DNA of 64,000 nt from Hexactinellida sp. DTS-2022 (Eukaryota; Porifera; Hexactinellida), in NCBI GenBank assembly GCA_028753945.1, contig JAPNXP010000004.1, forward strand, positions 1,240,001-1,304,000, in the 5' to 3' direction. The position numbers and the translations under genes were made by a program. Positions 1-64,000 of the stretch are shown piece by piece (position 1 is the stretch's first letter; each line of letters starts with the position of its first letter). The notes beneath the pieces are model-generated. The model did no database searches. It worked only from the letters and a program-made list of their open reading frames with translations, and had not been told where the DNA came from.

Positions 1-862
1 TAATAAAATATATTATTAGTAATTTATTTTAGCAATGTTATCCACGGTGATTTGAGTTTAGTCAACAAATTCCTTATACATATTATTATATTTTATTTAA
101 TCCATTGTATAGTTATACTAGAATTAAATAGAAGCCAGCTGGAATTTATAAGTTGAATCAATTTAATTATCGCAAGTTGAAACAAAGTGAAAGATTTAAC
201 AACTTAAATCAATATTATTATTACAAGTTAAGCAATGGAATTAGATTTCACAGTTTTATTGAAATTGAAGTGTTGAGTAAACAAAGGAATTTCAACCCCA
301 AATTATGGCAGAAATTAAACCAATTTTAACAGATTTTCTTCTCCCATCAGACGCAGAATTTTAAAATGAATCTAAATATGAAATAAAATTTTGGGGTTTA
401 TTAAAACATATTGACACCCACTAGACTATACAGTGGACACCCACTACACCCACACCTCATAACACGTGGCGCCGGCAATGGTAGATATTTTCTCAGTAAA
501 TATTTTCATTGTAGCACCAGTAAGACATTTTTTTAGCCAAGTACTCTATAAGTACAAATTTCAATCAGCATACAAGTTTGTCAATTCAGGTTACTCATAT
601 GTACACTGTGTTGTCACCAAGATATATCGTGTGACTATCGGTAATAAGATAAAAATTTATTATTTTCTAAACAAAACGAGTACAAATTAACACTTTTATC
701 CAAAATTATACACTTATAATGATAATATTAACATATCTGTTAAATGATCATTAAAATTTGTAACAGTTAACCGGTATTAGCGACGGCTAACAAGTTAACT
801 GGTTGAACGAATCCAGGCTTCACTGTAGTAATCCGAGCATCTTTATTATATATTTATCTAAG
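1..862. other. AT-rich sequence, no gene seen
   Basis: No exon, RNA gene or intact transposon ORF is recognised. About 120-300 resembles the reverse complement of about 4840-4990 (shared blocks near 'gaatcaat' and 'aacaaagg'), so both are copies of a dispersed repeat. About 760-825 has a run related to 7680-7740 (sharing 'gaatccag' after a 'ggttaac'-like block), another repeat fragment. The 74-codon ORF at 466-690 has no recognisable domain and biased AT-rich composition, and I do not call it a gene. Confidence 0.5.
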
Positions 863-1099
863 TCAACTACAAAATGATCCTAAGCATGGGCTCATGGAGT
901 TAGCATGAGCTATATCTAACTTGGAAAATGACTTCCCTCCTGACGAGGATGCTAATAAGTGGTCAATACGAGGAAAGGGATTTGAATCTACCTTCGAAGA
1001 AATGTTTGCGGTTACCTTGTACTCCCCACAAATACGCACCGAGCCATCACCATTTACAATCAGCACTATCGAGGCTGCCCATTCGAGAACCGAACAAAT
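863..1099 (-). pseudogene. Ty3/gypsy-type reverse transcriptase fragment
   Basis: The minus-strand translation contains the conserved start of a Ty3/gypsy reverse transcriptase. An 'EWAAS' block is followed by 'DGSVRICGEYKVT', then 'PFPRIDHLLAS', 'GGKSFSKLDIAHA'. These correspond to the well-known 'DGSxRxCxDYKVTVN', 'PxPRIxDLFA' and 'GGxxFSKLDLxHAY' motifs of that family. Only about 75 codons survive. The frame is closed by a stop upstream of the tryptophan block, and just after 'AHA' the expected 'YQQ' is replaced by unrelated residues and a stop. The catalytic YxDD segment, RNase H, integrase and LTRs are not present nearby. This is a dead fragment in antisense orientation to the receptor gene. 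Confidence 0.85.
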
Positions 1100-1200
1100 T
1101 CATATACTTCTTGGCATTTCAGTCTATCAAGTTTAAGAGCAAATAAAACACATACATTGAAAGAATGATCATTTGTTAAAAAAATTTGAATTATCTACAG

Positions 1201-2906
1201 GAAAACTTTCAAAATCCCTTTACTTTTGCCCTGTAATATGTACAGAGTACAATGCAATTTGTTTAGGGAATTATTCCTTGTAAGTTAATCAAATTCTCAC
1301 ACAAAAACTGTTAAGGTTTACTAAATTTTCATCAGCTAATAGTACAGTGTTTCCAGAAAGGCCACTGTCGAAAAGCTGACAACCTGTGTTTCTCACCCGG
1401 GGAAGGTAATCAAATTCTTGATCTTAAAATATCCCAAATGATCAAAAATGCAAGAAATGAATACTCCGAATGTAGGTTTGTATCAGATAATAATCCGTTT
1501 ATTGTAAATTAAGAACTATCGGGATAATTCCACATCAAAATTAGGAAATAATATGGGATATATTGTGCAGGCATCTTGTATTATCTCGAAATAATTCGCT
1601 TTACTGCATATAAGAGCACTTAATGTGAGATTAACAATCTACAAACAAATTATTTCTTGCATTTTTGATTATTTGTGAAATAATATGAATTCAAAAATTG
1701 AATTACGATGCTAAAATATTGATTTTTGATTGGTCCTCTCAAAATAGTCTTGGAGGTATGATATTGTAATGAATCCCTAAATAAGCAAAATATACCATAT
1801 TTCTACAGCTCCCACGGATCTAAAAGAATTATGTTTTTTGCGCCACCTTTGTGGAGTACCACCATAAATTTAGTGTTAAATTGTATAAATTCGAGTTCAA
1901 TTTTCAGAAGGTTTATTGGCTCTTATTAGTTTCAAAACCAAATTGGAATTTAATTTTGCTTACCAAACGGTGGGTATATTTCTAATAAAAATTTAAAAAT
2001 GCTTAAATACAGCTATATTACTACGGAAAAATAACTAATAAGTCTCAAACAAATACTCTAAATAGCACATTAGATGTTTGTTTGGATTACAAAAGTTTGG
2101 ATAACTTTGGTTCGCATTATAGAGGATCTCATTTTATAGATACCTATAGAAAATGTTTCACTTACTAATCCAACGAATTCACTAATCAAAACAGAACTTT
2201 TTGAATCAGAACACTGCTGATCGGATTAGCGAGGGACTCTATTGGATATAGCAAATGATCAGAAAAGGGCCGTTTTTTTCTAATCTAGTGCACTCTTGTT
2301 TACTAAACAAATTAGTCCACCTACTTAGTATTAAATTAATAGCAGATTTATTAAGTGATAAACTATGTTAAGTAAGTGTTTATGAACTAATTATTTTCGT
2401 AAAGTATTCCACTATGTGTGCATATTTATGTATAAAATTTATACACATTTCCGTGAGATGTCATAATCCCAATATTTCGCTTGGAAACCCACTACCTCTA
2501 TGCCAGTTTATACTTATATAAAAAATATCAACTCTATAGACGTACTGTATTATGTTTCCAATTTATTAGTGACAACATACTTACAACCAGTTTATTATAC
2601 AGCCATTTGTAAATACACTCCTAATCATGGTCTAATTCGATTTTCATACGCCAAAATTACAAATTAATGTTACGGCATAGCAGATGATTCCAAATTTCCG
2701 CGCTATTAAATTCAAATTTCCAAAAATCATGCTCCAAAAGGAGCGTCTCGCGCTCCCGAATAATTCCTTGCTTACAACAATTGTGTCCTTAATTTACGAG
2801 TCGCGAGTCTTTCGGTCTTTTGGTCTTTTTCGTAAAATTTAGTATGCGCACATTATGGAATGCACACACTAAATGTATACTTTTTATCACTAACATTTTT
2901 TATCAG
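1201..2906 (+). repeat. Diverged ancestral copy of the A-to-B intron
   Basis: This stretch aligns by eye, with many substitutions and indels, to the intron between SRCR exons A and B of the tandem units (about 11090-12557). Shared blocks include the 'gtcgaaaagc' region, the 'aaaatatccc' region, 'gggatataat'-type motifs, the 'ctgatcggatt' region and the stretch before the acceptor at 2905-2906. It predates the homogenised array, which differs at only a few sites from unit to unit. No A-type SRCR exon is seen where one would be expected to its left; the reverse-transcriptase fragment is there instead. Confidence 0.75.
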
Positions 2907-3212
2907 CTGATGGCACACTTCGCATGTATGGAAGCGGCAACGATGATGGAATACTTGAGATATATCACAATAGTCGATGGGGCTCTGTATGTTGCAACCT
3001 TTGGGGCTCAGCAGAAAGTATTGTTGCTTGTAGACAGTTGGGATTTACCAATTATGCCTCCTACAAACCTTGGATTCTCGTCATGAAGGATTTTTGGCTT
3101 GATGACGTGTCATGTATTGGAGATGAATCATCTCTAGTCGATTGTGGTAATTTAGGGTGGGGTATAGACAATTGTGGAGTTTCAGAGGGTCTCTATCTCA
3201 ACTGCACAAGTG
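2907..3212 (+). CDS. SRCR domain exon S0 (B-type, outlier copy)
   Basis: A single exon encodes a complete group-A-like SRCR domain of 102 codons. The acceptor is 'tttttatcag' (AG at 2905-2906) and the donor GT is at 3213-3214, both phase 1. Family motifs: 'LEIYHNSRWGSVC' near the start, 'VACRQLGF' in the middle, 'FWLDDVSCIGDE', 'LVDCG', 'DNCGVS' and a C-terminal 'YLNC'. The six standard cysteines are present plus an extra one: the usual C-D-D-x-W becomes C-C-N-L-W. It resembles the last SRCR exon (56042-56347) more than the array copies, sharing 'LRMYG', 'YHNSRW' and the 'gtaataatt' donor. An out-of-frame ORF overlaps it and is a shadow. Upstream exons must lie outside the window, since the phase-1 start needs a preceding exon. 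Confidence 0.92.
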
Positions 3213-3248
3213 GTAATAATTAGTTGACTGTTTTAATAAAGCACAGTA

Positions 3249-3411
3249 GTATCCAGGCTTGGAACTGATTACGAATCTACGATTACAATCGTCATCGATT
3301 ACAACATTCCCTGTAATCGTAATCATAATCATATCCAAGCTTTTTTTGAAGAATGTAATAATAATTGTGATCGTATTTACTCACTACTAATCAGCCTCAG
3401 GACTGGATTAG
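3249..3411. mobile_element. Short inverted-repeat MITE, shared with 56391-56519
   Basis: An element of about 160 bp has ends that pair imperfectly ('ccaggcttggaactgatta' and 'taatcagcctcaggactgg') and an interior of 'gtaatcgtaatc'-type repeats. A related copy lies at the same distance after the last SRCR exon (about 56391-56519). None occurs after the twelve array exons, so it marks the two outlier SRCR copies as sisters. The family is not recognised; it is non-coding. Confidence 0.65.
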
Positions 3412-3790
3412 CAACTTTTAGAGAAAAGTAGAGGTAGGCTTGGTCAGGATCTTGGCCTAGAATCACTTTTGTGAGGGCTATTTTCTATTGTCTTAATGCA
3501 GATCCTCCTAAAATGATCTACCAATCATGATCCTTAGCCGATAGGTCTCCCCGAACACCCGTCTCGAATGTAATCCTTGTTCGAATTATCAATTTCTAGA
3601 TGTCATTTGTTAGTTTAGTTTAGAATTATGATTTACTCATTGCTCGAATAGTGACCTAAATTATTTGTCATCTCTAGGCAATTTTTAGCGTATATTTTTG
3701 GGTTGAGTTTACAGCGGCCCTCAAGAGGATATACGTATATAAATACCCAGTATTGAAATCACTGCCTTAGATGGTTTTTACTGTGCCGAA

Positions 3791-4374
3791 CAGTAGCTTA
3801 ACTAGGTAGGGGCGATGGGGGCACGTGCCCCAGCGGCACACTTTGGGGGCGGAATTTTAACATTTTGTTTACCATTTTTTCTCACAATTGCCCGAATTAC
3901 ATGCTAATAAATATCTCCTTGAACCATTTCAAGTTAATTTTCCAGGTTTTTTCTTAACGATTGCAGTTTTCACCCGATGCAATAATATTTTTTGAATAAT
4001 TAACTAATACATTTAGTATATGAACTCTAAAGGTTCAAAAGGTCGCGACCGGCTGAGCGGGGCTGGCTACAAACGTCAACGCGATGAACGTAATGAACAA
4101 AACAAGATGGGAACTAGTTTAATCGTATATCTTACATAACATTTTGTTTTTGATGTGCTAGAAAATAGAATTTTATACTGCAAATGAATTAGATAACACA
4201 GGTTGCAATATATTAGCTGTGTACTACATTTAAAAAATAAACTGTCTCCTGGATAAGTATATAAGCAAATATTTATGCTTTTTTTATTATAAACTAATTA
4301 GTGTTTTTTGCCTTAGGGGGGCGGCGGCGTTTTTGATGCTGCCCCCAGCGGCATTTTACCACGTTACGCCACTG
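3791..4374. mobile_element. hAT-like MITE
   Basis: A 584-bp element has GC-rich ends in AT-rich surroundings. The left end begins CAGTAGCTTAAC and the reverse complement of the right end begins CAGTGGCGTAAC; both continue into G-rich and 'ccccagcggc' stretches. It interrupts one copy of the 'gtgccgactatact' minisatellite. The flanks 'gtgccgaa' and 'gtgactga' look like a degraded 8-bp target duplication, which fits the hAT superfamily. No transposase ORF is present. Confidence 0.65.
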
Positions 4375-5295
4375 GTGACTGACGACTATACTATAGTATA
4401 ATTGCCCAGTATTGAAATCACTGCCTTTATTATTATATATTATTATTACTGTCAGTGTGCCGACTATACTATGGTATAGTGGCCCAGTTCTAATCTTAGT
4501 GCTTTGGTATATTATTACTGTGCCGACTATACTATAGTATAGTGGCCCAGTTCTAATCTCAGTGCTTTGGTTAGATATTTTTCTTCCGTATCCTCTCCAC
4601 AGAACAGAGTTTTATTAACTAAGAGCCTAAATTTTCAGGATATGTGTCTCATAGTCATGGGTTACAGATGTGCACCTGGGGTCACGATTTTGATTAATTT
4701 TTTGGACACATTTTTTGCACCTGTTTAATATTAAAACAGGATCAATAAATAGTACCCGAATATTCAATTTATATGCATTCGATAGAGAATTAAATTTTAC
4801 ACCTTTTCACCGAGCACGAATTTTCAAATTGCGCTTCGTTTGTGCCACAATTGAGTTGCAAATTTCCTTTGTTCACTAACACTTCATTTCAATTGAAAGT
4901 GTTGTATCTAATTCTATTGTTTCGACTCGTGATTATTATATTGATTCAATCGAATAGGCTTCTATTTTCTAATTGACAATTAAGATTATATATTCCATAA
5001 CAACGACAGGTCATGTGATTATATTTCCTTCTGCAAGAATACTCTTGCACTGTTAATATACTGACGTAATGACGTAATAATTAATTCAGTCTGTATATGA
5101 CTTATATAGATGCTTCCAATTTATTTATTAGGGGTTATCGAGTGTGCTGAATTGAAATTTGATAGCCAAATTAAATAATTTATTATTTATGACAAAATAA
5201 TTTAACTTAATAAATGTAAGTTGACATTGAAATCGGTGTTAAATTGTAAATAATATTAATAATTATTTATACTAATTAATTAAACAAATAACTTG

Positions 5296-5451
5296 TATAG
5301 AGCTCAGCTCTAGTAGAGTTCAGTTTTTCAGTATCTGTATTCAGGCACTGAGAAAGGTCAGCTTTCCCAGGGTTTGAAATTGACCTTCAGAAAGTAGGCC
5401 TGAGGTTTTAGTATGGAAAATATCTGAACTCTACTATAGCTCAGCTCTATA
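5296..5451. mobile_element. 156-bp MITE with 28-bp terminal inverted repeats
   Basis: The left end 'tatagagctcagctctagta' and the right end 'tactatagctcagctctata' are near-perfect reverse complements over about 28 bp, and the interior is also partly self-complementary. It is non-coding and the superfamily is not assigned. Confidence 0.65.
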
Positions 5452-5840
5452 TAAGTAAGCATTCTCTTAATTAAATATCATAAATCTCAGAAATTATAGA
5501 AGATAGAAACAAATTTCAAATTTATCAATTGATACTTATGCCACGTAACACCTCTACAAGTGGGTCTTGACACCTTGAGGATTGGATGATGACATCGTAA
5601 AAAATATTTTTACACTTTTGTGAATCATATATTTCGAATGGGTTGGTTGGTGTTGGGTGATCACCCACACGCACATAGAAAATTCTGACTCATCACTTAT
5701 TATATTCTACTGAAACTTGAATATCTTTGAAATGAAGTGAGCTAAAACGAAACTTCCAACTCACTAAGGGTCGTTGCCTTCCGAATCACCTTTGTGAAAT
5801 TATTTAACACCTTCATAGTGATTATTAAATATTAAAAAAA

Positions 5841-5968
5841 AATCCAAAATTGCAGCTGTGCAGACAGCAATTTAATTTGGAGGCACTATCAATTAATTAA
5901 CACTCATTTAGCCACCGAAAGATAGTGCCTCCAAAGGAACATGTGTCAGCACAGCTGCAATTTAGGAT
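5841..5968. repeat. Inverted-repeat element with two nested stems
   Basis: Outer arms 'aattgcagctgtgc' and 'gcacagctgcaatt' pair. Inner arms 'ttggaggcactatc' and 'gatagtgcctccaa' also pair, leaving a short AT-rich loop. This would fold into a long interrupted hairpin and looks like a palindromic MITE. The 'acagctgtgcagaca' block recurs inside each tandem unit (for example near 8740), suggesting a related fragment there. Confidence 0.6.
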
Positions 5969-6753
5969 TATATTCTTCCGTAGCTCATCCACTGAACACA
6001 GTTTAATTAACTAAGAGCCCAAATTTTCAAGACAGATGTCTCATGGATTACATATGTGCACCTGTGGTCACAATTTTTTAATTTCGATTTGTAGAAATTG
6101 TTAATGGGTATTTAGATTATTTTGTCCCATAGGAAAATAAAAGAAATTACAAAAATAGTTTTTCAATCATTGGCTTCAGAAAAGTATTTTGGGGCTGATA
6201 GCTCATTCTCGATTTTTTAAATTCGTCCTCATTTTCCATATAATTAGGCTCAAATTTGCCACAATTCACCCTTTGCTTTCTAAAATCGTAATTTCATTTA
6301 TATTCAATTATGCAATTATTTCGTGGTTTTGAGGAAGATCTACTATTTATGAATAATTCAATTAGATTCAGTGTTATTCCGATTCAAGTTATTGTTGATA
6401 TCATAAATACAATACAGGATCCTAGTATACATATACTATGAATAATTAATTTACATTCATAGCTATTACTATTTACAAATCGATTTCTGATATCATAGTT
6501 ACAGTAAAGTTTTCTATTGTGTTAATGAATAATTCAATTTGATTCAATATCTGATACTATATATAAATCGATTTCAAATACTAGTTGTATTGAAGTTTTC
6601 TCCTATATGAAAATTCAATTTCTCTCAACAGTTATTCAATTTCAGAACGATTTCTGGTATCCAAACAATACATTCATGAGATGGAATATCTATTATATCA
6701 ATATTTTTCTGAGGTTTTTTTGGTGCCTAAAGTGTATCAGAGTGATAGGGTGT

Positions 6754-6774
6754 GGGGGGGGGGGGGGAGGGGGG
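6754..6774. repeat. Poly-G tract of variable length between units
   Basis: In unit 1 the tract is 14 G, one A, 6 G. The homologous tracts are: unit 2 at 15915-15924 (10 G), unit 3 at 23578-23586 (9 G), unit 4 at 31239-31248 (10 G), unit 5 at 38901-38925 (18 G, A, 6 G) and unit 6 at 46537-46545 (9 G). It lies in an intron and is the most variable site between units. Long G runs are also error-prone in sequencing. Confidence 0.9.
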
Positions 6775-7053
6775 TTATAACGCATTTATAAATTATAATG
6801 GAAATATACACTTAATCCCTTTTTGTCTTTCTAAGTATACAAGTATGCATATTTCGTATTTCGCATTTCCGAAACTCTATTATGTTACTGTTGACATCTA
6901 CAAATAGGTACACAAATTGGTTTAATTTGGAAATAGCTACAGTAGAACTCAGTCTAACACTACATAGAGATATGTGCATATTTATTGACAAACTTAAGTT
7001 ATACAAGTTAGTACGTACTTAGCCGAAGTGCTTACTAAACAGGTAAGTACTAC

Positions 7054-8367
7054 CAGGGACTTCTTTAATATAGGGACTGTAAACTTCGTTTTACGGTAAA
7101 ATTAGCGTAGGCCTAAAACAGTATTGTTACTTATTGATATCCCGTAATCCGCTAATGCTAGACATAGGAAATGTATTATTGTCGTATAGGAAGTCATATT
7201 TTGGGAGTCCAACGGTAATATTGGTTTATCGAAAATATTTGTGGAATGTAAGTTATGCGATTTTCACACCCTTCCATATATGGTAATTTTGTTAAAATCT
7301 CGAGATTAGTTAGTTTTATACATATGAAATATATTATTGGCGAATGGGAAATGGGAATTCATATTTAGGGACTCAGTAGATCACATTGATTTACCTAAGG
7401 CGTTCCCATTAGCCTATATTATTATTTTGGCACTCTCCACAGGAGGATTGCCCCGACCCTGTTTTGTAGTTTAGCTAATTCTTACATTATTAAAAAATCT
7501 TGATAAGTTTCTTTCAAATCTATATTTAAATCAATGTTGTCCAATAAAATGTATTAAGTGGTGATGAGAAATGGATTTAGGACTACATATTCAGATAAAA
7601 TTCAATTTTTTTTAATACTTTATACATTAATTTCCCAATAACTCTACTGTTATTCAACAGACCGGCTACCTGGTTAATAAAATCTCTAATCGTTAACCGA
7701 TGTCAACAACGGTAACCGGTTAACCGAATCCAGCCTTGTTGTTTTTTAATAAACAACATAATGACAGATATCTGATATGTAAGTATTAGCTAAACTACAA
7801 AACAGGGTCGGGGCAATCCTCCTGTGGAGAGTGCCAAAATAATAATATAGGCTAATGGGAACGCCTTAGGTAAATCAATGTGATCTACTGAGTCCCTAAA
7901 TATGAATTCCCATTTCCCATTCGCCAATAATATATTTCATATGTATAAAACTAACTAATCTCGAGATTTTAACAATATTACCATATATGGAAAGGTGTGA
8001 GAATCGTATAACTTACATTCCACAAATATTTTCGATAAACCAATATTACCGTTGGACTCCCAAAATATGATTTCCTGTACGAAAATGATACATTTCATAT
8101 GTATAAAGTTAAGTAATCTCGAGATTTTAACAAAATTACCATATATGGAAGGGTGTGAAAATCGCATAACATACATTCCACAAATATTTTCGATAAACCA
8201 ATATTACCGTTGGACTCCCAAAATATGACTTCCTATACGACAATAATACATTTCCTGTGTCTAGTATTAGCGGATTACGGGATATCAATAAGTAACAATA
8301 CTGTTTTAGGCCTACGCTAATTTACCGTAAAACGAAGTTTACAGTCCCTATATTAAAGAAGTCCCTG
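7054..8367. mobile_element. Foldback transposable element, complete copy
   Basis: A 1314-bp non-coding element starts CAGGGACTTC and ends GAAGTCCCTG, with arms of about 430-580 bp (about 7054-7487 and 7786-8367) around a loop of about 300 bp. The right arm carries an internal duplication of roughly 150 bp (about 7945-8092 repeated at about 8093-8240). Direct flanks 'gtactac' (7047-7053 and 8368-8374) are a 7-bp target duplication. The homologous place in units 2-6 (for example near 16195-16208) reads 'aagtactaccgag', an intact empty site. CAGGG termini are common in hAT elements, but those usually make 8-bp duplications, so the superfamily is uncertain. Confidence 0.88.
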
Positions 8368-8802
8368 GTACTACCGAGTCCAACTGTACTTACTATGCTA
8401 CGATTGTTATAATGGGTAAACAAGTTGATGATAACAAATTAATTGCGTGTGATGTGAATATATACTGTTGTTGTTCATAAAAGTTAAACAAATGGATGCA
8501 AATATATATGTACATGGATGTCAAAGGGTATTACAGATAAATGCATATTACACTGATGGCTTTGTCAAATGGGAATTGATTAATAATTATTGCGTGTAGT
8601 GGTAAAGTTAAAAAATACAGATATTTTAGATAATATATTTAAATGCTTGACGGGTAAGTGATCCATCGCGAAGCTGACGAGAACAAATGGGTCGTTACAT
8701 TTATATTCATTCCACTCTATGGGAGAAGAAATCTAAAATTACAGCTGTGCAGACAGCATATTCTGGTCATACAGACAGCATATTCTGGTTCACTTTTTTG
8801 AT

Positions 8803-9141
8803 AAAAGCACCAAATTTGTACACATGTACTTTGATGTAGTGCGAACATTTTTCCGAAATTTTCCGATAATTTGATATATCACAATCACATGACCATATTT
8901 GGAATGTGGTCATGTGATATATCAAATTATCGAAAATTTACTTCGAAACCGAATTCTACAATGAAAAGACGATATAACTTAATTTGGACAAGTTTTCATG
9001 GGAAACAAGCCCGGCGAACACTATCGGACGTGGTTACTTTGGCGAGCTGTCATGGCCGATGTAGACACTATTTCGATTACCTCATTATCCAAAAATGTTC
9101 GCACTAAATCAAAGTACATGTCTACAAATTTTGGTGCTTTT
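8803..9141. mobile_element. Palindromic MITE with inner perfect hairpin (in every unit)
   Basis: Outer arms of about 55 bp start 'aaaagcaccaaatttgta' and end 'acaaattttggtgctttt', with 'agtgcgaaca' and 'tgttcgcact' pairing inside. Within it, 'gataatttgatatatcac' and 'gtgatatatcaaattatc' (about 8864-8935) form a second long hairpin. The copy in unit 2 is 16633-16972, and equivalents occur in units 3-6. Short ORFs reading through it are a by-product of the palindrome and have no recognisable domain. Confidence 0.7.
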
Positions 9142-9256
9142 AGCAAAAAATGAACAATCTGTTGAATCTATGGCTATGCCGCTGGACTACTATTAGTCAT
9201 TGAACCCCCAAACTATTATTTTCAATTTGAAGAAATTTTGAGGAGATTTTCATCTA

Positions 9257-9432
9257 CAGTGCAACCGCGATTATCCTTACACGTTGGGACCAGTCAAGCA
9301 TGTTTGGATAATCTACAGTTCGTGTAATTTAAGGCTGAACTAATATATGGAATAACATTGAGACCAATCGGTACGTTCGGATAATCGATGAGTTTGGTTA
9401 ATCGAAGTTCGGAAAATCTAGATTGCATTGTT
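9257..9432. mobile_element. pogo/Tigger-like MITE remnant (in every unit)
   Basis: It begins CAGTGCAACCGCGATTATCC after a TA. Internal phrases 'ttgggacca', 'ttcggataatcg', 'ggttaatcgaag' and 'ttcggataatct' are typical of the ends of pogo/Tigger-type MITEs. The right terminus is not clean, so it is probably truncated. The same block recurs at the equivalent position in units 2-6. No coding capacity. Confidence 0.5.
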
Positions 9433-9464
9433 CACCAACTCCCCTTGCATGTTTGTATGGTGTT

Positions 9465-9624
9465 CAGCCCTTCATCTGGGTGCGAAGTGCGCACCCAGAG
9501 TATTTTAATACTAATTTTGGTCTTTTTTTTGATAAATGTCCTATTTTTGGTAAATTTGGGTGCGCGATTGTAAAATGAACATCACTTTGGGTGCGCGGAT
9601 CTCTTAGGGCTAGATGAAGGCCTG
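9465..9624. mobile_element. hAT MITE private to unit 1
   Basis: A 160-bp element with termini CAGCCCTTCATC and GATGAAGGCCTG, flanked by a perfect 8-bp target duplication 'atggtgtt' (9457-9464 and 9625-9632). The five homologous sites in units 2-6 (for example near 17287-17294) carry a single 'atggtgtt' and no insert. The duplication length and CA/TG ends fit the hAT superfamily. Confidence 0.9.
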
Positions 9625-10370
9625 ATGGTGTTGGATGATTTTCTTCACGCAATTTCCTAGCTACCCTAAGTTAGGTTAGGCTTTGGTTTGGTTATATAAT
9701 TTATTCGTGATTATATATATATTGAACCCCTTAGATTGTGATTTACTCGGTAGGTGGTTACCAGATTTCATTTTTTTAATACTGAAAACTTAACAGGTAT
9801 CTTATGATTTTGGGTTAACTATTGGATAAACTAGGAAATTAATCTGTATTTTCTTAACTCTGAGCCTATGTACTTTTATTTCATAGTTCACGAATGATGG
9901 TTCCAGAAACGCAGGGGATACTTTCAGTTCAGTGACTATTAGACTGGTCTATTTTACATTTCGTGTATCAATAATACATTGGTTCCTTCAACTTTAGATG
10001 TAGTGAAATTATTGAGTTGTCTGCACTTCACACACACAACAATTTATTTTCATTAAAATTGAATTCCATTATGTAGAAGCATATTAGAAAATAGAAAATC
10101 ATCAGGACTTGTAAATTATTGTATTTGTATAAATTTAGTGACAATTAACTACGATGAGTGGCAATTTTGGAACATATTTTCCAGAAAAACGAACCAAATA
10201 AATAAAATCCAATTCCTGTTCCTACTCAGAAATTGTTTGTAATTAAGTAGGAGTGCACTACCTATTGCCCTTATTGATCTATAAATTATGCACAAGTAAG
10301 GTTTGCTTTGAAACGCCTCTCTTTGAGCTCATTTTCTGAATACTATACATATTTACTTACTTTTCATTAG

Positions 10371-10676
10371 TTGATGGTTCTCTTCGTCTCTATGGAAGCG
10401 GTGATAATGATGGAATACTTGAGATATATCACAGTGGTCGATGGGGCTCTGTATGTGACGACCTTTGGGGCTCAGAAGAAAGTCGTGTTGCTTGTAGACA
10501 GTTGGGTTTTACCAATTATGCCTCCTATAGACACGGTAACAGCACCATCAACCATTTTTGGCTTGATGACGTGATATGTATTGGAGATGAATCATCACTA
10601 GTCGATTGTGGTAATGACGGGTGGGGTGTAGACAATTGTGGAGTTTCAGATGGTCTCTATCTCAATTGCACAACAG
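10371..10676 (+). CDS. SRCR domain exon, A-type, unit 1
   Basis: The exon encodes one whole SRCR domain of 102 codons, phase 1 at both ends (acceptor AG at 10369-10370, donor GT at 10677-10678). Canonical motifs: 'LRLYGSGDNDG', 'RWGSVCDDLW', 'VACRQLGF', 'FWLDDVICIGDE', 'LVDCG', 'DNCGVS', 'YLNC'. Six cysteines correspond to C2, C3 and C5-C8 of the family, so it is group A. The acidic D-D after the first cysteine, part of the metal-binding cluster known from some SRCR structures, is intact here, unlike in the B-type. An 'NST' glycosylation sequon lies mid-domain. Array SRCRs probably form an extended binding ectodomain. The first half also reads open in another frame; that reading is a shadow. 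Confidence 0.95.
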
Positions 10677-12557
10677 GTAATGTTACGCTGGTTCTGCGAG
10701 CCAAACCATAATTTTGGCCTAATGTTTAAGTTAATCTATTTGCTCAGAAATTTCCAGGTTTTAGCTAGCATATATATTACATATAATAATATATGATTTT
10801 TGTTTAGCTTACTTTGCACATTTGGAAGGTAGTTTCTATCATGTCTATAAATATAGATTCTATTAACTTATAATTTTAATACAACCCCGGATAAAATTAA
10901 TTAAACAATTATACAAACAAATACACACCAAGTGTGTTTTACTACATCATACATGGTGTTTGCTTAATAATAGCAATTGATCTCTGGGCCGAAGGAAGCA
11001 GTTAGAAAGTGGTCAGACAATGACTTGGCCGTTTCCGCCTTCCATGGGCCTAATAGCTTGTAACTAGCTTTCGCTCAAGTAATTATTTATGTGGCCCTTA
11101 TTTGTTCATAGGAAATCATTCTTTATAAGTTAGTCAAATTCTCACACAAAAAACTGTTAAAGTTGACTAAATTTCATCAGCTTATAGTGCTGATTCACGG
11201 TTTTCCAGAAAGACAATGTCGAAAAGCGGTACAACCTGTCTTTCTCACCCGGAAAAAAGAAAACATTAAATTCCCAAAAAAAATCCTAGCTCAGAATTTG
11301 TTTTCTCATCACAAAAAAATGGTCAATCGAAATCATAGGTTACTAAAGTGACAGTCTATCAGTATTTTTTATGTTATTCTAGCGTCGAATATGTAAGAGA
11401 ATTAAATTATTGCTCTTAAAATATCCCAAATGATTAATAATGCAAGAAATGAATACTCCCAAGTAGGTTTATATCAGATAATAATGCGTTTATTATATTA
11501 TTAGTTGTCAATTAAAGGCCTATCGAGATAATTCCAAATCAAAATAAGGAATATAATATGGGATCTATTGTGCATGAATCTTGTAAAATCTCTAAATCAT
11601 TCTCTTTACTGCACACAACAGTATTTGATGTGAGATTAACAACCTCCAAACAAATCATTTTTTGCATTTTTGAATATTTGTGAAATACTAATATGAATAC
11701 AAAAATTGAATAACGATGCTAAAATAATGAATTTTATCTCATATTTTTCAATTGATAACAATTAGTAAAGTATTTCCTTGCTTACAAGAACCTGAGACTG
11801 AGGTCCAAAAGTATATTTCTAATATAAAGTTGGAAATAATCTTAGATACTGCTATTTTACTACGGAAATATAACTAATGAGTCTCAAACATATATTTTAT
11901 AGAGTACATTAGTTGTTTTGTTTGAATTACAAAAGTTTGAATAACTTTGTTTCGCATTATCGAGGTTCTCATTTTAGAGATGCCTAATTTGCCTATAGAA
12001 AATGTATTTTTCACTAATCCAACGAATTTTCTAATCAAAAAAACAGAAATGTTTGATTCAGAACACCGCTGATCGGATTAGCTGGGGTCTATTGGATATA
12101 TAAAATGAGCAGAATAGGGCCGTTTTTTTCTAATCTAGTACATTTTGTTTACTAAACAAATTTGTTCACCTACATAGTGTTAAAACAATCGAAAATATTT
12201 AAGCAAATAAACTATGTTAAGTAGTGATATTATTGATTAAATAACTAACAATTTTCGCCATAGTATTCCACTATGTGTGCTTATTATATATAAAATTTAT
12301 ACACATTGCTGTGAGATAACATAATCCCAATAGTCACTTGGATGCCCACTACCTCTATTTATACATATGTACGTATATACAAAATATACAGCTCTATGTG
12401 ACGTATAATGTTTCCAATTTATTAGGGACAAACAGACTTACAACAATTGTGTCTTTAATTTACGAGTCCTTCGGTCTTGGTCGCAATATTTAGTATGCGC
12501 ACTTTATGGAATGCACATAGAAAATTTATACTTTTTATCACTAACATTTTTTATCAG
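10677..12557 (+). other. A-to-B intron, unit 1
   Basis: An 1881-bp intron. Its first 300 bases after the donor resemble the start of the intron after exon B (12864 onward; both run 'gttctg', 'gagttaatctatttgct'-like, 'ttttagctagcatat'), showing that A and B arose by tandem duplication of an exon plus flanking intron. About 10987-11053 carries a small element ('gccgaaggaagcagttagaa' to 'ccgccttcc') also present after exon B at about 13150-13250. No exon is seen; the 62-codon ORF at 11163-11351 is not recognisable. The same intron occurs in units 2-6. Confidence 0.7.
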
Positions 12558-12863
12558 CTGATGGCACACTTCGTCTGTATGGAAGCGGCAACGATGATGG
12601 AATACTTGAGATATATCACAGTGGTCGATGGGGCTCTGTATGTTGCAACCATTGGGGCTCAGAAGAAAGTATTGTTGCTTGTAAACAGTTGGGGTTTACC
12701 AATTATGCCTCCTACACATCTTGGATTACCATCATGAAGGATTTTTGGCTTGATGACGTGATGTGTATTGGAGATGAATCATCTCTATTCGATTGTGGTC
12801 ATTTAGGGTGGGGTGTAGACAATTGTGGAGTTTCAGAGGGTCTCTATCTCAACTGCACAACAG
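12558..12863 (+). CDS. SRCR domain exon, B-type, unit 1
   Basis: A 306-nt phase 1-1 exon (acceptor AG at 12556-12557, donor GT at 12864-12865) encoding a full SRCR domain. Motifs: 'LRLYGSGNDDG', 'RWGSVCCNHW', 'VACKQLGF', 'FWLDDVMCIGDE', 'LFDCG', 'DNCGVS', 'YLNC'. It differs from the A-type at the CDDxW position, which reads C-C-N-H-W: the acidic pair is lost and a seventh cysteine is gained. Other differences cluster in the middle ('YTSWITIMKD' against 'YRHGNSTINH' in A), the loop where SRCR ligand specificity often varies. With the preceding A exon it makes the repeated pair. Joining A to B creates an Ala codon at the boundary; joining B to the next A creates Val. Confidence 0.95.
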
Positions 12864-13365
12864 GTAATGTTAACGCTGGTTCTGCTAGCCAAAACCCTAA
12901 TTTTGGCTTAATGTTTGAGTTAATCTATTTGCTGAGAATTTCAAGCTTTAGCTAGCATATTTATGGTATAGAATAATAATGATCTAGTATACTGTATACT
13001 TTCCAGATTTGGATGTTAGTTTCTAACTTTACTATAAATACGGTTTCTATTAACTTATAATTTTAATACAAACCCAATAAAAAGTAATTAAACAAATTTA
13101 CAAGCAAATACACGACAAAGTGAATTACCTAATAGCGATTGTTCTCAGGGCCGAAGGAAGCAGTTAGAAAGTGGTCAGGCCATGGCTTGATCGGCTTAAC
13201 TAGTGGCATAAGAGTGGTCAGACAATGACTTGACCACTTCCGCCTTCCCGGGGTTTAATAGCATGGTTCTAAGCTTTCGCTCAAGTAACAAGTTATGTCG
13301 AATTTATTCCTTCGTGTCTACTCGCCTCAAGATATAAGCCTTTTCGCAACCTTGTTTTCTTCAGT

Positions 13366-13807
13366 CAGGTACTTCTTTAATATAGGGAGTATTAGGGACT
13401 GTAAACTTCCTTTTGCGGTAAAAATTAGCGTAGGCCGAAAACAGTATTGTTACTTATTGATATCCCGTAATCCGCTAATGCTAGACACAGGAAATGTATT
13501 ATTGTCGTATAGGAAGTCATATTTTGACAGTCCAAAGGTCATATTGGTCTATCGAAAATATTTGAGGAATCTAAGTTCTTCGATGTTCACACCTTTCCAT
13601 ATATGGTAATATTGTTAAAATCTCGAGATTAGTTAGCTTTATACATATGAAATGTATTATTGACGAATGGGAAATGGGAATTCATTTCTAGGGACTCAGT
13701 AGATCACATTGATTTACCTAAGGCGTTCCCTTAACCTATATTATTATTTGTCACTCATCACAAAAAGGTTGTCAACCCCTGTTTTGTAGTTTAGCATCTT
13801 CTTACCT
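13366..13807. mobile_element. Single arm of the foldback element (present in every unit)
   Basis: The sequence matches the left arm of the element at 7054-8367, from 'caggtacttctttaatatag' to 'gttttgtagtttagcatctt', with about 10-15% visible differences and one short internal insertion. The opposite arm is missing. Equivalent copies: 21029, 28690, 36352, 43988 and 51650 (left edges). A 104-codon ORF (13295-13609) reads into it; it has no known domain and appears six times only because the units are duplicated. Confidence 0.8.
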
Positions 13808-14007
13808 CACAGATTTCTATAATTATATTGTTTATTAGGAAAATTCGAATTAGATATGCCTCGAAAATGTGTACGTTTATGATGAGTCCCTAAATAGAGA
13901 CACACCGGATCCATTTTTTTCGGATCCGTATCCGCTTTGAGCCGAAATTCCGAATTCTAGAGCAGGTAGCTAAGAATACAATGTATATAGATACGCATTA
14001 CAATCAG

Positions 14008-15225
14008 GGACGTCGCCAGGATTTTATTATCTAGGGGGGGTATATAAATAAGTAGAGGGGGGGAACGTTTATTGATGCTAGAGCTTACAGTGACGCTATA
14101 GGACTGGATCCCGAGAGTGATAGTGGGTGGAGCATGGAGTTATGAGAATTTAGCCTAAATCATCATAAATTACCTAGGCTTGGGCGGTTCTAGGATTTTC
14201 TAGAAGGGAATGTAGTATTTTAAACAATTACATTACCAGCTGGGAGTCTGGGACGCTGTTAGCCTCCCAGTAGGATCCAGGAGCAAAGCCCCTTGAAGTC
14301 CGAAACAATTGAGTGCCATCGGCCAAAGATATCAATACCTACAGATGCGATTATCAGTATATTATTCTTTAAAACGTGAGCGTAGGTAAAGTAAATATGC
14401 AGTGGAACCTCGTTAATACGAACACCAACGGACGGTAAAAATTTCGTTCGCTTTATCCGGAGTTCGTATTAACCGAAGTAATACCCCTTCAATAGGTATT
14501 GTAGTGACTTGATTTTGTGGATCTTTTTGTTCGTCTTATCCGGAAATTCGTATTAAATGTGTTCGTACTAACGAGGTTCTACTGTATATACAATTCATCA
14601 ATCATACTTATCCAAATGTTATATTTGCATTGTACGCTTCTCTGTATAAGGAACCCTCACCAGTTATCTTTCTTTACCTGAAACTGACTCTCAATATACC
14701 GAAATTTATGTTAACTATAATTTTATTGTGTAACAATAATATATTTTCTCGCATATTACCTTTTAATGTTTACATATGTATGTACAGTACGTGGCACCCT
14801 GACAGCTAGATTCGTAGCAAATGGGGAATTGGAGGGAGGGTAATATCCAAATGCCACTGGTGACAACCGTGAACTGTGACAAATTTTTCCCGTGTTCAGT
14901 CCAAAATCATTTGTCCAATTCGATGTGTTCAATTTGAGATTTTATGAATAATAGACTGGGCAGTTCCTTAATTTTGGGAAATCTCGGCCTGGAGTTCCTC
15001 ACTAGGTGCTCCTTATAAAAAATGTGTTGAATAACGTTCACCATGGGCTGCGCAGCCGCACCCCGCACGGATGATTCACCCGCGGGCCCTCAACCGATTA
15101 CAAAGAATTTAGGTAGGGTCCGGGGGCTTCCAAAAAAGGTGGGCCCCTAAAAGGTCGATCAGCCGGGGGCCCCCAAAAAGGTCGATCACCCGGGGCCCCC
15201 CAAAAGCCGCGCCGCCACTGACGTT
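14008..15225. mobile_element. Composite block with GC-rich hAT-like ends (in every unit)
   Basis: Starts with 'cagggacgtcgccaggattt' followed by G-rich runs. Ends in a GC-rich stretch (about 15045-15225) with 'gggggccccc' blocks and a final 'gccgcgccgccactg', whose reverse complement begins CAGTGGCGGCG. Such ends are common in hAT-type non-autonomous elements, but the two ends match poorly and may belong to different insertions. A pogo-like MITE (14400-14584) lies within. No transposase is seen. Present in all six units; the unit 6 copy has additional insertions. Confidence 0.4.
14400..14584. mobile_element. pogo/Tigger-like MITE (in every unit)
   Basis: A 185-bp element with terminal inverted repeats: CAGTGGAACCTCGTTAATAC at the left and, reading inward from the right, CAGTAGAACCTCGTTAGTAC. 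The right flank is TA and the left flank is TG, so the TA duplication has one change. Equivalent copies begin at 22063, 29724, 37386, 45022 and 52684. A diverged relative lies at 62522-62689. Confidence 0.8.
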
Positions 15226-15369
15226 CACTGGTCATTGATACAATTTACTTATTCATTGGAATTTGATTATATATATTTAATGATTGGGTAAATATAACCA
15301 AATTAACTATTAATTCGTATACAAATCCGGATCCGGTAATTCCCATTCTGGATCCAGCCAAATTCCGGT

Positions 15370-15481
15370 GTAGCAGCCCAGATTAACCCCCCATCAGTAT
15401 ATACCCGGGTATAATCTGTCCTAGGCCAGAATATACCCGGGAGTATATTCTGTCCTAGGCCAGATTATACCCGGCCCGTGG
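15370..15481. repeat. Palindromic filler at the unit 1/2 junction
   Basis: About 112 bp lie between the last base shared with the tail of unit 6 and the first base shared with the head of unit 1. It contains the perfect palindrome TATACCCGGGTATA (15400-15413) and repeated near-palindromic blocks 'ctgtcctaggccaga'. The same filler precedes units 3, 4, 5 and 6 (ending at 23144, 30805, 38467 and 46103). It is absent both from the left edge of unit 1 and from the right edge of unit 6. Confidence 0.8.
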
Positions 15482-18033
15482 TTTCGTGGTTTTGAGGAAG
15501 ATCTACTATTTATGAATAATTCAATTAGATTCAGTGTTATTCCGATTCAAGTTATTGTTGATATCATAAATACAATACAGAATCCTAGTATACATATACT
15601 ATGAATAATTAATTTACATTCATAGCTATTACTATTTACAAATCGATTTCTGATATCATAGTTACAGTAAAGTTTTCTATTGTGTTAATGAATAATTCAA
15701 TTTGATTCAATATCTGATACTATATATAAATCGATTTCAAATACTAGTTGTATTGAAGTTTTCTCCTATATGAAAATTCAATTTCTCTCAACAGTTATTC
15801 AATTTCAGAACGATTTCTGGTATCCAAACAATACATTCATGAGATGGAATATCTATTATATCAGTATTTTTCTGAGGTTTTTTTGGTGCCTAAAGTGTAT
15901 AAGAGTGATAGGGTGGGGGGGGGGATATAACGCATTTATAAATTATAATGGAAATATACACTTAATCCCTTTTTGTCTTTCTAAGTATACAAGTATGCAT
16001 ATTTCGTATTTCGCATTTCCGAAACTCTATTATGTTACTGTTGACATCTACAAATAGGTACACAAATTGGTTTAATTTGGAAATAGCTACAGTAGAACTC
16101 AGTCTAACACTACATAGAGATATGTGCATATTTATTGACAAACTTAAGTTATACAAGTTAGTACGTACTTAGCCGAAGTGCTTACTAAACCAGGTAAGTA
16201 CTACCGAGTCCAACTGTACTTACTATGCTACGATTGTTATAATGGGTAAACAAGTTGATGATAACAAATTAATTGCGTGTGATGTGAATATATACTGTTG
16301 TTGTTCATAAAAGTTAAACAAATGGATGCAAATATATATGTACATGGATGTCAAAGGGTATTACAGATAAATGCATATTACACTGATGGCTTTGTCAAAT
16401 GGGAATTGATTAATAATTATTGCGTGTAGTGGTAAAGTTAAAAAATACAGATATTTTAGATAATATATTTAAATGCTTGACGGGTAAGTGATCCATCGCG
16501 AAGCTGACGAGAACAAATGGGTCGTTACATTTATATTCATTCCACTCTATGGGAGAAGAAATCTAAAATTACAGCTGTGCAGACAGCATATTCTGGTCAT
16601 ACAGACAGCATATTCTGGTTCACTTTTTTGATAAAAGCACCAAAATTTGTACACATGTACTTTGATGTAGTGCGAACATTTTCCGAAATTTTCCGATAAT
16701 TTGATATATCACAATCACATGACCATATTTGGAATGTGGTCATGTGATATATCAAATTATCGAAAATTTTACTTCGAAACCGAATTCTACAATGAAAAGA
16801 CGATATAACTTAATTTGGACAAGTTTTCATGGGAAACAAGCCCGGCGAACACTATCGGACGTGGTTACTTTGGCGAGCTGTTATGGCCGATATAGACACT
16901 ATTTCGATTACCTCATTATCCAAAAATGTTCGCACTAAATCAAAGTACATGTCTACAAATTTTGGTGCTTTTAGCAAAAAATGAACAATCTGTTGAATCT
17001 ATGGCTATGCCGCTGGACTACTATTAGTCATTGAACCCCCAAACTATTATTTTCAATTTGAAGAAATTTTGAGGAGATTTTCATCGACAGTGCAACCGCG
17101 ATTATCCTTACACGTTGGGACCAGTCAAGTATGTTTGGATAATCTACAGTTCGTGTAATTTAAGGCTGAACTAATATATGGAATAACATTGAGACCAATC
17201 GGTACGTTCGGATAATCGAAGAGTTTGGTTAATCGAAGTTCGGATAATCTAGATTGCATTGTTCACCAACTCCCCTTGCATGTTTGTATGGTGTTGGATG
17301 ATTTTCTTCACGCAATTTCCTAGCTACCCTAAGTTAGGTTAGGCTTTGGTTTGGATATATAATTTATTCGTGATTATATATATATTGAACCCCTTAGATT
17401 GTGATTATACTCGGTAGGTGGTTACCAGATTTCATTTTTTTAATACTGAAAACTTAACAGGTATCTTATGATTTTGGATTAACTATTGGATAAACTAGGA
17501 AATAATCTGTATTTTCTTAACTCTGAGCCTATGTACTTTTATTTCATAGTTCACGAATGATGGTTCCAGAAACGCAGGGGATACTTTCAGTTCAGTGACT
17601 ATTAGACTGGTCTATTTTACATTTCGTGTATCAATAATACATTGGTTCCTTCAACTTTAGATGTAGTGAAATTATTGAGTTGTCTGCACTTCACACACAC
17701 AACAATTTATTTTCATTAAAATTGAATTCCATTATGTAGAAGCATATTAGAAAATAGAAAATCATCAGGACTTGTAAATTATTGTATTTGTATAAATTTA
17801 GTGACAATTAACTACGATGAGTGGCAATTTTGGAACATATTTTCCAGAAAAACGAACCAAATAAATAAAATCCAATTCCTGTTCCTACTCAGAAATTGTT
17901 TGTAATTAAGTAGGAGTGCACTACCTATTGCCCTTATTGATCTATAAATTATGCACAAGTAAGGTTTGCTTTGAAACGCCTCTCTTTGAGCTCATTTTCT
18001 GAATACTATACATATTTACTTACTTTTCATTAG

Positions 18034-18339
18034 TTGATGGTTCTCTTCGTCTCTATGGAAGCGGTGATAATGATGGAATACTTGAGATATATCACAGTGG
18101 TCGATGGGGCTCTGTATGTGACGACCTTTGGGGCTCAGAAGAAAGTCGTGTTGCTTGTAGACAGTTGGGTTTTACCAATTATGCCTCCTATAGACACGGT
18201 AACAGCACCATCAACCATTTTTGGCTTGATGACGTGATATGTATTGGAGATGAATCATCACTAGTCGATTGTGGTAATGACGGGTGGGGTGTAGACAATT
18301 GTGGAGTTTCAGATGGTCTCTATCTCAATTGCACAACAG
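18034..18339 (+). CDS. SRCR domain exon, A-type, unit 2
   Basis: Protein identical to the unit 1 A-type exon, including its C-D-D-L-W metal-site motif and the NST sequon. Acceptor AG at 18032-18033, donor GT at 18340-18341, phase 1-1. Separated from the B exon of unit 1 by a 5170-bp intron. Confidence 0.94.
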
Positions 18340-20220
18340 GTAATGTTACGCTGGTTCTGCGAGCCAAACCATAATTTTGGCCTAATGTTTAAGTTAATCT
18401 ATTTGCTCAGAAATTTCCAGGTTTTAGCTAGCATATATATTACATATAATAATATATGATTTTTGTTTAGCTTACTTTGCACATTTGGAAGGTAGTTTCT
18501 ATCATGTCTATAAATATAGATTCTATTAACTTATAATTTTAATACAACCCCGGATAAAATTAATTAAACAATTATACAAACAAATACACACCAAGTGTGT
18601 TTTACTACATCATACATGGTGTTTGCTTAATAATAGCAATTGATCTCTGGGCCGAAGGAAGCAGTTAGAAAGTGGTCAGACAATGACTTGGCCGTTTCCG
18701 CCTTCCATGGGCCTAATAGCTTGTAACTAGCTTTCGCTCAAGTAATTATTTATGTGGCCCTTATTTGTTCATAGGAAATCATTCTTTATAAGTTAGTCAA
18801 ATTCTCACACAAAAAACTGTTAAAGTTGACTAAATTTCATCAGCTTATAGTGCTGATTCACGGTTTTCCAGAAAGACAATGTCGAAAAGCGGTACAACCT
18901 GTCTTTCTCACCCGGAAAAAAGAAAACATTAAATTCCCAAAAAAAATCCTAGCTCAGAATTTGTTTTCTCATCACAAAAAAATGGTCAATCGAAATCATA
19001 GGTTACTAAAGTGACAGTCTATCAGTATTTTTTATGTTATTCTAGCGTCGAATATGTAAGAGAATTAAATTATTGCTCTTAAAATATCCCAAATGATTAA
19101 TAATGCAAGAAATGAATACTCCCAAGTAGGTTTATATCAGATAATAATGCGTTTATTATATTATTAGTTGTCAATTAAAGGCCTATCGAGATAATTCCAA
19201 ATCAAAATAAGGAATATAATATGGGATCTATTGTGCATGAATCTTGTAAAATCTCTAAATCATTCTCTTTACTGCACACAACAGTATTTGATGTGAGATT
19301 AACAACCTCCAAACAAATCATTTTTTGCATTTTTGAATATTTGTGAAATACTAATATGAATACAAAAATTGAATAACGATGCTAAAATAATGAATTTTAT
19401 CTCATATTTTTCAATTGATAACAATTAGTAAAGTATTTCCTTGCTTACAAGAACCTGAGACTGAGGTCCAAAAGTATATTTCTAATATAAAGTTGGAAAT
19501 AATCTTAGATACTGCTATTTTACTACGGAAATATAACTAATGAGTCTCAAACATATATTTTATAGAGTACATTAGTTGTTTTGTTTGAATTACAAAAGTT
19601 TGAATAACTTTGTTTCGCATTATCGAGGTTCTCATTTTAGAGATGCCTAATTTGCCTATAGAAAATGTATTTTTCACTAATCCAACGAATTTTCTAATCA
19701 AAAAAACAGAAATGTTTGATTCAGAACACCGCTGATCGGATTAGCTGGGGTCTATTGGATATATAAAATGAGCAGAATAGGGCCGTTTTTTTCTAATCTA
19801 GTACATTTTGTTTACTAAACAAATTTGTTCACCTACATAGTGTTAAAACAATCGAAAATATTTAAGCAAATAAACTATGTTAAGTAGTGATATTATTGAT
19901 TAAATAACTAACAATTTTCGCCATAGTATTCCACTATGTGTGCTTATTATATATAAAATTTATACACATTGCTGTGAGATAACATAATCCCAATAGTCAC
20001 TTGGATGCCCACTACCTCTATTTATACATATGTACGTATATACAAAATATACAGCTCTATGTGACGTATAATGTTTCCAATTTATTAGGGACAAACAGAC
20101 TTACAACAATTGTGTCTTTAATTTACGAGTCCTTCGGTCTTGGTCGCAATATTTAGTATGCGCACTTTATGGAATGCACATAGAAAATTTATACTTTTTA
20201 TCACTAACATTTTTTATCAG

Positions 20221-20526
20221 CTGATGGCACACTTCGTCTGTATGGAAGCGGCAACGATGATGGAATACTTGAGATATATCACAGTGGTCGATGGGGCTCT
20301 GTATGTTGCAACCATTGGGGCTCAGAAGAAAGTATTGTTGCTTGTAAACAGTTGGGGTTTACCAATTATGCCTCCTACACATCTTGGATTACCATCATGA
20401 AGGATTTTTGGCTTGATGACGTGATGTGTATTGGAGATGAATCATCTCTATTCGATTGTGGTCATTTAGGGTGGGGTGTAGACAATTGTGGAGTTTCAGA
20501 GGGTCTCTATCTCAACTGCACAACAG
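20221..20526 (+). CDS. SRCR domain exon, B-type, unit 2
   Basis: Protein identical to the unit 1 B-type exon (C-C-N-H-W motif, seven cysteines). Acceptor AG at 20219-20220, donor GT at 20527-20528, phase 1-1. Confidence 0.94.
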
Positions 20527-23500
20527 GTAATGTTAACGCTGGTTCTGCTAGCCAAAACCCTAATTTTGGCTTAATGTTTGAGTTAATCTATTTGCTGAGA
20601 ATTTCAAGCTTTAGCTAGCATATTTATGGTATAGAATAATAATGATCTAGTATACTGTATACTTTCCAGATTTGGATGTTAGTTTCTAACTTTACTATAA
20701 ATACGGTTTCTATTAACTTATAATTTTAATACAAACCCAATAAAAAGTAATTAAACAAATTTACAAGCAAATACACGACAAAGTGAATTACCTAATAGCG
20801 ATTGTTCTCAGGGCCGAAGGAAGCAGTTAGAAAGTGGTCAGGCCATGGCTTGATCGGCTTAACTAGTGGCATAAGAGTGGTCAGACAATGACTTGACCAC
20901 TTCCGCCTTCCCGGGGTTTAATAGCATGGTTCTAAGCTTTCGCTCAAGTAACAAGTTATGTCGAATTTATTCCTTCGTGTCTACTCGCCTCAAGATATAA
21001 GCCTTTTCGCAACCTTGTTTTCTTCAGTCAGGTACTTCTTTAATATAGGGAGTATTAGGGACTGTAAACTTCCTTTTGCGGTAAAAATTAGCGTAGGCCG
21101 AAAACAGTATTGTTACTTATTGATATCCCGTAATCCGCTAATGCTAGACACAGGAAATGTATTATTGTCGTATAGGAAGTCATATTTTGACAGTCCAAAG
21201 GTCATATTGGTCTATCGAAAATATTTGAGGAATCTAAGTTCTTCGATGTTCACACCTTTCCATATATGGTAATATTGTTAAAATCTCGAGATTAGTTAGC
21301 TTTATACATATGAAATGTATTATTGACGAATGGGAAATGGGAATTCATTTCTAGGGACTCAGTAGATCACATTGATTTACCTAAGGCGTTCCCTTAACCT
21401 ATATTATTATTTGTCACTCATCACAAAAAGGTTGTCAACCCCTGTTTTGTAGTTTAGCATCTTCTTACCTCACAGATTTCTATAATTATATTGTTTATTA
21501 GGAAAATTCGAATTAGATATGCCTCGAAAATGTGTACGTTTATGATGAGTCCCTAAATAGAGACACACCGGATCCATTTTTTTCGGATCCGTATCCGCTT
21601 TGAGCCGAAATTCCGAATTCTAGAGCAGGTAGCTAAGAATACAATGTATATAGATACGCATTACAATCAGGGACGTCGCCAGGATTTTATTATCTAGGGG
21701 GGGTATATAAATAAGTAGAGGGGGGGAACGTTTATTGATGCTAGAGCTTACAGTGACGCTATAGGACTGGATCCCGAGAGTGATAGTGGGTGGAGCATGG
21801 AGTTATGAGAATTTAGCCTAAATCATCATAAATTACCTAGGCTTGGGCGGTTCTAGGATTTTCTAGAAGGGAATGTAGTATTTTAAACAATTACATTACC
21901 AGCTGGGAGTCTGGGACGCTGTTAGCCTCCCAGTAGGATCCAGGAGCAAAGCCCCTTGAAGTCCGAAACAATTGAGTGCCATCGGCCAAAGATATCAATA
22001 CCTACAGATGCGATTATCAGTATATTATTCTTTAAAACGTGAGCGTAGGTAAAGTAAATATGCAGTGGAACCTCGTTAATACGAACACCAACGGACGGTA
22101 AAAATTTCGTTCGCTTTATCCGGAGTTCGTATTAACCGAAGTAATACCCCTTCAATAGGTATTGTAGTGACTTGATTTTGTGGATCTTTTTGTTCGTCTT
22201 ATCCGGAAATTCGTATTAAATGTGTTCGTACTAACGAGGTTCTACTGTATATACAATTCATCAATCATAGTTATCCAAATGTTATATTTGCATTGTACGC
22301 TTCTCTGTATAAGGAACCCTCACCAGTTATCTTTCTTTACCTGAAACTGACTCTCAATATACCGAAATTTATGTTAACTATAATTTTATTGTGTAACAAT
22401 AATATATTTTCTCGCATATTACCTTTTAATGTTTACATATGTATGTACAGTACGTGGCACCCTGACAGCTAGATTCGTAGCAAATGGGGAATTGGAGGGA
22501 GGGTAATATCCAAATGCCACTGGTGACAACCGTGAACTGTGACAAATTTTTCCCGTGTTCAGTCCAAAATCATTTGTCCAATTCGATGTGTTCAATTTGA
22601 GATTTTATGAATAATAGACTGGGCAGTTCCTTAATTTTGGGAAATCTCGGCCTGGAGTTCCTCACTAGGTGCTCCTTATAAAAAATGTGTTGAATAACGT
22701 TCACCATGGGCTGCGCAGCCGCACCCCGCACGGATGATTCACCCGCGGGCCCTCAACCGATTACAAAGAATTTAGGTAGGGTCCGGGGGCTTCCAAAAAA
22801 GGTGGGCCCCTAAAAGGTCGATCAGCCGGGGGCCCCCAAAAAGGTCGATCACCCGGGGGCCCCCAAAAGCCGCGCCGCCACTGACGTTCACTGGTCATTG
22901 ATACAATTTACTTATTCATTGGAATTTGATTATATATATTTAATGATTGGGTAAATATAACCAAATTAACTATTAATTCGTATACAAATCCGGATCCGGT
23001 AATTCCCATTCTGGATCCAGCCAAATTCCGGTGTAGCAGCCCAGATTAACCCCCCATCAGTATATACCCGGGTATAATCTGTCCTAGGCCAGAATATACC
23101 CGGGAGTATATTCTGTCCTAGGCCAGATTATACCCGGCCCGTGGTTTCGTGGTTTTGAGGAAGATCTACTATTTATGAATAATTCAATTAGATTCAGTGT
23201 TATTCCGATTCAAGTTATTGTTGATATCATAAATACAATACAGAATCCTAGTATACATATACAATGAATAATTAATTTACATTCATAGCTATTACTATTT
23301 ACAAATCGATTTCTGATATCATAGTTACAGTAAAGTTTTCTATTGTGTTAATGAATAATTCAATTTGATTCAATATCTGATACTATATATAAATCGATTT
23401 CAAATACTAGTTGTATTGAAGTTTTCTCCTATATGAAAATTCAATTTCTCTCAACAGTTATTCAATTTCAGAACGATTTCTGGTATCCAAACAATACATT

Positions 23501-25694
23501 CATGAGATGGAATATCTATTATATCAATATTTTTCTGAGGTTTTTTTGGTGCCTAAAGTGTATCAGAGTGATAGGGTGGGGGGGGGTTATAACGCATTTA
23601 TAAATTATAATGGAAATATACACTTAATTCCTTTTTGTCTTTCTAAGTATACAAGTATGCATATTTCGTATTTCGCATTTCCGAAACTCTATTATGTTAC
23701 TGTTGACATCTACAAATAGGTACACAAATTGGTTTAATTTGGAAATAGCTACAGTAGAACTCAGTCTAACACTACATAGAGATATGTGCATATTTATTGA
23801 CAAACTTAAGTTATACAAGTTAGTACGTACTTAGCCGAAGTGCTTACTAAACCAGGTAAGTACTACCGAGTCCAACTGTACTTACTATGCTACGATTGTT
23901 ATAATGGGTAAACAAGTTGATGATAACAAATTAATTGCGTGTGATGTGAATATATACTGTTGTTGTTCATAAAAGTTAAACAAATGGATGCAAATATATA
24001 TGTACATGGATGTCAAAGGGTATTACAGATAAATGCATATTACACTGATGGCTTTGTCAAATGGGAATTGATTAATAATTATTGCGTGTAGTGGTAAAGT
24101 TAAAAAATACAGATATTTTAGATAATATATTTAAATGCTTGACGGGTAAGTGATCCATCGCGAAGCTGACGAGAACAAATGGGTCGTTACATTTATATTC
24201 ATTCCACTCTATGGGAGAAGAAATCTAAAATTACAGCTGTGCAGACAGCATATTCTGGTCATACAGACAGCATATTCTGGTTCACTTTTTTGATAAAAGC
24301 ACCAAAATTTGTACACATGTACTTTGATGTAGTGCGAACATTTTCCGAAATTTTCCGATAATTTGATATATCACAATCACATGACCATATTTGGAATGTG
24401 GTCATGTGATATATCAAATTATCGAAAATTTACTTCGAAACCGAATTCTACAATGAAAAGACGATATAACTTAATTTGGACAAGTTTTCATGGGAAACAA
24501 GCCCGGCGAACACTATCGGACGTGGTTACTTTGGCGAGCTGTTATGGCCGATATAGACACTATTTCGATTACCTCATTATCCAAAAATGTTCGCACTAAA
24601 TCAAAGTACATGTCTACAAATTTTGGTGCTTTTAGCAAAAAATGAACAATCTGTTGAATCTATGGCTATGCCGCTGGACTACTATTAGTCATTGAACCCC
24701 CAAACTATTATTTTCAATTTGAAGAAATTTTGAGGAGATTTTCATCGACAGTGCAACCGCGATTATCCTTACACGTTGGGACCAGTCAAGTATGTTTGGA
24801 TAATCTACAGTTCGTGTAATTTAAGGCTGAACTAATATATGGAATAACATTGAGACCAATCGGTACGTTCGGATAATCGAAGAGTTTGGTTAATCGAAGT
24901 TCGGATAATCTAGATTGCATTGTTCACCAACTCCCCTTGCATGTTTGTATGGTGTTGGATGATTTTCTTCACGCAATTTCCTAGCTACCCTAAGTTAGGT
25001 TAGGCTTTGGTTTGGATATATAATTTATTCGTGATTATATATATATTGAACCCCTTAGATTGTGATTATACTCGGTAGGTGGTTACCAGATTTCATTTTT
25101 TTAATACTGAAAACTTAACAGGTATCTTATGATTTTGGATTAACTATTGGATAAACTAGGAAATAATCTGTATTTTCTTAACTCTGAGCCTATGTACTTT
25201 TATTTCATAGTTCACGAATGATGGTTCCAGAAACGCAGGGGATACTTTCAGTTCAGTGACTATTAGACTGGTCTATTTTACATTTCGTGTATCAATAATA
25301 CATTGGTTCCTTCAACTTTAGATGTAGTGAAATTATTGAGTTGTCTGCACTTCACACACACAACAATTTATTTTCATTAAAATTGAATTCCATTATGTAG
25401 AAGCATATTAGAAAATAGAAAATCATCAGGACTTGTAAATTATTGTATTTGTATAAATTTAGTGACAATTAACTACGATGAGTGGCAATTTTGGAACATA
25501 TTTTCCAGAAAAACGAACCAAATAAATAAAATCCAATTCCTGTTCCTACTCAGAAATTGTTTGTAATTAAGTAGGAGTGCACTACCTATTGCCCTTATTG
25601 ATCTATAAATTATGCACAAGTAAGGTTTGCTTTGAAACGCCTCTCTTTGAGCTCATTTTCTGAATACTATACATATTTACTTACTTTTCATTAG

Positions 25695-26000
25695 TTGATG
25701 GTTCTCTTCGTCTCTATGGAAGCGGTGATAATGATGGAATACTTGAGATATATCACAGTGGTCGATGGGGCTCTGTATGTGACGACCTTTGGGGCTCAGA
25801 AGAAAGTCGTGTTGCTTGTAGACAGTTGGGTTTTACCAATTATGCCTCCTATAGACACGGTAACAGCACCATCAACCATTTTTGGCTTGATGACGTGATA
25901 TGTATTGGAGATGAATCATCACTAGTCGATTGTGGTAATGACGGGTGGGGTGTAGACAATTGTGGAGTTTCAGATGGTCTCTATCTCAATTGCACAACAG
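25695..26000 (+). CDS. SRCR domain exon, A-type, unit 3
   Basis: Protein identical to the other A-type array exons. Acceptor AG at 25693-25694, donor GT at 26001-26002, phase 1-1. Confidence 0.94.
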
Positions 26001-27881
26001 GTAATGTTACGCTGGTTCTGCGAGCCAAACCATAATTTTGGCCTAATGTTTAAGTTAATCTATTTGCTCAGAAATTTCCAGGTTTTAGCTAGCATATATA
26101 TTACATATAATAATATATGATTTTTGTTTAGCTTACTTTGCACATTTGGAAGGTAGTTTCTATCATGTCTATAAATATAGATTCTATTAACTTATAATTT
26201 TAATACAACCCCGGATAAAATTAATTAAACAATTATACAAACAAATACACACCAAGTGTGTTTTACTACATCATACATGGTGTTTGCTTAATAATAGCAA
26301 TTGATCTCTGGGCCGAAGGAAGCAGTTAGAAAGTGGTCAGACAATGACTTGGCCGTTTCCGCCTTCCATGGGCCTAATAGCTTGTAACTAGCTTTCGCTC
26401 AAGTAATTATTTATGTGGCCCTTATTTGTTCATAGGAAATCATTCTTTATAAGTTAGTCAAATTCTCACACAAAAAACTGTTAAAGTTGACTAAATTTCA
26501 TCAGCTTATAGTGCTGATTCACGGTTTTCCAGAAAGACAATGTCGAAAAGCGGTACAACCTGTCTTTCTCACCCGGAAAAAAGAAAACATTAAATTCCCA
26601 AAAAAAATCCTAGCTCAGAATTTGTTTTCTCATCACAAAAAAATGGTCAATCGAAATCATAGGTTACTAAAGTGACAGTCTATCAGTATTTTTTATGTTA
26701 TTCTAGCGTCGAATATGTAAGAGAATTAAATTATTGCTCTTAAAATATCCCAAATGATTAATAATGCAAGAAATGAATACTCCCAAGTAGGTTTATATCA
26801 GATAATAATGCGTTTATTATATTATTAGTTGTCAATTAAAGGCCTATCGAGATAATTCCAAATCAAAATAAGGAATATAATATGGGATCTATTGTGCATG
26901 AATCTTGTAAAATCTCTAAATCATTCTCTTTACTGCACACAACAGTATTTGATGTGAGATTAACAACCTCCAAACAAATCATTTTTTGCATTTTTGAATA
27001 TTTGTGAAATACTAATATGAATACAAAAATTGAATAACGATGCTAAAATAATGAATTTTATCTCATATTTTTCAATTGATAACAATTAGTAAAGTATTTC
27101 CTTGCTTACAAGAACCTGAGACTGAGGTCCAAAAGTATATTTCTAATATAAAGTTGGAAATAATCTTAGATACTGCTATTTTACTACGGAAATATAACTA
27201 ATGAGTCTCAAACATATATTTTATAGAGTACATTAGTTGTTTTGTTTGAATTACAAAAGTTTGAATAACTTTGTTTCGCATTATCGAGGTTCTCATTTTA
27301 GAGATGCCTAATTTGCCTATAGAAAATGTATTTTTCACTAATCCAACGAATTTTCTAATCAAAAAAACAGAAATGTTTGATTCAGAACACCGCTGATCGG
27401 ATTAGCTGGGGTCTATTGGATATATAAAATGAGCAGAATAGGGCCGTTTTTTTCTAATCTAGTACATTTTGTTTACTAAACAAATTTGTTCACCTACATA
27501 GTGTTAAAACAATCGAAAATATTTAAGCAAATAAACTATGTTAAGTAGTGATATTATTGATTAAATAACTAACAATTTTCGCCATAGTATTCCACTATGT
27601 GTGCTTATTATATATAAAATTTATACACATTGCTGTGAGATAACATAATCCCAATAGTCACTTGGATGCCCACTACCTCTATTTATACATATGTACGTAT
27701 ATACAAAATATACAGCTCTATGTGACGTATAATGTTTCCAATTTATTAGGGACAAACAGACTTACAACAATTGTGTCTTTAATTTACGAGTCCTTCGGTC
27801 TTGGTCGCAATATTTAGTATGCGCACTTTATGGAATGCACATAGAAAATTTATACTTTTTATCACTAACATTTTTTATCAG

Positions 27882-28187
27882 CTGATGGCACACTTCGTCT
27901 GTATGGAAGCGGCAACGATGATGGAATACTTGAGATATATCACAGTGGTCGATGGGGCTCTGTATGTTGCAACCATTGGGGCTCAGAAGAAAGTATTGTT
28001 GCTTGTAAACAGTTGGGGTTTACCAATTATGCCTCCTACACATCTTGGATTACCATCATGAAGGATTTTTGGCTTGATGACGTGATGTGTATTGGAGATG
28101 AATCATCTCTATTCGATTGTGGTCATTTAGGGTGGGGTGTAGACAATTGTGGAGTTTCAGAGGGTCTCTATCTCAACTGCACAACAG
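27882..28187 (+). CDS. SRCR domain exon, B-type, unit 3
   Basis: Protein identical to the other B-type array exons. Acceptor AG at 27880-27881, donor GT at 28188-28189, phase 1-1. Confidence 0.94.
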
Positions 28188-31100
28188 GTAATGTTAACGC
28201 TGGTTCTGCTAGCCAAAACCCTAATTTTGGCTTAATGTTTGAGTTAATCTATTTGCTGAGAATTTCAAGCTTTAGCTAGCATATTTATGGTATAGAATAA
28301 TAATGATCTAGTATACTGTATACTTTCCAGATTTGGATGTTAGTTTCTAACTTTACTATAAATACGGTTTCTATTAACTTATAATTTTAATACAAACCCA
28401 ATAAAAAGTAATTAAACAAATTTACAAGCAAATACACGACAAAGTGAATTACCTAATAGCGATTGTTCTCAGGGCCGAAGGAAGCAGTTAGAAAGTGGTC
28501 AGGCCATGGCTTGATCGGCTTAACTAGTGGCATAAGAGTGGTCAGACAATGACTTGACCACTTCCGCCTTCCCGGGGTTTAATAGCATGGTTCTAAGCTT
28601 TCGCTCAAGTAACAAGTTATGTCGAATTTATTCCTTCGTGTCTACTCGCCTCAAGATATAAGCCTTTTCGCAACCTTGTTTTCTTCAGTCAGGTACTTCT
28701 TTAATATAGGGAGTATTAGGGACTGTAAACTTCCTTTTGCGGTAAAAATTAGCGTAGGCCGAAAACAGTATTGTTACTTATTGATATCCCGTAATCCGCT
28801 AATGCTAGACACAGGAAATGTATTATTGTCGTATAGGAAGTCATATTTTGACAGTCCAAAGGTCATATTGGTCTATCGAAAATATTTGAGGAATCTAAGT
28901 TCTTCGATGTTCACACCTTTCCATATATGGTAATATTGTTAAAATCTCGAGATTAGTTAGCTTTATACATATGAAATGTATTATTGACGAATGGGAAATG
29001 GGAATTCATTTCTAGGGACTCAGTAGATCACATTGATTTACCTAAGGCGTTCCCTTAACCTATATTATTATTTGTCACTCATCACAAAAAGGTTGTCAAC
29101 CCCTGTTTTGTAGTTTAGCATCTTCTTACCTCACAGATTTCTATAATTATATTGTTTATTAGGAAAATTCGAATTAGATATGCCTCGAAAATGTGTACGT
29201 TTATGATGAGTCCCTAAATAGAGACACACCGGATCCATTTTTTTCGGATCCGTATCCGCTTTGAGCCGAAATTCCGAATTCTAGAGCAGGTAGCTAAGAA
29301 TACAATGTATATAGATACGCATTACAATCAGGGACGTCGCCAGGATTTTATTATCTAGGGGGGGTATATAAATAAGTAGAGGGGGGGAACGTTTATTGAT
29401 GCTAGAGCTTACAGTGACGCTATAGGACTGGATCCCGAGAGTGATAGTGGGTGGAGCATGGAGTTATGAGAATTTAGCCTAAATCATCATAAATTACCTA
29501 GGCTTGGGCGGTTCTAGGATTTTCTAGAAGGGAATGTAGTATTTTAAACAATTACATTACCAGCTGGGAGTCTGGGACGCTGTTAGCCTCCCAGTAGGAT
29601 CCAGGAGCAAAGCCCCTTGAAGTCCGAAACAATTGAGTGCCATCGGCCAAAGATATCAATACCTACAGATGCGATTATCAGTATATTATTCTTTAAAACG
29701 TGAGCGTAGGTAAAGTAAATATGCAGTGGAACCTCGTTAATACGAACACCAACGGACGGTAAAAATTTCGTTCGCTTTATCCGGAGTTCGTATTAACCGA
29801 AGTAATACCCCTTCAATAGGTATTGTAGTGACTTGATTTTGTGGATCTTTTTGTTCGTCTTATCCGGAAATTCGTATTAAATGTGTTCGTACTAACGAGG
29901 TTCTACTGTATATACAATTCATCAATCATACTTATCCAAATGTTATATTTGCATTGTACGCTTCTCTGTATAAGGAACCCTCACCAGTTATCTTTCTTTA
30001 CCTGAAACTGACTCTCAATATACCGAAATTTATGTTAACTATAATTTTATTGTGTAACAATAATATATTTTCTCGCATATTACCTTTTAATGTTTACATA
30101 TGTATGTACAGTACGTGGCACCCTGACAGCTAGATTCGTAGCAAATGGGGAATTGGAGGGAGGGTAATATCCAAATGCCACTGGTGACAACCGTGAACTG
30201 TGACAAATTTTTCCCGTGTTCAGTCCAAAATCATTTGTCCAATTCGATGTGTTCAATTTGAGATTTTATGAATAATAGACTGGGCAGTTCCTTAATTTTG
30301 GGAAATCTCGGCCTGGAGTTCCTCACTAGGTGCTCCTTATAAAAAATGTGTTGAATAACGTTCACCATGGGCTGCGCAGCCGCACCCCGCACGGATGATT
30401 CACCCGCGGGCCCTCAACCGATTACAAAGAATTTAGGTAGGGTCCGGGGGCTTCCAAAAAAGGTGGGCCCCTAAAAGGTCGATCAGCCGGGGGCCCCCAA
30501 AAAGGTCGATCACCCGGGGCCCCCCAAAAGCCGCGCCGCCACTGACGTTCACTGGTCATTGATACAATTTACTTATTCATTGGAATTTGATTATATATAT
30601 TTAATGATTGGGTAAATATAACCAAATTAACTATTAATTCGTATACAAATCCGGATCCGGTAATTCCCATTCTGGATCCAGCCAAATTCCGGTGTAGCAG
30701 CCCAGATTAACCCCCCATCAGTATATACCCGGGTATAATCTGTCCTAGGCCAGAATATACCCGGGAGTATATTCTGTCCTAGGCCAGATTATACCCGGCC
30801 CGTGGTTTCGTGGTTTTGAGGAAGATCTACTATTTATGAATAATTCAATTAGATTCAGTGTTATTCCGATTCAAGTTATTGTTGATATCATAAATACAAT
30901 ACAGAATCCTAGTATACATATACTATGAATAATTAATTTACATTCATAGCTATTACTATTTACAAATCGATTTCTGATATCATAGTTACAGTAAAGTTTT
31001 CTATTGTGTTAATGAATAATTCAATTTGATTCAATATCTGATACTATATATAAATCGATTTCAAATACTAGTTGTATTGAAGTTTTCTCCTATATGAAAA

Positions 31101-33357
31101 TTCAATTTCTCTCAACAGTTATTCAATTTCAGAACGATTTCTGGTATCCAAACAATACATTCATGAGATGGAATATCTATTATATCAGTATTTTTCTGAG
31201 GTTTTTTTGGTGCCTAAAGTGTATAAGAGTGATAGGGTGGGGGGGGGGATATAACGCATTTATAAATTATAATGGAAATATACACTTAATCCCTTTTTGT
31301 CTTTCTAAGTATACAAGTATGCATATTTCGTATTTCGCATTTCCGAAACTCTATTATGTTACTGTTGACATCTACAAATAGGTACACAAATTGGTTTAAT
31401 TTGGAAATAGCTACAGTAGAACTCAGTCTAACACTACATAGAGATATGTGCATATTTATTGACAAACTTAAGTTATACAAGTTAGTACGTACTTAGCCGA
31501 AGTGCTTACTAAACCAGGTAAGTACTACCGAGTCCAACTGTACTTACTATGCTACGATTGTTATAATGGGTAAACAAGTTGATGATAACAAATTAATTGC
31601 GTGTGATGTGAATATATACTGTTGTTGTTCATAAAAGTTAAACAAATGGATGCAAATATATATGTACATGGATGTCAAAGGGTATTACAGATAAATGCAT
31701 ATTACACTGATGGCTTTGTCAAATGGGAATTGATTAATAATTATTGCGTGTAGTGGTAAAGTTAAAAAATACAGATATTTTAGATAATATATTTAAATGC
31801 TTGACGGGTAAGTGATCCATCGCGAAGCTGACGAGAACAAATGGGTCGTTACATTTATATTCATTCCACTCTATGGGAGAAGAAATCTAAAATTACAGCT
31901 GTGCAGACAGCATATTCTGGTCATACAGACAGCATATTCTGGTTCACTTTTTTGATAAAAGCACCAAAATTTGTACACATGTACTTTGATGTAGTGCGAA
32001 CATTTTCCGAAATTTTCCGATAATTTGATATATCACAATCACATGACCATATTTGGAATGTGGTCATGTGATATATCAAATTATCGAAAATTTTACTTCG
32101 AAACCGAATTCTACAATGAAAAGACGATATAACTTAATTTGGACAAGTTTTCATGGGAAACAAGCCCGGCGAACACTATCGGACGTGGTTACTTTGGCGA
32201 GCTGTTATGGCCGATATAGACACTATTTCGATTACCTCATTATCCAAAAATGTTCGCACTAAATCAAAGTACATGTCTACAAATTTTGGTGCTTTTAGCA
32301 AAAAATGAACAATCTGTTGAATCTATGGCTATGCCGCTGGACTACTATTAGTCATTGAACCCCCAAACTATTATTTTCAATTTGAAGAAATTTTGAGGAG
32401 ATTTTCATCGACAGTGCAACCGCGATTATCCTTACACGTTGGGACCAGTCAAGTATGTTTGGATAATCTACAGTTCGTGTAATTTAAGGCTGAACTAATA
32501 TATGGAATAACATTGAGACCAATCGGTACGTTCGGATAATCGAAGAGTTTGGTTAATCGAAGTTCGGATAATCTAGATTGCATTGTTCACCAACTCCCCT
32601 TGCATGTTTGTATGGTGTTGGATGATTTTCTTCACGCAATTTCCTAGCTACCCTAAGTTAGGTTAGGCTTTGGTTTGGATATATAATTTATTCGTGATTA
32701 TATATATATTGAACCCCTTAGATTGTGATTATACTCGGTAGGTGGTTACCAGATTTCATTTTTTTAATACTGAAAACTTAACAGGTATCTTATGATTTTG
32801 GATTAACTATTGGATAAACTAGGAAATAATCTGTATTTTCTTAACTCTGAGCCTATGTACTTTTATTTCATAGTTCACGAATGATGGTTCCAGAAACGCA
32901 GGGGATACTTTCAGTTCAGTGACTATTAGACTGGTCTATTTTACATTTCGTGTATCAATAATACATTGGTTCCTTCAACTTTAGATGTAGTGAAATTATT
33001 GAGTTGTCTGCACTTCACACACACAACAATTTATTTTCATTAAAATTGAATTCCATTATGTAGAAGCATATTAGAAAATAGAAAATCATCAGGACTTGTA
33101 AATTATTGTATTTGTATAAATTTAGTGACAATTAACTACGATGAGTGGCAATTTTGGAACATATTTTCCAGAAAAACGAACCAAATAAATAAAATCCAAT
33201 TCCTGTTCCTACTCAGAAATTGTTTGTAATTAAGTAGGAGTGCACTACCTATTGCCCTTATTGATCTATAAATTATGCACAAGTAAGGTTTGCTTTGAAA
33301 CGCCTCTCTTTGAGCTCATTTTCTGAATACTATACATATTTACTTACTTTTCATTAG

Positions 33358-33663
33358 TTGATGGTTCTCTTCGTCTCTATGGAAGCGGTGATAATGATGG
33401 AATACTTGAGATATATCACAGTGGTCGATGGGGCTCTGTATGTGACGACCTTTGGGGCTCAGAAGAAAGTCGTGTTGCTTGTAGACAGTTGGGTTTTACC
33501 AATTATGCCTCCTATAGACACGGTAACAGCACCATCAACCATTTTTGGCTTGATGACGTGATATGTATTGGAGATGAATCATCACTAGTCGATTGTGGTA
33601 ATGACGGGTGGGGTGTAGACAATTGTGGAGTTTCAGATGGTCTCTATCTCAATTGCACAACAG
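33358..33663 (+). CDS. SRCR domain exon, A-type, unit 4
   Basis: Protein identical to the other A-type array exons although the intron just downstream carries unit-4/unit-6 marker bases. Acceptor AG at 33356-33357, donor GT at 33664-33665, phase 1-1. Confidence 0.94.
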
Positions 33664-35543
33664 GTAATGTTACGCTGGTTCTGCGAGCCAAACCATAATT
33701 TTGGCCTAATGTTTAAGTTAATCTATTTGCTCAGAAATTTCCAGGTTTTAGCTAGCATATATATTACATATAATAATATATGATTTTTGTTTAGCTTACT
33801 TTGCACATTTGGAAGGTAGTTTCTATCATGTCTATAAATATAGATTCTATTAACTTATAATTTTAATACAACCCCGGATAAAATTAATTAAACAATTATA
33901 CAAACAAATACACACCAAGTGTGTTTTACTACATCATACATGGTGTTTGCTTAATAATAGCAATTGATCTCTGGGCCGAAGGAAGCAGTTAGAAAGTGGT
34001 CAGACAATGACTTGGCCGTTTCCGCCTTCCATGGGCCTAATAGCTTGTAACTAGCTTTCGCTCAAGTAATTATTTATGTGGCCCTTATTTGTTCATAGGA
34101 AATCATTCTTTATAAGTTAGTCAAATTCTCACACAAAAAACTGTTAAAGTTGACTAAATTTCATCAGCTTATAGTGATGATTCACGGTTTTCCAGAAAGA
34201 CAATGTCGAAAAGCGGTACAACCTGTCTTTCTCACCCGGAAAAAAGAAAACATTAAATTCTCAAAAAAAATCCTAGCTCAGAATTTGTTTTCTCATCACA
34301 AAAAAATGGTCAATCGAAATCATAGGTTACTAAAGTGACAGTCTATCAGTATTTTTTATGTTATTCTAGCGTCGAATATGTAAGAGAATTAAATATTGCT
34401 CTTAAAATATCCCAAATGATTAATAATGCAAGAAATGAATACTCCCAAGTAGGTTTATATCAGATAATAATGCGTTTATTATATTATTAGTTGTCAATTA
34501 AAGGCCTATCGAGATAATTCCAAATCAAAATAAGGAATATAATATGGGATCTATTGTGCATGAATCTTGTAAAATCTCTAAATCATTCTCTTTACTGCAC
34601 ACAACAGTATTTGATGTGAGATTAACAACCTCCAAACAAATCATTTTTTGCATTTTTGAATATTTGTGAAATACTAATATGAATACAAAAATTGAATAAC
34701 GATGCTAAAATAATGAATTTTATCTCATATTTTTCAATTGATAACAATTAGTAAAGTATTTCCTTGCTTACAAGAACCTGAGACTGAGGTCCAAAAGTAT
34801 ATTTCTAATATAAAGTTGGAAATAATCTTAGATACTGCTATTTTACTACGGAAATATAACTAATGAGTCTCAAACATATATTTTATAGAGTACATTAGTT
34901 GTTTTGTTTGAATTACAAAAGTTTGAATAACTTTGTTTCGCATTATCGAGGTTCTCATTTTAGAGATGCCTAATTTGCCTATAGAAAATGTATTTTTCAC
35001 TAATCCAACGAATTTTCTAATCAAAAAAACAGAAATGTTTGATTCAGAACACCGCTGATCGGATTAGCTGGGGTCTATTGGATATATAAAATGAGCAGAA
35101 TAGGGCCGTTTTTTTCTAATCTAGTACATTTTGTTTACTAAACAAATTTGTTCACCTACATAGTGTTAAAACAATCGAAAATATTTAAGCAAATAAACTA
35201 TGTTAAGTAGTGATATTATTGATTAAATAACTAACAATTTTCGCCATAGTATTCCACTATGTGTGCTTATTATATATAAAATTTATACACATTGCTGTGA
35301 GATAACATAATCCCAATAGTCACTTGGATGCCCACTACCTCTATTTATACATATGTACGTATATACAAAATATACAGCTCTATGTGACGTATAATGTTTC
35401 CAATTTATTAGGGACAAACAGACTTACAACAATTGTGTCTTTAATTTACGAGTCCTTCGGTCTTGGTCGCAATATTTAGTATGCGCACTTTATGGAATGC
35501 ACATAGAAAATTTATACTTTTTATCACTAACATTTTTTATCAG

Positions 35544-35849
35544 CTGATGGCACACTTCGTCTGTATGGAAGCGGCAACGATGATGGAATACTTGAGATAT
35601 ATCACAGTGGTCGATGGGGCTCTGTATGTTGCAACCATTGGGGCTCAGAAGAAAGTATTGTTGCTTGTAAACAGTTGGGGTTTACCAATTATGCCTCCTA
35701 CACATCTTGGATTACCATCATGAAGGATTTTTGGCTTGATGACGTGATGTGTATTGGAGATGAATCATCTCTATTCGATTGTGGTCATTTAGGGTGGGGT
35801 GTAGACAATTGTGGAGTTTCAGAGGGTCTCTATCTCAACTGCACAACAG
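35544..35849 (+). CDS. SRCR domain exon, B-type, unit 4
   Basis: Protein identical to the other B-type array exons. Acceptor AG at 35542-35543, donor GT at 35850-35851, phase 1-1. Confidence 0.94.
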
Positions 35850-38800
35850 GTAATGTTAACGCTGGTTCTGCTAGCCAAAACCCTAATTTTGGCTTAATGT
35901 TTGAGTTAATCTATTTGCTGAGAATTTCAAGCTTTAGCTAGCATATTTATGGTATAGAATAATAATGATCTAGTATACTGTATACTTTCCAGATTTGGAT
36001 GTTAGTTTCTAACTTTACTATAAATACGGTTTCTATTAACTTATAATTTTAATACAAACCCAATAAAAAGTAATTAAACAAATTTACAAGCAAATACACG
36101 ACAAAGTGAATTACCTAATAGCGATTGTTCTCAGGGCCGAAGGAAGCAGTTAGAAAGTGGTCAGGCCATGGCTTGATCGGCTTAACTAGTGGCATAAGAG
36201 TGGTCAGACAATGACTTGACCACTTCCGCCTTCCCGGGGTTTAATAGCATGGTTCTAAGCTTTCGCTCAAGTAACAAGTTATGTCGAATTTATTCCTTCG
36301 TGTCTACTCGCCTCAAGATATAAGCCTTTTCGCAACCTTGTTTTCTTCAGTCAGGTACTTCTTTAATATAGGGAGTATTAGGGACTGTAAACTTCCTTTT
36401 GCGGTAAAAATTAGCGTAGGCCGAAAACAGTATTGTTACTTATTGATATCCCGTAATCCGCTAATGCTAGACACAGGAAATGTATTATTGTCGTATAGGA
36501 AGTCATATTTTGACAGTCCAAAGGTCATATTGGTCTATCGAAAATATTTGAGGAATCTAAGTTCTTCGATGTTCACACCTTTCCATATATGGTAATATTG
36601 TTAAAATCTCGAGATTAGTTAGCTTTATACATATGAAATGTATTATTGACGAATGGGAAATGGGAATTCATTTCTAGGGACTCAGTAGATCACATTGATT
36701 TACCTAAGGCGTTCCCTTAACCTATATTATTATTTGTCACTCATCACAAAAAGGTTGTCAACCCCTGTTTTGTAGTTTAGCATCTTCTTACCTCACAGAT
36801 TTCTATAATTATATTGTTTATTAGGAAAATTCGAATTAGATATGCCTCGAAAATGTGTACGTTTATGATGAGTCCCTAAATAGAGACACACCGGATCCAT
36901 TTTTTTCGGATCCGTATCCGCTTTGAGCCGAAATTCCGAATTCTAGAGCAGGTAGCTAAGAATACAATGTATATAGATACGCATTACAATCAGGGACGTC
37001 GCCAGGATTTTATTATCTAGGGGGGGTATATAAATAAGTAGAGGGGGGGAACGTTTATTGATGCTAGAGCTTACAGTGACGCTATAGGACTGGATCCCGA
37101 GAGTGATAGTGGGTGGAGCATGGAGTTATGAGAATTTAGCCTAAATCATCATAAATTACCTAGGCTTGGGCGGTTCTAGGATTTTCTAGAAGGGAATGTA
37201 GTATTTTAAACAATTACATTACCAGCTGGGAGTCTGGGACGCTGTTAGCCTCCCAGTAGGATCCAGGAGCAAAGCCCCTTGAAGTCCGAAACAATTGAGT
37301 GCCATCGGCCAAAGATATCAATACCTACAGATGCGATTATCAGTATATTATTCTTTAAAACGTGAGCGTAGGTAAAGTAAATATGCAGTGGAACCTCGTT
37401 AATACGAACACCAACGGACGGTAAAAATTTCGTTCGCTTTATCCGGAGTTCGTATTAACCGAAGTAATACCCCTTCAATAGGTATTGTAGTGACTTGATT
37501 TTGTGGATCTTTTTGTTCGTCTTATCCGGAAATTCGTATTAAATGTGTTCGTACTAACGAGGTTCTACTGTATATACAATTCATCAATCATACTTATCCA
37601 AATGTTATATTTGCATTGTACGCTTCTCTGTATAAGGAACCCTCACCAGTTATCTTTCTTTACCTGAAACTGACTCTCAATATACCGAAATTTATGTTAA
37701 CTATAATTTTATTGTGTAACAATAATATATTTTCTCGCATATTACCTTTTAATGTTTACATATGTATGTACAGTACGTGGCACCCTGACAGCTAGATTCG
37801 TAGCAAATGGGGAATTGGAGGGAGGGTAATATCCAAATGCCACTGGTGACAACCGTGAACTGTGACAAATTTTTCCCGTGTTCAGTCCAAAATCATTTGT
37901 CCAATTCGATGTGTTCAATTTGAGATTTTATGAATAATAGACTGGGCAGTTCCTTAATTTTGGGAAATCTCGGCCTGGAGTTCCTCACTAGGTGCTCCTT
38001 ATAAAAAATGTGTTGAATAACGTTCACCATGGGCTGCGCAGCCGCACCCCGCACGGATGATTCACCCGCGGGCCCTCAACCGATTACAAAGAATTTAGGT
38101 AGGGTCCGGGGGCTTCCAAAAAAGGTGGGCCCCTAAAAGGTCGATCAGCCGGGGGCCCCCAAAAAGGTCGATCACCCGGGGCCCCCCAAAAGCCGCGCCG
38201 CCACTGACGTTCACTGGTCATTGATACAATTTACTTATTCATTGGAATTTGATTATATATATTTAATGATTGGGTAAATATAACCAAATTAACTATTAAT
38301 TCGTATACAAATCCGGATCCGGTAATTCCCATTCTGGATCCAGCCAAATTCCGGTGTAGCAGCCCAGATTAACCCCCCATCAGTATATACCCGGGTATAA
38401 TCTGTCCTAGGCCAGAATATACCCGGGAGTATATTCTGTCCTAGGCCAGATTATACCCGGCCCGTGGTTTCGTGGTTTTGAGGAAGATCTACTATTTATG
38501 AATAATTCAATTAGATTCAGTGTTATTCCGATTCAAGTTATTGTTGATATCATAAATACAATACAGAATCCTAGTATACATATACTATGAATAATTAATT
38601 TACATTCATAGCTATTACTATTTACAAATCGATTTCTGATATCATAGTTACAGTAAAGTTTTCTATTGTGTTAATGAATAATTCAATTTGATTCAATATC
38701 TGATACTATATATAAATCGATTTCAAATACTAGTTGTATTGAAGTTTTCTCCTATATGAAAATTCAATTTCTCTCAACAGTTATTCAATTTCAGAACGAT

Positions 38801-40992
38801 TTCTGGTATCCAAACAATACATTCATGAGATGGAATATCTATTATATCAATATTTTTCTGAGGTTTTTTTGGTGCCTAAAGTGTATCAGAGTGATAGGGT
38901 GGGGGGGGGGGGGGGGGGAGGGGGGTTATAACGCATTTATAAATTATAATGGAAATATACACTTAATCCCTTTTTGTCCTTCTAAGTATACAAGTATGCA
39001 TATTTCGTATTTCGCATTTCCGAAACTCTATTATGTTACTGTTGACATCTACAAATAGGTACACAAATTGGTTTAATTTGGAAATAGCTACAGTAGAACT
39101 CAGTCTAACACTACATAGAGATATGTGCATATTTATTGACAAACTTAAGTTATACAAGTTAGTACGTACTTAGCCGAAGTGCTTACTAAACCAGGTAAGT
39201 ACTACCGAGTCCAACTGTACTTACTATGCTACGATTGTTATAATGGGTAAACAAGTTGATGATAACAAATTAATTGCGTGTGATGTGAATATATACTGTT
39301 GTTGTTCATAAAAGTTAAACAAATGGATGCAAATATATATGTACATGGATGTCAAAGGGTATTACAGATAAATGCATATTACACTGATGGCTTTGTCAAA
39401 TGGGAATTAATATTTTAGATGATATATTTAAATGCTTGACGGGTAAGTGATCCATCGCGAAGCTGACGAGAACAAATGGGTCGTTACATTTATATTCATT
39501 CCACTCTATGGGAGAAGAAATCTAAAATTACAGCTGTGCAGACAGCATATTCTGGTCATACAGACAGCATATTCTGGTTTCCTTTTTTGATTAAAGCACC
39601 AAAATTTGTACACATGTACTTTGATGTAGTGCGAACATTTTCCGAAATTTTCCGATAATTTGATATATCACAATCACATGACCATATTTGGAATGTGGTC
39701 ATGTGATATATCAAATTATCGAAAATTTTACTTCGAAACCGAATTCTACAATGAAAAGACGATATAACTTAATTTGGACAAGTTTTCATGGTAAACAAGC
39801 CCGGCGAACACTATCGGACGTAGTTACTTTGGCGAGCTGTTATGGCCGATATAGACACTATTTCGATTACCTCATTATCCAAAAATGTTCGCACTAAATC
39901 AAAGTACATGTCTACAAATTTTGGTGCTTTTAGCAAAAAATGAACAATCTGTTGAATCTATGGCTATGCCGCTGGACTACTATTAGTCATTGAACCCCCA
40001 AACTATTATTTTCAATTTGAAGAAATTTTGAGGAGATTTTCATCGACAGTGCAACCGCGATTATCCTTACACGTTGGGACCAGTCAAGTATGTTTGGATA
40101 ATCTACAGTTCGTGTAATTTAAGGCTGAACTAATATATGGAATAACATTGAGACCAATCGGTACGTTCGGATAATCGAAGAGTTTGGTTAATCGAAGTTC
40201 GGATAATCTAGATTGCATTGTTCACCAACTCCCCTTGCATGTTTGTATGGTGTTGGATGATTTTCTTCACGCAATTTCCTAGCTACCCTAAGTTAGGTTA
40301 GGCTTTGGTTTGGATATATAATTTATTCGTGATTATATATATATTGAACCCCTTAGATTGTGATTATACTCGGTAGGTGGTTACCAGATTTCATTTTTTT
40401 AATACTGAAAACTTAACAGGTATCTTATGATTTTGGATTAACTATTGGATAAACTAGGAAATAATCTGTATTTTCTTAACTCTGAGCCTATGTACTTTTA
40501 TTTCATAGTTCACGAATGATGGTTCCAGAAACGCAGGGGATACTTTCAGTTCAGTGACTATTAGACTGGTCTATTTTACATTTCGTGTATCAATAATACA
40601 TTGGTTCCTTCAACTTTAGATGTAGTGAAATTATTGAGTTGTCTGCACTTCACACACACAACAATTTATTTTCATTAAAATTGAATTCCATTATGTAGAA
40701 GCATATTAGAAAATAGAAAATCATCAGGACTTGTAAATTATTGTATTTGTATAAATTTAGTGACAATTAACTACGATGAGTGGCAATTTTGGAACATATT
40801 TTCCAGAAAAACGAACCAAATAAATAAAATCCAATTCCTGTTCCTACTCAGAAATTGTTTGTAATTAAGTAGGAGTGCACTACCTATTGCCCTTATTGAT
40901 CTATAAATTATGCACAAGTAAGGTTTGCTTTGAAACGCCTCTCTTTGAGCTCATTTTCTGAATACTATACATATTTACTTACTTTTCATTAG

Positions 40993-41298
40993 TTGATGGT
41001 TCTCTTCGTCTCTATGGAAGCGGTGATAATGATGGAATACTTGAGATATATCACAGTGGTCGATGGGGCTCTGTATGTGACGACCTTTGGGGCTCAGAAG
41101 AAAGTCGTGTTGCTTGTAGACAGTTGGGTTTTACCAATTATGCCTCCTATAGACACGGTAACAGCACCATCAACCATTTTTGGCTTGATGACGTGATATG
41201 TATTGGAGATGAATCATCACTAGTCGATTGTGGTAATGACGGGTGGGGTGTAGACAATTGTGGAGTTTCAGATGGTCTCTATCTCAATTGCACAACAG
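40993..41298 (+). CDS. SRCR domain exon, A-type, unit 5
   Basis: Protein identical to the other A-type array exons. Acceptor AG at 40991-40992, donor GT at 41299-41300, phase 1-1. Confidence 0.94.
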
Positions 41299-43179
41299 GT
41301 AATGTTACGCTGGTTCTGCGAGCCAAACCATAATTTTGGCCTAATGTTTAAGTTAATCTATTTGCTCAGAAATTTCCAGGTTTTAGCTAGCATATATATT
41401 ACATATAATAATATATGATTTTTGTTTAGCTTACTTTGCACATTTGGAAGGTAGTTTCTATCATGTCTATAAATATAGATTCTATTAACTTATAATTTTA
41501 ATACAACCCCGGATAAAATTAATTAAACAATTATACAAACAAATACACACCAAGTGTGTTTTACTACATCATACATGGTGTTTGCTTAATAATAGCAATT
41601 GATCTCTGGGCCGAAGGAAGCAGTTAGAAAGTGGTCAGACAATGACTTGGCCGTTTCCGCCTTCCATGGGCCTAATAGCTTGTAACTAGCTTTCGCTCAA
41701 GTAATTATTTATGTGGCCCTTATTTGTTCATAGGAAATCATTCTTTATAAGTTAGTCAAATTCTCACACAAAAAACTGTTAAAGTTGACTAAATTTCATC
41801 AGCTTATAGTGCTGATTCACGGTTTTCCAGAAAGACAATGTCGAAAAGCGGTACAACCTGTCTTTCTCACCCGGAAAAAAGAAAACATTAAATTCCCAAA
41901 AAAAATCCTAGCTCAGAATTTGTTTTCTCATCACAAAAAAATGGTCAATCGAAATCATAGGTTACTAAAGTGACAGTCTATCAGTATTTTTTATGTTATT
42001 CTAGCGTCGAATATGTAAGAGAATTAAATTATTGCTCTTAAAATATCCCAAATGATTAATAATGCAAGAAATGAATACTCCCAAGTAGGTTTATATCAGA
42101 TAATAATGCGTTTATTATATTATTAGTTGTCAATTAAAGGCCTATCGAGATAATTCCAAATCAAAATAAGGAATATAATATGGGATCTATTGTGCATGAA
42201 TCTTGTAAAATCTCTAAATCATTCTCTTTACTGCACACAACAGTATTTGATGTGAGATTAACAACCTCCAAACAAATCATTTTTTGCATTTTTGAATATT
42301 TGTGAAATACTAATATGAATACAAAAATTGAATAACGATGCTAAAATAATGAATTTTATCTCATATTTTTCAATTGATAACAATTAGTAAAGTATTTCCT
42401 TGCTTACAAGAACCTGAGACTGAGGTCCAAAAGTATATTTCTAATATAAAGTTGGAAATAATCTTAGATACTGCTATTTTACTACGGAAATATAACTAAT
42501 GAGTCTCAAACATATATTTTATAGAGTACATTAGTTGTTTTGTTTGAATTACAAAAGTTTGAATAACTTTGTTTCGCATTATCGAGGTTCTCATTTTAGA
42601 GATGCCTAATTTGCCTATAGAAAATGTATTTTTCACTAATCCAACGAATTTTCTAATCAAAAAAACAGAAATGTTTGATTCAGAACACCGCTGATCGGAT
42701 TAGCTGGGGTCTATTGGATATATAAAATGAGCAGAATAGGGCCGTTTTTTTCTAATCTAGTACATTTTGTTTACTAAACAAATTTGTTCACCTACATAGT
42801 GTTAAAACAATCGAAAATATTTAAGCAAATAAACTATGTTAAGTAGTGATATTATTGATTAAATAACTAACAATTTTCGCCATAGTATTCCACTATGTGT
42901 GCTTATTATATATAAAATTTATACACATTGCTGTGAGATAACATAATCCCAATAGTCACTTGGATGCCCACTACCTCTATTTATACATATGTACGTATAT
43001 ACAAAATATACAGCTCTATGTGACGTATAATGTTTCCAATTTATTAGGGACAAACAGACTTACAACAATTGTGTCTTTAATTTACGAGTCCTTCGGTCTT
43101 GGTCGCAATATTTAGTATGCGCACTTTATGGAATGCACATAGAAAATTTATACTTTTTATCACTAACATTTTTTATCAG

Positions 43180-43485
43180 CTGATGGCACACTTCGTCTGT
43201 ATGGAAGCGGCAACGATGATGGAATACTTGAGATATATCACAGTGGTCGATGGGGCTCTGTATGTTGCAACCATTGGGGCTCAGAAGAAAGTATTGTTGC
43301 TTGTAAACAGTTGGGGTTTACCAATTATGCCTCCTACACATCTTGGATTACCATCATGAAGGATTTTTGGCTTGATGACGTGATGTGTATTGGAGATGAA
43401 TCATCTCTATTCGATTGTGGTCATTTAGGGTGGGGTGTAGACAATTGTGGAGTTTCAGAGGGTCTCTATCTCAACTGCACAACAG
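43180..43485 (+). CDS. SRCR domain exon, B-type, unit 5
   Basis: Protein identical to the other B-type array exons. Acceptor AG at 43178-43179, donor GT at 43486-43487, phase 1-1. Confidence 0.94.
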
Positions 43486-46400
43486 GTAATGTTAACGCTG
43501 GTTCTGCTAGCCAAAACCCTAATTTTGGCTTAATGTTTGAGTTAATCTATTTGCTGAGAATTTCAAGCTTTAGCTAGCATATTTATGGTATAGAATAATA
43601 ATGATCTAGTATACTGTATACTTTCCAGATTTGGATGTTAGTTTCTAACTTTACTATAAATACGGTTTCTATTAACTTATAATTTTAATACAAACCCAAT
43701 AAAAAGTAATTAAACAAATTTACAAGCAAATACACGACAAAGTGAATTACCTAATAGCGATTGTTCTCAGGGCCGAAGGAAGCAGTTAGAAAGTGGTCAG
43801 GCCATGGCTTGATCGGCTTAACTAGTGGCATAAGAGTGGTCAGACAATGACTTGACCACTTCCGCCTTCCCGGGGTTTAATAGCATGGTTCTAAGCTTTC
43901 GCTCAAGTAACAAGTTATGTCGAATTTATTCCTTCGTGTCTACTCGCCTCAAGATATAAGCCTTTTCGCAACCTTGTTTTCTTCAGTCAGGTACTTCTTT
44001 AATATAGGGAGTATTAGGGACTGTAAACTTCCTTTTGCGGTAAAAATTAGCGTAGGCCGAAAACAGTATTGTTACTTATTGATATCCCGTAATCCGCTAA
44101 TGCTAGACACAGGAAATGTATTATTGTCGTATAGGAAGTCATATTTTGACAGTCCAAAGGTCATATTGGTCTATCGAAAATATTTGAGGAATCTAAGTTC
44201 TTCGATGTTCACACCTTTCCATATATGGTAATATTGTTAAAATCTCGAGATTAGTTAGCTTTATACATATGAAATGTATTATTGACGAATGGGAAATGGG
44301 AATTCATTTCTAGGGACTCAGTAGATCACATTGATTTACCTAAGGCGTTCCCTTAACCTATATTATTATTTGTCACTCATCACAAAAAGGTTGTCAACCC
44401 CTGTTTTGTAGTTTAGCATCTTCTTACCTCACAGATTTCTATAATTATATTGTTTATTAGGAAAATTCGAATTAGATATGCCTCGAAAATGTGTACGTTT
44501 ATGATGAGTCCCTAAATAGAGACACACCGGATCCATTTTTTTCGGATCCGTATCCGCTTTGAGCCGAAATTCCGAATTCTAGAGCAGGTAGCTAAGAATA
44601 CAATGTATATAGATACGCATTACAATCAGGGACGTCGCCAGGATTTTATTATCTAGGGGGGGTATATAAATAAGTAGAGGGGGGGAACGTTTATTGATGC
44701 TAGAGCTTACAGTGACGCTATAGGACTGGATCCCGAGAGTGATAGTGGGTGGAGCATGGAGTTATGAGAATTTAGCCTAAATCATCATAAATTACCTAGG
44801 CTTGGGCGGTTCTAGGATTTTCTAGAAGGGAATGTAGTATTTTAAACAATTACATTACCAGCTGGGAGTCTGGGACGCTGTTAGCCTCCCAGTAGGATCC
44901 AGGAGCAAAGCCCCTTGAAGTCCGAAACAATTGAGTGCCATCGGCCAAAGATATCAATACCTACAGATGCGATTATCAGTATATTATTCTTTAAAACGTG
45001 AGCGTAGGTAAAGTAAATATGCAGTGGAACCTCGTTAATACGAACACCAACGGACGGTAAAAATTTCGTTCGCTTTATCCGGAGTTCGTATTAACCGAAG
45101 TAATACCCCTTCAATAGGTATTGTAGTGACTTGATTTTGTGGATCTTTTTGTTCGTCTTATCCGGAAATTCGTATTAAATGTGTTCGTACTAACGAGGTT
45201 CTACTGTATATACAATTCATCAATCATACTTATCCAAATGTTATATTTGCATTGTACGCTTCTCTGTATAAGGAACCCTCACCAGTTATCTTTCTTTACC
45301 TGAAACTGACTCTCAATATACCGAAATTTATGTTAACTATAATTTTATTGTGTAACAATAATATATTTTCTCGCATATTACCTTTTAATGTTTACATATG
45401 TATGTACAGTACGTGGCACCCTGACAGCTAGATTCGTAGCAAATGGGGAATTGGAGGGAGGGTAATATCCAAATGCCACTGGTGACAACCGTGAACTGTG
45501 ACAAATTTTTCCCGTGTTCAGTCCAAAATCATTTGTCCAATTCGATGTGTTCAATTTGAGATTTTATGAATAATAGACTGGGCAGTTCCTTAATTTTGGG
45601 AAATCTCGGCCTGGAGTTCCTCACTAGGTGCTCCTTATAAAAAATGTGTTGAATAACGTTCACCATGGGCTGCGCAGCCGCACCCCGCACGGATGATTCA
45701 CCCGCGGGCCCTCAACCGATTACAAAGAATTTAGGTAGGGTCCGGGGGCTTCCAAAAAAGGTGGGCCCCTAAAAGGTCGATCAGCCGGGGGCCCCCAAAA
45801 AGGTCGATCACCCGGGGGCCCCCAAAAGCCGCGCCGCCACTGACGTTCACTGGTCATTGATACAATTTACTTATTCATTGGAATTTGATTATATATATTT
45901 AATGATTGGGTAAATATAACCAAATTAACTATTAATTCGTATACAAATCCGGATCCGGTAATTCCCATTCTGGATCCAGCCAAATTCCGGTGTAGCAGCC
46001 CAGATTAACCCCCCATCAGTATATACCCGGGTATAATCTGTCCTAGGCCAGAATATACCCGGGAGTATATTCTGTCCTAGGCCAGATTATACCCGGCCCG
46101 TGGTTTCGTGGTTTTGAGGAAGATCTACTATTTATGAATAATTCAATTAGATTCAGTGTTATTCCGATTCAAGTTATTGTTGATATCATAAATACAATAC
46201 AGAATCCTAGTATACATATACTATGAATAATTAATTTACATTCATAGCTATTACTATTTACAAATCGATTTCTGATATCATAGTTACAGTAAAGTTTTCT
46301 ATTGTGTTAATGAATAATTCAATTTGATTCAATATCTGATACTATATATAAATCGATTTCAAATACTAGTTGTATTGAAGTTTTCTCCTATATGAAAATT

Positions 46401-48654
46401 CAATTTCTCTCAACAGTTATTCAATTTCAGAACGATTTCTGGTATCCAAACAATACATTCATGAGATGGAATATCTATTATATCAATATTTTTCTGAGGT
46501 TTTTTTGGTGCCTAAAGTGTATCAGAGTGATAGGGTGGGGGGGGGTTATAACGCATTTATAAATTATAATGGAAATATACACTTAATCCCTTTTTGTCTT
46601 TCTAAGTATACAAGTATGCATATTTCGTATTTCGCATTTCCGAAACTCTATTATGTTACTGTTGACATCTACAAATAGGTACACAAATTGGTTTAATTTG
46701 GAAATAGCTACAGTAGAACTCAGTCTAACACTACATAGAGATATGTGCATATTTATTGACAAACTTAAGTTATACAAGTTAGTACGTACTTAGCCGAAGT
46801 GCTTACTAAACCAGGTAAGTACTACCGAGTCCAACTGTACTTACTATGCTACGATTGTTATAATGGGTAAACAAGTTGATGATAACAAATTAATTGCGTG
46901 TGATGTGAATATATACTGTTGTTGTTCATAAAAGTTAAACAAATGGATGCAAATATATATGTACATGGATGTCAAAGGGTATTACAGATAAATGCATATT
47001 ACACTGATGGCTTTGTCAAATGGGAATTGATTAATAATTATTGCGTGTAGTGGTAAAGTTAAAAAATACAGATATTTTAGATAATATATTTAAATGCTTG
47101 ACGGGTAAGTGATCCATCGCGAAGCTGACGAGAACAAATGGGTCGTTACATTTATATTCATTCCACTCTATGGGAGAAGAAATCTAAAATTACAGCTGTG
47201 CAGACAGCATATTCTGGTCATACAGACAGCATATTCTGGTTCACTTTTTTGATAAAAGCACCAAAATTTGTACACATGTACTTTGATGTAGTGCGAACAT
47301 TTTCCGAAATTTTCCGATAATTTGATATATCACAATCACATGACCATATTTGGAATGTGGTCATGTGATATATCAAATTATCGAAAATTTTACTTCGAAA
47401 CCGAATTCTACAATGAAAAGACGATATAACTTAATTTGGACAAGTTTTCATGGGAAACAAGCCCGGCGAACACTATCGGACGTGGTTACTTTGGCGAGCT
47501 GTTATGGCCGATATAGACACTATTTCGATTACCTCATTATCCAAAAATGTTCGCACTAAATCAAAGTACATGTCTACAAATTTTGGTGCTTTTAGCAAAA
47601 AATGAACAATCTGTTGAATCTATGGCTATGCCGCTGGACTACTATTAGTCATTGAACCCCCAAACTATTATTTTCAATTTGAAGAAATTTTGAGGAGATT
47701 TTCATCGACAGTGCAACCGCGATTATCCTTACACGTTGGGACCAGTCAAGTATGTTTGGATAATCTACAGTTCGTGTAATTTAAGGCTGAACTAATATAT
47801 GGAATAACATTGAGACCAATCGGTACGTTCGGATAATCGAAGAGTTTGGTTAATCGAAGTTCGGATAATCTAGATTGCATTGTTCACCAACTCCCCTTGC
47901 ATGTTTGTATGGTGTTGGATGATTTTCTTCACGCAATTTCCTAGCTACCCTAAGTTAGGTTAGGCTTTGGTTTGGATATATAATTTATTCGTGATTATAT
48001 ATATATTGAACCCCTTAGATTGTGATTATACTCGGTAGGTGGTTACCAGATTTCATTTTTTTAATACTGAAAACTTAACAGGTATCTTATGATTTTGGAT
48101 TAACTATTGGATAAACTAGGAAATAATCTGTATTTTCTTAACTCTGAGCCTATGTACTTTTATTTCATAGTTCACGAATGATGGTTCCAGAAACGCAGGG
48201 GATACTTTCAGTTCAGTGACTATTAGACTGGTCTATTTTACATTTCGTGTATCAATAATACATTGGTTCCTTCAACTTTAGATGTAGTGAAATTATTGAG
48301 TTGTCTGCACTTCACACACACAACAATTTATTTTCATTAAAATTGAATTCCATTATGTAGAAGCATATTAGAAAATAGAAAATCATCAGGACTTGTAAAT
48401 TATTGTATTTGTATAAATTTAGTGACAATTAACTACGATGAGTGGCAATTTTGGAACATATTTTCCAGAAAAACGAACCAAATAAATAAAATCCAATTCC
48501 TGTTCCTACTCAGAAATTGTTTGTAATTAAGTAGGAGTGCACTACCTATTGCCCTTATTGATCTATAAATTATGCACAAGTAAGGTTTGCTTTGAAACGC
48601 CTCTCTTTGAGCTCATTTTCTGAATACTATACATATTTACTTACTTTTCATTAG

Positions 48655-48960
48655 TTGATGGTTCTCTTCGTCTCTATGGAAGCGGTGATAATGATGGAAT
48701 ACTTGAGATATATCACAGTGGTCGATGGGGCTCTGTATGTGACGACCTTTGGGGCTCAGAAGAAAGTCGTGTTGCTTGTAGACAGTTGGGTTTTACCAAT
48801 TATGCCTCCTATAGACACGGTAACAGCACCATCAACCATTTTTGGCTTGATGACGTGATATGTATTGGAGATGAATCATCACTAGTCGATTGTGGTAATG
48901 ACGGGTGGGGTGTAGACAATTGTGGAGTTTCAGATGGTCTCTATCTCAATTGCACAACAG
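48655..48960 (+). CDS. SRCR domain exon, A-type, unit 6
   Basis: Last A-type exon, protein identical to the other five. Acceptor AG at 48653-48654, donor GT at 48961-48962, phase 1-1. Confidence 0.94.
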
Positions 48961-50841
48961 GTAATGTTACGCTGGTTCTGCGAGCCAAACCATAATTTTG
49001 GCCTAATGTTTAAGTTAATCTATTTGCTCAGAAATTTCCAGGTTTTAGCTAGCATATATATTACATATAATAATATATGATTTTTGTTTAGCTTACTTTG
49101 CACATTTGGAAGGTAGTTTCTATCATGTCTATAAATATAGATTCTATTAACTTATAATTTTAATACAACCCCGGATAAAATTAATTAAACAATTATACAA
49201 ACAAATACACACCAAGTGTGTTTTACTACATCATACATGGTGTTTGCTTAATAATAGCAATTGATCTCTGGGCCGAAGGAAGCAGTTAGAAAGTGGTCAG
49301 ACAATGACTTGGCCGTTTCCGCCTTCCATGGGCCTAATAGCTTGTAACTAGCTTTCGCTCAAGTAATTATTTATGTGGCCCTTATTTGTTCATAGGAAAT
49401 CATTCTTTATAAGTTAGTCAAATTCTCACACAAAAAACTGTTAAAGTTGACTAAATTTCATCAGCTTATAGTGATGATTCACGGTTTTCCAGAAAGACAA
49501 TGTCGAAAAGCGGTACAACCTGTCTTTCTCACCCGGAAAAAAGAAAACATTAAATTCTCAAAAAAAATCCTAGCTCAGAATTTGTTTTCTCATCACAAAA
49601 AAATGGTCAATCGAAATCATAGGTTACTAAAGTGACAGTCTATCAGTATTTTTTATGTTATTCTAGCGTCGAATATGTAAGAGAATTAAATTATTGCTCT
49701 TAAAATATCCCAAATGATTAATAATGCAAGAAATGAATACTCCCAAGTAGGTTTATATCAGATAATAATGCGTTTATTATATTATTAGTTGTCAATTAAA
49801 GGCCTATCGAGATAATTCCAAATCAAAATAAGGAATATAATATGGGATCTATTGTGCATGAATCTTGTAAAATCTCTAAATCATTCTCTTTACTGCACAC
49901 AACAGTATTTGATGTGAGATTAACAACCTCCAAACAAATCATTTTTTGCATTTTTGAATATTTGTGAAATACTAATATGAATACAAAAATTGAATAACGA
50001 TGCTAAAATAATGAATTTTATCTCATATTTTTCAATTGATAACAATTAGTAAAGTATTTCCTTGCTTACAAGAACCTGAGACTGAGGTCCAAAAGTATAT
50101 TTCTAATATAAAGTTGGAAATAATCTTAGATACTGCTATTTTACTACGGAAATATAACTAATGAGTCTCAAACATATATTTTATAGAGTACATTAGTTGT
50201 TTTGTTTGAATTACAAAAGTTTGAATAACTTTGTTTCGCATTATCGAGGTTCTCATTTTAGAGATGCCTAATTTGCCTATAGAAAATGTATTTTTCACTA
50301 ATCCAACGAATTTTCTAATCAAAAAAACAGAAATGTTTGATTCAGAACACCGCTGATCGGATTAGCTGGGGTCTATTGGATATATAAAATGAGCAGAATA
50401 GGGCCGTTTTTTTCTAATCTAGTACATTTTGTTTACTAAACAAATTTGTTCACCTACATAGTGTTAAAACAATCGAAAATATTTAAGCAAATAAACTATG
50501 TTAAGTAGTGATATTATTGATTAAATAACTAACAATTTTCGCCATAGTATTCCACTATGTGTGCTTATTATATATAAAATTTATACACATTGCTGTGAGA
50601 TAACATAATCCCAATAGTCACTTGGATGCCCACTACCTCTATTTATACATATGTACGTATATACAAAATATACAGCTCTATGTGACGTATAATGTTTCCA
50701 ATTTATTAGGGACAAACAGACTTACAACAATTGTGTCTTTAATTTACGAGTCCTTCGGTCTTGGTCGCAATATTTAGTATGCGCACTTTATGGAATGCAC
50801 ATAGAAAATTTATACTTTTTATCACTAACATTTTTTATCAG

Positions 50842-51147
50842 CTGATGGCACACTTCGTCTGTATGGAAGCGGCAACGATGATGGAATACTTGAGATATAT
50901 CACAGTGGTCGATGGGGCTCTGTATGTTGCAACCATTGGGGCTCAGAAGAAAGTATTGTTGCTTGTAAACAGTTGGGGTTTACCAATTATGCCTCCTACA
51001 CATCTTGGATTACCATCATGAAGGATTTTTGGCTTGATGACGTGATGTGTATTGGAGATGAATCATCTCTATTCGATTGTGGTCATTTAGGGTGGGGTGT
51101 AGACAATTGTGGAGTTTCAGAGGGTCTCTATCTCAACTGCACAACAG
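50842..51147 (+). CDS. SRCR domain exon, B-type, unit 6
   Basis: Last array B-type exon, protein identical to the other five. Acceptor AG at 50840-50841, donor GT at 51148-51149, phase 1-1. A 4894-bp intron rich in insertions separates it from the final SRCR exon. Confidence 0.94.
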
Positions 51148-53411
51148 GTAATGTTAACGCTGGTTCTGCTAGCCAAAACCCTAATTTTGGCTTAATGTTT
51201 GAGTTAATCTATTTGCTGAGAATTTCAAGCTTTAGCTAGCATATTTATGGTATAGAATAATAATGATCTAGTATACTGTATACTTTCCAGATTTGGATGT
51301 TAGTTTCTAACTTTACTATAAATACGGTTTCTATTAACTTATAATTTTAATACAAACCCAATAAAAAGTAATTAAACAAATTTACAAGCAAATACACGAC
51401 AAAGTGAATTACCTAATAGCGATTGTTCTCAGGGCCGAAGGAAGCAGTTAGAAAGTGGTCAGGCCATGGCTTGATCGGCTTAACTAGTGGCATAAGAGTG
51501 GTCAGACAATGACTTGACCACTTCCGCCTTCCCGGGGTTTAATAGCATGGTTCTAAGCTTTCGCTCAAGTAACAAGTTATGTCGAATTTATTCCTTCGTG
51601 TCTACTCGCCTCAAGATATAAGCCTTTTCGCAACCTTGTTTTCTTCAGTCAGGTACTTCTTTAATATAGGGAGTATTAGGGACTGTAAACTTCCTTTTGC
51701 GGTAAAAATTAGCGTAGGCCGAAAACAGTATTGTTACTTATTGATATCCCGTAATCCGCTAATGCTAGACACAGGAAATGTATTATTGTCGTATAGGAAG
51801 TCATATTTTGACAGTCCAAAGGTCATATTGGTCTATCGAAAATATTTGAGGAATCTAAGTTCTTCGATGTTCACACCTTTCCATATATGGTAATATTGTT
51901 AAAATCTCGAGATTAGTTAGCTTTATACATATGAAATGTATTATTGACGAATGGGAAATGGGAATTCATTTCTAGGGACTCAGTAGATCACATTGATTTA
52001 CCTAAGGCGTTCCCTTAACCTATATTATTATTTGTCACTCATCACAAAAAGGTTGTCAACCCCTGTTTTGTAGTTTAGCATCTTCTTACCTCACAGATTT
52101 CTATAATTATATTGTTTATTAGGAAAATTCGAATTAGATATGCCTCGAAAATGTGTACGTTTATGATGAGTCCCTAAATAGAGACACACCGGATCCATTT
52201 TTTTCGGATCCGTATCCGCTTTGAGCCGAAATTCCGAATTCTAGAGCAGGTAGCTAAGAATACAATGTATATAGATACGCATTACAATCAGGGACGTCGC
52301 CAGGATTTTATTATCTAGGGGGGGTATATAAATAAGTAGAGGGGGGGAACGTTTATTGATGCTAGAGCTTACAGTGACGCTATAGGACTGGATCCCGAGA
52401 GTGATAGTGGGTGGAGCATGGAGTTATGAGAATTTAGCCTAAATCATCATAAATTACCTAGGCTTGGGCGGTTCTAGGATTTTCTAGAAGGGAATGTAGT
52501 ATTTTAAACAATTACATTACCAGCTGGGAGTCTGGGACGCTGTTAGCCTCCCAGTAGGATCCAGGAGCAAAGCCCCTTGAAGTCCGAAACAATTGAGTGC
52601 CATCGGCCAAAGATATCAATACCTACAGATGCGATTATCAGTATATTATTCTTTAAAACGTGAGCGTAGGTAAAGTAAATATGCAGTGGAACCTCGTTAA
52701 TACGAACACCAACGGACGGTAAAAATTTCGTTCGCTTTATCCGGAGTTCGTATTAACCGAAGTAATACCCCTTCAATAGGTATTGTAGTGACTTGATTTT
52801 GTGGATCTTTTTGTTCGTCTTATCCGGAAATTCGTATTAAATGTGTTCGTACTAACGAGGTTCTACTGTATATACAATTCATCAATCATACTTATCCAAA
52901 TGTTATATTTGCATTGTACGCTTCTCTGTATAAGGAACCCTCACCAGTTATCTTTCTTTACCTGAAACTGACTCTCAATATACCGAAATTTATGTTAACT
53001 ATAATTTTATTGTGTAACAATAATATATTTTCCCGCATAATACCTTTTAATGTTTGGATATGTATGTACAGTACGTGGCATCCTGACAGCTAGATTCGTA
53101 GCAAATGGGGAATTGGGGGGAGTTAGCAAATTTCCCAAAATGGGCGAAATTAATGACGAAGTTAAGTCCATATTTCTATTTTACCGGTAAATGGAAGGGC
53201 AACGATTGAAAATGGTGGAGGGAGGGTACTATCCAAATGCCACTGGTGACAACAGTGAACTGTGACAAATTTTTCCCGTGTTTAGTCCAAAATCATTTGT
53301 ACTATGTAGTTATTCAATTCGATGTGTTCGATTTGAGATTTTATGAATAATAGCCTGGGCAGTTCCTTAATTTTGGGAAATCTAGGCCTGGAGTTCCTCA
53401 CTAGGTGCTCC

Positions 53412-53598
53412 CAGGGCCGGCCTTACAGTTTGCGAGGCTCTATGCACAAGGCCAGCTAGACAGTTTGCGGGGCCCTAAATCCCAGAATACCCTAGAGTAC
53501 TTGATCCCATATCAATGAAATGTACAGTGAAGTGCGGGCCCCACTACCGCGGGGCCCTAGGCCCCTGCCTAGGTCGCCTTGCCCTAAGGCCGGGCCTT
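53412..53598. mobile_element. hAT MITE private to unit 6
   Basis: A 187-bp GC-rich element starting CAGGGCCGGCCTTA and ending 'taaggccgggcctt', with a perfect 8-bp target duplication 'ggtgctcc' (53404-53411 and 53599-53606). The other five tails have one copy of 'ggtgctcc' with no insert (for example near 15005). It is made of 'ggggccc'-type runs and has no ORF. Confidence 0.85.
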
Positions 53599-54030
53599 GG
53601 TGCTCCTTATAAAAATGTGTTGAATAACGTTCACCATGGGCTGCGCGGCCTAACCCCGCACGGGTGATTCACCCGCGGGCCCCTCAACCGATTACAAAGA
53701 ATTTAGGTAGAGGTCCGGGGGCTTCCAAAAAAGGTGGGCCCCTAAAGATCGATCACCCGGGGGCCCCCAAAAGCCGCGCCGCCACTGACGTTCACTGGTC
53801 ACTGATACAATTTACTTATTCATTGGAATTTGATTATATATATTTAATGATTGGGTAAATATAACCAAATTAACTATTACAGTGGATGCCGGTTATAAGC
53901 ACATCGTCGGGAACTGCACTTAATGTGCTTATAACCGGCATGTTCTTATAACCGACATAATTATATAGGGTATATGGCTACCGTTTTCCAACATAGTGTG
54001 CTTATATCGATATATTCTTATAACCGGTGT

Positions 54031-54967
54031 CAGGGGCGTCAGGTTGACCAAAAAAGCGGGGGGGCCGTTGTACTAGTTCATTCAATATGTCAAATACACA
54101 AATTAAAATGAATAGTAATATCAATTATATTTTGAATCCTTCCATGTCTGCATTCCATGTCTGCATTTCCTCAAGCTTATTGAAGATAGCTTGAGGAATT
54201 CTTAAAATAAGTTAATGCGTGACCTACGTTATAATAAGGCCTGTTCACTAGTGTTAAATTTTGGACCATGGATGTCGTTTAAGTCCATTGATATTTTTAC
54301 AATAAATGTTATAGTCAGAGATAATTAACCAAGTAGTAATCCATAACGAAAAATATGAATGCCTTGCTACCCTTGCAGTCGGTTCGTATCGAAAATTCTC
54401 GAAAAATACATAAAGTTAAACCCGATTAGTTATTATTATTCTTCAAATGTTTATTTGCTAAAAACTTATATTAACTTTCATGTTTTCTTTAATATTTTGT
54501 ACTATTGCAACATTATTTACTTCAAATGTGCTTGGTATTAAACCCAATAATATTTTACTTCTTCTGGATTACAACTTGGTTAATTATCTCTGACTATAAC
54601 ATTTATTCTAAAAAGAATCAATGGACTTAAACGACATCCATGGTCCAAAATTTAACACTAGTGAACAGGCCTTAATATAACGTAGGTCACGGTTAATGAC
54701 ATTAATTTGTTTATGATAATATTAATTGGCTTATATTACACGTATACATTTCAAATACATAAATAAATAATATATAATCAGTAGTATCTAGTATTGCAAT
54801 CACGCACTGCATATTTATTTACAGCACATTGAGTAAACTAGGATCAAAATACTTTAAAGTGAGCATAATTTTTGAAAAGAAACTGGGGGGGCGGCCCCCC
54901 CGGTTTTTGGCTCATTTCAAAACAGGGGGGGCGAGCCCCCCCGCCCCCCCGGAACCTGACGCCCCTG
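54031..54967. mobile_element. hAT-like element nested in the TA-type MITE
   Basis: A 937-bp element with matching ends CAGGGGCGTCAGG and CCTGACGCCCCTG and a perfect 8-bp duplication 'accggtgt' (54023-54030 and 54968-54975) of its host element. G/C homopolymer runs sit next to each end. No transposase ORF is present; the only ORF (54359-54541) is AT-rich and without a recognisable domain. It is itself interrupted by a third element. Confidence 0.9.
54218..54691. mobile_element. Foldback MITE nested inside the hAT-like element
   Basis: A 474-bp element with inverted repeats of about 115 bp: the left arm runs from 'cgtgacctacgttat' to 'tatctctgac'-complementary sequence at about 54335, the right arm from about 54577 to 'ataacgtaggtcacg'. 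Flanking 'gttaatg' occurs at 54211-54217 and 54692-54698, a 7-bp target duplication. This is the third and youngest layer of the nest. Non-coding. Confidence 0.85.
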
Positions 54968-55099
54968 ACCGGTGTGCTTATATCCGACATCTACTGTAAT
55001 TCGTATACGAATCCGGATCTGGTAATTCCCATTCTGGATCCAGCCAGATTCCGGGTCCACCCAAATTTGGGAAAATTCCGCCGGATCCAGGATCCGGGT

Positions 55100-55573
55100 A
55101 TCCCTATATCTAAATATGACTTCCCATTCGTCAATAATACATTTCAAATGTATAAAGCTAACTGATGTCGAGATTTTAACAATATTACCATATATGTATA
55201 AGAGTATAATATAGAAATAGAATAGTTTAATAACACGTTACTTAACGATATTTACAGGTTTCCTATTATGTAGTCTACGAGTATAATAACTGATCTGGTT
55301 GCTTAACAATTTACAATTATGGATATTACTATACGTATATGGAAAGGTGTGAACATCGCATAACTTACATTCCTCAAATATTTTCGATAAACCAATATGA
55401 CCGTTGGACTCCCAAAATATGACTTCCTATACGACTTACAATGATACATTTCCTGTGTCTACCATTAGCGCATTACGGGATATCAATAACAATAAGTACA
55501 CAATACTGATTTCGGCCTACGCTAATTTTACCGTAAAACGAAGTTTACAGTCCCTATATTAAAGAAGTCCCTG
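55100..55573. mobile_element. Foldback-element right arm at the array edge
   Basis: Matches the right arm of the element at 7054-8367, ending in 'ttaaagaagtccctg', with an internal insertion of about 125 bp (about 55196-55320) that splits its 'ccatatatggaaagg' block. The left arm is missing. It lies exactly between the end of unit 6 and the older SRCR copy, so a foldback copy borders the array. Confidence 0.75.
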
Positions 55574-56041
55574 CTAGAGTCTATTGGATATAGCAAATGC
55601 ACAGAAAAGGGCCATTTTTTCTAATCTAGTACATCTTGTTTACTAAACAAATTTGTTCACCTGCATAGAGTTAAAATAATAGAAGATATTTAAGCAAATA
55701 GACTATGTTAAATAAGTGTTCAGTAACTAATAATTTTCGCAATGGTATTCCACCATGTGTGCATATTATATATAAAATTTATACACATTGCCGTGAGATG
55801 TCATATTCCCAATATTTCGCTTGGATGCCCACTACCTCTATGCCAAGTTATACTTACTAAATACAAAAAATATCAGCTCTATAGACGTATAATGTATCCA
55901 ATTTATTAGGGACAAACAGACTTACAACAATTGTGTCTTTAATTTACGAGTCCTTCGGTCTTGGTCGCAAAATTTAGTATGCGCACATTATGGAATGCAC
56001 ATACTAAATTTAGACTTTTTATCACTAACATTTTTTATCAG
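55574..56041 (+). repeat. Diverged copy of the intron before exon B
   Basis: Begins 'ctagagtctattggata' and aligns with 12084-12557 of the array and 2230-2906 of the left flank. Shared blocks include 'actaaacaaatttgttcacc', 'aaatttatacacattgc' and 'gcccactacctctat'. It starts directly at the foldback arm, suggesting a breakpoint there. Confidence 0.75.
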
Positions 56042-56347
56042 CTGATGGCACACTTCGCATGTATGGAAGCGGCAACGATGATGGAATACTTGAGATATAT
56101 CACAATAGTCGATGGGGCTCTGTGTGTTGCAACCTTTGGGGCTCAGAAGAAAGTATTGTTGCTTGTAAACAGTTGGGGTTTACCAATTATGCCTCCTACA
56201 CACCTTGGATTAGCGTCATGAACGATTTTTGGCTTGATGACGTGATATGTATTGGAGATGAATCATCTCTAGTCGATTGTGGTAATGATGGGTGGGGTAT
56301 AGACAATTGTGGAGTTTCAGAGGGTCTCTATCTCAACTGCACAAATG
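56042..56347 (+). CDS. SRCR domain exon S13 (B-type, outlier copy)
   Basis: A complete 102-codon SRCR domain, the last before the FN3 exons. Acceptor AG at 56040-56041, donor GT at 56348-56349, phase 1-1. It has 'LRMYG', 'YHNSRWGSVC' and C-C-N-L-W like S0, 'VACKQLGF' like array B exons, and 'LVDCGNDGWG' like array A exons. The six conserved cysteines plus the extra cysteine of the B-type are present. An NDG rather than NST sits after the last cysteine. The MITE that follows (56391-56519) is also found after S0. An overlapping out-of-frame ORF is a shadow. Confidence 0.92.
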
Positions 56348-56390
56348 GTAATAATTAGTTGACTGTTTTAATAAAGCACAGTAGTATCCA

Positions 56391-56519
56391 GGTTTGGAGC
56401 TGATTACGATTACAATATTCCCTGTAATCGTATTCATAATTCTTTTTAAGCTTTTTTTGAGGGATGTAATCATAATCGTAATCGTAATCGCTCACAAATA
56501 AATCAGCCCCAGGTCTGGA
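56391..56519. mobile_element. Short MITE, relative of 3249-3411
   Basis: Begins 'ccaggtttggagctgatta' and ends 'aaatcagccccaggtctgg', with 'aatcgtaatcgtaatcg' in the interior. It sits about 44 bp after the S13 exon, the same spacing as its relative after S0. Confidence 0.65.
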
Positions 56520-56739
56520 CTAGTCAAATGTTACCAAATGAGCACACTGACCTTATTTGTCGTGTGCATGAAACTCCGGGGCATAGAGTCACCTCGGGAC
56601 CAGGTTGCTTTGACCAGTTCAGCGGAGAAATCTATAAAGTATTAACCGAAAATAGTTTGAGCCAGACTGTAATTCCGCCCTATAACTCTTGGGTAATTTT
56701 CACCCATTAAGCAGAGAAATCTATTAACCGGTGACTCTA

Positions 56740-57304
56740 TTATGCGGAGTCGACTGTTTGTAATTTATTCGCGATTATTTCTATTGAATCCCTTAGATCG
56801 TGATTATTCGCGGTAGGCGGTTACCAGATTTTATTTTTCTTAAAACCTGAAAACTTAACAGAGCTCTTATAATTTTGGCTTAACCTTTGGCTAAACTAAG
56901 AAATTTAATAAGAATCTTCTTAATACATTAGTACTTTTAACTATATATGTAGAGAAATTACTGAGTTATCTGCACTTCACACACCACAATAATTTATTTT
57001 CAATAAAATTGGATTCAATTATGTACAAGTATATTATAAAATAGAAAATATTGCCGGACTTGTACATTATTGTATTTGAATAATCTTATTGACACTTGCC
57101 ACCGATGAGTGATAATTTCGGAACAAGTTTTTCAAAAAAACGAACCAAATCCGATCAAATCCAATGGTTGTTCATACTCATAAATTGTTTGTAATTAAGT
57201 AGGAGTGCACTACCTATTGCCCTTCTTAATCTATAAAATTTGCTTTGAAACGTCACTCTTTGGAGCTCTTTTGGAATAATATTCTTATTTACTAACTTTT
57301 TCAG
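56740..57304 (+). repeat. Diverged copy of the intron before exon A
   Basis: Aligns with about 9697-10370 of unit 1. Shared blocks: 'taatttattcg', 'ggtggttaccagat'-like, 'ctgcacttcacacac', 'gacttgta' and 'ttgtttgtaattaagtagga', up to a 'ttcagtag' that matches the exon A acceptor. No SRCR exon follows; see the hairpin at 57305. The ORF 56528-56710 just to the left has no known domain. Confidence 0.75.
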
Positions 57305-57379
57305 TAGTTGATTTGTAGTAAAACAAATTCTACCCAGAATAGCCATTCTGGGTATAATTTGTTTTACTACAATCAACTA
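57305..57379. repeat. 75-bp hairpin in the place of an A-type exon
   Basis: Arms of about 35 bp: 'tagttgatttgtagtaaaac' onward pairs with the stretch ending 'gttttactacaatcaacta', with a loop of about 4 bases. It begins exactly where the A-exon acceptor and first codons ('tag|ttgatggt') stand in the array units. The SRCR coding sequence is absent. Confidence 0.8.
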
Positions 57380-57506
57380 AAATTGTGTATCGCTTCTATA
57401 AGCATTATTCTGTCTTTGGTAAAATGACCTCATTAATCATTGACTCCATTATACGGGTTGACTGTATTATACTCAGTGATGAATTGATTCTTGTGATTTC
57501 TATTAG

Positions 57507-57797
57507 TTCCAACTGGTCCTCCCACTAATGCTAGACTCACAGTACAGAGCTCTACATCAATCCTAGCTGAGTGGGATCATCCTGCCGACTCTGGGAGTAC
57601 ATTATTCTTTACATATAGAGTTGTGTATCAAGGAGAGTTGTTCGATACAGAACTTCAGTATTACAATGTTATAGCTGATACGCACGCCATTCTGCACAAT
57701 CTATCACCCTATACATTGTACAGTGTATATATTGAATTCATTACGCACTTAAACACAAATCAAACAAACGTTTTAGAAGCAAAAACATTCCAAGCAG
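57507..57797 (+). CDS. Fibronectin type III domain exon 1
   Basis: A 291-nt phase 1-1 exon (acceptor 'tctattag' ending at 57506, donor 'gtgagt' at 57798). The translation starts 'PTGPPTNARL' and continues with 'ILAEWDHP', 'FTYRVVYQGE', 'AILHNLSPYTLYSVYIE' and 'EAKTFQA'. The tryptophan of strand B, the Y-x-V strand C and the 'L-x-P-x-T-x-Y' strand E-F signature are those of a FN3 domain of about 95 residues. It is the first domain after the SRCR stack and is separated from it by 1159 bp of intron. FN3 domains act as extracellular spacers or ligand-binding modules. One exon holds one complete domain, so it can be skipped in frame like the SRCR exons. Confidence 0.9.
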
Positions 57798-59023
57798 GTG
57801 AGTTGGTTGCTCGATTTAAAATTCTAGGATTTACTGGTAATTTTAGTGTGCTTCTAGTAAAAACGTTATAGTAGAGTCCTACTATAGTTTATACTATAAG
57901 TACACACTGTTGAAATCGTTCTGATGGAGCGATGGCCTGACTAGACAATTGGTGGTAGAGATTTGAAATTTAGACATGGAATAGAGAATTTCCTAGAGAT
58001 GATCACTTCGAAGCCTGAATTCTCAATTTTGTCTTTGTTCGTCAGTTATATCGAAATTTGTGTTCTGGTTTAGTGACGCTTTAATAATTTGAATTAGCAA
58101 TTGAAAATATAGAGGTTGTATTTCCTAAAGATGTTCTTTCTATATACACAATTAAAATTAATAGGTCGCTAACTAATTCTACGTTTTATTAACGGTTTTA
58201 TGTAAATCAGCCATCTTTTCCATATTGTAATTACTCTATACTGATACTATAGAACAGGGGTGTGTAACCTTCGGCCCGCAACGCTCTGTGCTGCGGCCCG
58301 CGAAGTAATCCTGAACAATCTCAGACTAAGGAACACATATGTGACCTTGTGACAATTATTAGAATTTGTAACAATATTTCTCTTAGTCAAAACACTCAAT
58401 CATCCTAATTATTCAAAACTTAAACAATGTTTTCTTCTAATCTAAATCTGAAGATTCGAAAACTATCCGAATCGCGGTCCGTAAACAGATCTGAGAAGCA
58501 CAATGCGGCCCAGGGTTAAAGAGGTTGCACACACCTGCTATAGAACATACGGTATAACGTGTGCCATATTGCTTGATAATGACTGTTATTTGATTGGTTG
58601 CAAGTGAAGCTGTGTTTCATACAAAATTAAAACACTTGGAACATTTTACAGTTTATGATGTCAATTCTATTATTCAAAATAGTGAAGTAAATACTTCACT
58701 CATTCCTATTTCGATCTTACTTTATTGTTTAAAAATTTGAAATCTTTACAATTCAAACATTAATTAAATTAAATTAAATTAAGATTAAATGTAATTTTTT
58801 TTTAAATGAAGATTTTTATTATGTAAAGGAGGTTTGAATTACTCAATATAAACAATAATAAGCACTGATTAAAAGCTCAAATTTAATGTTAAGAGGGGTC
58901 CAGATCTAGTGTAATTTGAATATTGATTTTATATTTAAATCAAACATTGGGTGCGGCCTGTGCAACCAGAAGAAGCACACTCCCATCCCTTCTGTGAGGG
59001 TTTTTTTATATTTCATTCTTCAG
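57798..59023 (+). other. Intron between the two FN3 exons
   Basis: A 1226-bp AT-rich intron with a hAT MITE (58255-58537). The rest shows no coding or structured signal beyond low-complexity runs (for example 'aaattaaatt' near 58760). Confidence 0.75.
58255..58537. mobile_element. hAT MITE with 8-bp target duplication
   Basis: A 283-bp element starting CAGGGGTGTGTAACC and ending 'gaggttgcacacacctg', with 'ggcccgc' and 'gcggccc' just inside the ends. The perfect duplication 'ctatagaa' lies at 58247-58254 and 58538-58545. The ends closely resemble the widespread CAGGGGTGTCCAAAC hAT MITE type. Non-coding. Confidence 0.92.
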
Positions 59024-59353
59024 CTCCAACTGAATCACCACAGAACATTACAGCCATTACCATAGACTCCACTTCTATCCTGATAACTGTGTATCCACCT
59101 TCACCAGATCATCAGAATGGACCTATCAGGAACTATACAATATCCTATCCGCAGCAGTCTCTCAGTGATACAGCAGATACACAGTCGATACCAATTCATG
59201 TTAGTTCTGCAGAAAGCTATCCACTTGTGAAACCTAGTCAGATTATAGTATACTCACTTCAGCCATTCACTCACTACACCTTCAGTATATTCGCTACAAA
59301 CGATGCTGCATCGAGTCCCAGTATATCAGTTAGTGCTACAACAGATCCAGCAG
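59024..59353 (+). CDS. Fibronectin type III domain exon 2
   Basis: A 330-nt phase 1-1 exon (acceptor 'cattcttcag' ending at 59023, donor 'gtatgt' at 59354). The translation starts 'PTESPQNITAITIDS', then 'ILITVYPPSPDHQNGPIRNY', 'QIIVYSLQPFTHYTFSIFATND' and 'SVSATTDPAG'. 'G-P-I-x-x-Y' and 'L-x-P-x-T-x-Y-x-x-x-x-A-x-N' are classic FN3 signatures. The usual strand-B Trp is replaced by Val ('ILITVYPP'). It is slightly longer than a typical FN3 because of an insertion before strand E. Sequons include 'NIT' near the start and 'NYT'. Confidence 0.9.
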
Positions 59354-59549
59354 GTATGTTATTTCATTAAGGAATTATTAATTATCGGTCAACACCTTTC
59401 TAAAGTAATTTCTGACACTGATTAGACAATTTTTTACATCAATATTCACTTTTGCTAAGCCCGGCTCATATTATATTATATATCTAAGACTTTATTTAAT
59501 TCAATATAGTTGGTTTTGTTTGAAGTTATTGAATATTTCCCTTTTTCAG

Positions 59550-60160
59550 ATTCCATTCCCATAATAACAAATCCTGCATCCAACACTACTTTCAGTCCCA
59601 CACTCACCTACACATACACACACTCTATTGTCTGCTCAGCTACAGGCTTTCCCTCGCCTACAATTCTATGGTACAACTCTGACAATGAGCTTATAACAAC
59701 AGGAGCTACACTACAGCTTGGTGCTAGCAATGTATCCGATGGCAGAGTATACATCTGCAAAGCAGATAATCGTGCAGGATTCGACAGTAGATCGATTGAA
59801 TTTAACATTCCTACATCAAGTATTGACTTCAATGGAATCTTGGATGGTATTAATGACTTTATTGGTACCACCTCTGAACTTGATCCGAGCCAAGTGGGTC
59901 AAATATCTGATATAATATCGAATATATTGCCTGATGTAAGCAATGTACCAATAAGAGACGTTAATAGTACTCAAGACATACTTGGAAATGTAGCAAATAC
60001 AAACGAGGGTCTTTTGGATAAGATTACAGACAATTATACTGCGATCTCATCGGAAGATGCTGGTAGTATTGCTGACACAGCTGGAAACATTATCAACAAG
60101 GATAATGATTTAGATCAGACTATTGACAACCCAACCCTCTCTCCGGAAGCTATCAATCAG
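59550..60160 (+). CDS. Ig domain plus start of GAIN domain
   Basis: A 611-nt exon, phase 1 in, phase 0 out (acceptor 'cctttttcag' ending at 59549, donor 'gtgtgt' at 60161). The first 90 or so residues form an I-set-like Ig domain: 'SIVCSATGFPSP' with the first cysteine, 'ILWYNSDNEL' with the core tryptophan, and 'SDGRVYICKADN' with the second cysteine in the D-x-G-x-Y-x-C pattern. The remaining 110 residues are helical and acidic ('ILDGINDFIG', 'QISDIISNIL', 'LLDKITDNY', 'EDAGSIADTAGNI'). They look like the alpha-helical subdomain A of a GAIN domain, the autoproteolysis-inducing fold of adhesion GPCRs. Sequons: NTT, NVS, NST, NYT. The antisense ORF over the Ig part is a shadow. Confidence 0.88.
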
Positions 60161-60223
60161 GTGTGTATAACGCTATTTAACATAATATTAAATATGAATA
60201 TAATTTGATAAAGCTATCTTTAG

Positions 60224-60505
60224 GGAGGTGTTACATTCGCATCAGATGCCTTAATCATAGCACTAAGAACTATAGAGAAAATATGTCATAATTTGGGTCG
60301 GAATAACTTCAGAGACGAACAAATTCGTGATTCATTTCTCGTTCATGCAACTTTTGTTAATATCTATGGTGCGAATATTCCTATTGCTAGTATATCTCCT
60401 GAAGAGACATTTCCAATTAATTCGATTGCAGGGAATATACAGGATAGAGTTTCTATATCGGGAATTACAGCTAGGAAACTAGCAGACAGACAGCCAAGTC
60501 TGAAG
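60224..60505 (+). CDS. GAIN domain exon, middle part
   Basis: A 282-nt exon in phase 0-0 after a 63-bp intron (acceptor 'atctttag' ending at 60223, donor 'gtgcgt' at 60506). Begins 'GGVTFASDALIIALRTIEKI', a helix, and continues 'DSFLVHATFVNIYGANIPIA', then 'AGNIQDRVSISGITARKLA', beta-rich sequence as expected at the A-to-B subdomain transition of GAIN. No motif alone is diagnostic; the call rests on position and frame continuity with the exons on both sides. Confidence 0.78.
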
Positions 60506-60570
60506 GTGCGTATGTGATTCAATTTCTCAATTGCATTCCATACAAAGTTTATTATTACAACTTTCTGCAG

Positions 60571-60702
60571 GTGGTAATTGCTATTGTTAGAAAGTACAGA
60601 GGAGTTGATGCTAGTCACCAAGGGACAGGTCCCAAGCAGGATTCCAATATATTAATTGTTGTTATACCAGACAAATTTGATAGTATTCCTTTGATTGAAA
60701 GT
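60571..60702 (+). CDS. GAIN domain exon, short beta part
   Basis: A 132-nt exon, phase 0-0, after a 65-bp intron (acceptor 'tttctgcag' ending at 60570, donor 'gtaagt' at 60703). Encodes 'VVIAIVRKYRGVD' and 'NILIVVIPDKFDSIPLIES'. The alternation of strand-forming residues and the 'SNxLxVxIP' stretch fit GAIN subdomain B just before its GPS region. Identified mainly by context. Confidence 0.75.
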
Positions 60703-60848
60703 GTAAGTTTTATTTATTAATATATTTTCTGCATTTGTATCGTGTATCCTATAGAAAGTTAAATAATAATTAATTAATTAATTATTGTAAGTTTAGTTGA
60801 CGAGATCTGTTCGCCACAAGTGCAAAAGTTATAATTCTTATGATATTA

Positions 60849-61026
60849 CAGTCTGGTCTGCTTATTGTGAACAATATTTTCGTTTGGTTAATTTGAAAAA
60901 CCCCAATTTCCCAAATTCACAACTTACATAGGGTTTGTATTTAGTTGAGTTCGCTTATTATGAAGTATCTCTATTTTCAACACAACTTCTTGTCCCTTGA
61001 GTGTTCATAATAAAAGACTATCACTG
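60849..61026. mobile_element. TA-flanked MITE inside the GAIN intron
   Basis: A 178-bp element beginning CAGTCTGGTCTGCTTATTGT. Reading inward from the right end gives CAGTGATAGTCTTTTATTAT. TA flanks both sides (60847-60848 and 61027-61028). Imperfect inverted ends and the TA target fit a Tc1/mariner/pogo-type non-autonomous element. It makes up half of a 365-bp intron. Confidence 0.8.
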
Positions 61027-61067
61027 TATTTATAATCAATGTCATTGTTTTATGAAATATACTCTAG

Positions 61068-61572
61068 GCTACCATAACATTCTCAACAAATTCAAATTAT
61101 CCGTCAAACAAAGTTGGAAGTTATCTGAATGAGAACCTCTGGAGCAAGAATGGAATTACTACTGAGCTTACGTCTAATACAACTGTCCAACTGAATGTTA
61201 ACCACTTCACAAGTTTTCTTGTATTTGGTACTTCCACTCCTGCAACTTCTTTATTAGAATTCTATATGACTATTGCCAGCTATGTATTATCGGGTATATC
61301 AGCATTGTGTCTCATCGCTTCTCTATTTCTATTCATTTTATCAGGCAAGAAAGGGTTTTTCAAAACTGAAATTAACATACTATACTTCAATCTTTGTATC
61401 GCTTTGCTTATTTCCAATTTATTGTTCATTCTATATGGACTGAAGCCTGATGTCTTAGGAATGGGTGAACTTATCTGCAAAATTTTGGCTGGTGTTATTC
61501 ACTACTTTTGGACACTAGTGTTTGTATGGTGCTTTGGATTTGCGATTTATATAACTATAAAGGTCAACTTTG
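61068..61572 (+). CDS. GPS-like motif and TM1-TM3 of an adhesion GPCR
   Basis: A 505-nt exon, phase 0 in, phase 1 out (acceptor 'atactctag' ending at 61067, donor 'gtgagt' at 61573). Residues 1-54 end the GAIN domain with 'NENLWSKNG' and 'VQLNVNHFTSFLVFG'. This aligns with the GPS consensus C-x-W ... C-x-C-N-H-L-T: the Trp (25) and the H-F-T triad (46-48) are kept, but all four GPS cysteines are replaced. If cut before T48, the new N-terminus T-S-F-L-V-F would resemble a tethered agonist. TM1 is about residues 67-92. A basic loop 'GKKGFFKT' follows. TM2 is about 102-124 with 'NLCIALLISNLLF'. TM3 is about 137-165 with the conserved cysteine C137, 'HY' and W154. These TM phrases are those of family B2 receptors. 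TM4-TM7 must be in later exons. Confidence 0.9.
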
Positions 61573-63680
61573 GTGAGTTTTAAAATACTGACCTCCATTA
61601 TTTGTGCTGTTCTATGACAGTTTACTTACCTTTATTACTATAATCAGGGACGATAGTTATCTTAGCGGCGGATTCGCAGACCCCACGTTTATGCTAATAA
61701 CGCAATAAGTTTACGCTGTACGTGAAAAATTATCACATCAGCGGAAAGATTAAAGTTGTGACAACCCATATATCAGCCCAAAATGTCAAAATTCCTGGAG
61801 ATGACTTGGCAATTTTCGCTCAAATTTAGACCTCGGTTTGTCTATAATGACTCAAAAATTATTCATTATATCAAATTTTCCTTTTATTCACATATATATT
61901 TCATCTATGACAACCTGTCATGTAAATTTCAAAACAAAATATTCTCTTTTGAAAAAGATATTACTAACATAAATATCACTAAAATCGGCTACAATGATGA
62001 TTTGCATATTATCCAATATCCATAGTATAGAATATGTTGTCCATTCTTTTCTATCAAGATACTAATTTATTATGTCCTTTGTTTATAATTCAATGAGTTC
62101 TCACTATAAATGATACACTCCCTTTCTTCTACTTGATTTTCTTCAAATATATTCAGTTTTTTTCAAACCACATTTTCACTTTCAAATCTTCAAACATTTT
62201 TTGACTTTACAGCATATTTCTCATCCCCATTTTATTATCATTTCATTTTCTGCTCTCTTCTTTATTTATCCAAGTCGATTCTTCCAATTCAAGTGGGTTT
62301 ATTCATTTTATTACCTTATCTACATTTTATTTATTTATTAATAATACCAGGGCAGGCCATGGCCGGACCCAATATTTTTACCACTACATTTTGAAGGATC
62401 AGATTTAAAATTTAATTTACAATAACATGGTCCTCAAGGTTTGGATGCGCAAGGCGGTGGAAAGAAATTCTACCGGCCTAGAATACTAACATAATTAATA
62501 ATTATATAATATTACTATATACAGTCGATACCAACGGAAGATAAAAATTTGTTCGCTTTATCCGGAGTTCGTAAAAGCCGGAGTAATACCCATTCAATCG
62601 CCATTGTAGGGACCTGATTTTGTGGAACTGTTCTTCTTATTCGGAAATTCATATTAATTAACCGTGTTCGTACTAACGAGGTTCTACTGTAGTACTAGTA
62701 TATATGTTACCAAAGAAGGTGATCTTGCAAAATCCCTAAGAGATTGCAAAGTGCTACAAACCACCATATTGCAAAATGCCGAGAAATAGTAATTGATACT
62801 AAAACCGGCATTATGCAAAATGCCAAATTTCTCATATTGCCCATACATACGTATATATGCAATATTATTCGTTTTCGAACTTCAGCATTGCACCCAATAT
62901 TGTTAATATTTTCTAGTTGACAAAGTATATTCAGTATATGCATTTACCTATAATACCCTTTGCCTTCCATGTAGGGTATAATTCAGGCTTTCGCGACAGG
63001 CCTCTAAGAGCGTAATTTGAAAGAAAACTTGTCTAGGCGCGCAAAAATCGATGGACGTAATACAAATTGAGTTTTAATTTTGTTTGGATGAAGGTCTGTC
63101 TCCAAAGACACTCTTATTTTCAATAATTTGTATAACTACACAATATCAACACAATATATATTAGCACAACAATAGATATTAAGTTATTAACACTTCGTAC
63201 ATTCGTATACAATTAATTTGTTATCGGCATACTTGTTTACACATTATAATAATCGTATTTCGTATGAAGTGAATAAGTTCATTCTGAATCAAACCAATTT
63301 GTTTACCTACTTGCAATATGCGTTGTAAACTCTTATCACTCTCATACAATCTTGGCACCAAACAAACACACAGACGTTTAGTAATATAATATATGATAGA
63401 TTTCCATGTCATTAACCCAATGTGTTTGTATATCTATATTTTAAAAGCGGAATTGTTGTATGTGTGTGTTTGGATGTTTGTCCGTAATTCATTGGAAAGA
63501 ACATACTACCTAGAAAGCTGAGATTTGGTATATAGGAGTAGTTTGTCATAGTGACATGGGTCCAGTGTTTTTTTAAGCGAAACATTGTGAGTATGACATC
63601 ACACGGTAACCTTTTCCATAATACATTTTGCAAATTTGACTCTGTTAGTATAAATTTTATATAAAAATGGACAACACATA
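61573..63680 (+). other. Intron or intergenic DNA after TM3
   Basis: The donor 'gtgagttttaa' opens what should be an intron, since the reading frame closes within three codons. I looked for TM4-TM7-like hydrophobic stretches following an AG acceptor and found none in this interval. It contains a pogo-like MITE (62522-62689). ORFs at 61783-62025, 62707-62943, 63221-63412 and 63412-63633 have AT-rich composition and no recognisable domain. Confidence 0.55.
62522..62689. mobile_element. pogo/Tigger-like MITE, relative of the array copy
   Basis: A 168-bp element with TA on both sides (62520-62521 and 62690-62691). Its interior 'ttcgctttatccggagttcg' and right end 'cgtactaacgaggttctact' match the 14400-14584 element. 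The left end CAGTCGATACCAACGG has lost about 20 bp of the terminal repeat. Confidence 0.8.
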
Positions 63681-63992
63681 ATGGAACACCTTTGTGAAAA
63701 TTATCAAACTTTACGCACTATAATCCCCATTGATATATCCAAATTGGCAGTAGAGCATATCAGCACTCAGTTAATATCTGCTAGCTCATATCCTGACACT
63801 GTAGAGCTCACTAAGATGAGTTTGGATGAGTTCAATTTCAGTTTTCCTAGTTTACAGCGAGACGTAACGAATAACAGTTTGCTAGGTTTATTGGCATCTG
63901 GTTGCGATGACTGCCAAATTTACTGTCTGATATCTAAGATCAGTGGCGCCCACAGGGGTACGCAGTATAAGCACGTGCTTATACAAATTTAA
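63681..63992 (+). CDS. Unassigned ORF, possibly a death-fold first exon
   Basis: Opens with ATG in 'cacataatgg' and runs 103 codons. The first 50 or so residues ('LCENYQTLRTII', 'DISKLAVEHISTQLIS') have the leucine/isoleucine spacing of an amphipathic helix bundle and recall the first helices of CARD/DED-type death-fold domains; this is a weak resemblance only. The tail from about 63941 reads into 'cagtggcgcccacagg', which looks like the end of a transposable element, and over the 20-bp palindrome at 63965-63984. The real coding part may therefore end before 63941. If it is a first exon it starts a different gene. I am unsure it is expressed. Confidence 0.35.
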   Translation: MEHLCENYQTLRTIIPIDISKLAVEHISTQLISASSYPDTVELTKMSLDEFNFSFPSLQRDVTNNSLLGLLASGCDDCQIYCLISKISGAHRGTQYKHVLIQI

Positions 63993-64000
63993 CTGGGTAA
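63941..64000. mobile_element. Probable MITE end with a perfect palindrome
   Basis: Starts CAGTGGCGCCCACAGGGGTA, a GC-rich terminus of the hAT type, and contains GTATAAGCACGTGCTTATAC (63965-63984), a perfect 20-bp palindrome. The other end is outside the window, so this cannot be confirmed here. Confidence 0.4.

Follow-up and report, generated by a model that had tools for sequence, protein, structure and literature searches.

A tandem array of near-identical SRCR exon pairs in a putative adhesion-GPCR gene of a hexactinellid sponge

Bovine WC1 receptors are multi-SRCR receptors with repeated SRCR blocks that act in an immune setting, whereas, unlike the locus described here, they are single-pass proteins of a multigene family with diverged domains. 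In another sponge, Amphimedon queenslandica, Aq712029 and Aq715659 are adhesion GPCRs with SRCR repeats (PMC4302439). They resemble the present gene in placing several SRCR domains before an adhesion-type 7TM, and fn3 and Ig domains occur in that receptor family too, but near-identical tandem exon pairs, DNA-level homogenisation and copy-number variation go unmentioned in the excerpt of that source. Alleles of human DMBT1/SALSA encode 7-20 SRCR domains per molecule (CNV1 and CNV2), and CNV1 mutates at a rate of 0.7-2.7% per generation, according to the excerpt of PMC4851238. There, as here, tandem SRCR units lie in one gene and the unit number sets the number of SRCR domains; however, DMBT1 is a secreted protein bearing SID, CUB and ZP domains, whereas the array here stands in front of FN3, Ig and 7TM domains, and variation in unit number is established for DMBT1 and only predicted here. 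Sponge Group C SRCR domains possess a seventh cysteine that takes no part in the internal disulfides and has been proposed to form external ones (excerpt of PMC10855680). The present locus shares with them a seventh cysteine, by count, and duplication units of one or two SRCR domains, while each domain is encoded by three exons there and by one here. Published accounts exist of SRCR adhesion GPCRs and, for DMBT1, of SRCR copy-number variation, and our literature search found no report combining the two.

We analysed the window, that is, the whole 64-kb stretch of DNA, by repeat comparison. The genome measures 112 Mb and gave 16 homeodomain and 4 nuclear-receptor ligand-domain matches, values that suit a sponge. 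Six near-identical 7.66-kb units, the last one incomplete, span positions 9625-53122 on the plus strand and are preceded by a leader from 6319. Units 1, 2 and 3 occupy 9625-17287 (7,663 bp), 17288-24948 (7,661 bp) and 24949-32611 (7,663 bp), followed by unit 4 at 32612-40246 (7,635 bp), unit 5 at 40247-47908 (7,662 bp) and unit 6 at 47909-53122, which ends after 5,214 bp within a transposon. The leader (6319-9624, plus strand) is an edge copy of the inter-pair spacer and holds two TIR-element insertions, both missing from the five other spacers: an element of about 1.3 kb at 7054-8367 (CAGGGACTTC...GAAGTCCCTG, 7-8 bp target-site duplication) and a 160-bp element at 9465-9624 (CAGCCCTTCATC...GATGAAGGCCTG, 8-bp duplication ATGGTGTT). 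The comparison reproduced the unit starts given in the preliminary description (6319, 15482, 23145, 30806, 38468 and 46104); its unit length of 7.66 kb holds for the array but not for the first of these units, which is 1.5 kb longer because of the two insertions. The array end, previously placed at 55080, has to be moved inwards, as high identity already stops at about 53034-53122, where 6 of 94 columns are private to unit 6.

The shared core of the six units comprised 4,903 aligned columns with 3 substitutions and 1 indel, and substitution divergence between units ranged from 0.026 to 0.210%. This agrees with the earlier statement that the introns differ at scattered bases, except that the spacer of unit 4 has a 42-bp deletion. 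The longest exact repeat measured 9,013 bp at a distance of 15,324 (9840 versus 25164) and paired unit 3 with unit 1 and the start of unit 2; a repeat of this length excludes a chance origin.

Private substitutions, counted without columns lying within 8 of a gap, numbered 7 in the leader and 0, 2, 0, 7 and 0 in spacers 1-5, which departs strongly from equal shares (P = 0.0006). The uncorrected leader count was 12, of which 5 changes adjoin an insertion point and are probably misaligned. With gap-adjacent columns dropped, spacer 4 equalled the leader (7 and 7), and a strict edge gradient was rejected. Variants were also common to non-adjacent copies: two sites in units 4 and 6, one substitution and one indel in units 2 and 5, and three sites in spacers 1 and 3. 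Because private changes are very uneven and non-adjacent units share variants, the choice between recent expansion and homogenisation offered earlier leans towards repeated exchange or conversion, though not decisively. A single recent duplication burst, with no continuing homogenisation and with all differences arising by later mutation, would suit the very low divergence everywhere, the lack of private substitutions in spacers 1, 3 and 5, and the fall of the leader count to a value not above that of spacer 4. It fits poorly with the unequal private changes, with two element insertions in the leader alone and with the jump in differences at the right edge, and the variant sharing requires multi-unit exchange or conversion; we regard a single burst as possible but unlikely.

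The same data bear on whether assembly has inflated the unit number or joined haplotypes in tandem, the real gene having fewer units or a different count. Units 1 and 3 are alike except at the left edge of unit 1, and private changes are absent from units 3 and 5, which, with the 9,013-bp exact repeat, is compatible with such an artefact. However, the 64-kb window contains no Ns, units 1, 2, 4 and 6 do have private changes, and the order of sharing (1 with 3, 2 with 5, 4 with 6) is unlike that of a simple doubled haplotype. Differences of 0.03-0.2% also appear to be below usual haplotype divergence, and a second locus, on C6, behaves likewise at varied divergence. We regard an artefact as quite improbable.

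Each unit encodes an SRCR exon pair, all on the plus strand. The A exon of unit 1 (10371-10676; motif CDD, six cysteines; Pfam SRCR E = 1.7e-22, with splice sites) recurs in identical form from 18034, 25695, 33358, 40993 and 48655, and the B exon of unit 1 (12558-12863; motif CCN, seven cysteines; Pfam SRCR E = 2.7e-20) from 20221, 27882, 35544, 43180 and 50842. The claim that all six A exons encode the same protein, and likewise all six B exons, proved true even of the DNA. The 300-nt cores of the A exons (10373, 18036, 25697, 33360, 40995 and 48657) were identical at the DNA level in 6 of 6 copies, as were the B exon cores (12560, 20223, 27884, 35546, 43182 and 50844; 6 of 6), with identity extending from -533 to +517 around A exons and from -1152 to +1747 around B exons. 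Selection is unreadable from these copies because their identity mainly reflects the youth of the array. Crude majority counts among distinct exons gave 26 non-synonymous and 6 synonymous changes in 4 B-type exons and 10 and 9, respectively, in 3 A-type exons; the counts only hint that B exons evolve faster than A exons at the amino-acid level (Fisher P = 0.055), and this reading was not adopted. Older B-type exons flank the array on the plus strand, at 2907-3212 on the left (CCN, seven cysteines; Pfam SRCR E = 5.4e-19, AG/GT in phase 1-1) and at 56042-56347 on the right (recognised by identity and splice phase). These had been described as clearly diverged, but with 93.7% (left) and 94.3% (right) DNA identity to the array B exon they are B-type members of the same set.

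The SRCR gene exceeds the window: five additional SRCR exons lie upstream, and in C13:1150001-1344000 we found 19 SRCR exons across 115 kb (9 CDD, 9 CCN and 1 CGN), with an AG acceptor and a G|GTAAT donor in phase 1 at 19 of 19. Array exons are 306 nt each in phase 1-1, so that every unit contributes exactly 204 in-frame residues, in keeping with the twelve SRCR domains and the 204-residue length steps proposed earlier. Since both exons have this length and phase, adding or removing a unit leaves the reading frame intact and alters the predicted extracellular part by 204 residues. The symmetry of all 19 exons would equally let any subset be skipped in frame, as expected if the SRCR exons were alternative cassettes, or if much of the array were never spliced in, so that splicing and not copy number set receptor length. 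Yet identical cassettes would not diversify the sequence as cassettes do in known systems of that kind, and this explanation is improbable.

The two domain types appear to differ in their binding residues. The A exons match the SRCR family (Pfam, 80 bits) and encode six cysteines, as in group A, whereas 4 of 4 distinct B-type exons encode seven and depart from the six-cysteine group A pattern. In DMBT1 SRCR8, mutating either D abolishes ligand binding (excerpt of PMC7043408). Judging by sequence, the A domains keep the cation-site residues that DMBT1 uses for Ca2+-dependent ligand binding, and the B domains have lost two of the cation-site residues and gained a seventh cysteine. An AlphaFold model of the B domain, made with 4 SRCR sequences from the window, was discarded as poor (mean pLDDT 38.8, pTM 0.34) and adds nothing to the idea of an exposed cysteine.

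Inspection of the unit boundaries showed that the array joint falls within a transposon and is separated by 7 bp from a hairpin. The transposon (13366-15481 in unit 1, in register in the other units and cut in unit 6) has its left TIR and lacks the right one, and its relatives are dispersed over the genome. An inverted repeat with 32-nt arms (15405-15474) stops 7 bp short of the unit junction at 15481/15482. Beyond the array, a diverged remainder of the same transposon type occupies 53216-55573, with a right TIR at 55121-55573. No transposon homology was seen left of 6319, which disfavours a homology-driven first duplication and makes a non-homologous joint preferable.

Downstream of the array, the preliminary description had missed a probable continuation of the gene into FN3, Ig and an adhesion-GPCR-type 7TM. 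Plus-strand ORFs carry a first FN3 domain (57497-57868; Pfam fn3 E = 2.1e-8), a second FN3 domain (58939-59367; E = 3.5e-10), an Ig domain (59510-60205; Pfam Ig_3 E = 1.1e-7) followed, by its position, by a probable GAIN start, and a weak GPS with TM1-3 of 7tm_2 (61068-61580; E = 1.5e-6). The TM1-3 exon scored 28.1 bits for 7tm_2 against a cut-off of 20.6, as for a secretin-type 7TM, and the genome scan likewise placed a 7tm_2 match at C13:1301269. The GPS scored 17.4 bits, under the Pfam cut-off of 22.5; its motif is NHFTSF, with HF/T instead of HL/T, and its cysteines are missing. Pfam returned no GAIN match. A TM4-7 ORF beyond the window (C13:1309422-1310348) gave no significant Pfam match by itself and aligned at 36% to the 7tm_2 gene on C6. 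Among 7 downstream ORFs scanned, the hits were fn3, fn3, Ig and 7tm_2, three ORFs gave nothing significant, and neither CUB nor ZP was found. The genomic order and the SRCR exon phases fit a long modular extracellular region of one gene, most likely an SRCR adhesion GPCR. The earlier proposal of a recent expansion within one receptor-type gene is likewise supported by the in-frame, high-identity units, the single gene being our reading of the order.

The C6 paralogue matched the window gene at 40% over GPS and TM1-3 and at 36% over TM4-7; its GPS carries a canonical HLT. Ahead of its own 7TM it contains 15 SRCR matches, repeated in tandem about every 1.37 kb, and a 5.58-kb block duplicated at 99.6%. 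This second adhesion-GPCR locus has its own young SRCR-pair array. Its order is SRCR, Ig-like repeats, then 7TM, and neither of the two FN3 ORFs found a match there; the architectures are hence not alike throughout.

In the 12 kb read downstream of a neighbouring minus-strand cluster of 19 SRCR exons (C13:860-919k), nothing matched the 7TM part, as might be expected if such arrays, including the present one, belonged to separate secreted or single-pass proteins. Within that cluster, the first 55 residues of the TM4-7 ORF had one match (55%, E = 1.2e-8) and a portion of the second FN3 ORF had another; we read both matched stretches as intron or repeat. No credible downstream 7TM was found for the cluster. 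ORFs downstream of the cluster looked VWA-like by eye. For the window gene, a separate protein is very improbable: on the same strand, the last SRCR exon is followed by FN3, FN3, Ig and 7TM, in that order, as the next recognisable ORFs, the C6 paralogue likewise runs from SRCR through Ig-like repeats to a 7TM, and SRCR adhesion GPCRs are reported from Amphimedon (excerpt of PMC4302439).

The explanation as a whole, which we consider reasonably likely, would run as follows. The window would be the middle part of a very long SRCR adhesion-GPCR gene, in which an A-B exon pair and the transposon behind it were duplicated in tandem, with the joint in the transposon beside the hairpin-forming repeat, where the break presumably arose. 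Unequal exchange, gene conversion or both would then have multiplied the 7.66-kb copies and kept them alike, as suggested by the sharing of variants, the unequal spread of private changes and the sharp edges. Our best guess is that the product may be a multivalent, Ca2+-dependent binder of repetitive microbial or cell-surface ligands, whose avidity and reach would scale with unit number, whose B domains may serve as spacers or disulfide cross-linkers, and which would signal through the 7TM. Unit number is predicted to differ between individuals, as in human DMBT1. A further, rather doubtful proposal is that GPCR extracellular length is hypervariable, with 204-residue SRCR pairs bearing a Ca2+ site and extra cysteine quickly gained and lost, giving length alleles among individuals that are used in microbe or self/non-self recognition, independently at at least two SRCR adhesion-GPCR loci.

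These results indicate that the mode of change known from the secreted mucosal protein DMBT1 seems to be at work, at two loci, on the extracellular part of a signalling GPCR in an apparently early-branching animal, and the locus shows stepwise how an exon array can start from a transposon joint. Should there be length alleles, the avidity and reach of ligand binding would be inherited and could be genotyped by one long-read assay, and a role in microbe or self recognition would be directly testable.

We compared the window with itself and found near-identical copies spaced about 7,662 bp apart, with a pairwise unit-versus-unit divergence of 0.026-0.210%, bearing out the six near-identical 7.66-kb units of the preliminary description. 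Counted from 9625, units 1-6, each with one A and one B SRCR exon and a transposon behind them, measured 7663, 7661, 7663, 7635, 7662 and 5214 bp. The six-unit core contained only 3 substitutions and 1 indel over 4,903 gap-free columns. The A exons were a single sequence in 6/6 units, with identity extending 533 and 517 bp into the intron on either side, as were the B exons (6/6; 1152 and 1747 bp), confirming at the DNA level that each exon type of the array exists in one version. Since only 4 positions vary across the whole core, exon identity alone is no proof of selection. Good long reads exceed the longest exact repeat in the window (9,013 bp), which makes the array resolvable in principle.

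Variants were common to non-adjacent copies: units 4 and 6 shared variants at two body sites, and units 2 and 5 had in common an indel plus one substitution that lies in the transposon part. Among the inter-pair spacers, spacers 1 and 3 shared variants at three sites, and spacer 4 shared one site, beside a poly-G tract, with the leader (6319-9624), the edge copy of the spacer. Two TIR-element insertions with target-site duplications, found in the leader and in none of the other five spacers, make the first unit, leader included, 1.5 kb longer. Private substitutions in gap-free columns numbered 12, 0, 2, 0, 8 and 0 in the leader and spacers 1-5, respectively. Target-site duplications misalign near gaps; with all columns up to 8 from a gap excluded, the counts were 7, 0, 2, 0, 7 and 0, still far from equal shares (simulation, p = 0.0006). 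At the right edge, unit 6 was private in 6 of the final 94 columns, and beyond it the same transposon continued in pieces at 88-95% identity. The preliminary description had offered a choice between a recent burst and homogenisation; the uneven private changes, the variants common to distant copies and the abrupt edges fit an array shaped by repeated unequal exchange or conversion, and a single duplication burst could still account for it. The private changes in spacer 4 (7-8, most of them next to the 42-bp deletion there) are at odds with a pure edge rule; import from elsewhere may explain them.

Every unit carried about 2.1 kb of a dispersed TIR transposon, with matches on at least 15 of the 17 other contigs among the matches listed. 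One copy on contig C6 had both inverted ends; the array copies lacked the right one. At the unit joint, the transposon ran to 15481 and was followed directly by the sequence starting at 6319, and a 32-nt inverted repeat (15405-15474) ended 7 bp ahead of the joint. The left flank of 6319 showed no transposon homology at E <= 1e-3 and no microhomology clear by eye. The first duplication would thus have been non-homologous, at a fragile hairpin, with homologous exchange between entire units following later. The right-flank transposon contained an imperfect palindrome (76%) some 470 bp long, at 54218-54691.

An SRCR HMM trained on 46 seed ORFs from three loci detected 19 SRCR exons, every one on the plus strand, at C13:1181374-1296343 on the contig whose positions 1240001-1304000 form the window. 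All 19 had phase-1 splice sites (AG acceptor, G|GTAAT donor). Exon DNA identity was 93.3-96.3% within a type and 85.3-89.0% between A and B, and the exons at C13:1181374 and C13:1189545 were 87.7-92.7% identical to the others. Minus-strand ORFs for reverse transcriptase, RNase H and integrase, and for Helitron and PIF1 domains, sat between the older SRCR exons, and these Helitron-type and LTR-retrotransposon-type ORFs (C13:1226535-1236053 and C13:1193128-1197495) partly explain the gene's length. Four of the seven downstream ORFs scanned matched fn3, fn3, Ig_3 and 7tm_2, with GPS in the 7tm_2 ORF below the cut-off; the other three gave nothing significant. GPS plus TM1-3 aligned at 40% with the 7tm_2 gene of a paralogous locus on C6, and TM4-7, just beyond the window, at 36% aligned identity. 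We read the SRCR exons and downstream domains as one predicted SRCR adhesion-GPCR gene.

In excerpted text on DMBT1 SRCR8 (PMC7043408), cation site 2 comprises D1019, D1020 and E1086, site 3 comprises D1020, D1058, D1059 and N1081, and D1019A or D1020A alone abolishes ligand binding. By a gap-free hand count from LDDV, the A exon has CDD at DMBT1 1018-1020 and D, D, N and D at 1058, 1059, 1081 and 1086. The B exons have CCN at 1018-1020, losing both aspartates and gaining a cysteine; across the gene's 19 SRCR exons, CDD occurred 9 times, CCN 9 times and CGN once. Amphimedon Group C SRCR domains also have seven cysteines, for which external disulfides were suggested (PMC10855680, in part), a likeness to the B exons in cysteine number. 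Of 26 amino-acid changes among four B-type exons, 8 clustered in one loop (codons 53-60), and others included codons 68 and 82; in the B core the changing region spans codons 53-61, at 12716-12742, and it has the same place in the other B-type exons.

Scanning the genome (112.4 Mb, 18 contigs) yielded at least 153 SRCR exon matches and 71 7tm_2 matches, alongside 16 homeodomain and 4 nuclear-receptor ligand-domain matches; such low counts of regulatory genes, taken with the genome size, point to a sponge. At the paralogous locus (C6:4683001-4712000), the 15 SRCR matches alternated between two types, with a tandem period near 1.37 kb, and a 5.58-kb block was duplicated (99.6% identity). A run of Ig-like repeats was present there too, as was a separate 7TM whose GPS has a canonical HLT; this is a second adhesion-GPCR locus, and it has a young array of SRCR pairs of its own. 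The Ig-like repeats, counted by eye, numbered about six in one ORF, several nearly alike. The window's FN3 ORFs had no match at this locus. On coordinates alone, five 7tm_2 loci were interleaved with many SRCR exons at C15:3.80-3.93 Mb, at least 4 of the 5 having upstream same-strand SRCR matches among those listed. A neighbouring minus-strand cluster (C13:860356-918917) held 19 mutually diverged SRCR exons, 19/19 with CDD, and no match to the 7TM part of the predicted receptor gene within 12 kb downstream.

Sponge adhesion GPCRs with SRCR repeats (PMC4302439, in part) and SRCR copy-number variation in DMBT1 (PMC4851238, in part) are already published. Among the open-access papers listed on SRCR domains with GPCRs, sponges or copy number, and on adhesion GPCRs with exon duplication, no title or abstract opening described a GPCR with SRCR units in tandem; the two parts are known, and their combination would be new. 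Pairing of SRCR with 7tm_2 is probably not limited to sponges, because the sea star column of one table lists 7tm_2 among the commonest SRCR companions (PMC10855680, that column). The sponge Aplysina aerophoba responded to microbial patterns with a rise in one SRCR gene and one GPCR gene (PMC6208332, in excerpt), which fits an immune role only in general terms. Copy-number variation between individuals and the function of this gene are predictions. The locus holds more interest than first described, because its gene probably encodes a signalling receptor and because the array process recurs.
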